A DNA stretch of 62,525 bases from an uncultured Bacteroidales bacterium (GTDB lineage Bacteria; Bacteroidota; Bacteroidia; Bacteroidales; FEN-979): positions 1-62,525 of the forward strand of contig CAIWTA010000003.1 in assembly GCA_903915465.1 (NCBI GenBank). The letters run 5' to 3'. Position numbers and translations under genes: made by a program. This document shows positions 1-62,525 of the stretch, piece after piece. Positions within the stretch are counted from its first letter, which is position 1. Each line of letters begins with the position of its first letter. The notes below the pieces were generated by a model. That model saw nothing but the letters and a program-made list of their open reading frames with translations. It searched no databases and was not told the DNA's origin.

Positions 1-69
1 CTGGTATTTTAAAAGAAAATAACCCGCCTCATGAAATTCACGTTTAGAAAATCGAGGAGAGAGCGTTAA

Positions 70-115
70 AAACTGCGGACTGTCTGAGGAGCGGAGCGAC
101 GAGTTTCCGCAGTTT
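70..115. repeat. 10-bp inverted repeat (hairpin)
   Basis: The arms at 70-79 and 106-115 are perfect reverse complements around a 26-nt loop that is rich in GCGGAG/GCGAC. There is no T tract, so it is not a clear terminator. It lies 52 bp left of the palindrome at 168-200, and the two may belong to one intergenic repeat element. Confidence 0.4.
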
Positions 116-167
116 AGCGAATGACGAAGATTTTTAGTGAATTTAGTGCAGCGGTGACTTTTACTTG

Positions 168-200
168 GTACTTTCTTTTGGTGGAAGCAAAAGAAAGTAC
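168..200. repeat. 33-bp palindromic repeat, copy 1
   Basis: A perfect 13-bp stem (168-180 with 188-200) encloses a 7-nt loop, GTGGAAG. The same 33 bp occurs in reverse orientation at 49885-49917, and similarity extends outside the stem (a GGTGACTTTT-type flank on one side). This is a dispersed intergenic hairpin repeat. It may act as a transcription or mRNA-end element, but its function is unknown. Confidence 0.7.
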
Positions 201-754
201 AATTGACCAAAAAAGAGTTATAATTTTTGATGTTCCTGTATTTTCCTATAAGTGGGGCACTCTGCGGTTTAATTTTTTCACACCGGAGGCATGAATTCAT
301 CTTGTTCCTACAGCAAGAACCATATGACCTTTTCATTTTGTTACTTTTCGTTGCAGCTCAACTTCAAAAATCTTGATCAATCCTGCACCGCAAAAAAAAT
401 TATAGCAGGAATATTTTATCTTTGTTTTTTAGAGACAATAGGCAATCGGGGTTTAAGAACAATAAACTTTATGGGAATGGAAAGAATTCCTAATGCCAGT
501 TATTGTTCTTAACTTCGCTGTTTCACATTCTTATGTGCAATCGTTCATGATCCCCTGGAATTCGAAATTCCTCTATTACTGTACGCCATTGATCAAGGTT
601 TCAAGATATATTACATGGCGGTTTGGCCGTAAATTCAGGTGTTCAGACCTGAATCTTGATAGTCTCAGGAAAGTAGTAATACCAGGCATGATCATGTCAG
701 CGGATGGGATAAAAAGAGTTACCAGAAACCGAGTGAATTTAAACATTTATGTGA

Positions 755-786
755 GGTAAAGATCCTCCGGCCTGCGGATCTTTACC
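755..786. repeat. 11-bp perfect hairpin upstream of meaB
   Basis: Arms 755-765 (GGTAAAGATCC) and 776-786 are exact reverse complements with a 10-nt GC-rich loop. The hairpin ends 42 bp before the meaB start. It lacks a following T tract, so it is either a terminator of something lost upstream or a structured leader element of meaB. Confidence 0.45.
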
Positions 787-828
787 ATAACCGCAAAGCA
801 TGGGAAGTAGTATTTCAGTTAAATTCAG

Positions 829-1944
829 ATGTCCGACAGCAAAGAAAATAAAAGTGCGTTAAATGTGATGAAAGGCACTAGCCAGCCATCGCCGATCAAT
901 GAAGAGGCAGCAAATAAGATCCGTTCCCATAAAGCACGTCTATTGACGACAAAGGAATACCTTAACGGGATTTTTTCCGGAAACCGAACCATCCTGAGCA
1001 AAGCTATTACCCTCATTGAAAGTAATCTTCCCGCACACAAGGTCAAGGCACAGGAGATCATCGGGGAATGCTTGAAGCAGGCCGCAGTCAGCCCCTCCGG
1101 TATCTGCCCTCCGGCACAAGGTATCAGGATTGGAATCACCGGAGTTCCGGGCGTTGGGAAAAGCACTTTTATAGAAGCCATTGGGAATTACCTGACAAGC
1201 ATCGGGCACAAAGTTGCTGTGCTGGCTATTGATCCCAGCAGTAGCCGCTCAAAAGGAAGCATTCTTGGCGACAAAACCCGGATGGAAGAACTTGCAATTG
1301 ACCCGTCAGCATTTATACGTCCTTCTCCTTCTGCTGGATCCATTGGTGGAGTGGCCAGGAAAACACGCGAAACCATTATTCTTTGTGAAGCAGCCGGGTT
1401 TGATGTCATTTTCGTAGAAACCGTTGGTGTGGGACAATCTGAAACCGCTGTTCACGGAATGGTGGATTTCTTCCTGTTGCTTCTTCTGGCTGGAGCCGGG
1501 GATGAGCTCCAGGGAATCAAACGCGGTATTATCGAAATGGCTGATCTGCTTTTAATTAACAAAGCGGATGGGGATAATATCAGAAAAACATTACTGGCCA
1601 AAACGGAATATTCCAACGCACTCCACCTATTCCCACCATCTGATTCCGGCTGGATTCCCTGCGTTGATACCTGCTCTTCTCTGACAAAAGAAGGGATTTC
1701 AAGTATCTGGGATCGTATCCTTGAATACCGCAAATTCGCAGAAAAGAATGGATATTTTTGCAAGAAACGGATGGAGCAAAACCGCCAGATATTTTACGAG
1801 TCAATTGAAGAAACTTTAAAATCGAATTTTTTTTCACGAAAAGACCTTTCCCAACAATTGAAAAAGCTGGAATTGGAAATCATTTCTGGCAAAATGAATC
1901 CGTATGTTGCAGCACATCGACTGCTAGGGGAATACTTTCATTGA
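829..1944 (+). CDS. meaB: Methylmalonyl-CoA mutase-associated GTPase MeaB
   Basis: 371-residue G3E-family P-loop GTPase of the MeaB/ArgK group. In this family the protein chaperones adenosylcobalamin-dependent methylmalonyl-CoA mutase, gating cofactor loading and protecting the enzyme from inactivation in the cytoplasm. Visible motifs: Walker A GVPGVGKST (about residues 104-112), the Asp-containing AIDPSS segment after it, the switch-like VETVGVGQSE, and the base-recognition motif NKAD. The length fits the family, with a slightly extended N-terminus. The mutase genes are not next to it here; the neighbour terC is convergent, 37 bp away. The start at 829 is the first ATG in frame; no strong Shine-Dalgarno is seen, as is usual in this phylum. 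Confidence 0.93.
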   Translation: MSDSKENKSALNVMKGTSQPSPINEEAANKIRSHKARLLTTKEYLNGIFSGNRTILSKAITLIESNLPAHKVKAQEIIGECLKQAAVSPSGICPPAQGIRIGITGVPGVGKSTFIEAIGNYLTSIGHKVAVLAIDPSSSRSKGSILGDKTRMEELAIDPSAFIRPSPSAGSIGGVARKTRETIILCEAAGFDVIFVETVGVGQSETAVHGMVDFFLLLLLAGAGDELQGIKRGIIEMADLLLINKADGDNIRKTLLAKTEYSNALHLFPPSDSGWIPCVDTCSSLTKEGISSIWDRILEYRKFAEKNGYFCKKRMEQNRQIFYESIEETLKSNFFSRKDLSQQLKKLELEIISGKMNPYVAAHRLLGEYFH

Positions 1945-1981
1945 AAACCTTCGTGTAACTTCGTGAAATAATTCAACCGGA

Positions 1982-3037
1982 TTATAGTTTCTTCTTTTCT
2001 AGTACCGGCACCAACAATGACAAAACAATAAAAAAGGAAAGAATTCCCAAAATGATCGACAGTGTCACGATAGTTGAAATATGCAGCCCAAGTAACATCT
2101 TGACTCCAACGAAGGACAGCAGGAAAGCCAAACCGAGTTTGAGAAAATGGAAACGGCTCATGATATCCATTACCAGGAAGAATAATGAGCGTAAGCCAAG
2201 AATGGCGAAGATGTTGGAGAAAAAAACGATAAACGGATCAATGGTTACGGAAAATACAGCCGGAACAGAATCCACTGCAAACAATACATCCGAGAATTCG
2301 ATTATTATCAGCACAATCAGGATTGGTGTGATGTAAAACTTCCCGTTCTTCCTGACCCAGAAATGTTTTCCTGTATCTTCTTTCGTGACAAGAAAGATCT
2401 TAGAAATGACTTTGACAATGGGGTGATTAACAGGATCAATTCTGTCATCGGGTTTCCCGAAAAAGAACTCCCAGCCCATTTTCCCTCCCAGGAAAATAAG
2501 CATTCCTCCAAAGACCCATAATATCCAATCGAACTTCTGGATCATTGCACTTGCAAGAAAGATAAAAAGAAATCTCATAACGATCGCCCCCAGTATTCCC
2601 CAAAACAGAACCCGGTGATAATATTTTGGAGGAATATTAAAAGAAAGGAAAATCATGATGATCACAAAAATGTTATCTACCGATAAAGAATATTCAATAA
2701 GGTAACCCGTTAGAAACTCAAGGGAAAGGTTGATATTGTAAACTTTGATAGCTTCCTGGAAAGACAATCCCTCGATCTTAATAGGATGATGAAACAGTAT
2801 TATGTTTGCTTTGATTCCATCAATATCAGTAAGGTTATGAAGCTGATGACCAAAAAACCGGAGCAATAAATAAAAGCCCAGAGACATTCCAACCCAAACG
2901 ATGGTCCAGGTAAACGCTTCACGGAAAGTGAGTGCATGACTCTTCCTGTTAAAAACGCCAAGGTCAAGTGATAACATCAGGAAGATGAATATCAGGAACC
3001 CTGAAAAAATAAGGATTTCATGTGTGTATGGAAGCAT
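1982..3037 (-). CDS. TerC/Alx-family integral membrane protein
   Basis: 351-residue polytopic inner-membrane protein of the TerC family. Members are linked to tellurium resistance and, for Alx/MeeF types, to manganese export and loading of exported metalloenzymes; which applies here is unknown. Family signatures are SLDLGVF in the first helix, EYSLSVDNIFV in the middle, and EFSDVLFAVDSVPAVF, with acidic residues buried in membrane helices that probably bind metal. About eight to nine hydrophobic segments are visible. It is transcribed divergently from the glutamine synthetase gene with 88 bp between starts. A TAATTTTG -7 element on the minus strand (3064-3071) sits 27 nt before the ATG. I saw no yybP-ykoY-like riboswitch in this short leader. 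Confidence 0.88.
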   Translation of the reverse strand: MLPYTHEILIFSGFLIFIFLMLSLDLGVFNRKSHALTFREAFTWTIVWVGMSLGFYLLLRFFGHQLHNLTDIDGIKANIILFHHPIKIEGLSFQEAIKVYNINLSLEFLTGYLIEYSLSVDNIFVIIMIFLSFNIPPKYYHRVLFWGILGAIVMRFLFIFLASAMIQKFDWILWVFGGMLIFLGGKMGWEFFFGKPDDRIDPVNHPIVKVISKIFLVTKEDTGKHFWVRKNGKFYITPILIVLIIIEFSDVLFAVDSVPAVFSVTIDPFIVFFSNIFAILGLRSLFFLVMDIMSRFHFLKLGLAFLLSFVGVKMLLGLHISTIVTLSIILGILSFFIVLSLLVPVLEKKKL

Positions 3038-3063
3038 CGTTACAGATGTTCATATTGCTCTGC

Positions 3064-3071
3064 CAAAATTA
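3064..3071 (-). promoter_or_regulatory. Candidate -7 element for terC-like gene
   Basis: On the minus strand this reads TAATTTTG, matching the Bacteroidetes TAnnTTTG -7 consensus, 27 nt upstream of the start at 3037. It lies in an almost symmetric AT-rich dyad (3063-3082) shared with the divergent promoter. No convincing -33 TTG was found at standard spacing. Confidence 0.4.
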
Positions 3072-3083
3072 ATAATTTTTGGC

Positions 3084-3091
3084 TAATTTTG
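3084..3091 (+). promoter_or_regulatory. Candidate -7 element for glutamine synthetase
   Basis: TAATTTTG matches the TAnnTTTG consensus of the Bacteroidetes primary sigma factor and lies 34 nt before the ATG at 3126. It is back to back with the minus-strand element at 3064-3071, giving a compact divergent promoter. Confidence 0.45.
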
Positions 3092-3125
3092 CGACGTTTC
3101 GTGAGTTCTGAAAAGCAATTAATCT

Positions 3126-4634
3126 ATGAAAGACACCGGAGTTGTACTGAATCCAAACCCATTAATTCATTTCCTGGAAAAACCTTCTGAGGATTTTACA
3201 AAGAATGACCTTATCCGATTTATTGAAGCAAACGGAATTGAGATGGTGAATTTTCGTTATGCAGGAGCAGATGGGCGACTGAAGACACTTAACTTCATAA
3301 TTAAGAACAAGCAGCACTTAGATAACATCCTTAGCGCAGGAGAAAGAGTTGATGGATCAAGTCTTTTTCCGCATTACGTGGAAGCAGGTTCCAGCGACCT
3401 TTACGTGACGCCCCGATACCGGACTGCCTTTGTAAACCCATTTTCCGAAATCCCATCCATTGATATTCTTTGCTCCTATTATGATAAGGATGGTTTGCCT
3501 TTTACAAATTCTCCGGAATTTATATTAAAAAAAGCACATGAAGTTCTGAAAACCCGGACAGGCTATTCTTTTGAAGTAATGGGGGAATTGGAATATTACA
3601 TTATCAGTGAGTTAGACCGACTTTTTGAAGCTGCTGATCAACGTGGGTATCATGAGTCTGCCCCATTCTGCAAATGGGAAAAATTGCGGACTGAGGCAAT
3701 GCGGGCAATTGCCAGATGCGGTGGTTTTATCAAATACGGGCATTCAGAAGTCGGCAATTTCATTGAAGATGGGTTGGCTTTCGAGCAGAACGAAATTGAA
3801 TTTACTCCGGTCAAATTGGAAGAAGCTGCTGATCAGATCCTCATTGCAAAATGGGTCCTTCGTTCTTTAGCATATAAATATGGCGTTAGTATAACCTTTG
3901 CTCCAAAAATCACTACCGGTAAAGCTGGAAGCGGGCTGCATGTGCATACACGTCTTATGAAAGAAGGGAAGAATCAAATGGTTGAAGAGGGTATTCTTTC
4001 TTCCACTGCAAAAAGGGCAATCGCCGGGTACCTCGATCTTGCCCAGTCTCTTACTTCATTTGGAAATACTATACCCACATCCTATTTGCGCCTTGTCCCA
4101 CACCAGGAAGCACCGACTAATATCTGCTGGGGCGATCGCAACCGCTCCGTACTTGTGCGTGTTCCATTAGGATGGAATACCAAGAACAATATGCTTTCAG
4201 ATGCCAATCCAAAAGAAACAGAACGACAAAAAAACTTCAGCAGCCGGCAAACAGTCGAGTTCCGTTGTCCCGATGGATCTGCTGATATTTATCTGTTGTT
4301 CGCCGGACTTACTGTAGCGGCCCGGCATGGGTTGGAGATGAAAAATGCTTTGAAGCTTGCAGAGAAATCCTATGTTGATGTTAATATCTTCGAGGAGAAA
4401 TATAAAGACCGGGTAAGTAAATTGCAGCAGCTTCCCGATTCCTGCTGGCATTCTGCAGATTGCCTCGAAAAGCAAAGAGCAATATTTGAAGAACATGGGG
4501 TATTTCCTCATAAGATTATTGATGGAGTAATTCGTAAACTCCGATCTTACAATGATGTTAATCTCAGAGAAACGCTCAAAGACAATGAGAAAGAATTGCT
4601 CAAGTTAGTTAACACCTATCTTCATTGTGGTTAA
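3126..4634 (+). CDS. glnA: Glutamine synthetase (GSI-type)
   Basis: 502-residue ATP-dependent glutamate-ammonia ligase of the type I fold, acting in cytoplasmic nitrogen assimilation. The N-terminal beta-grasp part contains FRYAGADGRLK and the GERVDGSS loop. The catalytic part shows GELEYYI (metal-binding Glu), GSGLHVHTRL (the family's GSGMH.H motif) and APTNICWGDRNRSVLVRVP (ATP and glutamate-binding Arg region), followed by EFRCPDGSADIYL. The Tyr-containing NLYDLP-type adenylylation motif of enterobacterial GlnA is absent; the matching stretch reads VDVNIFEEKY. Control by adenylylation is therefore unlikely. The GS assignment is firm, but a related gamma-glutamyl-ligase specificity cannot be excluded because two signature motifs are slightly divergent. 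Confidence 0.87.
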   Translation: MKDTGVVLNPNPLIHFLEKPSEDFTKNDLIRFIEANGIEMVNFRYAGADGRLKTLNFIIKNKQHLDNILSAGERVDGSSLFPHYVEAGSSDLYVTPRYRTAFVNPFSEIPSIDILCSYYDKDGLPFTNSPEFILKKAHEVLKTRTGYSFEVMGELEYYIISELDRLFEAADQRGYHESAPFCKWEKLRTEAMRAIARCGGFIKYGHSEVGNFIEDGLAFEQNEIEFTPVKLEEAADQILIAKWVLRSLAYKYGVSITFAPKITTGKAGSGLHVHTRLMKEGKNQMVEEGILSSTAKRAIAGYLDLAQSLTSFGNTIPTSYLRLVPHQEAPTNICWGDRNRSVLVRVPLGWNTKNNMLSDANPKETERQKNFSSRQTVEFRCPDGSADIYLLFAGLTVAARHGLEMKNALKLAEKSYVDVNIFEEKYKDRVSKLQQLPDSCWHSADCLEKQRAIFEEHGVFPHKIIDGVIRKLRSYNDVNLRETLKDNEKELLKLVNTYLHCG

Positions 4635-4806
4635 TCTGATCCTATAACCGCATGTTAATAAGTGGTTTACAACTATCCATAAAAGGGAAGCAGCCAAATT
4701 GGCGGTCCGCCTCCGACAACACGCGACAATAAGTCGCTTTTCTGATACTAATATTCTTATGGTACAAAAATTGATCTTTTGTGGTGATGTCTAACCAAAA
4801 AGAAAC

Positions 4807-4812
4807 GGAGGT
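4807..4812 (+). promoter_or_regulatory. Strong Shine-Dalgarno for hsp20
   Basis: GGAGGT lies 6 nt before the ATG at 4819. Such a strong site is uncommon among the genes of this window and fixes the start. It suggests efficient, possibly stress-induced translation. Confidence 0.6.
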
Positions 4813-4818
4813 AACATT

Positions 4819-5244
4819 ATGAGTATGATCAGATGGTCAAAGCCAAATGCTTTATCAGATGTCTTTCAGAATTTTTTCGATAACGATTTTACAGACATGT
4901 TCAACCGCAGATTTAGTGACCCGGCGGCAAATATTCTTGACAATCCGGATGCTTTCCAGCTGGAACTGGCGGCTCCTGGGATGGAAAAAAATGATTTCAA
5001 GATTCATCTTGAAAATAACGTGTTAACAATTTCTTCTGAAGTTCAAGACGAAAAAACGGAAGAAGGGAAAAATTACACACGCAAGGAATTCCATTATGGG
5101 TATTTTACCAGGTCATTCACTCTTCCAAAATCCATTGATCTGGATAAAATCAAAGCAGATTATGACAATGGCATTCTGAAGGTTCTCCTGCCCAAGAAAG
5201 AGGAATCACGGCTCGATGTCAAAAAGGAAATTAAGATTTCTTAA
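4819..5244 (+). CDS. Small heat-shock protein (Hsp20/alpha-crystallin)
   Basis: 141-residue ATP-independent holdase chaperone that binds unfolding proteins in the cytoplasm. The alpha-crystallin domain spans about residues 35-130. It has the typical entry (FQLELAAPGMEKNDFKI), the GYFTRSFTLP segment, and the A-D-Y-x-N-G-I-L-x-V-L-x-P motif near the end. A short N-terminal arm carries Phe/Asp-rich FQNFFDNDFTDMF, as in other bacterial Hsp20s. The gene stands alone behind a strong GGAGGT site. An inverted repeat follows it (5263-5349). Confidence 0.95.
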   Translation: MSMIRWSKPNALSDVFQNFFDNDFTDMFNRRFSDPAANILDNPDAFQLELAAPGMEKNDFKIHLENNVLTISSEVQDEKTEEGKNYTRKEFHYGYFTRSFTLPKSIDLDKIKADYDNGILKVLLPKKEESRLDVKKEIKIS

Positions 5245-5245
5245 C

Positions 5246-5349
5246 GAATGCGGGAATGCGGGAATTCAGAATTGACGGGAGGTGGTTATTTTTTGATGTT
5301 ATTCGAATTTTATAACTGATCTGATTTCTGCGTTCCTGCATTCTGAATT
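5246..5349. repeat. Tandem 8-mers and 10-bp inverted repeat between hsp20 and transporter
   Basis: Two tandem copies of GAATGCGG (5246-5261) are followed by an inverted repeat with arms AATTCAGAAT (5263-5272) and its exact complement at 5340-5349. The loop is 67 nt. It could end hsp20 transcription or be a small intergenic repeat; no T tract follows. Confidence 0.35.
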
Positions 5350-5364
5350 CATTAGTAATAACTC

Positions 5365-6270
5365 ATGTCTAAGACAATCAAAGCCCACATTTCACTTCTT
5401 GCCACAACGCTGATTTTTGGGTTTCATTACGCGATTGCCAAAGGGATTATGCCAGTTCCTTTGCATCCGATGCAATTGCTTTTTTTACGTTTACTGGGCG
5501 GGGTAATTCTTTTTTGGATTTTCCAACGTCTTTTTGTTCCGGAAAAAGTAGAGAGGAAAGATCTTTTCATCCTTGCACTTTGCGGGTTGGTTGGATTTGC
5601 GCTGAATCAGGCTTTTTTTTATGAAGGTCTGAATCTGACAACACCTGTTGATGCCTCTATCATCCATGTTCTTAATCCCGTATTTGTATTAATTTTTGCC
5701 GGTATCCTGATCCACGAGAAAGTCACCTGGCTGAAAGTCGTTGGGGTTGCATTGGGCGCATGTGGTGCATTGATACTGATTCTGTATGGAAAGTCATTCA
5801 GTACCGGCACAAATTCTTTTGCAGGAAATATCCTGGTACTACTCAATATGTTTTTTTATGCATTGTACCTCGTATTAATTAAACCCATGGTAGGGAAGTA
5901 TCATACCACCACCATTCTCAAATGGGTCTCGTTTTTCGGATTTATCTTCATCCTGCCTTTTTCGTTAAAAGGTGTAACAGAAATTTCCTTTCAATCATTA
6001 ACAATAAAAGCATGGCTTTCGATCGGGTACATCATCCTGATGAATACTTTTCTTGCATACCTGCTGATTAATTATTCGCTAAAACAACTGAGTACCAGCA
6101 TGGTCAGTTTTTACAGTTACCTTCAGCCTGTGATTGCTTCCCTGATGTCTGTATCTATTGGGGTTGAAAAAATTACATTCCCCAAAATAATTGCAGCAAT
6201 TCTTATTTTTTGTGGAGTTTTCCTTGTCAACAAAAAGAATGAGGGTGAAAAACTTAAAGCAGATGCCTGA
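5365..6270 (+). CDS. EamA/DMT-superfamily membrane transporter
   Basis: 301-residue inner-membrane protein with about ten hydrophobic helices arranged as two EamA repeats. The first repeat starts at LLATTLIFGFHYAIAKG and includes the conserved region NLTTPVDASIIHVLNPVFV before the P-x-F-x-x-I helix. The second starts near LVLLNMFFYALYLVLIKP and includes the STSMVSFYSYLQPVIASL helix. Family members export amino acids, nucleosides or other metabolites; the substrate cannot be told from sequence. The C-terminus is short and basic. The 3' end overlaps the convergent phospholipase-D-type gene by 17 bp. Confidence 0.88.
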   Translation: MSKTIKAHISLLATTLIFGFHYAIAKGIMPVPLHPMQLLFLRLLGGVILFWIFQRLFVPEKVERKDLFILALCGLVGFALNQAFFYEGLNLTTPVDASIIHVLNPVFVLIFAGILIHEKVTWLKVVGVALGACGALILILYGKSFSTGTNSFAGNILVLLNMFFYALYLVLIKPMVGKYHTTTILKWVSFFGFIFILPFSLKGVTEISFQSLTIKAWLSIGYIILMNTFLAYLLINYSLKQLSTSMVSFYSYLQPVIASLMSVSIGVEKITFPKIIAAILIFCGVFLVNKKNEGEKLKADA

Positions 6271-7318
6271 AAGGAACCAGGAGCCCTTCAAATATTTTTT
6301 CAATCAATGGCCTGTGCGACCAAATTTCATAATTGAACTCTTCAGAGTTGGCTAATGTTTCATTGATGTGATCCTGCAATTGACTGAGCACATCAGGGTC
6401 ACTTCCGATCAATGCAATTTCATACTGGTAACGGAAACTCCGGTAATCAAAGTTGGCAGAAGAAATAGAGAAAGTATCATTATCAATAACCATCAATTTT
6501 GCGTGAAGATTATGTGGGCCAAAAAACAGCAGTTTCACATGGTTCTTATGTAGTATTCCGAGGTATTTGTTCCGGAGAATGTCAATCATCCGGACATCCG
6601 AATGTTTGGGCATAATCACTTTCACATCTACTCCTCTTTTTGCAGCATCCATGATCGATTTGCGCAAAAGATATCCGGGAAGGAAATAAGGAGTCTCAAT
6701 AACTACTGAATTTTCTGCCAGTTTAATAAGTTGAGCGTATTTCTTCTTCAAACGCTGAAGCGGAATTGACGGCACATCCCGGATTAACTCCCAACTTCCA
6801 AACCTGATCTTTCTGGTAAATGTCAGTTTATTTGGTATGATATATGGGTTAAACGCGACAAAATTCTGCAGAAACACTTTCCTGAATATCATGCTCATCT
6901 CGCCTTTTGTCCTTAATGCTAATTCCCTCCAGTTAAGATTATATCCTGTGATGTTCATTGAACCGATATACGAGATTTCATCATCAATGACTAATATCTT
7001 TCGATGATCACGACGGTGACCACGCGTGAAAATATCACTGTTCATCTTGATCTTCTCGAAAAATTTCACTTCACCACCATATCGTATCAAATTCTCAAAG
7101 AAGGATTCGGAAACAGGTCCTCTGCCCCATGAATCAATAAGAATTTTTACGTCGACACCTTCGTTGGCTTTCCGCGTAAGGGCATCCCTGAATTTGATGC
7201 CGATATGATCATTTGCGAATTTGTAGGTCTCCAGGTAAACGTAACGTTTTGCCCGGGAGATATCGCTGAGCATGAGGTTGTAAAACTTTAACGGATCGTC
7301 CAGTACCAGGTATTCCAT
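6254..7318 (-). CDS. Phospholipase D-family (cardiolipin synthase-like) protein
   Basis: 354-residue protein with two HKD phosphodiesterase motifs: HRKILVIDD followed by GSMN in the first half, and HAKLMVIDN followed by SSANFD in the second. The two motifs together form one active site that transfers phosphatidyl groups through a His intermediate. The layout matches bacterial cardiolipin synthases, but the two N-terminal transmembrane helices of ClsA are missing, so it resembles the ClsB-like soluble or peripheral group. The likely role is phospholipid synthesis or turnover. It is convergent with the EamA gene (17-bp overlap) and divergent from yicC. Confidence 0.85.
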   Translation of the reverse strand: MEYLVLDDPLKFYNLMLSDISRAKRYVYLETYKFANDHIGIKFRDALTRKANEGVDVKILIDSWGRGPVSESFFENLIRYGGEVKFFEKIKMNSDIFTRGHRRDHRKILVIDDEISYIGSMNITGYNLNWRELALRTKGEMSMIFRKVFLQNFVAFNPYIIPNKLTFTRKIRFGSWELIRDVPSIPLQRLKKKYAQLIKLAENSVVIETPYFLPGYLLRKSIMDAAKRGVDVKVIMPKHSDVRMIDILRNKYLGILHKNHVKLLFFGPHNLHAKLMVIDNDTFSISSANFDYRSFRYQYEIALIGSDPDVLSQLQDHINETLANSEEFNYEIWSHRPLIEKIFEGLLVPFRHLL

Positions 7319-7343
7319 GAGGTAAAATTAACGTTTTTTTGTG

Positions 7344-7351
7344 TATGTTTG
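7344..7351 (+). promoter_or_regulatory. Candidate -7 element for yicC
   Basis: TATGTTTG matches TAnnTTTG and ends 13 nt before the ATG at 7365, implying a very short leader. It lies inside the longer open frame that begins with GTG at 7341, which argues for the downstream start. Confidence 0.45.
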
Positions 7352-7364
7352 CAAAAAAGGGTGT

Positions 7365-8252
7365 ATGATCTCGTCTATGACTGGTTACGGGAAAACAATT
7401 GTTGAACTTCCCGGGAAGAAATTAAGCATTGAGATTAAATCGCTAAACAGTAAGGCGATGGATATCTCGGTTAAATTGCCCGGAGTATTTCGCGGCAATG
7501 AGTTAGAACTCCGTACTTTACTTTCACAGCAATTCCAGCGTGGCAAAGTTGATCTATTTATCTCATCTGATGATACTTCTGACACACCAAATTTCCACAT
7601 TAACAAAGTGTTAGTAAAAAAGTATTACCAGGATTTAAAAGATCTTTTTATGGAAATCGGGGAGGAAAATCATGGTATTCTGCTTCCGATTATCCTTAAA
7701 ATACCGGATGTTTTGCAGGGAGAAAAGACTGAAGCTGAAGAATCCGATTGGTCTTTGGTCAGGGAGGGAATTGAGAAAGCTATTGTGTTGGTTCATGAGT
7801 TCCGGCTCAATGAAGGGTTAATCCTCGAAAAGGATATGCTGACCCGGGTCGGGCTGATTCTCAACTTGCTTGATTCTATCGCACCTTTCGAAGCTTCCCG
7901 GATAAAAGATATTCGTGACAGGATTAAGACTGGGTTCCAGAATCTCTGCAAATCTGAAAACCTTACTGTAATCCCTAACGACAATCGTTTTGAACAAGAG
8001 CTTATCTATTACTTAGAGCGATTAGATATCACTGAAGAAAAGGTCAGGTTACAGAAACATTGCGACTATTTTATCGCCACCTTCAAAGATCCAGATTCAC
8101 AAGGGAAAAAATTAGGTTTTATTGTCCAGGAAATGGGCCGTGAGATCAATACAATTGGATCCAAGGCCAATGAGGCAGAGATTCAGAAAATCGTTGTTCA
8201 GATGAAAGACGAGTTAGAGAAAATCAAGGAACAACTGGGGAATATTTTATAG
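7365..8252 (+). CDS. yicC: YicC-family endoribonuclease
   Basis: 295-residue protein when started at the ATG giving MISSMTGYGKT, the hallmark N-terminus of the family; an in-frame GTG at 7341 would add eight residues but falls on the -7 element. The C-terminal DUF1732 part is clear: EQELIYYLERLDITEEK, and near the end FIVQEMGREINTIGSKAN. YicC/YloC proteins are recently recognised hexameric RNases that act with polynucleotide phosphorylase on RNA decay in other bacteria. It heads a run yicC-gmk-nadD in one direction, with a GC-rich hairpin between yicC and gmk. Confidence 0.92.
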   Translation: MISSMTGYGKTIVELPGKKLSIEIKSLNSKAMDISVKLPGVFRGNELELRTLLSQQFQRGKVDLFISSDDTSDTPNFHINKVLVKKYYQDLKDLFMEIGEENHGILLPIILKIPDVLQGEKTEAEESDWSLVREGIEKAIVLVHEFRLNEGLILEKDMLTRVGLILNLLDSIAPFEASRIKDIRDRIKTGFQNLCKSENLTVIPNDNRFEQELIYYLERLDITEEKVRLQKHCDYFIATFKDPDSQGKKLGFIVQEMGREINTIGSKANEAEIQKIVVQMKDELEKIKEQLGNIL

Positions 8253-8266
8253 CCCCTCCTCCTTCT

Positions 8267-8290
8267 CCCCCTCCCAAAATGGGGAGGGGG
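8267..8290. repeat. GC-rich palindrome between yicC and gmk
   Basis: A 9-bp perfect stem CCCCCTCCC / GGGAGGGGG (8267-8275 with 8282-8290) has a 6-nt loop, and a G-rich run follows up to 8303. Such C/G-run palindromes are common dispersed intergenic repeats in this phylum. It could attenuate read-through into gmk; there is no T tract. Confidence 0.55.
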
Positions 8291-8312
8291 TTGGGGGGTG
8301 GGGTAAAAACTT

Positions 8313-8891
8313 ATGAAGCACAAAGCCATTATTATATCAGCACCTTCGGGAGCAGGAAAAACGACGATTGTCAAGCACCTGCTTTCCACAATTCCCCAGT
8401 TGGAATTCAGCATTTCCGCCTGCAGCAGGCAAAAGCGGAATAACGAAACCGATGGTTCAGATTATTATTTTATATCGGCCGAAGAATTCCGGCAAAAAAT
8501 TAAGCAGGAAGAATTTGTAGAGTGGCAGGAAGTTTATCCGGGAAGTTATTATGGAACGCTGAAATCAGAATTGGAACGCATCTGGTCAAAGAATAAAGTT
8601 CCGATTTTTGATGTGGATGTTTACGGAGGACTGAACCTGAAGAAATACTTCGGAGAAGAGGCTCTGGCAGTGTTTGTTCAGCCGCCATCCATAGATGTTC
8701 TGGAAAACAGGTTGAGAAACCGGGGTTCAGAAGACGAAGACAATCTGAAAAAACGATTAAATAAAGCCAAACAAGAACTTTCTGCTGCAAACTTTTTTGA
8801 CCGGATTATTGTAAATGATGACATTTCATCTGCAAGCAATCAGGCAACAGCTATAATTTCTTCCTTTTTACCCGTAAGTCAAGGCTTATGA
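8313..8891 (+). CDS. gmk: Guanylate kinase
   Basis: 192-residue cytoplasmic enzyme that phosphorylates GMP to GDP with ATP. The P-loop is SAPSGAGKTT (about residues 9-18). The GMP-binding segment reads SRQKRNNETDGSDYYF, keeping both Arg residues, the Glu and the DYYF element; the usual TTRxPRxGE wording is altered outside the contact residues. A conserved YGT follows in the GMP domain, and VDVYGG marks the Walker B region. The lid is RNRGSEDEDNLKKRLNKA. The stop codon overlaps the nadD start by ATGA, so the two genes are probably translationally coupled. Confidence 0.95.
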   Translation: MKHKAIIISAPSGAGKTTIVKHLLSTIPQLEFSISACSRQKRNNETDGSDYYFISAEEFRQKIKQEEFVEWQEVYPGSYYGTLKSELERIWSKNKVPIFDVDVYGGLNLKKYFGEEALAVFVQPPSIDVLENRLRNRGSEDEDNLKKRLNKAKQELSAANFFDRIIVNDDISSASNQATAIISSFLPVSQGL

Positions 8892-9475
8892 AAATGAAGA
8901 AATCCAGAACTGGATTATTTTTTGGTTCCTTCAATCCCATCCACACCGGCCATCTGATGATCGCCAATTATATGGTGGAATTTACGGATATCAGTCAGGT
9001 TTGGTTTATCGTTTCCCCTCACAATCCGCTCAAAGATAAAACCACTTTACTTGCCGACCACCACCGGTTGGCTATGGCAAATATCGCAGTTGAAGATGAT
9101 CAGCGGTTCAGGGCTTCAAATATTGAATTCCATCTGCCAGAGCCATCTTATACAATCGATACGCTCACTTTTCTTCAGGAAAAATATCCCAAGACTGAAT
9201 TCGTAATCATTGCCGGTCAGGATAATCTCCCGTATCTTCATAAATGGAAGAACTTTGAGCAATTGCTGGAACAATACGAGATTTATCTTTATCCCAGGCC
9301 GCAGGTTGCGGAAAGCAGGTTCGACAAGCATCCCCATATTCATTTTACGGAATCTCCCCTCATTGAGGTCTCTTCAAGTTTTATACGAAAATCCATAAAA
9401 GAGAAAAAGGATATCCGGCATTTTTTACCGGAAAAAGTCTGGAAATACCTGAAGGAGATGCATTTTTATGAATGA
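8888..9475 (+). CDS. nadD: Nicotinate-nucleotide adenylyltransferase
   Basis: 195-residue cytoplasmic enzyme that joins nicotinate mononucleotide and ATP to give deamido-NAD in NAD synthesis. The nucleotidyltransferase motif GSFNPIHTGHL lies at residues 14-24, and the second motif EVSSSFIRKSIKE near 165 is the family's ISxTxIR. LPYLHKWKNFEQLL matches the NadD substrate-binding region. The start codon overlaps the gmk stop by 4 bp. The gene is convergent with the hydrolase gene; a 25-bp perfect inverted repeat lies in the gap. Confidence 0.94.
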   Translation: MKMKKSRTGLFFGSFNPIHTGHLMIANYMVEFTDISQVWFIVSPHNPLKDKTTLLADHHRLAMANIAVEDDQRFRASNIEFHLPEPSYTIDTLTFLQEKYPKTEFVIIAGQDNLPYLHKWKNFEQLLEQYEIYLYPRPQVAESRFDKHPHIHFTESPLIEVSSSFIRKSIKEKKDIRHFLPEKVWKYLKEMHFYE

Positions 9476-9485
9476 CCGGGGGAGG

Positions 9486-9578
9486 ATTTACGATTTTAGA
9501 TTTACGATTTTGCAATTAACAAGGAATTAATCGAAAATCAAAAATTCATTCGTAAATCGTAAATCTAAAATCGTAAAT
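9486..9578. terminator. 25-bp perfect inverted repeat between convergent genes
   Basis: Arms 9486-9510 and 9554-9578 are exact reverse complements. Each arm is itself a direct repeat built on ATTTACGATTT. The 43-nt spacer is AT-rich. It sits between the convergent nadD and hydrolase genes, the right place for a bidirectional terminator, but the stem is very AT-rich and it may instead be a repeat-element remnant. Confidence 0.45.
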
Positions 9579-9583
9579 TTATC

Positions 9584-10375
9584 TTACAGCGTTCTTTTCG
9601 CAAACCCCTTCACAGCTATCAGCGTTTTCCCGGGCTCCTCGATGTAGCCCATATGACCGGTTTCTCTCAAGATCAGCGATTGGCTATGCGCAGGAAGTGA
9701 AATCATCTCCCATAATCTGGCAACGGGAGCCTTGCTGTCTTTTAATCCTAAAATGAAAAGGACAGGCAATGAAGTTGTTCTTAACAACAGAGTTTGGTCA
9801 TATCGGTCTTTCATTCCTTCAAGAGAAGCGACAATGTTTTCTTTTTGCATCTTTTTAGCACGCCGGATCAGTTGATTGATCTCCTTTGCATATATTTCAC
9901 GCACTTCTTCAGGAAACAGACCTGCAATAAACTGGGCAATGAAGCTAAATTTATCTTCATTCACAAGCCGGATGGTTTTTTCACGGTTTTCTTTATCCTG
10001 TTGAGTATCTGGAAATACATGTGAATGAAATAAGCAGAAACCCCTGAGCATTTCAGGATATTTCCCTGCAAAGGCGAGCGTCACATAGCCCCCCATGGAA
10101 TGGCCGATCATTATGCATTTCCGGACTTTACGCGCTTTTAATACTTTATGGACAACTTCGGCTTGTACTTCCATTGTATGAATTCCACCAAGTCCTTCAC
10201 TTTTCCCATGGCCAGGGAGGTCTATAATGATCACACGGAAGTCAGCAATAAGTTCTTTAGCAAAGTTTTTCCAGATCTTTCCTGATTCAGTAAACCCATG
10301 GAGGAGAACCAACGTTTTACCCTGGCCCTGATCGGAGAAATTGATTTTCTTATTTTCAAAAATTATGCGTTTCAT
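9584..10375 (-). CDS. Alpha/beta-fold hydrolase
   Basis: 263-residue serine hydrolase of the alpha/beta fold. Visible elements: the oxyanion strand LLHGFTESGKIW (about 27-38), the nucleophile elbow GHSMGG with catalytic Ser, the acid candidate in GLKDSKAP, and the His in ETGHMGYIEEP close to the C-terminus. It resembles the MhpC/BioH-like group; the substrate is unknown. It begins 6 bp after the aminopeptidase P stop on the same strand, so the two are probably one operon. No signal peptide is seen, which suggests a cytoplasmic protein. Confidence 0.88.
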   Translation of the reverse strand: MKRIIFENKKINFSDQGQGKTLVLLHGFTESGKIWKNFAKELIADFRVIIIDLPGHGKSEGLGGIHTMEVQAEVVHKVLKARKVRKCIMIGHSMGGYVTLAFAGKYPEMLRGFCLFHSHVFPDTQQDKENREKTIRLVNEDKFSFIAQFIAGLFPEEVREIYAKEINQLIRRAKKMQKENIVASLEGMKDRYDQTLLLRTTSLPVLFILGLKDSKAPVARLWEMISLPAHSQSLILRETGHMGYIEEPGKTLIAVKGFAKRTL

Positions 10376-10381
10376 TGTGTA

Positions 10382-11770
10382 TTACATATTCATCATCGAT
10401 TCGACATCAGCTATTGTTTTGGGTATGGGCGTGCCTAATACGCGGCAACCGGTATCGGTCACAAGGATGTCGTCCTCAATCCGGATGCCACCGAAATCTC
10501 TATATGTTTCAACTTTGTCGTAGTCAATAAATTCTCCCAGTTTATTTTCAGATTTCCAGTTATCAATCAGGTCCGGAATAAAGTATATTCCTGGTTCGAT
10601 TGTCATCACAAAATCCTTCTGCAGCCTTCTGCCGAATCGCAGGAAAGCAAGACCAAATTCTTTGCTCCGCGTAATTTCTTCATCATAACCAATATGATTC
10701 TCTCCTAATCCTTCAAGGTCATGAACGTCCAAGCCCATTGGATGGCCTAAGCCATGTGGGAAGAAAAGTGTGTGTGCGCCTTTGTCAACGGCATCCTTCG
10801 GATCACCTTTCATCAATCCAAGATTTATCAAACCTTTTGCAATTTCAGTCGCCGCTAATAGATGAATATCCCTGAAAATAACTCCGGGTTTAACTGCAGC
10901 AATCGCGGCGAGGTTTGTATTGAGAACGATTTCATAAATCTCTTTTTGACGTTGGGAAAATTTCCCTCCCACAGGAATGGTACGGGTAATATCACTGGCA
11001 TAATGAAGCTCAGATTCGCAACCGGCATCAATAACCAGCATTCGGCCTTCTGATAAAATATTCCCGTGGTAATGATTATGAAGAGTCTGTCCGTTAATCG
11101 TTAGTATGATTGGGAATGAAACCGGGCCTCCATTTGCAAGAGCGATACCTTCCAGGGTTCCGGCTATTTCTCTCTCGACAACTCCAGGTTTTGCCATTTT
11201 CATTCCGGTAGTGTGCATTTTATATGCCACATCAATCATTTGCTCAATTTCCTTTACTTCAAGTACATCCTTTTTCATCCGGAGTTTGACGACTCCCCTG
11301 ATCAATTCAAGAGAAGCATTTGCACGGACTTCAGTAATTGGTATATCAAGCAAACCGGAAATCAGAATGATGATTTCACTTCTGTATGGGGGCAAGAAAT
11401 GAATCTTGCGTCCTTTATTCTTTGCTGCCTGAATCATCACACCTATTTCTTTCAGCAGAGCTGTTTTCTCAACCCCCACTTTCTGGCCTTGTTCCCTGAT
11501 AGTAGATTGTTTCCCCATCCAGATGATGTCGTCAATGCCCACATCATTTCCAAAAATATAGTCGTTGCCATCATCCAGATCCATGACGCCAAAAACATCC
11601 GAGCGGTCAAGGCCAAAGAAATAAAGAAAACTACTGTCCTGCCGGAAAGGATATATATTTGCAGGGTAATTAAAAGGAACGTCAGAATTTCCTGGAAAAA
11701 AAACCAATCCAGATAAAAGTTCTTTCCTGAGTTTTTCCCTTCTATCCGAATAAACTTTTGCCGAGAACAT
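10382..11770 (-). CDS. pepP: Xaa-Pro aminopeptidase (aminopeptidase P)
   Basis: 462-residue M24B metallopeptidase removing an N-terminal residue that precedes proline. An N-terminal AMP_N domain (about 1-150) is followed by the pita-bread catalytic domain. The two-metal site is complete: Asp in VIDAG (residue 248), Asp in YASDITRT, His in FFPHGLGHPMG, Glu in TIEPGIY, and Glu in GIRIEDD. No signal peptide, so a cytoplasmic role in peptide turnover is likely. It is first in a two-gene minus-strand unit with the hydrolase and divergent from sdhC with a 105-bp gap. Confidence 0.94.
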   Translation of the reverse strand: MFSAKVYSDRREKLRKELLSGLVFFPGNSDVPFNYPANIYPFRQDSSFLYFFGLDRSDVFGVMDLDDGNDYIFGNDVGIDDIIWMGKQSTIREQGQKVGVEKTALLKEIGVMIQAAKNKGRKIHFLPPYRSEIIILISGLLDIPITEVRANASLELIRGVVKLRMKKDVLEVKEIEQMIDVAYKMHTTGMKMAKPGVVEREIAGTLEGIALANGGPVSFPIILTINGQTLHNHYHGNILSEGRMLVIDAGCESELHYASDITRTIPVGGKFSQRQKEIYEIVLNTNLAAIAAVKPGVIFRDIHLLAATEIAKGLINLGLMKGDPKDAVDKGAHTLFFPHGLGHPMGLDVHDLEGLGENHIGYDEEITRSKEFGLAFLRFGRRLQKDFVMTIEPGIYFIPDLIDNWKSENKLGEFIDYDKVETYRDFGGIRIEDDILVTDTGCRVLGTPIPKTIADVESMMNM

Positions 11771-11809
11771 AATTTAAAATGATTAAAAATTAAAAAAAAA
11801 CTTTTGTCG

Positions 11810-11843
11810 TTTGTCTGTATGCGATAATTAAATTCTAATTTTG
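11810..11843 (+). promoter_or_regulatory. Candidate promoter of sdhCAB
   Basis: A TTTG at 11810-11813 and a TAATTTTG at 11836-11843 are separated by 22 bp, close to the Bacteroidetes -33/-7 pattern. The -7 box ends 32 nt before the sdhC ATG. A reverse match, CAAAAATA at 11854-11861, could serve the divergent aminopeptidase gene. Confidence 0.5.
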
Positions 11844-11875
11844 AAATACGTAACAAAAATACTTAAAAGCGCATT

Positions 11876-12547
11876 ATGAATTCTTCTTTCCTGAAATTTT
11901 CATCTATCACTAAAAAGATCTGGATGGCCTTTTTGGGTCTTTTCCTGATGCTTTTTCTCTTAGTTCATCTTGGGATTAACCTTTGTTTATTGAGAGATGA
12001 CGGAGGTAAATGGTTTAATGATGCTTCTCATTTTATGGGAACCAATTATCTTGTGAAGATTTTTGAAATTATTTTATTCGGAGGATTTTTCCTTCATGTT
12101 TTTCTGGGGATTGTCCTTCAGGTAAAAAACTGGATGGCACGTCCGGTCCGGTATAAGGTAAACAGCAAATCTACCACACCTTTTCTTTCCAAATACATGA
12201 TCTATACCGGTGTCATTGTATTGATTTTCATTGGGATACACTTGATGAATTTTTTCTTTATCAAGATTGGATGGGTGGAAAGTCCTGTAGACATGCTGGA
12301 GGGAGGAGAACCTGATTTTTACACTGCTGCAGAATGGCTCTTTACGCAGCCGCTGTATTCCATTGTTTATATACTCTTGATTATAGTCCTCGGCTTTCAT
12401 CTTAATCATGCGTTCCAGGCTGCGTTTCAGACGCTGGGTTTGGAACATAAAAAATACACTCCTGCCATAAAAATTGCCGGGACTCTGTATTCGATTTTTA
12501 TTCCTTTTGGTTTTATTCTTATTCCGATTTATTTTCTTTTTATCTGA
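11876..12547 (+). CDS. sdhC: Succinate dehydrogenase/fumarate reductase cytochrome b subunit
   Basis: 223-residue inner-membrane anchor of complex II, of the single-subunit, di-heme b558 type typical of Bacteroidetes. Five hydrophobic helices are visible, starting with [20 protein letters not shown], and His residues in the helices (for example [28 protein letters not shown]) are the expected heme ligands. It anchors SdhA and SdhB and exchanges electrons with menaquinone. It is first of three genes, with sdhA beginning 8 bp after its stop. Confidence 0.93.
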
Positions 12548-12555
12548 CAGGTATC

Positions 12556-14493
12556 ATGGCTGAACTTCAAGCAAAAATCCCGAATGGCCCTCTGGCCGGG
12601 AAGTGGACAAATTATAAAGACCACCAGAACTTAGTTAATCCAACCAACAAGCGGAAACTTGATATTGTTGTCGTTGGTACCGGTCTGGCCGGAGCTTCTG
12701 CGGCTGCTTCGCTGGCAGAAATGGGTTTCAATGTGAAAATATTTTGTTATCAGGACAGTCCCAGACGTGCACATAGCATTGCTGCGCAAGGAGGAATCAA
12801 TGCTGCAAAGAATTACCCAAATGATGGAGACAGTATTTATCGTTTATTTTATGATACTATTAAAGGTGGCGATTACCGTTCGCGGGAAGCAAATGTTTAC
12901 CGCCTGGCGGAAGTCAGCAATAACATCATTGACCAATGCGTAGCCCAGGGTGTTCCTTTTGCCAGGGAATATAGCGGGTCTTTGGAAAACCGGTCGTTTG
13001 GCGGAGCGCTTGTTTCACGCACATTCTTCGCCCGGGGGCAGACAGGACAGCAATTGTTGCTTGGAGCATATGGCGCCCTCAGCAGACAAATCAAGTTGGG
13101 AATGGTCACGATGTACAACAGGCATGAGATGCTTGACCTGGTAATTGTGGAAGGGAAAGCTCGTGGAATTATCGCCCGGGATCTGGTGACCGGGAAACTG
13201 GAACGTCATTTCGGCCACGCTGTTGTAATGGCTACTGGCGGATACGGCAATGTTTTTTATCTTTCCACAAATGCAATGGGATCAAATGTCAGCGTGTGCT
13301 GGCAGGTTTTCAAAAAAGGCGCATACTTTGCAAATCCATGTTTCACACAGATTCATCCGACCTGCATTCCTGTTCATGGCGATTACCAGTCGAAACTGAC
13401 ATTGATGAGTGAAAGTCTCCGCAATGATGGCCGTATCTGGGTTCCAAAAAAGAAGGAGGATGCTGAAAAACACCGGAAAGGGCAAATAAAAGCAAAGGAA
13501 ATATCAGAAGATGACAGGGATTATTATCTGGAACGGCGGTATCCGGCGTATGGAAATCTTGTTCCCCGTGATGTTGCTTCAAGAGCGGCAAAGGAACGTT
13601 GTGATGCAGGTTTTGGAGTTGGACCAACCGGATTGGCTGTCTTCCTGGATTTTGAAGGCGCTATCAAACGTCTGGGAAAACATGTGATTGAAGAAAGATA
13701 CGGTAATCTTTTCCAGATGTATGAAAAGATCGTTGATGAAAACCCTTATGAAAACCCGATGATGATCTACCCTGCTGTGCATTATGCGATGGGAGGTACA
13801 TGGGTGGATTATGAACTGATGACCACTATTCCAGGCTTATACGCGCTTGGTGAGGCGAATTTCTCTGACCACGGAGCTAACCGGCTGGGTGCTTCTGCGC
13901 TGATGCAGGGTTTGGCTGACGGCTATTTTGTTTTGCCTTATACTATTCAGAATTACCTGGCAGGGGAAATCCGTGTTCCCAGGATGTCAACCGACAAGCC
14001 TGAATTTGAAGATGCGGAAAAGAATGTCCGAAACCGGTTGGAGAAGTTGATCGGCATCAAGGGATCGAAATCTGTAGACTATTTTCATAAGGAACTGGGC
14101 AAGATCATGTGGGAATATGTTGGTATGGGAAGAAATGAGCAAGGCTTGAAAAAAGCAATTGAGCTAATCCGGGCATTACGGAAAGATTTCTGGAAAGATG
14201 TGCGTATTACAGGATCGCTCGAAGAATTAAACCCCGAGCTTGAAAAAGCCAATCGTGTTGCAGATTTTCTTGAAATGGGCGAGTTGCTTGCATTGGATGC
14301 ACTAACCCGCAATGAAAGCTGTGGCGGGCATTTCCGCGAAGAATACCAAACCAGTGAAGGAGAATGCCTGCGGAATGATCTTGATTATATGTATGTGGCA
14401 GCGTGGGAATACCTGAAAGACGGGGAATTCGAATTGCATAAGGAACCCCTGAAATATGAGGAGATCGAAGTAAAACAACGCATCTATAAATAA
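12556..14493 (+). CDS. sdhA: Succinate dehydrogenase/fumarate reductase flavoprotein subunit
   Basis: 645-residue catalytic subunit interconverting succinate and fumarate. The FAD dinucleotide fold is [15 protein letters not shown] (about 36-50), and the flavin-linking His is residue 73 in [11 protein letters not shown]. The substrate and catalytic regions are seen in [12 protein letters not shown], in PRDVASRA with its catalytic Arg, and in [12 protein letters not shown]. The C-terminal flavoprotein helical domain carries [12 protein letters not shown]. Its length fits the Bacteroidetes type. Direction (succinate oxidation or fumarate respiration) cannot be read from sequence. Confidence 0.96.
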
Positions 14494-14541
14494 AAATAAT
14501 AGTTAAGTTTATTACATATCATTAAATGTTAATGACTAATT

Positions 14542-14569
14542 ACTAATCACCAATCACTAATCACCAATC
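14542..14569. repeat. 14-bp tandem duplication in sdhA-sdhB spacer
   Basis: Two perfect copies of ACTAATCACCAATC (14542-14555 and 14556-14569) with a partial third lie just before the sdhB ATG at 14578. This is probably simple slippage; it may set the spacing for sdhB translation. Confidence 0.6.
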
Positions 14570-14577
14570 ACTGAATC

Positions 14578-15318
14578 ATGGATTTGACATTAAATATCTG
14601 GCGACAAAAAGATGCAAAGTCAAAAGGTAGGTTTGTCACCTACCAACTGAAAAACATCTCCCAAAATTGTTCCTTCCTTGAGATGCTTGACATCCTGAAT
14701 GAACAGCTGATCATGCAAAACCAGGAACCTGTGGCTTTTGACCATGACTGCAGAGAAGGGATTTGCGGGATGTGCAGCTTGTATATCAATGGCCGGCCGC
14801 ATGGCCCGGATGATGCTGTAACAACGTGTCAGTTGCATATGCGTAAATTCAAAGACGGAGATACCATCGTTGTCGAACCTTGGAGAGCCAGGCCATTCCC
14901 CGTCATTAAAGACCTTCTGGTTGACCGGACTGCATTTGATAAGATTATTCAGGATGGAGGTTACATTTCTGTGAATACCGGCGCGGCTGCCGAAGCAAAT
15001 AATATCCTCGTCAGTAAAACATCTGCAGAGCTTTCTATGGATGCAGCCGCCTGTATCGGATGCGGCGCATGTGTGGCAGCCTGTAAGAATGCATCTGCCA
15101 TGCTTTTCGTTTCTGCAAAAGTTTCCAACCTTGCTTTGTTGCCGCAAGGTAAGATCGAAGCGAAGAGCCGTGTCCAAAAGATGGTTTCAAAGATGGACGA
15201 ACTTGGATTCGGGAACTGCACCAACACGTACGCATGTGAGGCTGAATGCCCGAAACTAATCTCACGATCGAATATTGCCCGTCTTAACCGGGAGTTTTTT
15301 TGTGCAAAAATCGCATAA
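14578..15318 (+). CDS. sdhB: Succinate dehydrogenase/fumarate reductase iron-sulfur subunit
   Basis: 246-residue electron-transfer subunit of complex II. The N-terminal plant-type ferredoxin domain carries the [2Fe-2S] ligands in CREGICGMC with a later Cys in TTCQLHMR. The C-terminal domain carries [11 protein letters not shown] and, further on, [14 protein letters not shown], supplying ligands for the [4Fe-4S] and [3Fe-4S] clusters. It passes electrons between SdhA flavin and SdhC hemes on the cytoplasmic face. It ends the operon. The 277 bp after it hold no gene, only a short hairpin and the -7 element of the next gene. Confidence 0.95.
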
Positions 15319-15555
15319 CAATATTCCTCATTTGTATGACAAATGGCAGTCCGGAGTTTGGATGAGAATCTCTGCCGGGGTCAGGTCTTCAATTCTCCCT
15401 CTATTTGCGAAAATCAAATTTCCCTTCCCCACTCATATTTATTTCTTACGGTTGTTACAAATCCAACAGATCCTATTGGCAATATAAATCTCACTTATTC
15501 CGGCATCTCAAAAAAAGATAGTGCCAATCTCTTCTGTGGTGCTTTACTTTTTTAT

Positions 15556-15563
15556 TAGATTTG
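15556..15563 (+). promoter_or_regulatory. Candidate -7 element for the sensor kinase
   Basis: TAGATTTG fits TAnnTTTG and lies 32 nt before the ATG at 15596. This supports starting the kinase at 15596 and not at the in-frame ATG at 15521, which lies upstream of this element. Confidence 0.4.
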
Positions 15564-15595
15564 TAATATCCAATGATTCCCAACAGAAAGCGATA

Positions 15596-18500
15596 ATGAT
15601 TAAAAAAATTCTTATTGCATCGATTTTCATATTCATCTGTGACTACGGCTATTCCCAACAATATTTTTTCTCTGCTTATTCCATCGAACAGGGCCTCTCT
15701 CAAAGTGTTGTCAATTGCCTTTTCCAGGATTCCAAAGGCTATCTCTGGATGGGGACCCAAAATGGGTTGAACAAGTTCGACGGGTATAATTTTGAGATTT
15801 TTTCATATAATCCAACAGATACTAATACCATATCAAACAACTGGGTTTACTCAATAAATGAAGATCAGGAAGGCAATCTTTGGATCGGTACCAAGAGCGG
15901 ATTGAACAAATTTATCAGAAGCGAAAAGCGGTTTGAACGGATCTATTACAAAACCAGCTATCCAAACGATGTATCCGAATATGTGTATGATGCGATACCT
16001 TCGGGGAATGGGTTGGTTATCATTAATACTCCGCCAGTATTAACAATATATGATTCACATAAAAAAGAATTCAATCATTATTTTAATAATCTGGAATTTG
16101 ACGGAGCAGTCAAAGACAACCATATCCCTTTGTTAGAAGATTCGGAAGGGCTTATTTGGGTGGGTTCCGCAAAAGGTCTTTCCTGTTTTAATCGCAAGGA
16201 AAAGCAATTCACTAACTACCTGAGGAATGGGGAAGATTTAAATTCAATCAGTGATAATAACATTACTGCATTATTCGAAGATAAACACGGAGATATTTGG
16301 ATCGGCACTTCAAATGGTCTTAATAAATACGATAAAAACACAAAAGCGTTTGTCAAATATTTTAACGAACCGAAAAACAAATTTTCACTAAGCAATAATT
16401 TTATTCGTGCAATAGCAGAGGACAAATCAGGAAATCTTTGGATCGGTACGGAAGGTAGCGGTTTACTCAAAATGACCAATTCAAAAGACGGGAAAGCGAT
16501 TTTCGAAGAGTTTTCCAGTAAGAACAACGGCTTAAGTCATAATATTGTTCTGGCCTTAATGGTTGACAAATCGCAGAATCTCTGGGTTGGAACGCTACAA
16601 GGTGTCAGTAAAACCGATTTGAAAAAACGAAAATTTCAATTGTACAGAGAAAGCTCCTCTCCTTACTCTGTTAATTTACTTGGCAATGTTATTGCATCAA
16701 TCTATAAGGACGAGAAAAATATCCTTTGGGTTGGGAACTGGGGACAAGGATTGAATTTATTTAACAGGAAAACCGGTGAAGTTGAGCATTTTTCTTCCCG
16801 GGAGAAAAAAAACCATTATCTGCCAAATGATTTTGTTCATGTAATTTTTGAAGATGGACAAAAAAGAGTCTGGCTTGGAACGAGAGACGGCATTTTCATT
16901 TATCAAAAGGGGAAAAACTGTTTTATCAGGTTGAACGAATTTTTTGCAAATAAACATTTATCAGGATTTCAGGGCATCCGTATTTATTCAATCATTCAGG
17001 ATAAAGCCGGAAATTACTGGATCGGGACGCAAACCGGGCTATTTAAGATCAATCTGACCATATTCACAACTGAACTGTTTCAAAAAGAAGCAGAGGAAAG
17101 CCATAAAATCAGCAGCAACCTTATTTATTGTCTGTTAGAAGACCGCGATGGATTAATTTGGATTGCCACGTTGGACGGGCTTGATGTTTATCATCCGAAA
17201 TCAGGGGAAATAACGCATTATAAAAAATCCAAGAGTTCAACAAACTCGCTCTGTGATAATTTTGTCATTTCTTTATGTGAAGATCATAAAGGAAACATAT
17301 GGATCGGAACAAGTACATACGTAAATGAATTTGTAAAAAAAGATTCTGCATTTGTCTATTATTCTCAGAAAAACGGGTTACCGAATAACCGGATATTTGA
17401 AATCCTGGAGGATCACCTTCACAATCTTTGGTTTGCAACAGGAAATGGCCTTTCCCGGTTTGACACGCTTACTAATAGTTTCCGAACCTACACTGTGGAT
17501 GAAGGTTTGCAGAGCCCTGAATTTAATTTAAGGGCAAGTTTTAAAAGTAAAGATGGGGAAGTTTTTTTTGGAGGAATGAATGGTTTTAACTCATTTTTCC
17601 CGGATTCCCTAAATGATAACCCATTTGTTCCTGCAATTGTTTTTACTTCGTTTCATAAAAACCAGGGGGGAAAAGAGGTTTTGCTGGATGTGGAAAATAA
17701 ACCCGAAGTTGTACTGCACTACAACGATTATCCATTTACAATTGAATTTGCTGCACTGGAATTCACAAATCCTGAAAAGAACAACTATGTATACAGGATG
17801 TTAGGAGTTTCTGACGAATGGATCAATATTGAAAACCGGCGTTTTGTTCCTTTTTCGAACTTACCACCAGGTGAATATACTTTTCAGGTCAAATGCTCAA
17901 ACAACGACGGGAAGTGGAGTGAGGAATTGAAAAGTCTGAAGATCATTATCCTTCCACCCTGGTGGAAAACCTGGTTTGCATATTTTTCGTACGGTGTAAT
18001 TATTGTCTTTGTAATCATCATTGTTGTTTTTGCGAGGGAAAGGAAAGTAAAAAGAGTAAGAATTCTCCTTGAACAGAAGGTTCAACAGAGAACTCTTCAG
18101 ATCGAAAAGCAGAAAGCGGAAATATTGGAAAAAAATGTAGAACTGAAACAATTAAATGCTACCAAAGACAAATTTTTTTCAATCCTTGCGCATGATCTGA
18201 GGAATCCATTCAATTCAATTCTTGGAATAACAAATTTGATGATCACCGATTATAATAATTATGATAAGCAAAGGATTATTCATTATTTATCAAGCATTAA
18301 GGACGTATCGGAGCATGCTTATGAATTGCTTCAAAATTTACTTTTTTGGGCACGTTCTCAAACTGGCAGTATTGAATTTCATCCCGTCGTTTTTGATGTT
18401 GCTAACAGGATAAATGAGAACATCGAACTGGCTGAGAGTCAGGCAAATAAAAAAAACATTCAAATTCGATCCACCGTAAATGAAGGTCAAACAATGACCG

Positions 18501-18835
18501 GGGATATAAATATGATTGATACGGTATTGAGAAACCTGCTTACAAATGCCATAAAATTCACGCCACAAAACGGACAGGTCGTCATCTCAATGAAAGAGAC
18601 AGATGGTTATTATGATTTGTCAATAAAGGATACAGGAATTGGAATTGCTGCAGAGAACATCAGCAGAATCTTCAAAATTGATAGTAAATTCAGCACCAAG
18701 GGAACTGAGAAAGAAACAGGTACTGGTTTAGGATTAAGCCTTTGCAAAGAATTTATTGAGAGACATGGTGGAAATATCCGTGTGGAAAGTGAGCCCGGCC
18801 ATGGAAGTACTTTTTTTGTCGCGCTGCCGAAATGA
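15596..18835 (+). CDS. Propeller-type sensor histidine kinase
   Basis: 1079 residues when started at MIKKILIASIF, which gives a proper signal peptide (about 1-19). The periplasmic part (20-700) is a run of two-component regulator propeller repeats with recurring W-I/V-G-T/N (for example GYLWMGTQNGLNKF, GNLWIGTKSGLNKF), then a Y_Y_Y domain (about 700-775) and one transmembrane helix (about 789-812). The cytoplasmic part has a dimerisation domain with phospho-accepting His 866 in SILAHDLRNPF and an HATPase domain with GTGLGLSLCKEF. Unlike the hybrid kinases of polysaccharide loci, it has no receiver or AraC output domain, so it needs a separate response regulator, not found here. It directly precedes the large surface-protein genes and may sense their products; that is inference. 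Confidence 0.9.
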   Translation: MIKKILIASIFIFICDYGYSQQYFFSAYSIEQGLSQSVVNCLFQDSKGYLWMGTQNGLNKFDGYNFEIFSYNPTDTNTISNNWVYSINEDQEGNLWIGTKSGLNKFIRSEKRFERIYYKTSYPNDVSEYVYDAIPSGNGLVIINTPPVLTIYDSHKKEFNHYFNNLEFDGAVKDNHIPLLEDSEGLIWVGSAKGLSCFNRKEKQFTNYLRNGEDLNSISDNNITALFEDKHGDIWIGTSNGLNKYDKNTKAFVKYFNEPKNKFSLSNNFIRAIAEDKSGNLWIGTEGSGLLKMTNSKDGKAIFEEFSSKNNGLSHNIVLALMVDKSQNLWVGTLQGVSKTDLKKRKFQLYRESSSPYSVNLLGNVIASIYKDEKNILWVGNWGQGLNLFNRKTGEVEHFSSREKKNHYLPNDFVHVIFEDGQKRVWLGTRDGIFIYQKGKNCFIRLNEFFANKHLSGFQGIRIYSIIQDKAGNYWIGTQTGLFKINLTIFTTELFQKEAEESHKISSNLIYCLLEDRDGLIWIATLDGLDVYHPKSGEITHYKKSKSSTNSLCDNFVISLCEDHKGNIWIGTSTYVNEFVKKDSAFVYYSQKNGLPNNRIFEILEDHLHNLWFATGNGLSRFDTLTNSFRTYTVDEGLQSPEFNLRASFKSKDGEVFFGGMNGFNSFFPDSLNDNPFVPAIVFTSFHKNQGGKEVLLDVENKPEVVLHYNDYPFTIEFAALEFTNPEKNNYVYRMLGVSDEWINIENRRFVPFSNLPPGEYTFQVKCSNNDGKWSEELKSLKIIILPPWWKTWFAYFSYGVIIVFVIIIVVFARERKVKRVRILLEQKVQQRTLQIEKQKAEILEKNVELKQLNATKDKFFSILAHDLRNPFNSILGITNLMITDYNNYDKQRIIHYLSSIKDVSEHAYELLQNLLFWARSQTGSIEFHPVVFDVANRINENIELAESQANKKNIQIRSTVNEGQTMTGDINMIDTVLRNLLTNAIKFTPQNGQVVISMKETDGYYDLSIKDTGIGIAAENISRIFKIDSKFSTKGTEKETGTGLGLSLCKEFIERHGGNIRVESEPGHGSTFFVALPK

Positions 18836-19080
18836 TTTTTCAAAGTCAGTTGAAACTATTTGGTATCAAGGGTTCTCGTGATATTGATTTCCAAACATGC
18901 AACTCCGGGAAGATTTTTTTATTTGTACTGCACAAAAGTTGTAAATTGCACTATTCTATTGCTGCACAAACACTACTGGGGAATTCGCAGTGGTACGTCA
19001 AATTTCCATTGGTAATGTTCTGCAATGATTGTCCGGCTTATATGCACTTTAATGCTTAATTTTTTGAAAACAAATTGATT

Positions 19081-22000
19081 ATGAAAAAGCGAGTCTTTAT
19101 TTGCTTAGGCATTCTGATGTCAGTTTCCTGCGTCTATGCTGCCTATTTTTCATTCACACCTTATGTTGTCAAACAACCAAACGGAACTGTAATTAATTGT
19201 TTTGTTTCAGGTGATGAATATTTTAACTGGTTGCACGACAAAGAAGGTTATACAATCATTCAGGCTCCTGATGGTTATTTCTATTATGGAATTGCTTCCG
19301 ACGGTTTGGTAAGACCAAGTTCTTACAAGGTCAATGAAGTTCGGCCATCAGATGTCGGACTTCGTGCATGGGCAAAGATCTCGAAAGCCGAATATTTGCA
19401 CAGACGTGCGATTTATCAATACAATCCCCAGCCATCCATTCGTGCACCACATACGGGCGTTTTAAACAACATTGTTGTCTACATCAGGTTTTCTGATGAT
19501 ACCGAATTCACAAACACACGGCAATCTTTTGATGATAAGTTTAACCTTATGCCCGGTATTTCATTGAAATCCTATTATTCTGATGTGTCGTATAATCAAC
19601 TTACTGTGAGTTCAACACATTATCCGGTGTGTGCAATGACAACCAATCTTTCATATCAGGATTCGCATCCCCGGAGTTATTTTGAGCCTTATAATGCTAC
19701 AACAAATCCAAACGGATATAACGGTGACACTGAGCAAACGTTTCGGGAACATACTTTGTTGCGAGATGCCATTGATTGGATTAATATTAACTCACCGGTA
19801 CCAACAAGTCTCAATATTGATGGTGATAATGATGGCAATGTTGATAATGTATGTTTCAATGTACGAGGAAATAATGGGGCGTGGGCTTCTTTACTTTGGG
19901 CGCATAGTTGGGCGCTCTATTCTTATAATGTTATGATCAATGGGAAACGGGTTTGGGGATATACTTTTCAGCCTGAAACTCAAATAGATGTGCAGACATT
20001 GTGTCATGAAATGTTTCATTCAATCGGTGCTCCCGATTTATATCATTATAGTTATGACGGGCTTCAACCGGTTCAGTACTGGGATTTAATGGAACAAGGT
20101 TTTGGCCATATGGGGGCATATATGAAGTGGAAATATGCAAATAATACGTGGATTGGAAGCATTCCGGAGATAACTTCATCAGGAACCTATACGCTCAATC
20201 AGCTTTCTTCTTCAACAAATAATTGTTATAAAATTGCTTCTCCAAATTCTACTTCAGAGTATTTTGTTGTGGAATACCGCAAAGCTACAGGTACTTTTGA
20301 AAGTAACCTGCCTGGTTCCGGGCTTCTTGTATATCGGATCAATCCTGCGCTCAACGGCAATGCCAGTGGTCCGCCTGATGAAGTTTATATTTATCGAATT
20401 TACGGGACCACAACAGTTAATGGTTCACCGAATAACGCATTTTTTTCTCTTGAATCTGGGCGAACATCCATTAACGATGCTACAAATCCCAGCTGTTTTC
20501 TTGGAAATGGAAATCCCGGAGGGCTTGATATTTCTAATATAACAAGTGCCGGATCCACGATTTCATTTACTATAAGTATCAATGGTATTGGCACTCCTAC
20601 TAATTTCACTGCCACCCCAGTGAGTACTTCCCAAATTAATTTGCAATGGTTGAAAAACGGTAATAGTGATAACGTTATGCTTGCCTGGAGTGCAACACCA
20701 ACTTTTGGTACACCTGTTAACGGAGCAACTTATGTTTCCGGGAACACAATACCAGGAGGAGGAACGGTTCTGTTTTCAGGAGCAGGGACAACTTTCAATC
20801 ATACCGGCCTCTCTCCATCAACAAAATATTATTATAAACTTTGGTCTGTAACTTCAGGTAATAATTATTCTAATGGCATTAGTCAAAATGCGACTACTTT
20901 GTGCACTAGTTCATCTCTCCCTTATTCGCAGAGCTTCCTGTCTGAAGTCTTTCCACAATGCTGGTCTACTCAATTTTCAGGGACCGGTGCTGTAGATAGC
21001 TGGGGACTCTCCAATACTACTTTTGCAGGCGGATCAGCTTTTGAGATGAAATCTACTTTTCAAAATGTCATTTCCGGAATAACACGTCTCGTGACGTTGC
21101 CTATAAACACTACCGGCATGACGGTATTGAACTTAAGTTTCAAGCACATGCTAGATGATTACGGTCCCGGGGCTACTTTGCGGATACAATCAAGCACGAA
21201 CGGCAGTACCTGGACTAATGAAGGATGGTCGTTAGCAACATATTCAGACTCCAATGTCGGACCAGCAACAATATCAACAACAATCACCCACAATCTGAAT
21301 TCTCCGAATACATTCATTTCGTTTACGATTGAAGGTAATCTGTTTCAATATGATTATTGGTACATTGACGATGTATCTATTTCAGGTTCATCAACATATG
21401 CCCCAACTGTCAGCACCACGACCGCAACTGCCATTACACAAATATCTGCCACGTCTGGTGGCACTGTAACTGCTGCCGGAGCTTCTGATGTTACCGCACG
21501 CGGGGTATGCTGGAGTACTTCTGCATCTCCCACAATTGCAGGCAATCATACTACCGACGGCTCAGGCCTCGGTGGGTTTGTCAGTTTAATCACAGGATTA
21601 TCTCCGAGTACGACTTATCATGTAAGAGCCTATGCCACAAACAGCAGTGCCACTTCCTATGGAAATGATCTTCCTTTTACTACCCTTTGTGGGGCTATTA
21701 ATTCTTTCCCCTGGAGCGAAGGTTTTGAAAATGGCGGAGTTATTCCAAACTGCTGGACCCAAGAACGGGTTGCTGGTTCAGGAATTGATTGGACATTTAT
21801 CACCGGGAACGGAAGCAACAATCCTGTATCGGCCCATGCTGGATCCTATAATGCATGCCTTAAAGATGCGTCTTCTACCGATAACAAAACCAAGCTCATA
21901 ACACCTTCTATTAACCTGGCAGTCCTGATCGCCCCACAACTCAAATTCTGGCATACCCAGGCTGCATGGGGAGGAGACCAGGATAAATTGATCGTGTATT

Positions 22001-23019
22001 ACAGAACCTCTTCTACCGGAGCATGGACTTCTCTGGCCACATATACTACAAGTATTACATCCTGGACACAGGAAACTATTTCATTACCAGGATCTTCGGC
22101 AACATATTATATTGCTTTTGAAGGTAATGCAAAATATGGTTTTGGCGTTTGCCTGGATGATGTATCTGTTGTGGGTACGTCTCCTTCCCTTACGGTCACT
22201 CCGTTTAATCAGCCCGTTTCGGCTGTTGCCGGATCAACTTCTTTTTCTGTGTTTTCCAATTCAACCTGGACAGCAGCAAGCAACCAGTCATGGTGTATCG
22301 TAACTCCTGCCGGTTCTGGAAATGGAACCATTACAGCCAATTATACACTAAATCCATCCGGTTCTTCAAGGGTAGCTGAAATTACCGTAACTGTTGCCGG
22401 AGTGACTCCTGTCGTGGCAACAGTCACCCAAGCCGGATCACCGGATAAGGTACTCACTTTGACGGCATTTTTAGAAGGTCTTTATGATGGAAATGGCATG
22501 ATGCATCCGGCTATGGACGAAAACGGTACGCATTGGGGAGCCACAATTGCCGATAAGATCACAGTTGAGTTACATGATGCAGCTAACTATCCAAATATTA
22601 TTTATAGCGATGGAAATATTTTGTTGAATACCAATGGATCTGCTTCAGTTACAATTCCCGGCATTCATAATGGAAGTTATTATATTACAATCAAACATCG
22701 TAACAGTATTGAAACCCTGAGTGCGGTTCCGATTTCATTTTTGATGGCATCAATCGGATTTTCTTTTGATGCACAATCAAAAGCCTATGGATCCAACTTA
22801 CTACAGACGACAGACGGCAGATGGGTTGTTTTTGGAGGAGATGCGAACCAGGATGGTATAATCGACGGAAGTGATTTGTCTATTATCGAAAATTTGGCAA
22901 GCATGGCTGCTACAGGCTACTTGCCTGAAGATGTCAATGGAGACGGGTTAATTGATGCATCTGATCTTTCGATTGTAGGGAACAATGCAAATTTTGCAAT
23001 TGTTGCAATAACTCCTTAG
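19081..23019 (+). CDS. Secreted M6-family metalloprotease with dockerin-like tail
   Basis: 1312 residues from the ATG at 19081 (an in-frame TTG at 19075 adds two). Signal peptide 1-21. The N-terminal half is an M6 (immune inhibitor A-like) protease with zinc motif HEMFHSIGAPD, first His at residue 309. Then come an Fn3 domain (about 502-608), a choice-of-anchor J/MAM-like domain (611-769), an Fn3-like 'ARGVCWSTS' module (774-870), a second choice-of-anchor J (871-1032), a BACON domain (1037-1119) and the shared C-terminal module (1120-1312). The last has two calcium loops, DANQDGIIDGSD and DVNGDGLIDASD, and ends in ITP. It is the first of eight such genes. No T9SS type A or B tail is present. 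Confidence 0.9.
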   Translation: MKKRVFICLGILMSVSCVYAAYFSFTPYVVKQPNGTVINCFVSGDEYFNWLHDKEGYTIIQAPDGYFYYGIASDGLVRPSSYKVNEVRPSDVGLRAWAKISKAEYLHRRAIYQYNPQPSIRAPHTGVLNNIVVYIRFSDDTEFTNTRQSFDDKFNLMPGISLKSYYSDVSYNQLTVSSTHYPVCAMTTNLSYQDSHPRSYFEPYNATTNPNGYNGDTEQTFREHTLLRDAIDWININSPVPTSLNIDGDNDGNVDNVCFNVRGNNGAWASLLWAHSWALYSYNVMINGKRVWGYTFQPETQIDVQTLCHEMFHSIGAPDLYHYSYDGLQPVQYWDLMEQGFGHMGAYMKWKYANNTWIGSIPEITSSGTYTLNQLSSSTNNCYKIASPNSTSEYFVVEYRKATGTFESNLPGSGLLVYRINPALNGNASGPPDEVYIYRIYGTTTVNGSPNNAFFSLESGRTSINDATNPSCFLGNGNPGGLDISNITSAGSTISFTISINGIGTPTNFTATPVSTSQINLQWLKNGNSDNVMLAWSATPTFGTPVNGATYVSGNTIPGGGTVLFSGAGTTFNHTGLSPSTKYYYKLWSVTSGNNYSNGISQNATTLCTSSSLPYSQSFLSEVFPQCWSTQFSGTGAVDSWGLSNTTFAGGSAFEMKSTFQNVISGITRLVTLPINTTGMTVLNLSFKHMLDDYGPGATLRIQSSTNGSTWTNEGWSLATYSDSNVGPATISTTITHNLNSPNTFISFTIEGNLFQYDYWYIDDVSISGSSTYAPTVSTTTATAITQISATSGGTVTAAGASDVTARGVCWSTSASPTIAGNHTTDGSGLGGFVSLITGLSPSTTYHVRAYATNSSATSYGNDLPFTTLCGAINSFPWSEGFENGGVIPNCWTQERVAGSGIDWTFITGNGSNNPVSAHAGSYNACLKDASSTDNKTKLITPSINLAVLIAPQLKFWHTQAAWGGDQDKLIVYYRTSSTGAWTSLATYTTSITSWTQETISLPGSSATYYIAFEGNAKYGFGVCLDDVSVVGTSPSLTVTPFNQPVSAVAGSTSFSVFSNSTWTAASNQSWCIVTPAGSGNGTITANYTLNPSGSSRVAEITVTVAGVTPVVATVTQAGSPDKVLTLTAFLEGLYDGNGMMHPAMDENGTHWGATIADKITVELHDAANYPNIIYSDGNILLNTNGSASVTIPGIHNGSYYITIKHRNSIETLSAVPISFLMASIGFSFDAQSKAYGSNLLQTTDGRWVVFGGDANQDGIIDGSDLSIIENLASMAATGYLPEDVNGDGLIDASDLSIVGNNANFAIVAITP

Positions 23020-23292
23020 CTTGTATCTTTTAGATTTTTCAATTGCTTCTATTTGAAACCTAGCCGGCACTGGTGTGTCGCTGCAAAGCTTGATTCTGTA
23101 ATTTTATAAATGAACTTTCACAAGGATTCCTTCCCGAACTTGCAATGTTAAGTTACTTACCTAACAAATAAAAAATCTTAAATCATCATAACTGTCTGAC
23201 ATACAGGACAATATTAACACACACGTGTGCGTTTTGTTGATAATTTACAAATAATGTTCTCCTATTTTCTTTCATATATGGATTTTTTTTTA

Positions 23293-23300
23293 TACCTTTG
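23293..23300 (+). promoter_or_regulatory. Candidate -7 element upstream of the first propeller gene
   Basis: TACCTTTG matches TAnnTTTG. It would start a leader of about 400 nt before the ATG at 23708. No clear -33 TTG stands at normal spacing. Confidence 0.4.
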
Positions 23301-23512
23301 AGAGCGCATAGCTTCACATTATAGATATTGTAATCGGATTAACTTGTGACTTTTTGCTGAACACTAGCAATCTGATTGTTAACACTCTATGTTCTTTGAA
23401 ATAAGTAATTATTTCGTGATTGCATACCATTTTTATAACTCTTTGCAGATCATGAAAATAACTTAATATAACGACTTACGTTAGCACAGTTACGAATAAA
23501 GCTCACAAGCTG

Positions 23513-23552
23513 TTTCTTCCAGCTTCTTCCAGCTTCTTCCAGTCTCTTCCAG
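23513..23552 (+). repeat. Four tandem 10-bp units
   Basis: Units TTTCTTCCAG, CTTCTTCCAG, CTTCTTCCAG and TCTCTTCCAG follow one another in the leader of the gene at 23708. On the transcript they form a pyrimidine-rich repeat without obvious pairing. Function is unknown; copy number may vary between strains. Confidence 0.75.
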
Positions 23553-23707
23553 AACGCGAAATATCGTTGCAGGTTTTCAGTTAGGCTGTAATCCATAATT
23601 AATATGTCGACTGTTTTTTAACAGAACTCTACCGGAGTATTGTATTTTTTTTCGGAAAAACATCAAACTTATTCTGAAAAATGATTCATCCTCCCTAATT
23701 CATTCCT

Positions 23708-26700
23708 ATGGGAATAAGAATTTTACTATTAATTCTTTCTTTTTGTATTGGTACTCTTACGTCACAGGCCCAGGATCGTCCCGCACGTCCAACCAGCATT
23801 GTGACGGGGACTTTTATTGGGATCAGTAAGCCTCTGCGTGATCTTCCCCAAATGACACAGCAGGAGTTCGACAGGTTAGGAGAGAAAGCAAAAACCAAAC
23901 AGTTAAACGAACGTCTTAAGCTCCGTAGTTATCCTTTCGCTTCCACTGCACTTCCAAAGGGGGCCGACCCGGTTTGGCAACAAACCATGGGAACTGCAGG
24001 TGGTAGCAGAGAGCCAGCCGCAAACTTCAATGGCCAGGATTCTCCCTATTATCCGCCGGATTGTAATGGAGCCGTTGGTCCTTCTCATTATATGCAGGCC
24101 ATTAATTGTGTTTATTCTATTTACAATAAATCAGGTACGTTGGTTGCCGGGCCCACGAATATGAATCTCCTTTTTGGCAGCGTTCCTGGTACTACTTATA
24201 ATGACGGTGATCCTGTTATATTGTACGACGAGCAGGCTGGACGCTGGCTAGCTACTGAATTCTCCATCAGCGGATCGACTGACTATATGCTTATGGCTGT
24301 ATCAACAACCAGTGACCCTACCGGACCCTGGTATCAATATTCGTTTGTTGTTGCCATTATGCCGGATTATCCAAAATTTGGTGTCTGGCGGGATGGATAT
24401 TACATGGGTGATAACAACAGTTCCGGCAACGACATTTATGTATTTCAACGCTCCCAGATGCTTGTTGGCGGTACAGCACAGATGATAGGTTTTGATAATC
24501 CTTACAGACCTACATCTGTTGATGGATTTATGATGGTTCCACCTGTTGATAATGATGGCTCTTTTGCTCCAACCAATGCACCAGGAACTTTTATAGCATT
24601 TAATGATGATGCCATTGGTGGTGGTGCAGATGAATTATGGATTTACGAATTGTCTGTTAATTGGAGCACTCCTTCTTCGTCGACATTTTCGCGGGTTCAG
24701 CAAATCCCAGTTGCAGCATTCAGCTCAAACTTTGGAACAACCTGGAACAACATTTCCCAACCGACCTCACAGAAATTAGATGCCATTCCACAGGTCATAA
24801 TGAATGTGCCCCAGTATCGTAATTTTGGCACCTACCAGACAATCGTATGTTGCCATACCGTAAATGTTGACAATAATACTGCCACGAACCATGCAGGCAT
24901 CCGTTGGTATGAACTACGAAGGGGAACTCAGGTTTCGGGTAGCTGGGCTATCAGGCAACAAGGCACTTATGCTCCAGATGCACATTCGAGATGGATGGGG
25001 AGTATCATGCTTAACGGAAGTGGTAAAATCGGGTTGGGGTACTCTGCATCAAGTTCTACCGTATATCCAGGTATTCGGTATTGCGGGCAGAGTTCAGTGT
25101 CTTACGCAAATGCTTCGGGGGTTTTAGATATTCCTGAGGGCATCATACAAGATGGCGCCAATGCACAATCATCTTACAATCGCTGGGGAGATTATTCAGA
25201 CTTGTCAGTGGATCCGGTTGACGGCCAAACTTTCTGGTACACTACTGAATACATTGGTAGTGGTGGGGTGAGGAAAACAAAAATTGCTTCGTTTAAAATC
25301 GGTAACATTCCGGTTGCTACAACAATGGCTGCAACTGCTGTTACCGCAACCACGGCCACATTAAACGGGAAAATCAATCCGGCCGGTCTTTCTACTAATT
25401 ACAATTTCGATTGGGGAACTACCACCAGTTATGGAAATAGTACAGCTATTCTTTCTGCCGGGTCGGGAATTACAGAAGTGTCAGTAAATGCAAGCCTGAC
25501 CGGTCTTAATCTTGGTACGGCATATCACTTCAGAATAGTTGCATCAAATTCTGATGGCACCACAAATGGTGATGATCTTTTCTTCACACCTGGCAGTGCC
25601 ACTGTAATCACAAGCCCCCTATCATCCATTACTTTAACAACTGCATCTTCCGGAGGAAATATAACATCCGATGGAGGTTTCGCTGTAACTGCCCGCGGAG
25701 TCTGCTGGAGTACTTCCGCAAATCCTTCAATAACGGGGAATCATACAACAGATGGTTCAGGACTTGGCGTTTTCTCAAGCGTATTATCGGGGTTAACGCT
25801 GAATACTACTTACCATGTGAGGGCGTATGCGGTAAATGGAAGTGGTACAAACTATGGCAATGAGCTGATATTTACCACATTATGCGGAATCTACAATCCT
25901 CCTTTCGTTGAAAGTTTTTCTGGTACAACCATTCCAACTTGCTGGTCGCAGTTTGATAATCAGGGTAGCGGACAGGTATGGTTGTTTGGCTCGATCACGG
26001 GAGTTTCTCCCAGCCCGTCATTAACCGGGAATTATGCATATTTAAATAGCGATGCATATGGCAGCGGTTTTTCACAAAATGCGGATCTGATCTCCCCAAC
26101 CATCAATCTTACTGCATATTCAGCAATCACACTTCAATTCAATCATTATTTTAAGGCTTATTCAGGATCAGCCGGCACTTTATCTTATAGCATTGATAAT
26201 GGATTTAACTGGACCCAGATAGCCACATTTGTTACGACTTCAGTTTCAAATCCAGTTCTTTTTAGTCAAAACATCCCGGCTGCTGCAGGTCATGCCCAGG
26301 TAAAATTCAAATGGAACTTTACCGGCAGTTATAGTTACTATTGGGCTTTTGATGATGTCTCTGTGACAGGCACTTCATCAAGTGCCCCGGTTGTTGCCAC
26401 CACAGTTGCCTCTGCTATAACTCAAACATCTGCCATGGCGGGAGGGAATGTGACTTCTCCCGGCTCATCAGGTGTTACAGCACGCGGTGTATGTTGGGGT
26501 ACTTCTTTATCTCCAACGATTGCAGGCAATCATACTACTGATGGCTCTGGAACAGGTGTATTTTCAAGTTCAATTACAGGTTTAATTTGCGGAACAACAT
26601 ACCATGTAAGAGCCTATGCTACAAATAGCAGCGGCACCTCCTATGGAGATGCTCTTCCTTTCACAACCCTTTGCGGGTCTATTGCTGCTTTCCCCTGGAC

Positions 26701-28003
26701 TGAAAGTTTTGAAAACGGAGGGTTAATTCCAAATTGCTGGTCACAAGAGCAGGTGAATAGTTCTGGCATTTTCTGGAATTTTATTTCCGGAAGCGGGAAT
26801 AATAATCCACCTTCCGCTCATGCCGGTTTTTATAATGCCTGCCTTAATGATGCCTCTTCTATCGATAACAAAACCAAGCTCATAACGCCGCCTGTAAACT
26901 TGTCATCACTGGTTAACCCACAACTCAAATTCTGGCACACCCAGGCAGCCTGGGGCGGAGACCAGGATAAACTGATCGTTTATTACAGAACTTCTTCTAC
27001 GGGAACTTGGATTTCTCTGGCTACTTACACCAGTAGTATAACATCCTGGACTCAGGAAACTATTTCATTACCCGCTGCTTCCACAGCATACTATATTGCT
27101 TTTGAAGGAAATGCCAAATTTGGTTATGGCATTTGCCTTGATGATGTTTCCATCACAGGTACATCTCCTTCCCTGACGGTTACTCCTTCTAACCAGTATG
27201 TTACGGTTGTTGCCGGGACAACCGCTTTTACTGTGACTTCCAATTCATCCTGGACAGCTACAAGCAACCAGTTATGGTGTACCGTGACTCCATCCGGGGC
27301 AGGTAATGGAATAATTACAGCCAATTATACACAGAATGCATCCGGTTCTTCAAGGGTGGCGGAAATTACTGTAACGGCAGCTGGGTTAGCACCTATTGTG
27401 GTGACGGTTACAGAATCCGGATCACAGGGTAGGATCCTTAATTTAACAGTTTTTTTAGAAGGCCTTTACGATGGAAATGGTATGATGCATCCGGCTGTAG
27501 ATCAAAACGGTGCGCATTGGGGGGTTACAATTGCTGATAAAATCATAGTAGAGTTGCATGATGCAGTTAACTATTCCAATATTATATACTACGATGCCAA
27601 TGTTTTTCTGAACACCAATGGATCTGCATCAGTTACAATTCCTGAAATTTATACTGGAAATTATTATATCACAATCAAGAACCGTAACAGCATTGAAACC
27701 ATGAGTGCGTTTTTCGTTTCTTTTTCGACACCTTCCATCGTATTTTCTTTTGATTCACCATCGAAAGCGTATGGTTCCAACTTACAAGAAATGATTGATG
27801 GCAGATGGGTTATTTTTGGAGGAGATTTGAACCAGGATGGAATTGTAGATGCCGGAGATATATCGCTGTTAGACAATCTGGTACCATTAGCATTGAGCGG
27901 ATATCTTCCTGAAGATGCCAACGGTGATGGCCTGGTTGATTCTTCAGATCTTTCTCTTGTGGGAAATAATGCTGTAAGTGCAGTAATGGCAAAGACTCCA
28001 TAA
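23708..28003 (+). CDS. Large secreted protein, uncharacterised N-domain, dockerin-like tail (paralog 1)
   Basis: 1431 residues. Signal peptide about 1-22 (ends SQAQ). The ~510-residue N-terminal domain (23-532) is not one I can name. It carries PYYPPDCNGAVGPSHYM, GPTNMNLLFGSVPG, VPPVDNDG, GTFIAFNDDAIGGGADELW and YAPDAHSRWMGS, and looks like an all-beta, propeller-like fold. It is shared with the genes at 32382 and 50230. Then: Fn3-like (533-630), ARGVCW module (630-726), choice-of-anchor J (727-892), a second ARGVCW module (893-990), a second choice-of-anchor J (992-1152), BACON (1155-1238) and the shared tail (1240-1431) with DLNQDGIVDAGD and DANGDGLVDSSD, ending KTP. Probably a cell-surface binding protein. 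Confidence 0.82.
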   Translation: MGIRILLLILSFCIGTLTSQAQDRPARPTSIVTGTFIGISKPLRDLPQMTQQEFDRLGEKAKTKQLNERLKLRSYPFASTALPKGADPVWQQTMGTAGGSREPAANFNGQDSPYYPPDCNGAVGPSHYMQAINCVYSIYNKSGTLVAGPTNMNLLFGSVPGTTYNDGDPVILYDEQAGRWLATEFSISGSTDYMLMAVSTTSDPTGPWYQYSFVVAIMPDYPKFGVWRDGYYMGDNNSSGNDIYVFQRSQMLVGGTAQMIGFDNPYRPTSVDGFMMVPPVDNDGSFAPTNAPGTFIAFNDDAIGGGADELWIYELSVNWSTPSSSTFSRVQQIPVAAFSSNFGTTWNNISQPTSQKLDAIPQVIMNVPQYRNFGTYQTIVCCHTVNVDNNTATNHAGIRWYELRRGTQVSGSWAIRQQGTYAPDAHSRWMGSIMLNGSGKIGLGYSASSSTVYPGIRYCGQSSVSYANASGVLDIPEGIIQDGANAQSSYNRWGDYSDLSVDPVDGQTFWYTTEYIGSGGVRKTKIASFKIGNIPVATTMAATAVTATTATLNGKINPAGLSTNYNFDWGTTTSYGNSTAILSAGSGITEVSVNASLTGLNLGTAYHFRIVASNSDGTTNGDDLFFTPGSATVITSPLSSITLTTASSGGNITSDGGFAVTARGVCWSTSANPSITGNHTTDGSGLGVFSSVLSGLTLNTTYHVRAYAVNGSGTNYGNELIFTTLCGIYNPPFVESFSGTTIPTCWSQFDNQGSGQVWLFGSITGVSPSPSLTGNYAYLNSDAYGSGFSQNADLISPTINLTAYSAITLQFNHYFKAYSGSAGTLSYSIDNGFNWTQIATFVTTSVSNPVLFSQNIPAAAGHAQVKFKWNFTGSYSYYWAFDDVSVTGTSSSAPVVATTVASAITQTSAMAGGNVTSPGSSGVTARGVCWGTSLSPTIAGNHTTDGSGTGVFSSSITGLICGTTYHVRAYATNSSGTSYGDALPFTTLCGSIAAFPWTESFENGGLIPNCWSQEQVNSSGIFWNFISGSGNNNPPSAHAGFYNACLNDASSIDNKTKLITPPVNLSSLVNPQLKFWHTQAAWGGDQDKLIVYYRTSSTGTWISLATYTSSITSWTQETISLPAASTAYYIAFEGNAKFGYGICLDDVSITGTSPSLTVTPSNQYVTVVAGTTAFTVTSNSSWTATSNQLWCTVTPSGAGNGIITANYTQNASGSSRVAEITVTAAGLAPIVVTVTESGSQGRILNLTVFLEGLYDGNGMMHPAVDQNGAHWGVTIADKIIVELHDAVNYSNIIYYDANVFLNTNGSASVTIPEIYTGNYYITIKNRNSIETMSAFFVSFSTPSIVFSFDSPSKAYGSNLQEMIDGRWVIFGGDLNQDGIVDAGDISLLDNLVPLALSGYLPEDANGDGLVDSSDLSLVGNNAVSAVMAKTP

Positions 28004-28187
28004 AGGATATTTTGATGCAAAAGTTCGAATTTTGTAGTGACACGAATTGTTCAATAAGAAGAGGGTTTCCTTTTTTTTATGGAGGTCGTGTATTTTAGAA
28101 GTTAAAAAAGAAAAAAGCCAGGAATTGCACTCATAGTAATTCTTGAACGATATAGCTACTTTACAATATATATTTTACACGAAACAC

Positions 28188-31100
28188 ATGAAACTTAAGG
28201 TTACTTTTTCCCTGGTCGTCGTTTTAATTACGTTCCAGACAGTTTTAGGGCAGAATGCAAAAGCAGTTTTTGGTACGCGGAATGAAGTTTATTTTTCTTT
28301 CCAGGTGCAATCAAAGAATGAGATAAGTTCGATAACTCGTCTGATTTCTGTTGACAATGTGAAAAACAATACTGTTTGGGCTTATGCCAACATGAAGCAA
28401 TTTTTGAAGTTCTCGCAACTTGGTTACAACATTACACTTTTACCTCATCCGGGGGATGATCCTGGCGTAGTTATGAGAGATAATATTGTGTTGAATACTT
28501 CAACTACCTGGAATTTCTATCCTACATATTCCGGATATGAAGATTTGATGAATCAATTTCAGACGCTATATCCCAGCATCTGTAAAATACAGACAATTGC
28601 AACACTTGCCAGCGGAAGAAAGCTTCTTTCTGCCAAGATTTCTGATAATGTAGCTACTGATGAAGCAGAACCCGAGTTTTTATATACCTCTTCCATCCAT
28701 GGTGACGAAACAACCGGTTATATACTTATGTTGCATCTGATTGATTATCTTTTATCAAACTATGGAACAAATACTGAGGTGACGGATCTTATTAACAACA
28801 TGGAAATTTACATCACTCCACTCGCGAATCCGGACGGGACCTATGCCGGAGGAAACAGCACGGTGAATGGTGCAACCCGCGGCAATGTCAACGGCGTGGA
28901 TATGAACAGAAATTATCCAGATCCAAAGGTTGGGCAGCACCCAGATGGTAATGCATGGCAAGCAGAAACTGTTGCATTTATGGATTTTGCCACGCAACAT
29001 CATTTTGTAGCCGCAGCAAATTTTCATGGTGGATCAGAGGTGGTCAACTATCCGTGGGATACATGGGCGACACTTTCTGCAGATGACAACTGGTGGCAAT
29101 TTGTAAGCAATGAATATGCCGATACCGCTCAATTACATGCCAGTGCGTTGGGAAACACAACATACTTGACCAGCGTGAGTAGTACCGGAGTTACAAATGG
29201 TTATGCATGGTATGAAGTTAATGGGGGGCGTCAGGATTATATGAATTACTGGCAGCATTGCCGTGAGGTAACAATAGAAATTTCCAATACAAAATTATTA
29301 CCTGCAGCTCAGTTATTAACCCTTTGGGAATATAACTGGCGGTCTTTAATTTTATATATGAAGGAAGCCCGTTACGGCATTCAAGGAATCATTACCGACC
29401 AGGTGACAGGCCTACCGGTTGCAGCGAAAGTTTTCATAGCAAGTCATGATGTAAGTGGATCTGAAGTCTATTCTTCAGCAACTTTAGGCGATTATCACCG
29501 GTTGTTGAAAGGAGGCACTTACTCACTGACAATTTCAGCAACAGGTTACCAAACAAAGACAATTTCCGGTGTCGTTGTAGCCGATCATTCCACTACCAGC
29601 CTTGACATCCAGTTAACGCCTCTTATGCTCAATGCCCAAACATTGGCAGCGACATTGATTACCGGTACTTCCGCTTTGCTCAATGGAACTGTAAATCCAT
29701 TTGGATTGGCAACAACATATCATTTTGAATGGGGAACAACAAACATTTACGGGAATTCAACAACTACAACTTCCGCCGGCTCCGGAACTTCAACTATTAG
29801 TGTAAGTGCAGGTATTTCAGGATTGAATCAAGGGGTACTCTATCATTACCGCATTGTTGCCACAAACTCAAGTGGCACGGTTTATGCGGACGACATGACA
29901 TTCATTACTTCATGCGGAACTATTGCCTCTTTCCCCTGGAATGAAGGATTTGAAAACGCCGGAGTAATTCCAAACTGCTGGACTCAAGAACGGGTTTCCA
30001 GCTCAGGAATTGATTGGACATTTATCACAGGCAGTGGGAACACTCATCCCACATCGGCACATGGCGGAACCTACAATGCTTGTCTGAAAGATGCATCAGC
30101 TACTGATAACAAGACAAAACTCATTACGCCACCACTTAACATTTCTTCTCTTGGCAGTCCTGTGCTTAAATTCTGGCACACACAAGCCGTTTGGGGCAGC
30201 GACCAGGATAAATTGATCGTTTATTACAGAACATCCGCCACCGGAGCATGGACTACTTTGACTACTTATACGGCCAATATCACGACCTGGACGCAGGAAA
30301 CTATAAATTTGCCTGGTGCAAGCAGCGAATATTATGTCGCTTTTGAAGGTAATGCAAAATATGGCTACGGAGTTTGTGTCGATGATGTTTCTATCACAGG
30401 AACTTCCACCACACCGACACTTACAGTGACTCCTGCTAATCAATCGGTTACTCCTGCTGCAGGAACAACTTCCTTCGCCGTTACCTCCAATTCTGCATGG
30501 ATTGCTTCAAGTAACCAGACATGGTGCACTGTTACCACTTCAGGAACCGGGAATGGAACAATCACCGCAAATTATACGGTCAACAACACAGCCTCTTTAA
30601 GGGTTGCAAATGTCACGGTAACTGTGGCAGGATTAACTCCAATTGTTGTTACGGTCACCCAGGCTGCTCCGACACTTTCGGTGGCTCCTTCTGACCAGGC
30701 TGTACCATCTACTTCGGGAAATACCTCTTTTACAGTAACTTCCAATACGAATTGGACTGTTTCAAGCAGCCAGACCTGGTGCACAGTAACTTTGTCCGGT
30801 AGCGGAAGCGGAGCGATCACAGCAACTTACTCTGAAAATCTTACGTATTCACCACGTGTTGCAAACGTTACAGTGAATGTTGCCGGGCTGTCGCCGGTTG
30901 TTGTTACAGTAACACAAGCCGGAGCGCCACCACCTGAATTCAATTATACCATTGCAAATGATGTTCAGACATCCGACAAAACCCTGGAGTTTGACCTCTA
31001 CCTGCTCGATACTCAACCATTAATTCCCCTTGAGCTTTCTATTATTCAAGCCGGTATTCTTGTCAATAGCGGGATAATAGGTAGCGGAGCTATTACTACA

Positions 31101-32291
31101 ACAATTGTTTCTGGCTATTCTGAACTTGTTTCTGCTCAGCAACCTATTACCGCTAACTGGGCTACGGGAACACCCAATGGGTGCATCAAAATAACTCCCA
31201 GACCCGGACCTGGTTGTGGCAACGGAACGATCATCAGCACTAATGGATTAGGAACAAAGATATGCCGTGTTCGGATAGCTAACTCCGTTCCTTTTACTGC
31301 CGGTTCACAGGCTAACCTGGCTTTCTCCTTTACCACTTCTCCCTATCCTACCAAGGTCTTCCAGTATTCAGGAACTCCCTGTATCAGCACTACGATGACC
31401 ACCAGTTCCACAAACTGCTTCAGCCTGGCTACAAACCCGGTATTGAACGGACCGCCTTCGCTGTCTGTTTCCCCATCAGACCGGTCCGTAACGTCGCCCG
31501 TCGGAACAACCCCATTTGTTGTGACATCCAATGCTGGCTGGACTGCTATCAGCAACCAGTTGTGGTGTACGGTAACTCCTTCCGGATTTGCAAACGGTAC
31601 TATCACAGCAGGTTATACTGAGAATACTGATCCTTTACCGCGTATTGCCAATATAACAGTTACTGTGGCTGGTTTGTCACCTGTTTTAGTAACAGTTACG
31701 CAGGCCGGGGCATCGATCAGAACGTTTAATCTCACCTTATTTCTTGAAGGTCTCTACGCAGGTAATAGCACCATGCACCCTGCAATGGATGAATCAAGTT
31801 ACCATTGGGGAGAAACAATTGCTGATAAACTAACCGTTGAACTGCATGCCGGATCAAATTACTCAAATATTGTTTATACAGCTACGAATGTTTCTCTGAA
31901 TACAAATGGGGCTGCTTCATTTACGCTGCCATCATACTACAATGGAAATTATTATGTGACGGTCAGGCAACGCAACCATATTTTAACTGCAACTGCTTTC
32001 CCGGTATCATTCAGTACTTCAACAATAAACTACAACTTTGATCTGACAGGTAAAGCATTTGGCAACAACCTTGGCATGATGGTAGACGGAAAATATGTTT
32101 TCTATGCAGGAGATGTGAACCAGGATGGAATTATAGACGGAACAGACTTATCCAGCATTGACAATCTTTCAAGTCTTGCTGCCAGCGGTTACTTGCCTGA
32201 AGATGTGAATGGTGACGGTTTGATAGATGGATCAGACCTGTCCGTTGCAGGCAACAATGCTGATGTTGCGATTGGGGTTATAACTCCATAA
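28188..32291 (+). CDS. Secreted M14 zinc carboxypeptidase with dockerin-like tail
   Basis: 1367 residues from the ATG at 28188, which gives a signal peptide (about 1-22); an in-frame TTG at 28143 would put 15 residues in front of it. The M14 domain (about 100-390) has zinc ligands His171 and Glu174 (HGDE) and His280 (FHGG), substrate-binding DMNRNYPDP, and the catalytic Glu364 in VTIEIS. A CarboxypepD_reg-like beta-sandwich follows (397-480), then Fn3-like (483-580), choice-of-anchor J (581-741), two BACON domains (742-909), the ANDVQTSD module (913-1083), a third BACON (1087-1171) and the shared tail (1175-1367) ending ITP. It probably trims C-termini of peptides outside the cell. It starts 184 bp after the previous gene. 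Confidence 0.9.
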   Translation: MKLKVTFSLVVVLITFQTVLGQNAKAVFGTRNEVYFSFQVQSKNEISSITRLISVDNVKNNTVWAYANMKQFLKFSQLGYNITLLPHPGDDPGVVMRDNIVLNTSTTWNFYPTYSGYEDLMNQFQTLYPSICKIQTIATLASGRKLLSAKISDNVATDEAEPEFLYTSSIHGDETTGYILMLHLIDYLLSNYGTNTEVTDLINNMEIYITPLANPDGTYAGGNSTVNGATRGNVNGVDMNRNYPDPKVGQHPDGNAWQAETVAFMDFATQHHFVAAANFHGGSEVVNYPWDTWATLSADDNWWQFVSNEYADTAQLHASALGNTTYLTSVSSTGVTNGYAWYEVNGGRQDYMNYWQHCREVTIEISNTKLLPAAQLLTLWEYNWRSLILYMKEARYGIQGIITDQVTGLPVAAKVFIASHDVSGSEVYSSATLGDYHRLLKGGTYSLTISATGYQTKTISGVVVADHSTTSLDIQLTPLMLNAQTLAATLITGTSALLNGTVNPFGLATTYHFEWGTTNIYGNSTTTTSAGSGTSTISVSAGISGLNQGVLYHYRIVATNSSGTVYADDMTFITSCGTIASFPWNEGFENAGVIPNCWTQERVSSSGIDWTFITGSGNTHPTSAHGGTYNACLKDASATDNKTKLITPPLNISSLGSPVLKFWHTQAVWGSDQDKLIVYYRTSATGAWTTLTTYTANITTWTQETINLPGASSEYYVAFEGNAKYGYGVCVDDVSITGTSTTPTLTVTPANQSVTPAAGTTSFAVTSNSAWIASSNQTWCTVTTSGTGNGTITANYTVNNTASLRVANVTVTVAGLTPIVVTVTQAAPTLSVAPSDQAVPSTSGNTSFTVTSNTNWTVSSSQTWCTVTLSGSGSGAITATYSENLTYSPRVANVTVNVAGLSPVVVTVTQAGAPPPEFNYTIANDVQTSDKTLEFDLYLLDTQPLIPLELSIIQAGILVNSGIIGSGAITTTIVSGYSELVSAQQPITANWATGTPNGCIKITPRPGPGCGNGTIISTNGLGTKICRVRIANSVPFTAGSQANLAFSFTTSPYPTKVFQYSGTPCISTTMTTSSTNCFSLATNPVLNGPPSLSVSPSDRSVTSPVGTTPFVVTSNAGWTAISNQLWCTVTPSGFANGTITAGYTENTDPLPRIANITVTVAGLSPVLVTVTQAGASIRTFNLTLFLEGLYAGNSTMHPAMDESSYHWGETIADKLTVELHAGSNYSNIVYTATNVSLNTNGAASFTLPSYYNGNYYVTVRQRNHILTATAFPVSFSTSTINYNFDLTGKAFGNNLGMMVDGKYVFYAGDVNQDGIIDGTDLSSIDNLSSLAASGYLPEDVNGDGLIDGSDLSVAGNNADVAIGVITP
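29931..29981 (+). repeat. 51-bp exact repeat, copy in M14 gene
   Basis: These 51 bases are identical to 43266-43316 in the serine protease gene, 13 kb away. Both encode the start of the choice-of-anchor J domain (FPWNEGFENAGVIPNCW). Perfect identity including third codon positions, inside more diverged flanks, points to recent gene conversion. Confidence 0.85.
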
Positions 32292-32381
32292 AACATTAAC
32301 CGCATACTATTCATTATGAAACTATTTATAAATATTTATACAAATCTTAATTCAAATTCACATTAAAAAATCTTGATTTTT

Positions 32382-35300
32382 ATGAAACGATACCCATTGT
32401 TTGCATTAGTGGTTTTTTTCTTCATCTTTTCAAATGAAATATCCTCTCAGGATATTCCAGTACAGCCCAAGATGGTAAAAACCGGAAACTTTCTCGGAAT
32501 AAGCAGACCCCTTCGGGATATTCCTGCTATGTCGAAAGAAGATTACAGCCTGATGGTTGAGAAGGCAAAAAAGAGAGGGAAGAATACACCCTGGGACAAG
32601 CCGACCTATCCATTTGCTTCTACAGCATTACCCAAGGGGGATGATCCGGTATGGCAAAAAAGCAATGGCACTAAATCGGGAAGTTCCCTGGCGCCGTTGC
32701 TTAATTTCGAAGGACAAACTTCTCCTTATTATCCGCCTGATTGCAACGGTACGGCAGGGCCAAACCATTATATGCAAACGGTAAATACTACGTATGCCAT
32801 TTATAACAAATCAGGTACACTTTTAGCGGGCCCCACAAACATGAATCTACTGTTTGGTAGTGTTCCGGGTGCAACATGTAACGATGGTGATCCAATTATT
32901 CTTTATGATGAACAGGCGAACAGATTTGTGGCTGTTGAGTTCTCTCTTTGCGGATCAAATGACCTCATGCTGGTTGCGGTATCTTCTACTAACGATCCCA
33001 CAGGTACCTGGTATCAATATTCTTTTGATGTTGTAGATATGCCGGATTATGAAAAAATGGCTGTCTGGAGAGATGGATACTACATGGGTACAAACACACA
33101 ACCAACCACAGGAAGTGACATTTATGTTTTTGAACGGGCCCAGATGTTAATTGGGGGAACTGCCCGGATGGTTGCGTTTGACAATCCAAACAGGCCGGGT
33201 ACGGGAGTTGTTGTAGTTCCCCCGGTTGACAATGATGGTCCTGCTGCTCCTGCAGGAGCACCTGGTACGTTTATCGCATTTAATGATGATGGCGTAGGAG
33301 GAGGGGCAGATGAGTTATGGCTTTACGAACTTGCAGTAAACTGGACCACTCCGGCCAATTCCACTTTTAGCAGGACACAGCAATTGGCAGTGCAACCCTT
33401 TGACAGCCAATTCAATAATTGGGAAGATATTACTCAGCCGGGAACTACCCGAAAATTGTGTGCTATCTCTACTGTGATCATGAACGTTCCCCAATACAGA
33501 AATTTTGGAACCTATCAATCTATTGTCTGTTGTCATACTGTTGATGTGGATGGCACGGATCATGCCGGAGTACGGTGGTATGAACTGAGAAAAACCCCAC
33601 CGGCTACTACCTGGACTATACGTCAGCAAGGCACTTATGCTCCTGATGCTCATTCCCGGTGGATGGGATCTGTGGCAATGAATGGATCGAACAAAATTGC
33701 AGTGGGATATTCAATATCAAGTTCAACGGTGTATCCGGGGATTCGCTATGCCGGTCAATCCGCTGCAGCGTATTCAAGTGCATCCGGTGTGCTTGATGTG
33801 CCTGAAGAAAATGCTCTTACCGGCGCAAATTATCAAACTACATATAACAGGTGGGGTGATTATTCAAGCATGTCTGTTGACCCATCGGATGATCAGACTT
33901 TTTGGTTTACCACCGAATATATTGGTGCCTCAGAAGCAAGAAAAACGAAAATAATTTCCTTTAAAATAGGGAATAATCCGATTGTAGCAACATTGGCTGC
34001 AACAGCAATTACAGGAACTTCTGCAACAATTAATGGAACAGTAAACCCAAATGGTCTTGCAACGAATTACCATTTTGAATGGGGTACTCTTCCTACTTAT
34101 GGAAATAGCACAACTACTACTTCGGTCGGATCTGGTTCATCTGCTGTTTCCGTTAACGCAAACCTTACCAGTCTTACCAGCGGCACAACTTATCATTTCA
34201 GGTTGGTTGCTGTAAATAGCGATGGCACATCCAACGGCAGTGATTTTACATTTATTCCAGGTGGCGCCGTTGTTTCAACTACTGCAATATCTTCAATTAC
34301 CTTAACATCAGCCATATCGGGAGGAACGGTAACTGCTGATGGTGGCTCTTCAGTCACCGCCCGCGGAGTGTGTTGGTCAACATCTGCTACACCTGATATT
34401 AGTGGAAGCCATACTACTGAAGGCTTCGGGCTCGGAGTGTTTACGAGCTCTATACTAGGGTTGTCTGCCAATACGAGTTACCATGTAAGAGCATATGCAA
34501 CAAACGCAAATGGCACTTATTATGGGGAAGATGTGCAGTTTTCAACCCTTTGTGGTGTTTATACTTTGCCTTTTAGCGAGACTTTTTCAGGCACCACCCT
34601 GCCTACCTGCTGGTCGCAGATTGACCATCAGGGAAATGGTCAGATCTGGGTATTCGGTACCATCACTTCGGGATCTCCTAATCCGGCGCTAACGGGTAAC
34701 TATGCATATCTGAACAGCGATGCATATGGTAGTAGTAGCTCTCAAAATGCAGATCTCATCACTCCGACTTTAAATTTGTCATCTTATTCGCCTGTAACGC
34801 TACAGTTTAGTCATTATTTCAAATCCTACTCAGGATCGTCAGGAACTTTAGCTTACAGTATTGATAATGGTACAACATGGACGACAATTTCGACATTTAC
34901 AACCACATCCTCAACAAATCCCGTAGCATTTAGCCAGGCAATTCCAGGAGTTGCTCTCCAGTCAAATGTAAAATTCAAATGGAATTATACAGGCACATAT
35001 GGATATTACTGGGGAATTGATAATGTTCAGATCACCGGAACGATAATTGGCCCATCACTTTCTGTAACGCCTGCTAACCAACCTGTTTCAGCGCTTTCCG
35101 GGTCTACTGCCTTCAGTGTAACTTCAACAGCAGCCTGGACAGCTGTAAGCAATCAGACCTGGTGTACAGTTACTCCATCCGGAGCTGGGACAGGGACGCT
35201 TACCGCTAATTTTACCCAAAATACTACTTCGTCTTCAAGGGTAGCCAATATTACCGTCAGCGCAACAGGGCTTACACCAGTCGTGGTTACGGTTACTCAG

Positions 35301-37445
35301 GCTGCACCAACAATTTCCGTAACTCCAGCCGACCAACCCGTAACATATCCTGCGGGAACTACTTCTTTTTCAGTCACCTCCAATTCGACCTGGACGGTTT
35401 CAAGCAATCAAATCTGGTGCAGCGTCACTTTATCAGGATCCGGTACAGGAACAATTACTGCGACTTATTCTGCAAACCCCACAGTCATTGCGCGTGTTGC
35501 AAATGTAACAGTCACTGTACCCGGTTTGACACCTATTGTTGTGACAGTAACACAAGCTGCAGGACTTCCCACGCTTTCGGTTACTCCTGCTGACCAGCCT
35601 GTAACCGCTGCTTCCGGAATGACTTCCTTTACTATTACTTCGAACGCGAGTTGGACTGTGACCAGCAATCAAACCTGGTGTACTGTACCTTCTTCCGGTA
35701 CAGGAAGTTTAGCTATTAACGCTACATATACTCAGAATCCTACTGCTTCTTCCCGGGTTGCAAATGTCACGGTTACTGTTACAGGATTAGCTCCTGTTGT
35801 TGTTACTGTAACTCAGGCTGCCCCAACACTTTCTGTTACTCCTGCAGACCAAGCCGTTGCCTATACTGCAGGAAACACTTCGTTTTCTGTCACTTCAAAT
35901 TCAAATTGGACTGTTTCCAGCAATCAATCATGGTGTACGGTTCCTTCTGGCGGTACAGGGAATGACGTTATCTCCACCGCTTATGCACTCAACACTTCTC
36001 CTTCAGTGCGAATTGCTAATATCACTGTTACTGCCAGCGGTCTTGCTCCTGTAGTTGTCACTGTAACACAAGCAGGTTCCACAGCACCTGAATTTAATTT
36101 TACCATTGTAAATGATGTTCAGACATCCGACAAAACCATGGAATTTGATCTCTATCTGGTCAATAAACAGCCATCAGTTCCCCTTGAGCTTTCTATTATT
36201 CAGGCCGGAATTCTTGTCAATAGCGGAATTATCGGTGGTGGCACAATCACAACTTCCATCCTTCCAGGTTATTCAGACCTGGTGGCAATACAACAGCCTA
36301 CCTTTGCCAACTGGGCTACCGGAACGCTCAATGGGTGTATCAAAATAACTCCCAAAGCCGGCCCTGGTTGTGGAAACGGAACGATAATCAGCACTACAGG
36401 ATTGGGAACAAGAATATGCCGTGTTCGGATAGCGAATTCCGTTCCTTTTACTGCCAGTTCTCAGGCTAATCTGGCTTTCAGCTTTCCCACCTCTCCTTAT
36501 CCCACCAAGGTCTTCCATTATTCAGGAATTCCTTGCGTCAGCAGTCAGATGACAACGAATTCCACAAACTGTTTCAGCCTGGGTACAAACCCGATATTGA
36601 ACGGACCGCCTTCGTTGTCTGTTTCTCCATCGGATCAACCCGTTAATTCACCAGCAGGATCGATTCCATTTGTAGTGACTTCGAATGCAAGCTGGACAGC
36701 TATCAGCAACCAATCATGGTGTACGGTGACTCCTTCCGGATTCGCAAACGCTACTATCACAGCAGGTTATACCGAGAATATTGATCCTTCACCGCGTATT
36801 GCCAATGTAACAGTTACTGTTGTTGGTCTGACACCGGTTGTTGTTACAGTTACCCAGGCAGGCGCACCTTTAAGAACTTTTAATCTCACCGTATTTCTTG
36901 AAGGTCTCTATTCAGGTTATAGCACCATGCGCCCGGCAATGGATGATTTAGGTTACCATTGGGGAGAAACAATTGCTGATAAGCTGACCATTGAATTGCA
37001 TGCCGGATCAAATTACTCAAATATTATTTATACGGCTACGAATGTTTCTCTGAATACCAATGGTACTGCTTCATTTACACTGCCATCATCCTACAATGGA
37101 AATTATTATGTAACGATCAGGCAGCGCAACCATATTTTAACTGCAACTGCTTTTCCGGTATCATTCAATACTTCAACAGTAAACTTCAACTTCGATCTTC
37201 CAGGTAAAGCATTTGGCAGCAACCTGGGCATGATGATAGATGGAAAATATGTTTTCTATGCCGGAGATGTGAACCAGGACGGTCTGGTTGACGGCACTGA
37301 TTTGTCGGATATCGACAATCGTTCCACCGTAGCTGCCAGCGGTTATCTGCCGGAAGATGTGAATGGTGACGGTTTGATTGACGGCTCCGACTTGTCTATT
37401 ACAGGGAACAATGCTGATGTTGCGATTGGGGCAATCACCCCGTGA
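32382..37445 (+). CDS. Large secreted protein, uncharacterised N-domain, five BACON domains, dockerin-like tail (paralog 2)
   Basis: 1687 residues from the ATG at 32382 (an in-frame TTG at 32373 adds three). Signal peptide about 1-23. The N-terminal ~510 residues are the same uncharacterised domain as in the genes at 23708 and 50230, with PYYPPDCNGTAGPNHYM and YAPDAHSRWMGS kept. Then: Fn3-like (532-630), ARGVCW (630-725), choice-of-anchor J (726-887), four tandem BACON domains (about 889-1227), the ANDVQTSD-type module (1236-1405; first residues here VNDVQTSD), a fifth BACON (1411-1495) and the shared tail (1496-1687) with DVNQDGLVDGTD and DVNGDGLIDGSD, ending ITP. It starts 90 bp after the M14 gene and probably shares its transcript. 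Confidence 0.82.
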   Translation: MKRYPLFALVVFFFIFSNEISSQDIPVQPKMVKTGNFLGISRPLRDIPAMSKEDYSLMVEKAKKRGKNTPWDKPTYPFASTALPKGDDPVWQKSNGTKSGSSLAPLLNFEGQTSPYYPPDCNGTAGPNHYMQTVNTTYAIYNKSGTLLAGPTNMNLLFGSVPGATCNDGDPIILYDEQANRFVAVEFSLCGSNDLMLVAVSSTNDPTGTWYQYSFDVVDMPDYEKMAVWRDGYYMGTNTQPTTGSDIYVFERAQMLIGGTARMVAFDNPNRPGTGVVVVPPVDNDGPAAPAGAPGTFIAFNDDGVGGGADELWLYELAVNWTTPANSTFSRTQQLAVQPFDSQFNNWEDITQPGTTRKLCAISTVIMNVPQYRNFGTYQSIVCCHTVDVDGTDHAGVRWYELRKTPPATTWTIRQQGTYAPDAHSRWMGSVAMNGSNKIAVGYSISSSTVYPGIRYAGQSAAAYSSASGVLDVPEENALTGANYQTTYNRWGDYSSMSVDPSDDQTFWFTTEYIGASEARKTKIISFKIGNNPIVATLAATAITGTSATINGTVNPNGLATNYHFEWGTLPTYGNSTTTTSVGSGSSAVSVNANLTSLTSGTTYHFRLVAVNSDGTSNGSDFTFIPGGAVVSTTAISSITLTSAISGGTVTADGGSSVTARGVCWSTSATPDISGSHTTEGFGLGVFTSSILGLSANTSYHVRAYATNANGTYYGEDVQFSTLCGVYTLPFSETFSGTTLPTCWSQIDHQGNGQIWVFGTITSGSPNPALTGNYAYLNSDAYGSSSSQNADLITPTLNLSSYSPVTLQFSHYFKSYSGSSGTLAYSIDNGTTWTTISTFTTTSSTNPVAFSQAIPGVALQSNVKFKWNYTGTYGYYWGIDNVQITGTIIGPSLSVTPANQPVSALSGSTAFSVTSTAAWTAVSNQTWCTVTPSGAGTGTLTANFTQNTTSSSRVANITVSATGLTPVVVTVTQAAPTISVTPADQPVTYPAGTTSFSVTSNSTWTVSSNQIWCSVTLSGSGTGTITATYSANPTVIARVANVTVTVPGLTPIVVTVTQAAGLPTLSVTPADQPVTAASGMTSFTITSNASWTVTSNQTWCTVPSSGTGSLAINATYTQNPTASSRVANVTVTVTGLAPVVVTVTQAAPTLSVTPADQAVAYTAGNTSFSVTSNSNWTVSSNQSWCTVPSGGTGNDVISTAYALNTSPSVRIANITVTASGLAPVVVTVTQAGSTAPEFNFTIVNDVQTSDKTMEFDLYLVNKQPSVPLELSIIQAGILVNSGIIGGGTITTSILPGYSDLVAIQQPTFANWATGTLNGCIKITPKAGPGCGNGTIISTTGLGTRICRVRIANSVPFTASSQANLAFSFPTSPYPTKVFHYSGIPCVSSQMTTNSTNCFSLGTNPILNGPPSLSVSPSDQPVNSPAGSIPFVVTSNASWTAISNQSWCTVTPSGFANATITAGYTENIDPSPRIANVTVTVVGLTPVVVTVTQAGAPLRTFNLTVFLEGLYSGYSTMRPAMDDLGYHWGETIADKLTIELHAGSNYSNIIYTATNVSLNTNGTASFTLPSSYNGNYYVTIRQRNHILTATAFPVSFNTSTVNFNFDLPGKAFGSNLGMMIDGKYVFYAGDVNQDGLVDGTDLSDIDNRSTVAASGYLPEDVNGDGLIDGSDLSITGNNADVAIGAITP
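35050..36075 (+). repeat. Four tandem BACON-domain repeats in gene 32382
   Basis: Four units of about 250-260 bp each begin with a S-V-T-P-A-D/N-Q-P/A-V pattern, contain S/T-N-Q-x-W-C and end in VVVTVTQA. BACON domains are Ig-like folds of Bacteroidetes extracellular proteins, thought to act as spacers or carbohydrate/mucin binders. Units differ at many silent sites, so the array is not a very recent expansion. Confidence 0.8.
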
Positions 37446-37526
37446 AACAGATAATTTTTATAAGATAAATTCTTATAAAGACAAACATAAAAATTCAATA
37501 AAAGAGAATCTTAAAAATCTAGACTT

Positions 37527-40500
37527 ATGAAACTATTTTATTCTTTCCTGGGAATGTTATTTCTCATAGGATTGGCAAATCAATCCTTCGCTCAGAGTGA
37601 AGTTGTCGATACCCGTATTGACAATATGTCTTATTGGATGAACATGGCCAGAAAAGGTCTGGTTCCGTACAACCCGGTGATTCCTATTGCACCAGCCGAA
37701 TTCAAAGGAAGCCAGATTCAGGCAAAAGGCGTGAAGACACTTGATTCCCCTGATGTTCCCGTAACAAATCTTACAAATGTTACAGAAAGTGAAAACTCTG
37801 TTTTCATTAATCCGAATAATAATCAGTACATTTTGAATTCCAACAATTCAACCTCTTGGAGCGGCGGATCTGTAGGATCACTTTACGGAGCAAATTATTT
37901 CCAAAGCGGCGATGCCGGAACTACCTGGGGTGGGAGTTACAATGGAGCCGGGGGAGCAAACTCCGGTGACCCGACAACAGCAATAGGGCTTAATGGCCGG
38001 CAGTATGTTAACTACATCAGCAGTTCTGATGGACAAGGAATTGCATATACCGACAATGCTGTCAGCTGGACTACAGCAACCATCGCCCCGAATCCAGGCA
38101 GCCTTGCTGATAAAAATCACATGTGGATTGACAATAGTGCGACCAGTCCTTATGAAGGGAATCTTTATACCGCATGGACCGACTTTGGAGGTACTGATGA
38201 TTCGCAGATCAAAATATCCCGGTCAACCAATGATGCTGTAACCTGGAGCACCGGAGTAATCTTAAGTTCAGCCATCCTTGCCGGAAGTCATAATCAAGGT
38301 GTCAATATTCAGACAGGCCCGGGTGGACAAGTCTATGTAACATGGGCAGTCTATGATTCCTGGCCAAGTGATGAAACTGCTCTTGGGTTTGCAAAATCAA
38401 CCAACGGAGGCGTAAGTTATTCTGCAGCAACAAGGATCATCTCGAACATCAGAGGCATTCGGACTACCGCAGTATTAAAAAGCATGCGTGTAAATTCCTT
38501 TCCATCCATGGCTGTTGACATCAGCAATGGCCCAAACAGCGGAAATATTTATATTGTCTGGACGAATACGGGTGTTCCCGGCACAAATACAGGGACAAAT
38601 AAAAGTGTTTATCTTATCCGGTCTACAAATGGCGGAACCACCTGGTCAACGCCAATCAGGGTTAACCAGGGAACTTTTGCTGAAGGAAAGGAATCGTATT
38701 CGCCATGGATTAGCTGTGACAGTGAGACGGGAACATTATCTGTAATTTTTTATGATGACCGGGCAACTGCAAGTACTGCATGCGAAACATGGGTTGCTTA
38801 TTCTGTTGATGCAGGAACTAGCTGGACTGATTTCAAGGTGAGCGATGTTTCATTCACTCCTTCTCCAATAAGCGGCCTTGCTTCATCTTATATGGGTGAT
38901 TATTTAGGAATCACTTCAAAGGGCGGAAGAGTATATCCATGCTGGACAGATACACGCGGAGGGTTATTTATGACTTATGTTTCACCTTTCATCATTGGTT
39001 TAAATGCAGGATTTACAGCAAGTGCAACAACTGTTTGTACGGGTTCCAGTGTGACATTCACCGATCAGTCTTCCGGCCCTCCTACCAGTTGGACATGGTC
39101 TTTCCCGGGAGGATCACCCAGTAGTTTTATCGGAAAAGTACCCCCGTCAATCGCCTATAACACACCAGGAACATACAATGTAACTCTTGTTGTTTCCGAT
39201 GGAATAACAACAGACACAGAAACAAAAACTGGTTTGATAACAGTTGCAGGAGTTTTTGCAAACTTTTCAGGAACCCCTACACCTGTCTTTGTAGGCAATA
39301 CAGTTACATTTACAGACAATTCCCTCTGTACTCCAACTTCATGGAACTGGACATTTAATGGTGGAACACCAGCTGCCTATTCAGGGCAGAATCCTCCTCC
39401 GATTACTTATAGCACTCTTGGAACTTATGATGTGAGCCTCACTGTGACTAAAGGTTCAAGTTCTGATACAAAAACCAGGACGGGATATATCAATGTTTTG
39501 CCTCCTGAGTTTATCATGTCCTCCACCACAGTAACAACGTGCACTGGCAATTTCTATGATCCGGGCGGATCAACCGGAAACTATAGTGACGGCCAGGATT
39601 TCACAATGGTTTTCAATCCCGGAATAACAGGAAATGCACTCCGGTTTGTATTCAGCAGTTTTTTGCTGGAATCGCAGACTAGTTGCAGTTACGACTACCT
39701 AAAAATTTATGATGGCAACAGTATTTCCGCTGCGCTGCTCGGAACTTATTGCGGATCTACTTCACCCGGAACAGTTACCGCCAATAATTCAACAGGTTCT
39801 CTCACATTCGTTTTCCATAGTGATGTTTCTCTCAATTATTCAGGATGGGTTGCTGCTGTTACTTGTGTTTCCGGGATTGTAGCAAACCCGGGCACTTTTA
39901 CAGCTACGCCTTTCAGCTCTTCACAAATAAACCTTGGATGGACAAAGAATGCTTCGAATAATAATGTGATGGTAGTTTGGTCTGCCACCAGCACTTTTGG
40001 AACACCGGTGAATGGAACTACTTATTCGGCGGGGAATCCACTTCCCGGAGGAGGAACGATACTGTACCTAGGAAGCGGGATTTCTTTCAATCACACACTT
40101 CTTAATACCAATACGACCTATTACTACAAAGCATTTTCATACGACAATGTTCACGCTTACTCTACGGGGATGACGGCAAATGCAACTACACTATGCGGAA
40201 CCGCTACATTGCCTTTCAGTGAGAGTTTTTCGGGAACGACTCTTCCAAACTGCTGGTCAACGCAGATATCGGGAACAGGTGCTGTAAATAAATGGACTGT
40301 TTCCACAACCAATAGAGCAGGCGGCACTGCAAATGAAATGATGTCAACATATCAAAATATAAATCCGGCAACAACGCGGCTTATCACTCCCCCGCTCAAC
40401 ACTACCGGAATGACACTTCTTAATCTCAATTTCAAACATTTCCTGGATGCTTATGCTGCAGGCGCTACATTACGGATTCAATCGAGCACAGATAAAGTTA

Positions 40501-41264
40501 CCTGGACTAATGAAACCTGGTCAATTGCCACAACGGCGACAAATGTTGGCCCTGCAACAGTCAGTACCACAGTTACCAACAATCTGAATTCACCGAATAC
40601 GTATATTGCTTTTATCATTGAAGGAGATCTTTATGAATACGACTATTGGTATATCGATGATGTATCCATTACAGGCAATGCTCCAACAGCGAGAGTGTTA
40701 AATCTGACATTATATCTGGAAGGAATTTATGCGGGAAATGCGGCTATGCGTACGGCTATGGATGAGAACGGAGCCCATTGGGGAACAACCATTGCGGATA
40801 AAATCACGGTTGAATTGCACAGCAGCTCAAATTATTCCACGATCCTGTACAGTACCGGTGCCATCAGCCTGAATACAAATGGAACGGCAACGGCAACTAT
40901 CCCTGGTACATACAGCGGAAGTTATTATATGACAATTAAAAACCGGAACCATATTGAAACTGTAAGTGCAGCACTAATAGCCTTCAGCACACCGACAATC
41001 AATTATTCTTTCGATACACCATCAAAGGCTTACGGAGCAAACATGGGTCAGATGACAGATGGGAAATGGGTTTTATATGCAGGGGACGCAAATCAGGACG
41101 GAATTATTGACGGGAGCGATCTGTCCAATATTGAAAATCTCGCGAACAATGCATCCAGTGGTTACCTTCCTGAAGATATCAATGGGGATGGTCTTGTTGA
41201 TGGTTCAGACTTGTCGGCTGGTGGTAACAATGCTGATATGGCAATTGGAGCATCAACGCCATAA
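37527..41264 (+). CDS. Secreted Asp-box (sialidase-like) propeller with PKD and CUB domains, dockerin-like tail
   Basis: 1245 residues. Signal peptide 1-22 (ends QSFAQ). The N-terminal part (about 30-494) is a BNR/Asp-box propeller with boxes SGDAGTTW, STNDAVTWS, STNGGVSYS, STNGGTTWS and SVDAGTSWT. I cannot identify the Arg triad and nucleophilic Tyr of active sialidases, so binding only is possible. Two PKD domains (495-573, 575-658), a CUB domain (660-786), an Fn3 (790-892), a choice-of-anchor J/MAM-like domain (893-1052) and the shared tail (1056-1245; DANQDGIIDGSD, DINGDGLVDGSD, end STP) follow. It has no BACON domain, unlike its neighbours. It starts 81 bp after the previous stop. Confidence 0.87.
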   Translation: MKLFYSFLGMLFLIGLANQSFAQSEVVDTRIDNMSYWMNMARKGLVPYNPVIPIAPAEFKGSQIQAKGVKTLDSPDVPVTNLTNVTESENSVFINPNNNQYILNSNNSTSWSGGSVGSLYGANYFQSGDAGTTWGGSYNGAGGANSGDPTTAIGLNGRQYVNYISSSDGQGIAYTDNAVSWTTATIAPNPGSLADKNHMWIDNSATSPYEGNLYTAWTDFGGTDDSQIKISRSTNDAVTWSTGVILSSAILAGSHNQGVNIQTGPGGQVYVTWAVYDSWPSDETALGFAKSTNGGVSYSAATRIISNIRGIRTTAVLKSMRVNSFPSMAVDISNGPNSGNIYIVWTNTGVPGTNTGTNKSVYLIRSTNGGTTWSTPIRVNQGTFAEGKESYSPWISCDSETGTLSVIFYDDRATASTACETWVAYSVDAGTSWTDFKVSDVSFTPSPISGLASSYMGDYLGITSKGGRVYPCWTDTRGGLFMTYVSPFIIGLNAGFTASATTVCTGSSVTFTDQSSGPPTSWTWSFPGGSPSSFIGKVPPSIAYNTPGTYNVTLVVSDGITTDTETKTGLITVAGVFANFSGTPTPVFVGNTVTFTDNSLCTPTSWNWTFNGGTPAAYSGQNPPPITYSTLGTYDVSLTVTKGSSSDTKTRTGYINVLPPEFIMSSTTVTTCTGNFYDPGGSTGNYSDGQDFTMVFNPGITGNALRFVFSSFLLESQTSCSYDYLKIYDGNSISAALLGTYCGSTSPGTVTANNSTGSLTFVFHSDVSLNYSGWVAAVTCVSGIVANPGTFTATPFSSSQINLGWTKNASNNNVMVVWSATSTFGTPVNGTTYSAGNPLPGGGTILYLGSGISFNHTLLNTNTTYYYKAFSYDNVHAYSTGMTANATTLCGTATLPFSESFSGTTLPNCWSTQISGTGAVNKWTVSTTNRAGGTANEMMSTYQNINPATTRLITPPLNTTGMTLLNLNFKHFLDAYAAGATLRIQSSTDKVTWTNETWSIATTATNVGPATVSTTVTNNLNSPNTYIAFIIEGDLYEYDYWYIDDVSITGNAPTARVLNLTLYLEGIYAGNAAMRTAMDENGAHWGTTIADKITVELHSSSNYSTILYSTGAISLNTNGTATATIPGTYSGSYYMTIKNRNHIETVSAALIAFSTPTINYSFDTPSKAYGANMGQMTDGKWVLYAGDANQDGIIDGSDLSNIENLANNASSGYLPEDINGDGLVDGSDLSAGGNNADMAIGASTP

Positions 41265-41303
41265 AACGCAATCATCCCAGGTACTAATTGGTAAATAAAA
41301 ATA

Positions 41304-44300
41304 ATGAAGCAAACAATTAACCTCCCCTTTGATATGAAAAACAAATGCATTGTATTAGTTACATTATGGTTTTCTTTATTTTCCCTGGCTGGTCATTCCC
41401 AGATCAACCAGGGAGGATCACCATACAGTTTTCAAAACCCACAGCTAGTAAAGAGTGCTGTTCCTGTCAATCAGATGCAGAAAATAGAGCTTAACAGGCT
41501 GATGGCAGAAGATTCGATAAATGATAGTTTCAAAGATATTCCCTGGAGATTCGGCGAGAATATTTACGTGAATTTCAACCTGCAGAATTCAGGAACCTGG
41601 GATATTTTGCCTAAAGGTGACAAATTGTGGAGACTTGGAATCAGATGTCGTGGCGCATATACCATAAACCTGACATTCGACAATTATCATTTACCACCCG
41701 GAGCTACATTATTTGTTTATAATGCAGATAAATCGCAGGTAATTGGTGCTTTTACTGATTTCAATAACCAGACAGACAAAGTCTTTGCAACAACACTGGT
41801 TAGCGGAGAAGAAATCACTATTGAATATTATGAGCCTTCAAATCCTGCTTTCCCGGGTGAACTGAATTTGTATCGCGTTACACATGGTTACCGTGATGCA
41901 TATGGATATGCGAAATCGTTGGGGTCTTCCGGTTCCTGTAACAATAATGTTGTCTGTCCCGAATCTGCCGGCTGGGAAAACCAGATTAAATCGGTATGTA
42001 TGCTGGTTTCCGGTGGAAGCGGTTTTTGTTCAGGTGCTATTGTGAACAATACAAGCCAAAATGGGGTACCGTATGTTTTGACAGCAAACCATTGTTACAG
42101 CGATCCTTCTTCATGGGTATTCTGGTTCAATTGGCAAAGCCCCACATGTACCAATCCCACCACTTCTCCGGCCTATAATTCCATTTCAGGAGCAACTTTA
42201 AAGGCAAGAAACGCCAGTTCGGATTTTTGCCTGGTTCAAATGAATACAACACCACCTGCGGCATATGGCGTCTATTATGCCGGCTGGAACAGGCAGAATG
42301 TTGGTGCAACTTCAGGCGCAGGAATCCATCATCCTTCTGGTGATATTAAAAAGATCTCTTTCTCGGTTACTACCTTTACATCAAATACCTGGAGCGGAAC
42401 TCCCGCCGATTCTCATTGGAATGTAAGCTGGAGCGACGGAGTAACTGAACCTGGCTCTTCGGGTTCACCTATGTTTGACCAGAACCATAGAATCATTGGT
42501 CAGTTGCATGGTGGTCCTTCTGCCTGTGGCGGGTCAGATTTATCTGATCTATACGGTAAAGTCTCTATGTCGTGGGATTACGGTACGACTTCTTCAACAG
42601 AATTGAAAGATTGGTTAGACCCTACCAACATTTCCGGGAATACGCTGGATGGATGGGATCCCAATGGATTTGTACCGATTGTAACAACCACCGCCGCCAC
42701 ATCTGTCACGTTTACTGAAGCTACGTTAAATGGGACCGTAAACCCCAACACCCTTGCTACGATGTATCATTTTGATTGGGGAACATTACCAAGCTATGGA
42801 AATTCAACTACTTCAACTTCTGCCGGATCAGGCACAACGGCAGTTCCAGTAACCGCTTCGCTTACCGGACTTACCACTGGCACGACTTATCATTTCAGAT
42901 TGGTCGGGGTTAATAGCCAGGGTACAACCAACGGTAATGACCTCACTTTTACTCCTGGTGGCGCAACAGTTACTACAACAGCGGCAAGTTCTATAACAAT
43001 GTCTTCGGCTACCGCTGGTGGAAACGTTTCTTCCGATGGAGGTCTGAGTGTTACAGCCCGTGGAGTGTGCTGGTCAACATCGGCCAACCCTGTTATTTCC
43101 GGCAGTCATACTGTTGATGGCTTCGGAACAGGTGTATTCATTAGTTCTTTGGCAGGATTAGCTGCAAATACAACTTATCATATCAGGGCTTATGCAACAA
43201 GTTCAGGCGGTACATTCTATGGAAATGATCTTACTTTCACTACTTTGTGCGGAACCATCACTTTATTCCCCTGGAATGAAGGATTTGAAAACGCCGGAGT
43301 AATTCCAAACTGCTGGTCGCAAGAACAGGTTAGCAGTTCGGGGATCTATTTCACTTTTATCACCGGGAACGGGTCAGGTAACCCTGCAACTGCACATGGT
43401 GGCACATTCAATGCCTGTTTGAAAGATGCATCTTCCGGAGATAACAAAACAAAACTCATCACACCACCGATTAATCTGTCTTCTATTGGCAGCCCGCAGC
43501 TTACATTCTGGCATACACAGGCTTTTTGGAGCCCCGACCAGGACCAATTGATCATATACTACAAAACCTCATCAACCGGTACCTGGACACAATTGACTTC
43601 ATACACAGCAAGCATCACTGCCTGGACTATGGAAACTGTCTCTTTGCCCAGCGCAAGTAGCGATTATTACATTGCTTTCGAAGGTAATGCCAAATATGGT
43701 TACGGCGTTTGTATTGATGATGTTTCTATCACGGGAACCGGCGGACCAAACCTTTCAGTAGCTCCTGCTAACCAATCTGTTACAGCTGCTGTCGGAACAA
43801 CTTCCTTTACTGTTACATCCAATTCTGCCTGGATTGCATCAAGCAACCAAACATGGTGTACTGTAACTGCTTCTGGTACCGGGAACGGAACAATAACGGC
43901 CAACTATGTACAAAATACTTCGGCTGTTTCCAGAGTTGCAAATATTACCGTGACCGTAGCAACCTTAACACCAATTATCGTCACAGTTACTCAGGCAGCA
44001 CCTTCACTTTCTGTCACTCCTGCAAATCAATCTGTAGCGGCAACCGCAGTCACAACCAATTTCACTGTAACATCTAATTCAGCATGGACTGCATCCGGCG
44101 ACCAATCCTGGTGTACAGCCACCCCTTCAGGCACGGGAAATGGTTCGATCACAGCGAATTTCTCTGCAAATCTGGCATTTGTTCAGCGTGTAGCAAATAT
44201 CACAGTTACAGTTGCAGGTATGACGCCGGTTGTGGTAACTGTAACCCAGGCCGCAACTCCTTCGCCTGAATTCAATTTTACCATTGCAAATGATGTTCAG

Positions 44301-45623
44301 ACCTCCGACAAAACCTTGGAATTTGACCTCTATTTACTCGATTTCCAACCTTCAACGCCATTTGAACTTTCCATCATTCAGGCAGGGATCCTTGTCAATA
44401 ACGGAATTATCGGTAGTGGTACCATCACCACTTCCATCGTTCCTGGTTATTCCGACCTTGTTGCTTCACAACAGCCAGCAATTGCCCTTTGGTCAACCGG
44501 AACAACCAATGGTTGCATAAAAATTACACCAAATTCCGGGCCCAGTTGTGGAAATGGAACGATCATCGGCACTTCAGGATTGGGAACGAGAATCTGCCGC
44601 ATCCGTATTGCTAATTCGGTACCGTTTACCTCCAACTCCCAGGCTAATCTTGCTTTCAATTTCCCGCTCTCACCTTATCCAACCAAGGTTTTTCAATATT
44701 ATGGAACACCCTGCGTAGGTAACTTGTTGGCAACAAATTCCACAAACTGCTTCAGCCTTGCTTCAAACCCTGTATTAAACGGACCTCCTTCATTGTCGGT
44801 ATCACCTTCCGATCAACCAGTTACGGCTGCTTTGGGGATGATTCCGTTTGTGGTTACTTCCAATGCAAACTGGACAGCTACCAGCAACCAATCATGGTGT
44901 ACGGTAACTCCTTCCGGATTTGGAAATGGTACTATTGCCGCCACATATACAGCGAATCCAAATCCTACACCACGTGTTGCCAGCATCACAGTAACAGTTG
45001 CCGGCCTTACGCCTGTGGTAGTGACAGTTACCCAAGCTGACGCGGCTAACAGAACTGTAAACCTTTCGCTTTTTCTGGAAGGTTTGTACGATGGATATTC
45101 GGTCATGAGACCGGCAATGGATGAATTCGCTCCCCATTGGGGGCAAACCATCGCGGATAAATTAACCGTCGAATTACATAATGGGGCCAACTATTCAAGT
45201 ATTGTTTATACGGCCAGTAATGTAGTTCTGAATACGAACGGAACAATATCATTTACAATTCCGTCGACATACAGTGGAAATTATTATGTGACGATCGTTC
45301 ATCGTAACAGTATTCTGACAACAAGCGCAACTCCTGTTGCTTTCAGTTCCCCTGTCATCACTTATGATTTTGATTTTCCGGGGAAAGTTTACGGCAATAA
45401 CATAGCCATGATGCTTGACGGAAGATATGTTTTCTATTCAGGAGATGTGAATCAGGATGGGCTTGTTGATGGAAGCGACCTATCCGACATCGACAATCTG
45501 TCGAATAGTGCATCCTCCGGATATCTCCCCGAAGACGTCAATGGTGACGGTTTGGTAGATGGTTCTGATCTTTCTATAACGGGTAATAACGCTGATGTTG
45601 CAATTGGAGCGATAACCCCGTAA
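41304..45623 (+). CDS. Secreted trypsin-like serine protease with dockerin-like tail
   Basis: 1439 residues from the first ATG; the in-frame ATG at 41334 would give a cleaner signal peptide (MKNKCIVLVTLWFSLFSLAG) and may be the real start. The S1 domain, of the lysyl-endopeptidase-like group, shows the full triad: His263 in TANHCYS, Asp307 in SSDFCLVQ, and Ser388 in GSSGSPMF. A beta domain precedes it (about 75-190). Then: Fn3-like (458-555), ARGVCW (556-650), choice-of-anchor J (651-812), two BACON (814-981), the ANDVQTSD module (984-1155), BACON (1158-1242) and the shared tail (1244-1439) ending ITP. It begins 39 bp after the previous stop and is followed by a strong terminator. Confidence 0.9.
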   Translation: MKQTINLPFDMKNKCIVLVTLWFSLFSLAGHSQINQGGSPYSFQNPQLVKSAVPVNQMQKIELNRLMAEDSINDSFKDIPWRFGENIYVNFNLQNSGTWDILPKGDKLWRLGIRCRGAYTINLTFDNYHLPPGATLFVYNADKSQVIGAFTDFNNQTDKVFATTLVSGEEITIEYYEPSNPAFPGELNLYRVTHGYRDAYGYAKSLGSSGSCNNNVVCPESAGWENQIKSVCMLVSGGSGFCSGAIVNNTSQNGVPYVLTANHCYSDPSSWVFWFNWQSPTCTNPTTSPAYNSISGATLKARNASSDFCLVQMNTTPPAAYGVYYAGWNRQNVGATSGAGIHHPSGDIKKISFSVTTFTSNTWSGTPADSHWNVSWSDGVTEPGSSGSPMFDQNHRIIGQLHGGPSACGGSDLSDLYGKVSMSWDYGTTSSTELKDWLDPTNISGNTLDGWDPNGFVPIVTTTAATSVTFTEATLNGTVNPNTLATMYHFDWGTLPSYGNSTTSTSAGSGTTAVPVTASLTGLTTGTTYHFRLVGVNSQGTTNGNDLTFTPGGATVTTTAASSITMSSATAGGNVSSDGGLSVTARGVCWSTSANPVISGSHTVDGFGTGVFISSLAGLAANTTYHIRAYATSSGGTFYGNDLTFTTLCGTITLFPWNEGFENAGVIPNCWSQEQVSSSGIYFTFITGNGSGNPATAHGGTFNACLKDASSGDNKTKLITPPINLSSIGSPQLTFWHTQAFWSPDQDQLIIYYKTSSTGTWTQLTSYTASITAWTMETVSLPSASSDYYIAFEGNAKYGYGVCIDDVSITGTGGPNLSVAPANQSVTAAVGTTSFTVTSNSAWIASSNQTWCTVTASGTGNGTITANYVQNTSAVSRVANITVTVATLTPIIVTVTQAAPSLSVTPANQSVAATAVTTNFTVTSNSAWTASGDQSWCTATPSGTGNGSITANFSANLAFVQRVANITVTVAGMTPVVVTVTQAATPSPEFNFTIANDVQTSDKTLEFDLYLLDFQPSTPFELSIIQAGILVNNGIIGSGTITTSIVPGYSDLVASQQPAIALWSTGTTNGCIKITPNSGPSCGNGTIIGTSGLGTRICRIRIANSVPFTSNSQANLAFNFPLSPYPTKVFQYYGTPCVGNLLATNSTNCFSLASNPVLNGPPSLSVSPSDQPVTAALGMIPFVVTSNANWTATSNQSWCTVTPSGFGNGTIAATYTANPNPTPRVASITVTVAGLTPVVVTVTQADAANRTVNLSLFLEGLYDGYSVMRPAMDEFAPHWGQTIADKLTVELHNGANYSSIVYTASNVVLNTNGTISFTIPSTYSGNYYVTIVHRNSILTTSATPVAFSSPVITYDFDFPGKVYGNNIAMMLDGRYVFYSGDVNQDGLVDGSDLSDIDNLSNSASSGYLPEDVNGDGLVDGSDLSITGNNADVAIGAITP
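43266..43316 (+). repeat. 51-bp exact repeat, copy in serine protease gene
   Basis: Identical to 29931-29981 in the M14 carboxypeptidase gene. It marks a conversion or recombination tract at the head of the choice-of-anchor J domain. Confidence 0.85.
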
Positions 45624-45642
45624 TTAATTTTCTATTACTCTG

Positions 45643-45699
45643 ACTCACCCTTCCTGATATCTCTTTTACCAAAAAAGAGTTCCGGAAGGGTGAGTTTTT
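45643..45699 (+). terminator. Rho-independent terminator after serine protease gene
   Basis: A 12-bp perfect stem ACTCACCCTTCC / GGAAGGGTGAGT (45643-45654 with 45684-45695) has a further inner pairing, CTCTTTT/AAAAGAG, in the loop and runs directly into a T tract (45695-45699). It closes the likely transcription unit that includes the four genes 28188-45623. Confidence 0.8.
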
Positions 45700-45789
45700 C
45701 AACTAAAGTATTGAATTGGTTCTTTCTGCGATCTTTCAATAATTTGTGAAGAAGCATCCATCATCTTTCATTTAACCCCAACTCCAGCT

Positions 45790-48700
45790 ATGAAATCCTG
45801 TTCACGTTATTTTTCAATCACAGTCATTCTTTTTCTTCTGGGCAACCACTTCTCTTCTTTTTCCCAGGTGACATCATCCAATGACACTTCCAATTATCCC
45901 TTTTGGACGACCATGATGCAGGATATCAATGCGAATTTCTATTCCACGCAAAGTGCATTTGAAAAATACTGGGCAAACCGGACTGACTATAAAGGCAATG
46001 GATGGAAAGTCTTTAAACGGTGGGAATATATTAACCGCGACAGGGTGCTTCCAGATGGTAAACTTCAACCACCTGATTATGTGAAAAACGAATACCTCAA
46101 ATATACTAATTCACAAAAATCCGTAAGCGGAGCCTGGACGCAAATAGGCCCAATTTCGCTTCCGGCTAATTCTACAAGTCAGCCAAATGGCTTAGGCAGG
46201 ATAAATACCATCGGGTTTCATCCAACCGATGCAAATACGTTCTACATCGGCTCTCCATCAGGTGGATTCTGGAAAACAAGTGATGGAGGAACTACATGGA
46301 CAGTGCTTTCAGCTTCCATGCCCACGCTTGGTGTCTCTGCAATTCTTGTTCATCCTGCCACTCCTGATATCATCTGGATTGGTACCGGCGACCGCGATGC
46401 CGGAGATGCTCCCGGAATGGGCGTATATAAAAGCACTGATGGTGGAAGTACCTGGAACTCATCGAACAGCGGAATGGGAAGTGTTACAGTTGGAATGCTT
46501 ATAATGCATCCTTCAGATCCTAATATAATACTTGCTGCCACCAGCGGGGGAATCTATAAGTCAACAAATGGTGGTTCTGCATGGACCAGAAAATCATCAA
46601 ACACTTCCACCTATAAGGATATCAAATTCAAACCCGGCGATCCAACGATCGTGTATGCAACTGAAAACGGGAATTTTTATCGTTCAACAAACACCGGAGA
46701 TTCATGGACTCAGATTTCTATTACTGTCAGTGGATCACGATTGGTTATTGGTGTCTCTCCAGCCAACTCCGCTTATGTTTACCTGATGCAGACAAATGGT
46801 GTCTTTGCAGGTATTTTACGATCGGCTGACAGCGGGCTTACTTTTACAACTCAATCTACAACACCCAATATTATGGACTATGCATGTGATGGCAGCGGAA
46901 CAAGTAGCCAGGCATGGTATGATTTGTGTATTGCCGTGGATCCGAATAATGCTAATATCTTATATCTCGGAGGAATAAATATCTGGAAAAGCATAAACGG
47001 AGGAACAACGCTCACCATAAACACACATTGGGTGGGAAGTTCCTGGGGGACCAGTTGCGCCCCTTCCGTTCATGCAGATATCCATTCACTAAATTTCTCT
47101 CCGGTTGACGGCAAATTGTATACGGGGTGTGATGGCGGGATTTACAGGACAGCTAATGCAGGAACTACGTGGAGTGACCTTTCAGGTGGACTTGGGATTG
47201 CACAAGTTTACAAGATTGGCCAGAGTGCAACGAATTCGGGAATAACCATCAACGGTTACCAGGACAATGGAACCGCCACCTGCAACGGTTCCGCTTTTAC
47301 TACCGTCATTGGTGGCGATGGTATGGAATGTATCATTGATTATACAAACAGCAATTACAAATATGGAGCCCTCTATTATGGAGATATCCGACGATCAACC
47401 GGAAGCGGCTATTCCAAAATCGCCGCCAATGGAACGAATGGAATCACTGAAAGCGGCAACTGGGTTACTCCGTACATCTTACATAACACTGATCCGAACA
47501 TCATGTACGTCGGGTATAAAAATGTATGGCGCAGCAACAATGTTAAGGCTTCCTCTGCTTCATCGGTTACATGGACTGTGATCTCTTCAGGAGAAACATC
47601 AACTTGCACTGTATTAGAACAATCGCCTGCCAATAATGATATCCTTTATGTCGTTCGCAGTGGTCAGCTCAAACGCTCAGAAAATGCCAATGCCGCTACT
47701 CCAACCTGGATCAGTTGTACATTACCGGGAGGTTACACCCCGACTGACCTGGAAGCTCACCCAACACTGGCCAATATTGTTTATGCAACTGCTCAGTATA
47801 AGGTTTATAAATCTATTGATAAAGGTGTAACCTGGACAAATATTTCAGGGAATCTTCCTTTGGTCTACACCAATTGTCTTGTTTATGATAAAAACACAAA
47901 TGAAGGCTTATACGTTGGAAATGAGACTTCCATATATTACAAAGATGAAACCATGAGCAATTGGGTCACTTTCGGTAATGGTTTGCCTGTGGTTGACGTT
48001 CGGGAATTAGAAATTTATTACGATGCGACTCCGTCAAATAACCGGATAAAAGCGGCAACCTATGGCCGTGGACTCTGGCAAAGCGATCTGATTGAAACCG
48101 CGGTTGCTAACCCCTCAAATCTGGCGGCTGTTCCTGTAAGCACTTCGCAGATCAATCTGACATGGACAAAAAATACAAACAACAATGATGTTATGGTTGC
48201 ATGGTCTCCTGCAGGAACCTTTGGCACACCTGTAACAGGTACAACCTATGCAGCAGGGAGTTTGATTCCCGGTGGCAGTACAGTGATATATACCGGAAAT
48301 GCTTCGGCTTACGCCCATACCGGGCTTACGCCAAATACATTGTATTACTATAAGGCCTGGTCCTACGATGGAACTCACAAATATTCAAGCGGATCCGGGA
48401 CAGATACTTCAACACTCTGCGCAAAAATCACTTCTTTTCCCTGGAACGAAGGCTTTGAAAATGGCGGAGCGAGTCCCGGATGCTGGTCGCAGGAACAAAT
48501 CAGCAGTTCAGGTATTTATTGGACATTCATTACCGGAAACGGGAGCGCTAACCCAGCCACCACGCACGGAGGGACTTATAATGCTTGTCTGAAAGATGCT
48601 ACTCCGGCAGATAATAAGACAAAACTTATTTCACCATCTTTTGACATCACTTCGCTTCTAATTCCACAACTTACATTCTGGCATACTCAGCCTGTTTGGG

Positions 48701-49749
48701 GATCCAATCAGGATCAACTGATAGTATATTATAAAACATCATCCGGCGGGTCATGGACTGTACTTGCTACCTTTCCCGGCAGTATCACAAGCTGGACACA
48801 AGAAGCCATCAATTTACCTAATGCAAGTAATGATTATTTTATTGCTTTTGAAGGAAATGCCAAAAATGGCTATGGAATTTGCATCGATGATGTTTCAATT
48901 AAAAGCACAACACCAACTCTTACTGTAACTCCTCCAGACCGGCCTGTGACAAGTGCCGCAGGAAACTCAACTTTTACGGTTATCTCTAATTCAGCGTGGA
49001 CAGCTTTAAGCAACCAGCTATGGTGCACGGTAACGCCTTCCGGATTCGGAAACGGTACGATCACCGCTGTTTATGCAGAGAATACAAATACTTCGCCGCG
49101 CGTTGCCAATGTAACAGTTACTGTTGCTGGGCTGACACCGGTTGTTGTGACAGTTTCTCAGGCAGGCGCACCTTTAAGAACGTTTAATCTTACTGTATTT
49201 CTTGAAGGTCTCTATACAGGTCTCAGCACAATGCGACCGGCAATGGATGAAGTGAGTTACCATTGGGGAGCATCAATTGCTGATAAGCTAACCATTGAAT
49301 TGCATGATGGATCAAATTATTCAAATATTGTCTATACAGCTACGAATGTTTCGTTGAATACCAATGGAACTTCTTCATTTACACTTCCGTCATCCTATAA
49401 TGGAAATTATTATGTGACGATCAGGCACCGTAACCATATTTTGACTGCAACTGCTTTCCCGGTATCATTCAATACCTCAACAGTAAATTACAACTTTGAT
49501 CTTCCAGGTAAAGCATTTGGCAACAATCTCGGCGTGATGACAGATGGAAAATATGTTTTCTATGCAGGAGATGTGAATCAGGACGGGCTTGTAGACGGAA
49601 CTGATTTGTCGGATATCGACAATCGTTCAACCTTAGCTGCCGCCGGTTATCTCCCGGAAGATGTGAATGGTGACGGTTTGGTAGATGGTTCGGATCTTTC
49701 TGTAACGGGTAATAACGCTGATGTTGCAATTGGCGCGGTAACGCCTTGA
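45790..49749 (+). CDS. Secreted VPS10/sortilin-like Asp-box propeller with dockerin-like tail
   Basis: 1319 residues. Signal peptide about 1-26. The N-terminal ~770 residues form a large BNR/Asp-box propeller of the kind seen in sortilin-like and GH74-like proteins: TSDGGTTWT, STDGGSTWN, STNGGSAWT, STNTGDSWT, TANAGTTWS, SIDKGVTWT, with FHPTDANTFYIGSPSGGFW near the start. No GH74 catalytic Asp pair can be confirmed. Then Fn3 (774-877), choice-of-anchor J (878-1038), one BACON (1041-1125) and the shared tail (1126-1319; DVNQDGLVDGTD, DVNGDGLVDGSD, end VTP). The tail DNA is a mosaic: mostly like gene 32382, but the last ~80 bp like the upstream gene 41304. Confidence 0.86.
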   Translation: MKSCSRYFSITVILFLLGNHFSSFSQVTSSNDTSNYPFWTTMMQDINANFYSTQSAFEKYWANRTDYKGNGWKVFKRWEYINRDRVLPDGKLQPPDYVKNEYLKYTNSQKSVSGAWTQIGPISLPANSTSQPNGLGRINTIGFHPTDANTFYIGSPSGGFWKTSDGGTTWTVLSASMPTLGVSAILVHPATPDIIWIGTGDRDAGDAPGMGVYKSTDGGSTWNSSNSGMGSVTVGMLIMHPSDPNIILAATSGGIYKSTNGGSAWTRKSSNTSTYKDIKFKPGDPTIVYATENGNFYRSTNTGDSWTQISITVSGSRLVIGVSPANSAYVYLMQTNGVFAGILRSADSGLTFTTQSTTPNIMDYACDGSGTSSQAWYDLCIAVDPNNANILYLGGINIWKSINGGTTLTINTHWVGSSWGTSCAPSVHADIHSLNFSPVDGKLYTGCDGGIYRTANAGTTWSDLSGGLGIAQVYKIGQSATNSGITINGYQDNGTATCNGSAFTTVIGGDGMECIIDYTNSNYKYGALYYGDIRRSTGSGYSKIAANGTNGITESGNWVTPYILHNTDPNIMYVGYKNVWRSNNVKASSASSVTWTVISSGETSTCTVLEQSPANNDILYVVRSGQLKRSENANAATPTWISCTLPGGYTPTDLEAHPTLANIVYATAQYKVYKSIDKGVTWTNISGNLPLVYTNCLVYDKNTNEGLYVGNETSIYYKDETMSNWVTFGNGLPVVDVRELEIYYDATPSNNRIKAATYGRGLWQSDLIETAVANPSNLAAVPVSTSQINLTWTKNTNNNDVMVAWSPAGTFGTPVTGTTYAAGSLIPGGSTVIYTGNASAYAHTGLTPNTLYYYKAWSYDGTHKYSSGSGTDTSTLCAKITSFPWNEGFENGGASPGCWSQEQISSSGIYWTFITGNGSANPATTHGGTYNACLKDATPADNKTKLISPSFDITSLLIPQLTFWHTQPVWGSNQDQLIVYYKTSSGGSWTVLATFPGSITSWTQEAINLPNASNDYFIAFEGNAKNGYGICIDDVSIKSTTPTLTVTPPDRPVTSAAGNSTFTVISNSAWTALSNQLWCTVTPSGFGNGTITAVYAENTNTSPRVANVTVTVAGLTPVVVTVSQAGAPLRTFNLTVFLEGLYTGLSTMRPAMDEVSYHWGASIADKLTIELHDGSNYSNIVYTATNVSLNTNGTSSFTLPSSYNGNYYVTIRHRNHILTATAFPVSFNTSTVNYNFDLPGKAFGNNLGVMTDGKYVFYAGDVNQDGLVDGTDLSDIDNRSTLAAAGYLPEDVNGDGLVDGSDLSVTGNNADVAIGAVTP

Positions 49750-49825
49750 TCATTTTCGGAGTTTTATATCCGGCATTTTACGCAATTTTATTTTTTTGCT
49801 CTCGTTTAGTTGTTTTTAATTAGAG

Positions 49826-50052
49826 ACTGTTTAAAAATTTCATTACGACAATTTCAATTCTTAATAAAATTATCTTCCTTTACTGTACTTTCTTTTGCTT
49901 CCACCAAAAGAAAGTACCAAAGAAAAGTCACCTCCTTTTGAAATCCTTGATAATTCAATCGATAAGTATGGAAAAGACAATAATCAAAAAGAATATCAGT
50001 CGACCGGCCTGAGGGCAATAATAGATAGAAAAATTTGAAATTTTTAAACAGT
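49826..50052. mobile_element. MITE-like element, 227 bp with 17-bp terminal inverted repeats
   Basis: The termini ACTGTTTAAAAATTTCA (49826-49842) and its exact reverse complement (50036-50052) bound a non-coding 227-bp segment. The interior contains the palindrome 49885-49917. A partial copy of the right end, in inverted orientation, begins at 62483 at the window edge: after the 17-bp terminus it continues with a closely similar TTTTTCTATCTAT stretch. There is no transposase gene, so the element would move in trans. I could not define a target-site duplication. Confidence 0.65.
49885..49917. repeat. 33-bp palindromic repeat, copy 2
   Basis: Stem 49885-49897 with 49905-49917 and loop CTTCCAC. 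This is the reverse complement of the copy at 168-200, and similarity continues into a ...AAAAGTCACC flank. Here it is embedded in the MITE-like element. Confidence 0.7.
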
Positions 50053-50121
50053 TCTTTATATATAAATTAATTATTATCAATGATTTCTGGAAAAGTAGCG
50101 ATTACATTTACCGGAATTTAT

Positions 50122-50129
50122 TATCTTTG
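50122..50129 (+). promoter_or_regulatory. Candidate -7 element for gene 50230
   Basis: TATCTTTG, followed by C, is a good match to the Bacteroidetes TAnnTTTG consensus. It would give a leader of about 95 nt. It lies just outside the MITE-like element. The -33 region is not obvious. Confidence 0.45.
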
Positions 50130-50229
50130 CTAAAGGCAAGTTACACATAATTCAATTCCGAATTTCTGTTTCGTAGTATAGAATCTTATTCTTGCAGTTT
50201 GTAATTTTTAAATATTTAAATCAACTCTG

Positions 50230-53200
50230 ATGAAAACAAGAACTTTACTTTTAATGGCCGCCTTCCTTTTGGGCTTCGTTGTTGTGAAAGCTCAGGATCG
50301 GCCAGTGCATCCGACCAGCATTGTGACCGGGACTTTTATCGGGATCAGTAAGCCTCTGCGTGATCTTCCAAAAATGACTCAGCAGGAGTTCGACAGGTTA
50401 GCCGAGAGAGCAAAAACCAAGCAGTTAAACGAAAGTCTTAAGCTCCGTAGTTATCCTTTTGCTTCTACTGCATTGCCTAAAGGCCCCGACCCGGTTTGGC
50501 AAAATGCCATGGGAAAATCGGGTGGTAACAGGGCTCCTATAGCAAACTTCAATGGCCAGGATTCTCCCTATTACCCGCCTGATTGTAATGGAGCCGTTGG
50601 TCCAAATCATTATATGCAGGATATTAATTGTGTTTATTCTATCTACACAAAATCAGGGACGCTCGTTGCCGGGCCAACGAATATGAACCTCTTATTTGGC
50701 AGCGTCCCCGGAGCCACATATAATGACGGTGACCCTGTTGTGTTATATGATGAACAGGCTGGCCGATGGTTAGCTACTGAGTTCTCCATCAGCGGAGCAA
50801 CAAACTATATCCTGATGGCTGTATCTACTACCGGAGATCCTACCGGAACCTGGTACCAATATTCATTTGTTGTAGCCTCCATGCCGGATTATCCTAAGTT
50901 TGGCGTCTGGAGAGACGGATATTATATGGCAGACAATAACAGTTCCGGAAAAGATATTTATGTATTTCAGCGTTCGCAGATGCTTACCGGCGGAACAGCT
51001 CTGAGTGTAGGGTTCGCCAATCCTAACAGACCAACATCTGTGGATGGATTTATGATGGTTCCTCCTGTGGATAATGATGGCGCTTTCGCTCCGGCAGGTT
51101 CACCCGGAACATTCATTGCTTTTAACGATGATGCCATTGGCGGAGGAACCGACCAGCTTTGGATATATGAACTTACAGCAAACTGGACTACTCCGGCTAA
51201 TTCCACTTTTTCAAGGGTTCAGCAAATCAATGTTGCGGCATTCAGCGCAAACTTTGGAAGCACATGGAATAATATTTCCCAATCTGGTTCAACCCAGAAA
51301 GTTGATGCCATTCCTCAGGTAATAATGAATGTGCCTCAATATCGGAATTTTGGCTCGTACCAGACCATCGTATGCTGCCATACCGTTGATGTGGATGGCT
51401 CGTATCATGCCGGAATTCGTTGGTACGAATTGCGCAGGGGAACGCAAACTTCAGGTAACTGGGCAGTCAGGCAACAAGGTACTTATGCCCCGGATGCACA
51501 TTCAAGATGGATGGGTAGCATCATGCTGAACGGAAGTGGTAAAATCGGATTGGGATATTCCATTTCAAGCACGTCATTATTCCCTGGAATCCGATATTGC
51601 GGGCAATCCTCCAGTGCATATAACAGCGCTTCCGGCACAATGGATTTACCAGAAGAAATAATCCAGACGGGAGCATATTCACAATCATCATATAACAGAT
51701 GGGGCGATTATTCAGACCTGTCAGTCGATCCCACGGATGATAACACCTTCTGGTTCACTACCGAATACATTGGCAGTGGTGGTGCCAGGAAAACAAAAAT
51801 TGCCTCCTTTAAATTCGGGAATGACCCGGCTGTTGTTACACTTGCCGCAACTTCGGTTATCGGATCGACTGCTACAATCAACGGAACGGTTAACCCTAAC
51901 GGACTTGCAACAACCTACTATTTTCAATGGGGAACTACACCCAGTTATGGGAATAATACAACCTCTGCTTCAGCAGGTTCAGGAGCCACGGCTGTTGCTG
52001 TATCAGCAAATCTTACAGGTCTGACTTCCGGAACAACCTATCATTTCAGTTTAGTGGCAACCAATAGTGATGGAACATCTACTGGCAGTGATCTTACATT
52101 CACTCCGGGCGCAGCAGTGGTGACCACTACAGCTGCCTCGGTCATTACAACAAACTCCGCCACATCAGGCGGTAATGTGATTTCTGATGGAGGATTGAGT
52201 GTTACAGCCCGCGGGGTGTGCTGGTCAACTTCTATTAACCCTACCATCATACCCGGCAGTTATACTACGAATGGCTCCGGAATTGGCGTATTCACTAGTT
52301 CTTTGACAGGATTATCAGCCAGCACTCTTTATCATGTAAGGGCTTATGCTACAAATTCAAGCGGTACATATTACGGAGATGATCTGACGTTCACCACTTT
52401 GTGTGGAACCATTACTTCGTTCCCATGGAATGAAGGATTTGAAAACGCAGGTTTAATTCCGAATTGCTGGACTCAAGAACAAGTGAACTCATCAGGACTA
52501 AATTTCACATTTGTCACCGGGAATGGTGCCAGCAATCCGGCAGCTGCACACGGCGGTACTTACAATGCATGTTTGAAAGATGCAACAACTGCGGATAATA
52601 TTACAAAACTTATCACGCCTTCGATCAACCTGGTTTCTCTTGGTAGTCCTGTACTTAAATTCTGGCACACCCAGGCCGTTTCCAGCACGCGTCAGGATAA
52701 ATTGATTGTCTATTACAAAACCGCTTACACTGCAGCTTGGACTACACTTGCTACTTATACCACCAGCATCACTGCATGGACAGAGGTAACCATCAACTTG
52801 CCTAATGCAAGCAGTGATTATTACATCGCTTTCGAAGGAAATGCAAAAAGAGGATATGGGGTTTGTATCGATGATGTTTCTATTACAGGTACGGTCACTC
52901 CTACACTTACTGTTACACCTTCCGACCGACCTGTTACGGCTGCTGCCGGAACAACTTCTTTTACGGCAACCACTGGTTCCGCATGGACTGCTTCAAGCAA
53001 CCAGACCTGGTGTACGGTTACTCCATCCGGAACTGGCACCGGGACAATTGCGGCGAATTATACTCAGAATACCACGTCTTCTTCCAGGGTAGCCAATATT
53101 ACAGTAACAGTTTCCGGGGTGACTCCAGTTGTTGTGACAGTTTCCCAAGCTGCTCCAACACTTTCAGTTACTCCTCCCAATCAACCTGTTACTGCTGATC

Positions 53201-55287
53201 CAGGGACAACTTCCTTTAGCGTTACTTCCAATTCTACATGGGCTGCTTTAAGCGATCAATCCTGGTGTACGGTTACGCCTTCCGGAACCGGCAGTGGATC
53301 AATTACCGCCATTTATTCTGCAAATGCATTATTTACCTCACGCGTTGCAAATATTACTGTTACAGCCTCCGGCACGACACCGGTTTTTGTAACTGTTACT
53401 CAAGCAGCCATAATACCAGCAATTTCAGTTACACCAACTGACCAGCCTGTGACTCCTGCTGCCGGAACAGCTTCCTTCGCTGTTACGTCCAATTCTGCAT
53501 GGATTGCCTCAAGTAACCAGACATGGTGCACTGTCACTCCTTCAGGAACCGGGAGTGGAACAATCACCGCAAATTATACAATCAACAATACAGCATCTTT
53601 GAGGGTTGCAACTGTCACGGTAACTGTTGCAGGATTAACTCCCGTGGTTGTTACGGTCACCCAGGCTGCTCCGACACTTTCGGTGACTCCTTCTGACCAG
53701 TCTGTGCCATATATTTCTGGATATACTTCATTTACAATAACTTCCAACACAGCTTGGATTGCTGAAAGCGACCAGGCCTGGTGCACAGTGACGCCCACCG
53801 ATTCCGGAACGATCACAGCAACTTGCTCTGAAAATCATACATATTCAGCGCGTATTGCAAACCTTACGGTAAATGTTGCCGGGCTGTCGCCGGTCGTTGT
53901 TACAGTAACACAAGCCGCAGCGCCACTACCTGAATTCAACTATACGATTGCAAATGATGTTCAAACATCCGACAAAACCCTGGAATTTGACCTCTATCTG
54001 CTCGATTATCAGCCATCAATTCCTTTTGAGCTTTCTATTATTCAGTCCGGGATTCTTGTCAATAGCGAAATTATCGATGGTGGTAACATCACAACTTCCA
54101 TCCTTTCAGGTTTTTCAGAACTGGTGGCAGTGCAACAGCCAACTGGTTGCGTTTGGGCTACCGGAACGCTCAATGGGTGTATCAAAATTACCCCCAAAGC
54201 TGGCCCTGGTTGTGGAAATGGAACGATAATCAGCACTACAGGATTGGGAACAAGAATATGCCGTGTACGGATAACTAATACCGTTCCTTTTACCGCCGGT
54301 TCGCAGGCTAACCTGGCTTTTAACTTTACAACTGCTCCGTATCCTACCAAGGTCTTCCAGTATTCAGGAATTCCTTGTATCAGCACAACGTTGACCACCA
54401 GTACCGCAAACTGCTTCAGTCTGGCTACAAATCCGGTATTGAACGGACCGCCAGCGTTGTCTGTTTCTCCATCGGATCAACCCGTTTACTCTCCGGCAGG
54501 ATCGATTCCTTTTGTAGTGACTGCGAATGCAAACTGGACAGCTACCAGCAATCAAACATGGTGTACGGTAACTCCTTATGGATACGCAAACGGTACTATC
54601 ACAGCTAATTATGATGCGAATCCCGATCCTTCACCACGTGTTGCCAATGTAACAGTTACTGTTGCTGGTCTTACACCGGTTGTTGTAACAGTTACCCAGG
54701 CAGGTGCACCTTTAAGAACGGTTAATCTCACCGTATTTCTTGAAGGTCTCTATACCGGTAACAGCACCATGCACCCGGCAATGGATGAGGTAGGTTACCA
54801 TTGGGGAGAAACAATTGCTGATAACCTGACCATTGAATTACATGACGGATCAAATTATTCAAATATTGTTTATACAGCTACTGACGTTTCGTTGAATACC
54901 AATGGCACTGCTTCAATTACGCTGTCTTCTTACTACAATGGATATTATTATGTTACGATCAGGCAGCGCAACCATATTTTGACTACAACTGCTCTCCCTA
55001 TTTTATTCCATTCTTCAACGATTAACTATGCTTTTGATGCTCCCGGCAAAGCCTATGGTGGCAATCTGCTTCTGATGATAGATGGAAAATATGTTTTCTA
55101 TGCAGGAGATGTAAACCAGGACGGTCTTGTAGACGGCACAGATTTATCCGATATCGACAATCGTTCCACCGTAGCTGCTAACGGTTATCTGCCGGAAGAT
55201 GTGAATGGTGACGGTTTGATTGATGGCTCCGACTTGTCTATTGCAGGTAACAATGCTGATATTGCAATTGGGGTAATCACGCCATGA
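50230..55287 (+). CDS. Large secreted protein, uncharacterised N-domain, five BACON domains, dockerin-like tail (paralog 3)
   Basis: 1685 residues. Signal peptide about 1-22 (ends VKAQ). The ~510-residue N-domain (23-535) is very close to that of gene 23708, sharing PTSIVTGTFIGISKPLRDLP and MTQQEFDRL. Then: Fn3-like (536-630), ARGVCW (630-728), choice-of-anchor J (729-890), four tandem BACON domains (about 894-1230), the ANDVQTSD module (about 1234-1405), a fifth BACON (about 1408-1490) and the shared tail (1492-1685) ending ITP. The gene is a mosaic: its N-domain follows gene 23708, while its third and fourth BACON units follow the first two of the M14 gene. It has its own promoter candidate and a terminator at 55326. 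Confidence 0.82.
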   Translation: MKTRTLLLMAAFLLGFVVVKAQDRPVHPTSIVTGTFIGISKPLRDLPKMTQQEFDRLAERAKTKQLNESLKLRSYPFASTALPKGPDPVWQNAMGKSGGNRAPIANFNGQDSPYYPPDCNGAVGPNHYMQDINCVYSIYTKSGTLVAGPTNMNLLFGSVPGATYNDGDPVVLYDEQAGRWLATEFSISGATNYILMAVSTTGDPTGTWYQYSFVVASMPDYPKFGVWRDGYYMADNNSSGKDIYVFQRSQMLTGGTALSVGFANPNRPTSVDGFMMVPPVDNDGAFAPAGSPGTFIAFNDDAIGGGTDQLWIYELTANWTTPANSTFSRVQQINVAAFSANFGSTWNNISQSGSTQKVDAIPQVIMNVPQYRNFGSYQTIVCCHTVDVDGSYHAGIRWYELRRGTQTSGNWAVRQQGTYAPDAHSRWMGSIMLNGSGKIGLGYSISSTSLFPGIRYCGQSSSAYNSASGTMDLPEEIIQTGAYSQSSYNRWGDYSDLSVDPTDDNTFWFTTEYIGSGGARKTKIASFKFGNDPAVVTLAATSVIGSTATINGTVNPNGLATTYYFQWGTTPSYGNNTTSASAGSGATAVAVSANLTGLTSGTTYHFSLVATNSDGTSTGSDLTFTPGAAVVTTTAASVITTNSATSGGNVISDGGLSVTARGVCWSTSINPTIIPGSYTTNGSGIGVFTSSLTGLSASTLYHVRAYATNSSGTYYGDDLTFTTLCGTITSFPWNEGFENAGLIPNCWTQEQVNSSGLNFTFVTGNGASNPAAAHGGTYNACLKDATTADNITKLITPSINLVSLGSPVLKFWHTQAVSSTRQDKLIVYYKTAYTAAWTTLATYTTSITAWTEVTINLPNASSDYYIAFEGNAKRGYGVCIDDVSITGTVTPTLTVTPSDRPVTAAAGTTSFTATTGSAWTASSNQTWCTVTPSGTGTGTIAANYTQNTTSSSRVANITVTVSGVTPVVVTVSQAAPTLSVTPPNQPVTADPGTTSFSVTSNSTWAALSDQSWCTVTPSGTGSGSITAIYSANALFTSRVANITVTASGTTPVFVTVTQAAIIPAISVTPTDQPVTPAAGTASFAVTSNSAWIASSNQTWCTVTPSGTGSGTITANYTINNTASLRVATVTVTVAGLTPVVVTVTQAAPTLSVTPSDQSVPYISGYTSFTITSNTAWIAESDQAWCTVTPTDSGTITATCSENHTYSARIANLTVNVAGLSPVVVTVTQAAAPLPEFNYTIANDVQTSDKTLEFDLYLLDYQPSIPFELSIIQSGILVNSEIIDGGNITTSILSGFSELVAVQQPTGCVWATGTLNGCIKITPKAGPGCGNGTIISTTGLGTRICRVRITNTVPFTAGSQANLAFNFTTAPYPTKVFQYSGIPCISTTLTTSTANCFSLATNPVLNGPPALSVSPSDQPVYSPAGSIPFVVTANANWTATSNQTWCTVTPYGYANGTITANYDANPDPSPRVANVTVTVAGLTPVVVTVTQAGAPLRTVNLTVFLEGLYTGNSTMHPAMDEVGYHWGETIADNLTIELHDGSNYSNIVYTATDVSLNTNGTASITLSSYYNGYYYVTIRQRNHILTTTALPILFHSSTINYAFDAPGKAYGGNLLLMIDGKYVFYAGDVNQDGLVDGTDLSDIDNRSTVAANGYLPEDVNGDGLIDGSDLSIAGNNADIAIGVITP
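52905..53925 (+). repeat. Four tandem BACON-domain repeats in gene 50230
   Basis: Four units of about 240-260 bp, each with L/I-S/T-V-T-P at the start and W-C in the middle. The third and fourth (about 53420-53920) are highly similar at DNA level to 30412-30912 in the M14 gene. Confidence 0.78.
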
Positions 55288-55325
55288 TGAAAGATTTTAT
55301 CACTGAAAAGAAGTAATACTTAAGA

Positions 55326-55354
55326 AACCGTCCCAAAAGGGCGGTTTTTTTTTT
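55326..55354 (+). terminator. Rho-independent terminator after gene 50230
   Basis: The stem AACCG(T)CCC / GGGCGGTT has a 4-nt A loop and one bulged T, followed directly by a run of ten T. It lies 39 bp after the stop and closes the eight-gene cluster. Confidence 0.8.
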
Positions 55355-55500
55355 GCATTCCAATGTTGCATCTTGCATCACCCACTGCACTACGGGGAAG
55401 GGGCATTTGAGCTCATTAGTATCAGCAGCGGTCAACAAATAATCTGCTTTGAATTATTGTATCTTTTTCCAAAATAACTATTTTTACATTCCATATTATA

Positions 55501-55506
55501 GGAGGT
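55501..55506 (+). promoter_or_regulatory. Strong Shine-Dalgarno for gene 55513
   Basis: GGAGGT stands 6 nt before the ATG at 55513 and fixes that start. The eight preceding large genes lack such a site. Confidence 0.6.
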
Positions 55507-55512
55507 GATTTT

Positions 55513-57126
55513 ATGCAACCAAAACGCTATTTATCATTATTGTTTATCCTCTTGGCAAGCACGTCAACATTTGCCCAATTCCCACAAATTAAATGGGTTT
55601 TCGATACACACGATGCATCTTACGGTCAATCGGCAGCAGCAGATATTGACAAAGATGGAAAACTTGAAATTGTGTTTGGATGTTATCGCAATGATAGCTG
55701 CGTTTACGCAATAAATGCGGAAGACGGATCATTATTGTGGAAATACAATACCCACCCAAATGGATCAGAAGGTTGCAATGATACAGCACCAATAATTTAT
55801 GATGTTGATGGAGATGATAGTCTGGAGGTAATCGTTCCAAGTTCATGTAACCCAACTACTTATTGCTTCAGGGGTTCAAACGGTACTGTAAAATGGCAAA
55901 CGCCAACTGCAGGAAGTGATTCACCCCCGACAATCGGAGATATCGATAATGATGGCTCATTGGAAATCCTGCATGGGGGATTTGATGGGCATGTGCTGTG
56001 TATTGACGGGGAAACCGGAACCGTTAAATGGTCATTAAACGTGAATGAAAATTCATGGATCCAGACAGCTCCAACGTTGGTCGATCTGGATGGTGACGGA
56101 CTGCTCGATTTCGTTGTAGCCACTTGGGCTTTTAGTGGCGACACCAGTAAAATCTATGCCTATAAAGGTTCCGATCATTCGCCGATGTGGGAAAAACCTG
56201 TTTCCGACGTGATGTATCATGGTACTGCCGTTTCTGACCTCGACCACGACGGGAAACCTGAATTGGTTATCGGTTCTTATAATGGAACACTTTATGCGCT
56301 TAATGGTGAAGATGGAAGCGAAGCATGGACCTATTCCTATTCATCATCTTCTTCTTATTATATCGGGGCTCCGGCATCAATTGCCGATCTTGATAAAGAT
56401 GGCAACTGTGAAATTGTATTTGTTGACATGAATGTGGTAGGGGCTTTATCAAGTTCAGGCCATCTCCTCTGGCATTACACTATTCCTAATTATGGAACAG
56501 CTTTCAGAGGCGCTGCCATTGCCGATATTAATGGTGATGATTTACCTGATGTCGCATTCGGAACAAGTGAAGGCCACGTGGTTACATTAAACGGGGTGGA
56601 TGGATCGTTGATCTGGGACTATAACCTCGCCGACCATTATGGGAAAACGTTTGAGCTGGATAATGCACCATTGATCGCAGATTTTAATAATGATTCTACC
56701 CTGGAAATTTTTATTGTCGGAGGACATGGCGAGTATCCCAATTTCCAAAATGATTATGGCCGGGGTTATATGCTCGCCGCCGGAAATGGCAATGGTACTG
56801 ACTGGTTGATGTTTCAACATGACGTCCGGAGACGGTCAGATTTGTGCAACGATTCATCAGTAACAATCCCGGAATATAATCAAGGAAAAACCGGGGAAGT
56901 TTCACTGCATCCCAATCCTTCAACCAACAAAATTATTCTTGATTTCACTCCTGATTTTAACAACGCAAAACTTGCAATTTATAACATCCAGGGACAACTG
57001 AAATGTGAGCTGAAGCTTGGCACCCAATCGGAACTGTTGGATATCAGCGATTTTTTGGCCGGATGCTATTTTGTGAAGATTGCAGGTTCAGATTGTGTTC
57101 TGACAAAAAAATTTGTTAAATTATAA
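55513..57126 (+). CDS. Secreted FG-GAP/VCBS-type propeller protein with T9SS type A sorting tail
   Basis: 537 residues. Signal peptide 1-20 (ends STFAQ). About eight FG-GAP-like repeats with D-x-D-x-D-G-x-x-E/D calcium loops fill residues 25-440 (DIDKDGKLEIVFG, DVDGDDSLEVIV, DIDNDGSLEILHG, DLDGDGLLDFVV, DLDHDGKPELVIG, DLDKDGNCEIVF, DINGDDLPDVAFG), interleaved with PQQ-like strands (GTVKW, GSEAW). The C-terminal ~75 residues are a standard T9SS type A sorting domain: HPNPSTNKIILDF, AIYNIQGQ, GCYFVKI and final KKFVKL. The protein should thus be exported by T9SS and attached to the cell surface. It contrasts with the eight upstream proteins, which lack this tail. Confidence 0.88.
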   Translation: MQPKRYLSLLFILLASTSTFAQFPQIKWVFDTHDASYGQSAAADIDKDGKLEIVFGCYRNDSCVYAINAEDGSLLWKYNTHPNGSEGCNDTAPIIYDVDGDDSLEVIVPSSCNPTTYCFRGSNGTVKWQTPTAGSDSPPTIGDIDNDGSLEILHGGFDGHVLCIDGETGTVKWSLNVNENSWIQTAPTLVDLDGDGLLDFVVATWAFSGDTSKIYAYKGSDHSPMWEKPVSDVMYHGTAVSDLDHDGKPELVIGSYNGTLYALNGEDGSEAWTYSYSSSSSYYIGAPASIADLDKDGNCEIVFVDMNVVGALSSSGHLLWHYTIPNYGTAFRGAAIADINGDDLPDVAFGTSEGHVVTLNGVDGSLIWDYNLADHYGKTFELDNAPLIADFNNDSTLEIFIVGGHGEYPNFQNDYGRGYMLAAGNGNGTDWLMFQHDVRRRSDLCNDSSVTIPEYNQGKTGEVSLHPNPSTNKIILDFTPDFNNAKLAIYNIQGQLKCELKLGTQSELLDISDFLAGCYFVKIAGSDCVLTKKFVKL

Positions 57127-57559
57127 CATAGAGACTTCTTATCAATGATAGCTGGTATTACCCGGGAAAGAACTTTAAACCGATCTGATTGTCCTGTTTC
57201 CTGCCATTTGTGGATTCTGATCGATTGAAATGAGTAATAAACTGATTTGATTAATGGACGAGAATTGTCGTCGTGGCAGGTCTTTAAAAACTGCACCCGG
57301 ACTGTTTTTGGAAAAGCAGTCCTTCCCCGGAAATCCCCAGCATATCTTAATAGTAAGAAAATTTGTAAAGTTTAGATTCATTCGCTATCTACATTCTTTA
57401 AATAAATTGTTATGCAGCATCCTGATTTCCCTGTTCAATATCCTTTTCATGCCAGGTTCTGACATAGGAACAACCATTCTTTTAAATGCGAAGCTTAACA
57501 AGGATTTTCCCTGTCCTTCAACTACTTGTAAACACTTTTTCTTGTTTGCCATAACCTGA
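57127..57559. other. Intergenic region, nothing recognised
   Basis: 433 bp between convergent genes. An open frame at 57254-57559 has no recognisable domain, no ribosome-binding site and atypical composition, and runs up to the minus-strand gene. I see no repeat or clear terminator. Confidence 0.5.
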
Positions 57560-58489
57560 TTAAAAATACCGTGGAGTTACCATTTTTTCTAAACCGAAGA
57601 TGTCAAAATCGTATCCCAGACGAATTTCGTGGGACCCCATATTGTAAGATTTTAACTCATTGAACCATGCATCATAAGAATAACCGATATGCAGATTTTT
57701 CGCAATGTTAACATCCACCATAAATGTCAGGCACTTTTCAGTGCGGTAACCAACCCCTATCCAAAATATATCATTAAAAAGCATACCAAGGTTCAGATCT
57801 GCCTGCACAGGCGCATTTTGTACATATTTGACAATGACGGACGGCCGTAAGTCAATGTTTTCAGACACCGGAATGGCAATTCCTGTCATTCCGTAAAAGT
57901 GGCGGAGGAGCTTTGAAAAAGAATTGGTATTCACCTTGTTATCGTTTGAGACGACCATCTCATTCTGAAGCAAATGGGTGGAAGAAATTCCAGCATAAAA
58001 CCTCTTGGAATAATAATAAATTCCAAAACCAGCATCTGGCACAGCTTTTTTCTTGACCTGGTTATTAACCAGGGGATCATTGAGATCATTAGGCTCCAAT
58101 GCTGACCAATCGATATTCAAATAATTGAATCCAAATTGCACACCAAAAGACAGTTTTCCTTTCGGAAGCAAAATCTTATAGGCGAAAGATCCCATAACTC
58201 CTGTTTCTACTGAGGGGCCAAGTGCATCACGATAGATATACAATCCCAGCCCAAGGTGCGGGTTAGGGAGATATGAATTAGCCGTGAAAGTAATAGTATT
58301 GGGTCCATCCTTAATTCCAACCCATTGATACCGATCGATCAGATTAACAGATAACGCATCAACCGATCCTGCATACCCGGGGTTAATCGGAAGCTTATCA
58401 AAAAGATACTGAGTAATGATGGGATCTTGCTGTCCATAACTGAAACCTATGATAGAAAGCCACAGAAATAGTAAAGCTGGTTTTTTCAT
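57560..58489 (-). CDS. PorP/SprF-family type IX secretion outer-membrane protein
   Basis: 309 residues from the ATG at 58489, which gives the signal peptide MKKPALLFLWLSIIGFSYG; an ATG seven codons upstream (58510) is possible. The mature start QQDPIITQYLFDKLPINPGY is the family hallmark: PorP/SprF proteins begin with Q-D-P-x-x-T-Q-Y/F and N-P-G/A-Y. Alternating hydrophobic beta strands with aromatic girdles follow, and the C-terminal LGYDFDIFGL region is barrel-like. These proteins pair with T9SS cargo that carries a type B C-terminal domain, helping export or anchoring. The adjacent upstream gene encodes exactly such a cargo, so the two form a functional pair. Confidence 0.92.
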   Translation of the reverse strand: MKKPALLFLWLSIIGFSYGQQDPIITQYLFDKLPINPGYAGSVDALSVNLIDRYQWVGIKDGPNTITFTANSYLPNPHLGLGLYIYRDALGPSVETGVMGSFAYKILLPKGKLSFGVQFGFNYLNIDWSALEPNDLNDPLVNNQVKKKAVPDAGFGIYYYSKRFYAGISSTHLLQNEMVVSNDNKVNTNSFSKLLRHFYGMTGIAIPVSENIDLRPSVIVKYVQNAPVQADLNLGMLFNDIFWIGVGYRTEKCLTFMVDVNIAKNLHIGYSYDAWFNELKSYNMGSHEIRLGYDFDIFGLEKMVTPRYF

Positions 58490-58544
58490 ATCGTTGATTT
58501 TTCTGGTCATTTCAATATTTTTGATAATTCCAATACGCGTTTGA

Positions 58545-61500
58545 TTAAGAATTTCCCCGCACTAAAATCCATCCACTGTATTCTCCTGCATTCCTGATAT
58601 TGAGAATAAAGAAGTAAGTTCCATCAGAGACGCGGGCATTATGTTCGTCGGTGCCATCCCATACTTCGTTCCTATTATCATACCTTTGGAATGACTTTAT
58701 CTTATCACCCCAGCGGTTGAAAACCACAACCTCATTTTCCGGATATTCTTCAATCCCTTCAATGATCCACTTATCGTTTAATCCATCCCCGTTAGGCGTG
58801 ATAACATTGTGGATAATCAGCTGAAGACCTTCCCCTATATGGATATGGATAGTTGCAACATCTGATTTCGGAGTATTGTCCTCATTAGATATCATATAGG
58901 TAATTTCATCGTTGCCCGTATAATTCTTCTCCGGCGTATAGAAAACCAGATTGTCTTTCATCTGTGCTGATCCGTGCGACGGTCCTTTGCTGATGATATA
59001 TGTCAGCGGGGAACCATTTGGATCAGAATCATTGATCAATGGATTAATAAGGATTGGATTGTTTACAAAAGTCGTATCATAATCATCTATTGCAATTGGC
59101 GGAAAATGAGATTGACTTTCATTGACATACACCGTAATGGAATCTTTATCTGAGCAACCCGAAATCAAATCAAGAGCTGAAAGAACAAATTTGGTTGTCA
59201 CCGTTAATGGTACCGACCCGGTAGTTCTGCTTTCATTTGCTAATACCAGGTTTGCCGGTTGCCAATGGTAAGCAAATGCTGTTGAGCCTCCTGTAGCATT
59301 TCCACTAAGTACAGTGGAAAGATCTGCATTAATGACCTGATCCGGACCTGCTTCAACAATTGGAAGGTGCTTCATCGTTAACGTCATCGTGTCTGACTTC
59401 GTCATATCATCGTACGATCCCAATTCGGAAGCAGTCAATATCAAACTCACGTGATTGTCTTTATTATCTGTTAAACTTGGATAATAGATTGGTTTCAGAA
59501 TAAACCTGTCACTAAAAGTTCCTGTTCCGGAAGTCTTCCATTCCAACGATCCATAATTACTGGCTGTTGGCTGAGACAATGTTACCGGAGTAGTTCCGCA
59601 CGTTGATAAATCTGGTCCTGCATTGAATAATAAAAGCGGATTTATTTTAATATTCATTACATCATTACTTTCTCCGCAAGATTCTGATCCAATCACCGTC
59701 ATTTTAAAAGAAACAGTGCCACTTTCTCCAGTTGAAGGAAAGTAAGTAGGCGATATTGTGTTTCCGTTCTCCATTGTCCCTGTACCATTATGCGTCCAGA
59801 AAATTCTTGAATAATTACTTGCCACAGCACCAGTGATCTTCACAGAACTTTGTTCGTGAACGTTTAAATCCGGACCGGCATTACCATGCGGTAAGGGGAT
59901 GATATCAAGATTCATCGTGTCTGCTACACTACCACAAGGTGCATTCCCTATTGCGGTGAGAATCAGTTGGATTTTCCCAGATTCATTTAAACCCTGAATA
60001 TAAGCAGGTGCCAGTGTATTGGCATTAATTAAGGTTCCACTTCCATTATGAGTCCAGAGTATCGAAGAATAATTTCTTGCGGAAGCCATTGAAACGGTGT
60101 ACTGCGTTTCCTGGCAAACCGAAGTATCATTTCCAGCAATAGCGGTAGCAGGTTCATAAATTTTGACAGTCTGCTCACAACTTGAACTGTTGCCATGAAT
60201 ATCTGTTGCAGTCCATGTCACGACTGTTGTGCCAATCGGGAATGCATGCGGAGCATTGTTGTATAAATTTGCTATCGCACAATTATCTGTGGCGGTAGCA
60301 TTTCCAAGAATTAAAGAATCTGTTTGACAAGCAACGATATTCTGAGGGCAAACTATCACCGGTGGGGAGTCATCTACTACTACGACAGTAAAACTGCAAG
60401 CAGATACATTCGTTCCATCACTGAACTCATATATTACAGTTGTTGTACCAACCGGGAATAAATCTCCTGGATAATAGTTTGAGCTGACTGCTACAATGCC
60501 TCCACAATTATCAACAGCACTGGGTGTTGTCCAGATAGCGGCCTGATCGCAAGTTACCCTTCCGTTGGTAGCTAAGCTGATGTTTGAAGGACAATCTAAA
60601 ACAACAGGAGGAGTACTATCCACAACAGTTACGGTAAAGCTGCAGGTTGATACATTGCTTCCGTCACTGAAGGTGTAAGTCACTGTAGTTGTTCCAACAG
60701 GAAATACATCGCCAGGATTATGGTCAGACGTAACTATCAAATTTTCCGTACAATTATCTAGCGCTGTTGGTGGCACCCAAATTACTATTTGATCGCAGGT
60801 TGTTCTGCCTTCAGTGGTCAAACTGATATTGGACGGGCATCCGCTGATCACTGGTGCTGAGTTATCACCTATTTTAATTCTAAAGCGGCAAGTGGATACA
60901 TTGGTTCCGTCGCTGAAAGTATAAGTTACACCGGTTGTTCCAACAGGGAATACATCGCCAGGATTATGGTCAGATGTAACTATCACATTTTCTGTACAAT
61001 TATCTACAGCTGTTGGTGGCACCCAAATAACGATTTGATCGCAGGTAGTTCTTCCGTCAGTATTCAAACTGATATTGGAAGGACATCCGCTGATCACTGG
61101 TGCTGTATTGTCGGTGATTGTTATGACTTGTGTATAGACTGCTTCTACAATGTTACCGCAACCATCAGAAACCGTCCACGTGTTGGTGTAAGTACCAGCA
61201 ACAAATACACCAGCAGTCTTTACCGGTGTCAACGCTGCATCGCAGTTATCAGAAGCAACAGGAGCTAATGACTGAGCGGCTGCAATGCCTGCTGTATCGC
61301 TGCATTCTATCGATGCATTCAAAGCTCCGGCTACAGTCGCCCATGTTGGAACGGTATTGTCCTGAACAGTAATGGTCTGCAGGCACGACGAAACATTGCC
61401 GCAGTTGTCTATTGCAGTCCATGTTCTTGCAATCGTGTAGTTGCTGGCGCAATTACCGGCGGTTATTACATCTGAATGATTGATGGTTATCGTTCCGGGA

Positions 61501-61838
61501 CAGCTATCCGCAGTAGCTGTTGCAATACCGGTATTGAAAGGATCAGTGGAGGCAGTGCAATTAAAAGTAGCATCACCGGGACAAGCAATATAAGGAGTCT
61601 GCTGCCCTTTAGCTTTCAAAAGGGTAACTTCCGTATTAACGCCAGTAGCAATAAGCGCTACTTCTGGGTGGTTTTTCGGGTTATGAACAAAACCTACTCC
61701 GCTCTGAACCCTGGTGCTGTTAATAACTTCAAAAGATTGACCAATTGCTACCGTTCCAAAGAATGAACATGTCAGAAAAAAAATAAGCGTAAATAAGTAA
61801 AAAAGATTGAAGGTACTTTTTTTCATAGGTTTTGTCAT
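58545..61838 (-). CDS. HYR-repeat surface protein with T9SS type B (gliding-motility) C-terminal domain
   Basis: 1097 residues from the first ATG; MKKSTFN, four codons in, is an alternative. Signal peptide about 1-34. Residues 85-260 hold Cys-rich segments (ACPGDATFNC, DNCGNVSSC), then HYR domains with CPSNISL, DNC, FPVGTT and TYTFSDG recurring (about 240-560). These are followed by PKD-like 'AGPD' units (about 565-890) and a cadherin-like Ig segment with NDSDPNGSPLTY. The last ~90 residues are the CHU_C/gliding-motility type B domain: ITPNGDGLNDKWII, VVFNRWGDKI, WDGTDEH, DGTYFFIL. It is likely a long adhesin or motility filament exported by T9SS with the PorP/SprF protein encoded 55 bp downstream. 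Confidence 0.92.
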   Translation of the reverse strand: MTKPMKKSTFNLFYLFTLIFFLTCSFFGTVAIGQSFEVINSTRVQSGVGFVHNPKNHPEVALIATGVNTEVTLLKAKGQQTPYIACPGDATFNCTASTDPFNTGIATATADSCPGTITINHSDVITAGNCASNYTIARTWTAIDNCGNVSSCLQTITVQDNTVPTWATVAGALNASIECSDTAGIAAAQSLAPVASDNCDAALTPVKTAGVFVAGTYTNTWTVSDGCGNIVEAVYTQVITITDNTAPVISGCPSNISLNTDGRTTCDQIVIWVPPTAVDNCTENVIVTSDHNPGDVFPVGTTGVTYTFSDGTNVSTCRFRIKIGDNSAPVISGCPSNISLTTEGRTTCDQIVIWVPPTALDNCTENLIVTSDHNPGDVFPVGTTTVTYTFSDGSNVSTCSFTVTVVDSTPPVVLDCPSNISLATNGRVTCDQAAIWTTPSAVDNCGGIVAVSSNYYPGDLFPVGTTTVIYEFSDGTNVSACSFTVVVVDDSPPVIVCPQNIVACQTDSLILGNATATDNCAIANLYNNAPHAFPIGTTVVTWTATDIHGNSSSCEQTVKIYEPATAIAGNDTSVCQETQYTVSMASARNYSSILWTHNGSGTLINANTLAPAYIQGLNESGKIQLILTAIGNAPCGSVADTMNLDIIPLPHGNAGPDLNVHEQSSVKITGAVASNYSRIFWTHNGTGTMENGNTISPTYFPSTGESGTVSFKMTVIGSESCGESNDVMNIKINPLLLFNAGPDLSTCGTTPVTLSQPTASNYGSLEWKTSGTGTFSDRFILKPIYYPSLTDNKDNHVSLILTASELGSYDDMTKSDTMTLTMKHLPIVEAGPDQVINADLSTVLSGNATGGSTAFAYHWQPANLVLANESRTTGSVPLTVTTKFVLSALDLISGCSDKDSITVYVNESQSHFPPIAIDDYDTTFVNNPILINPLINDSDPNGSPLTYIISKGPSHGSAQMKDNLVFYTPEKNYTGNDEITYMISNEDNTPKSDVATIHIHIGEGLQLIIHNVITPNGDGLNDKWIIEGIEEYPENEVVVFNRWGDKIKSFQRYDNRNEVWDGTDEHNARVSDGTYFFILNIRNAGEYSGWILVRGNS
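60630..61120 (-). repeat. Near-identical 246-bp HYR repeats
   Basis: Two neighbouring HYR units are offset by exactly 246 bp (82 codons): the sequence CCGCTGATCACTGGTGCTG occurs at 60841 and 61087. Flanking bases are also highly similar. A third unit to the left is more diverged. This is recent tandem duplication inside the adhesin gene. Confidence 0.8.
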
Positions 61839-61860
61839 GAATTGGTTCTTTTCTTACACA

Positions 61861-62046
61861 TTAATTAAGACCGATCACTTGATCCCCTAAGCTCTTTGGT
61901 GGTGCATCCGGGCTGTTTTTACTGAACCGGATTACATAATTACCAGATTGACTATCATCAAATGTGAGATCGAACCCATAATCAAAATTTAACTCCATTA
62001 CAATGAGGCTGGATTTCCAGGTTTTTTTAGAATTTTTCCAAAGCAT
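61861..62046 (-). CDS. Possible small protein upstream of the HYR adhesin
   Basis: A 61-residue open frame, not recognised. It is rich in Asp/Ser/Asn and contains DYGFDLTFDDSQSGNYVIRF, and ends GDQVIGLN. There is no signal peptide or membrane helix. It stands 22 bp before the adhesin gene on the same strand and base composition looks coding, so it could be the first gene of a three-gene unit with the adhesin and the PorP/SprF protein. A chance frame cannot be excluded. Confidence 0.35.
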   Translation of the reverse strand: MLWKNSKKTWKSSLIVMELNFDYGFDLTFDDSQSGNYVIRFSKNSPDAPPKSLGDQVIGLN

Positions 62047-62525
62047 ATTAGTCAGTTTTTAATGTTAGTTTGTAATGTTAGAATCTCATATATGGTTTTT
62101 TGATTATTTTTCATGACGAAAAAAATTAAACAAAAAACAAAACAATACATGTTTTGCAATCTTCTTTCTAGTCTTCTGGGAAATTGTGTTAGATGTGCAG
62201 CCTAACAGGATGTAAAAGTAATACAAATATTCCGGATTGCTACTTTAATGGCCTATAAATCACCCATATAAATATCAACAAGCCGCGCACATGTGCGAAT
62301 TTGCTGTTGGTGAAATGCAAGAAAACCACTTGTAATTAGAAGAAAAACAGGCATATACGTGAACTTTCCGAAAACCGGAGTGTGCGGCCCATGGGGTCTT
62401 GATGATTTCCGGAATAGGGATACTGCTGAAAAATGGAAACATCGCAATGATGATTCCTTGTATCTATTGAAAAGATTGAGAGACTGTTTAAAAATTTCAC
62501 TATTTTTCTATCTATGAGTGCAGTA
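62047..62525. other. Right-edge region without a supported gene
   Basis: No coding gene is supported; the minus-strand frame at 62253-62447 has no domain or start context. It contains a 12-bp palindrome CGCACATGTGCG (62286-62297) and the start of a MITE-like copy at 62483. Confidence 0.5.
62483..62525. mobile_element. Partial MITE-like copy cut by the window edge
   Basis: 62483-62499 is identical to the 17-bp terminus of the element at 49826-50052. The next bases (CTATTTTTCTATCTAT) closely match the inner side of that element's right end, so this copy is inverted relative to it. The remainder lies outside the window. Confidence 0.6.

Follow-up and report, generated by a model that had tools for sequence, protein, structure and literature searches.

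Eight giant proteins and their common C-terminal end

The window, by which we mean the whole stretch of 62,525 nucleotides analysed here, carries eight consecutive giant genes on the forward strand. Their reading frames, at 19081, 23708, 28188, 32382, 37527, 41304, 45790 and 50230, are all open from these starts, and all eight products have a Sec signal peptide-like beginning as judged by eye and by a simple hydrophobicity count. Gene 1 (19081..23019) encodes an M6 metalloprotease part followed by choice-of-anchor J/MAM and BACON domains. Gene 3 (28188..32291) encodes an M14 zinc carboxypeptidase with MAM and three BACON domains, gene 5 (37527..41264) has PKD and CUB domains and no BACON reported, gene 6 (41304..45623) combines a trypsin-like peptidase with three BACON domains, and gene 7 (45790..49749) has a sortilin/BNR beta-propeller with MAM and BACON. 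The other three are gene 2 (23708..28003; MAM/BACON), gene 4 (32382..37445; five BACON) and gene 8 (50230..55287; choice-of-anchor J and five BACON), and these have in common an N-terminus of about 890 residues with 64-68% identity. The shared part spans 23708-26366, 32382-35042 and 50230-52885 and carries no named catalytic domain; a PDB search with that of gene 2 gave no match. An earlier note on this DNA had credited the eight genes with different N-terminal functions. This is true of the M6, M14, trypsin-like and propeller proteins; since three genes have one common N-terminus, there are six kinds of N-terminal part and not eight, and MAM- or BACON-type spacers recur in most of the proteins (zero to five BACON domains each).

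All eight proteins end in the same tail, found at 22432..23016 in gene 1 (its last 195 residues, ending in Thr-Pro), 27416..28000 in gene 2, 31704..32288 in gene 3, 36858..37442 in gene 4, 40677..41261 in gene 5, 45036..45620 in gene 6, 49162..49746 in gene 7 and 54700..55284 in gene 8, always on the forward strand. The last 195 residues of the eight proteins align without a gap, at 57-69% identity to the gene 1 tail, and the module itself measures 182-195 residues, which bears out the common C-terminal module of about 190 residues that had been noticed from the letters. Two complete calcium loops (D-x-N-x-D-G-x-x-D-x-x-D) and the HWG motif, both also claimed earlier, are present in all eight. 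The loops stand in tandem and fit the F-hand pattern of dockerins. Two of the claimed features needed correction. The FLEGLY start is found in seven tails and reads YLEGIY in gene 5; the final Thr-Pro holds for the eight tails of the window, while among the 31 full modules found genome-wide the last pair is TP (15), LP (13), VP (2) or YP (1), and it is the proline that is conserved. Most of the remote members found in other genomes keep the order FL-x-G-x-Y, V-D-W-V-x-V-E-L-R, Y-Y-I-V-V-x-H-R-N-H-L and two calcium loops.

The genes around the cluster are of other kinds. Directly before it, at 15521-18835, lies a hybrid two-component sensor (Reg_prop propeller, Y_Y_Y, HisKA and HATPase), a candidate regulator. 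Behind it follow a gene whose product ends in a type A tail of the type IX secretion system (T9SS; 55513..57126, forward strand; TIGR04183, 44.4 bits), a PorP/SprF family T9SS membrane protein (57560..58510, reverse strand; TIGR03519, 264 bits) and a gene with a T9SS type B tail (58545..61838, reverse strand; TIGR04131, 56.5 bits). Models of T9SS types A, B and C reported nothing on the eight giant proteins at E<=0.01. The earlier reading, in which the eight have no T9SS tail and both types occur in neighbouring genes, thus stands.

We then looked at the module beyond the window. The genome to which the window belongs (G000; 4.07 Mb in 329 contigs) holds 35 module matches, of which 31 are full or nearly so, and 29 of these 31 form the end of their protein. 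The two internal copies lie at loci L109 (contig C171), where at least 500 residues come after the module, and L110 (contig C163), where 300 do; a Fib_succ_major domain follows the module in L109, and probably also in L110, to judge from one match to that domain among 73 ends. A profile of the eight tails matched in 46 of 392 Bacteroidota genomes, the window's genome included, and a broader profile built from 40 tails (A2) matched in 66, of which 56 had E<1e-12. We call these 56 the module genomes; the threshold was chosen after the table had been seen, and the ten weaker genomes, mostly with dockerin-only pieces, were left out of the co-occurrence counts. Copy numbers from the phylum searches are minimum values, since no more than 7 to 10 candidates were scored in each genome. 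Among 41 listed members with a stop codon (one from the window's genome), the module reaches the exact end in 17, comes within three residues of it in 31 and within 11 residues in 36. The module is therefore nearly always C-terminal and is seldom found inside a protein (two of 31 full copies). We considered the tails as a local peculiarity of the cluster and dropped this idea in view of the 31 full copies in the genome and the 56 of 392 genomes.

Two further sets of matches concern pieces of the module. Open frames of 1971-2197 residues in nine genomes (G160, G168, G351, G212, G313, G192, G109, G279 and G287), perhaps one orthologous protein, match the dockerin part of the tail profile and sometimes also pieces of the sandwich. 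Three virus-derived contigs (L272-L274) have a 45-residue match, at 47% identity, to the dockerin part.

Relation of the tail to dockerins

Dockerins are the plugs that fix cellulose-degrading enzymes on scaffolds, and cohesins are the matching sockets. Searching the PDB sequences with the A2 profile, we obtained 45 matches, and the best 27 of these, nearly all cellulosomal enzymes, scaffoldins or dockerins by entry name, rank above the first plain EF-hand protein. The best match is 2vn5_B (1.8e-6), and the X-dockerin of CipA (2b59_B) follows at 3.2e-5. Pfam Dockerin_1 (PF00404) matched 42 of 73 isolated tails at E<=0.01, with 29.1 bits for the one whose score is shown. On the eight whole proteins the same model stayed below its cut-off of 22.9 bits in every case, with six at 17.9-21.3 bits and two unreported. 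The tail is thus very probably a dockerin-type domain homologous to dockerins, as the profile comparison with cellulosomal chains ranking first indicates, and the "dockerin-like" of the earlier note can be taken in the sense of homology.

An AlphaFold2 model of the tail predicts a beta-sandwich at residues 40-90 with fair confidence (block means of 82-89, lower at its end) and a dockerin half of poor quality, mostly with pLDDT below 50. Performing Foldseek with this model, we found X-dockerin dyads at ranks 4, 6, 13, 18, 26 and 29. The X-dockerins (2b59_B, 5k39_B, 5g5d_B, 4fl4 and 3kcp) aligned over 190-206 columns with E values of 0.005-0.045 and a TM-score (query) of 0.28-0.36. The dockerin half predicted alone had a mean pLDDT of 53, and Foldseek gave two matches for it, both with E >5, which were set aside. 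When the whole model was compared by VIA-align, the best Z was 7.0, many Ig-like folds scored Z 5-6, the X-dockerins 4u3s and 3kcp scored 4.9, and a T9SS tail (8qb1) was among the Ig-like resemblances of the sandwich at Z 5.9. A fold-family claim from VIA-align was dropped since many Ig-like folds score Z 5-6. The beta-sandwich of the model is likely an X module, a label that we give with reserve in view of the low TM-scores and of the many Ig-like domains to which the sandwich by itself is similar.

Symmetric cohesin-binding surfaces that allow two orientations are described for type I dockerins (PMC12484212). For a comparison of the two calcium loops, 131 module matches were thinned to 72 by removing duplicates with the same last 90 residues; both loops were required, and one tail per genome or record was sampled (n=35) in three draws. 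At positions 9-11 the two loops of a protein agree at a rate of 0.57-0.59, compared with 0.15 when loop 2 is shuffled among the proteins (0 of 5000 shuffles per draw reached the observed rate). Within proteins, agreement exceeds the shuffled level at positions 5, 7, 9-11, 13, 14 and 16-18 but not at 2, 4 and 15, which speaks against a simple recent duplication. The calcium-ligand positions show a smaller excess (0.76 vs 0.65-0.66 shuffled, 0 of 5000), so concerted evolution may also account for the symmetry. Judged from these sequences, the two loops show the strong symmetry that dual-mode dockerins have. The loop motif is alike within a genome and different between genomes, with DG[ST]DLS in most tails of G000 and D[ST]ND[LM]G in most tails of G401, a relative in the window's family.

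These observations bear on the idea that the tail is a calcium-stabilised C-terminal cap which protects giant secreted proteins and has no partner. Such a cap would go with the two complete calcium loops in all eight tails and with proteins that look secreted. The within-protein symmetry at non-ligand positions and the similarity within a genome point to recognition instead, and a cap has no need of a nearly strict C-terminal placement. We regard the cap as very improbable.

Cohesins and T9SS tails in the same genomes

The window's genome has 10 places at which Pfam cohesins (PF00963) exceed the cut-off. Reading these loci, we counted 15 cohesin domains in nine reading frames and two weaker ones in two more, about 17 in total. 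A profile of 62 cohesins (A7), which contains many of the cohesins later counted with it, matched cellulosomal cohesins among solved structures with E values down to 1.4e-15. Two scaffoldin-like reading frames consist of four cohesins followed by the tail (773 residues at locus L102 and 782 at L103; 788 and 784 residues in the Pfam search), and Pfam at E<=0.01 gives only cohesins on them, with no carbohydrate-binding module. They coexist with the 31 full tails of this genome, whose enzymes are so called from their domains.

The gene neighbourhoods place cohesins, tails and T9SS ends side by side. Contig C34 (L102) has four genes one after another on the same strand. They encode a 2450-residue protein with cohesin and tail, the 773-residue protein with four cohesins and tail, a 660-residue protein with cohesin and type A tail, and another protein with a type A tail; upstream of the four there is one more type A gene, whose cohesin is weak. 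On contig C327 (L103) the 782-residue four-cohesin gene with its tail adjoins a type A gene with a weak cohesin, and contig C106 (L104) has a 669-residue gene with cohesin and type A tail. In the 660- and 669-residue proteins the type A tail would be the surface anchor, a role taken over from its family. Genes for cohesin plus tail adjoin genes for cohesin plus type A also in G014 and G342, and are one gene apart from them in G078.

A second cohesin-dockerin layout occurs in the phylum. At six loci (L145 in G093, L136 in G240, L168 in G266, L171 in G116, L146 in G014 and L160 in G070) proteins have an internal dockerin-like match, weak in some of them, beside a cohesin, and their T9SS end is type A-like. 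One or two cohesin matches each were also seen in G098, G149, G209, G213, G248, G256, G260, G284 and G291, which belong to a family (f19) in whose listed members SprA is missing.

Sorting domains of types A, B and C are known on proteins secreted by the T9SS (PMC10202324). Dockerin-tailed proteins and cohesin proteins differ in these domains. Searching with TIGR04183, TIGR04131 and NF033708 at E<=0.01, we found no match on any of 73 dockerin tails, 27 of which come from the window's own genome. In comparison, among 68 cohesin reading frames that have a complete end and no dockerin tail, 64 match type A and three type B (E<=0.01; the two sets may overlap); these loci were taken from the top-listed cohesin matches of 30 genomes plus the window's genome and are not a random sample. 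Type A matches occur at no fewer than 150 places in the window's genome. No homology between the dockerin tail and type A tails was found (hhalign probability 2.8%).

The M14 peptidase of gene 3 shows that one protein may carry either end. Its homologue in G397 (72% identity) has a type A tail and that in G401 (67%) a dockerin tail, and a paralogue in the window's own genome (55%) has a type A tail. Among the other homologues, those whose sequence we followed to the stop look like type A there; type A ends were judged by eye in all genomes except G397, G401 and the window's own.

This exchange feeds the strongest rival to docking, in which the tail would add a fourth class to the T9SS sorting signals of types A, B and C. 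The export machinery would read the X-dockerin, whose fold would be a reused scaffold with a T9SS or surface component as its partner. The position of the tail on the homologous M14 peptidases favours this proposal, as do the lack of any T9SS match on 73 tails, the 17 tail matches of G401 with no detectable cohesin, and the place of the sandwich among Ig-like folds that include a T9SS tail. Co-occurrence with T9SS genes, which the earlier note had proposed as a check, goes in the same direction: SprA is present in 56 of 56 module genomes, from tables compared by eye and by hand. The check has little power because SprA is present in 174 of the 179 sampled genera anyway. The proposal is further weakened by the missing sequence relation to type A (hhalign 2.8%) and by the conserved calcium loops and symmetric recognition positions, which are unexpected in a transport signal. 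We think it possible and, on this balance, unlikely.

We also checked how far tails and cohesins occur together. Matches of the cohesin profile A7 are present in 41 of 56 module genomes as against 117 of 336 others (Fisher p 1e-7 over the 392 genomes, a statistic that ignores relatedness), and at the level of families, from lists made by hand, in 20 of 24 as against 20 of 34 (p 0.08). All 66 genomes that match A2 include 42 with a PF00963 cohesin. In 14 of the 56 module genomes neither model finds a cohesin. The window's own family is uneven as well. G401 shows no cohesin beside its 17 tail matches, of which 13 are near full length, G397 has 26 cohesins and one tail, and G396 has 19 cohesins and two tails; G399 and G393 have tails without cohesins, G398, G402 and G400 cohesins without a tail, and G394 neither. 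The 14 genomes and this mismatch within the family rule out that the presence of cohesins explains the tail in every genome. Either the cohesin is not the partner everywhere, or partner cohesins escape the model.

The poor tracking within the family suits another explanation, in which the tail is a dockerin with a non-cohesin receptor at the surface, possibly lineage-specific, and the cohesins of the genome serve other partners. A single local receptor would lead one to expect loop residues that are specific to a genome, but so would a shared ancestry of the copies. Cohesin and tail stand in one reading frame in four genomes, with genes for cohesin plus type A beside or near, and this speaks for a link between the two. 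Dockerins are not known to bind folds other than cohesin. We consider such a receptor improbable.

A docking account and its place among known systems

In this organism the tail may dock on cohesins that are T9SS-anchored or scaffoldin-like. We give this account an even chance; it is the simplest one for the gene neighbourhoods and for the division of the tails. The tail would be a C-terminal docking module in two parts, first a beta-sandwich similar to an X module and then a dockerin with two calcium-binding loops and two-fold symmetry. About 30 secreted proteins would be mounted through it on cohesins, among them the window's set of M6, M14 and trypsin-like peptidases, a propeller and adhesion-type proteins. 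Two kinds of socket are proposed. The four-cohesin proteins, which themselves end in the tail, would be scaffoldin-like, and the one-cohesin proteins, because they end in a type A tail, would be exported by the T9SS and fixed at the cell surface. Such an assembly would work in a cellulosome-like manner, with proteins as at least some of its targets, and the T9SS tail would do what the surface anchor does in clostridia. The tails of this genome all resemble one another, and those of the four-cohesin proteins are no exception, so we see nothing that would stop the scaffoldins from binding themselves.

We infer that these dockerins bind these cohesins and that the sandwich is a true X module, and in the same way the route by which the tailed proteins would cross the outer membrane. 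The earlier note had taken the conserved end for a sorting, anchoring or docking signal. This was the right kind of answer, given the dockerin homology and the C-terminal position, and the cohesin side in the same genome had escaped it.

Docking and the export-signal account are joined in a further proposal. A dockerin-tailed protein would bind a type A-tailed cohesin in the periplasm, and the folded pair would be exported and anchored together; in lineages without cohesins, the export machinery would read the tail. If this were true, several different enzymes would share one T9SS signal, and the pairing of cohesin and dockerin would act as an adaptor not just in assembly but also in secretion. 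We hold it to be rather improbable.

If the docking account is right, a docking system with T9SS-anchored cohesins as its sockets is spread through parts of Bacteroidota and here serves peptidases among others. A class of C-terminal tails, seen in 56 of the 392 genomes sampled, takes the position in which one would look for a T9SS tail, and how its proteins leave the cell becomes a directly testable question.

Our literature search, mostly confined to papers outside subscription, returned no description of this tail family in Bacteroidota or of its relation to T9SS tails. Dockerins were reported earlier in rumen Bacteroidetes (PMC7480376). The likeness to our case lies in dockerin modules on Bacteroidota proteins; in the accessible portion of that report their function is undefined and no cohesin partner is given. 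A cellulosome-like arrangement with a C-terminal surface-attachment domain has been proposed for Ca. Stygibacter of the Cloacimonadota (PMC8542988). It differs from ours in the phylum and in its single scaffoldin of 3,755 residues with carbohydrate-binding modules, and the sections of the article available to us say nothing of a family of X-dockerin tails, of symmetric loops or of an exchange of tails.

The T9SS types A, B and C resemble the dockerin tail in that one C-terminal tail is found on otherwise unrelated secreted proteins, and the M14 case puts the dockerin tail in the type A position. They differ from it in that none of the 73 tails matches the three models and there is no profile similarity to type A.

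The closest comparison is with the X-dockerin of CipA from Clostridium thermocellum (2b59, 5g5d, 3kcp and 4fl4). In CipA the X-dockerin stands at the end of a multi-cohesin protein. Unlike CipA, our genome carries the same kind of tail on enzymes and scaffoldin-like proteins alike, the host belongs to the Bacteroidota, and the structural comparison comes from a model of low confidence with a TM-score (query) of at most 0.36. In both cases a beta-sandwich, predicted in ours, directly precedes a two-loop dockerin at the C-terminus, and consistent with this likeness are the profile match to 2b59_B (E 3.2e-5) and a Foldseek alignment that runs over the whole length of the tail.
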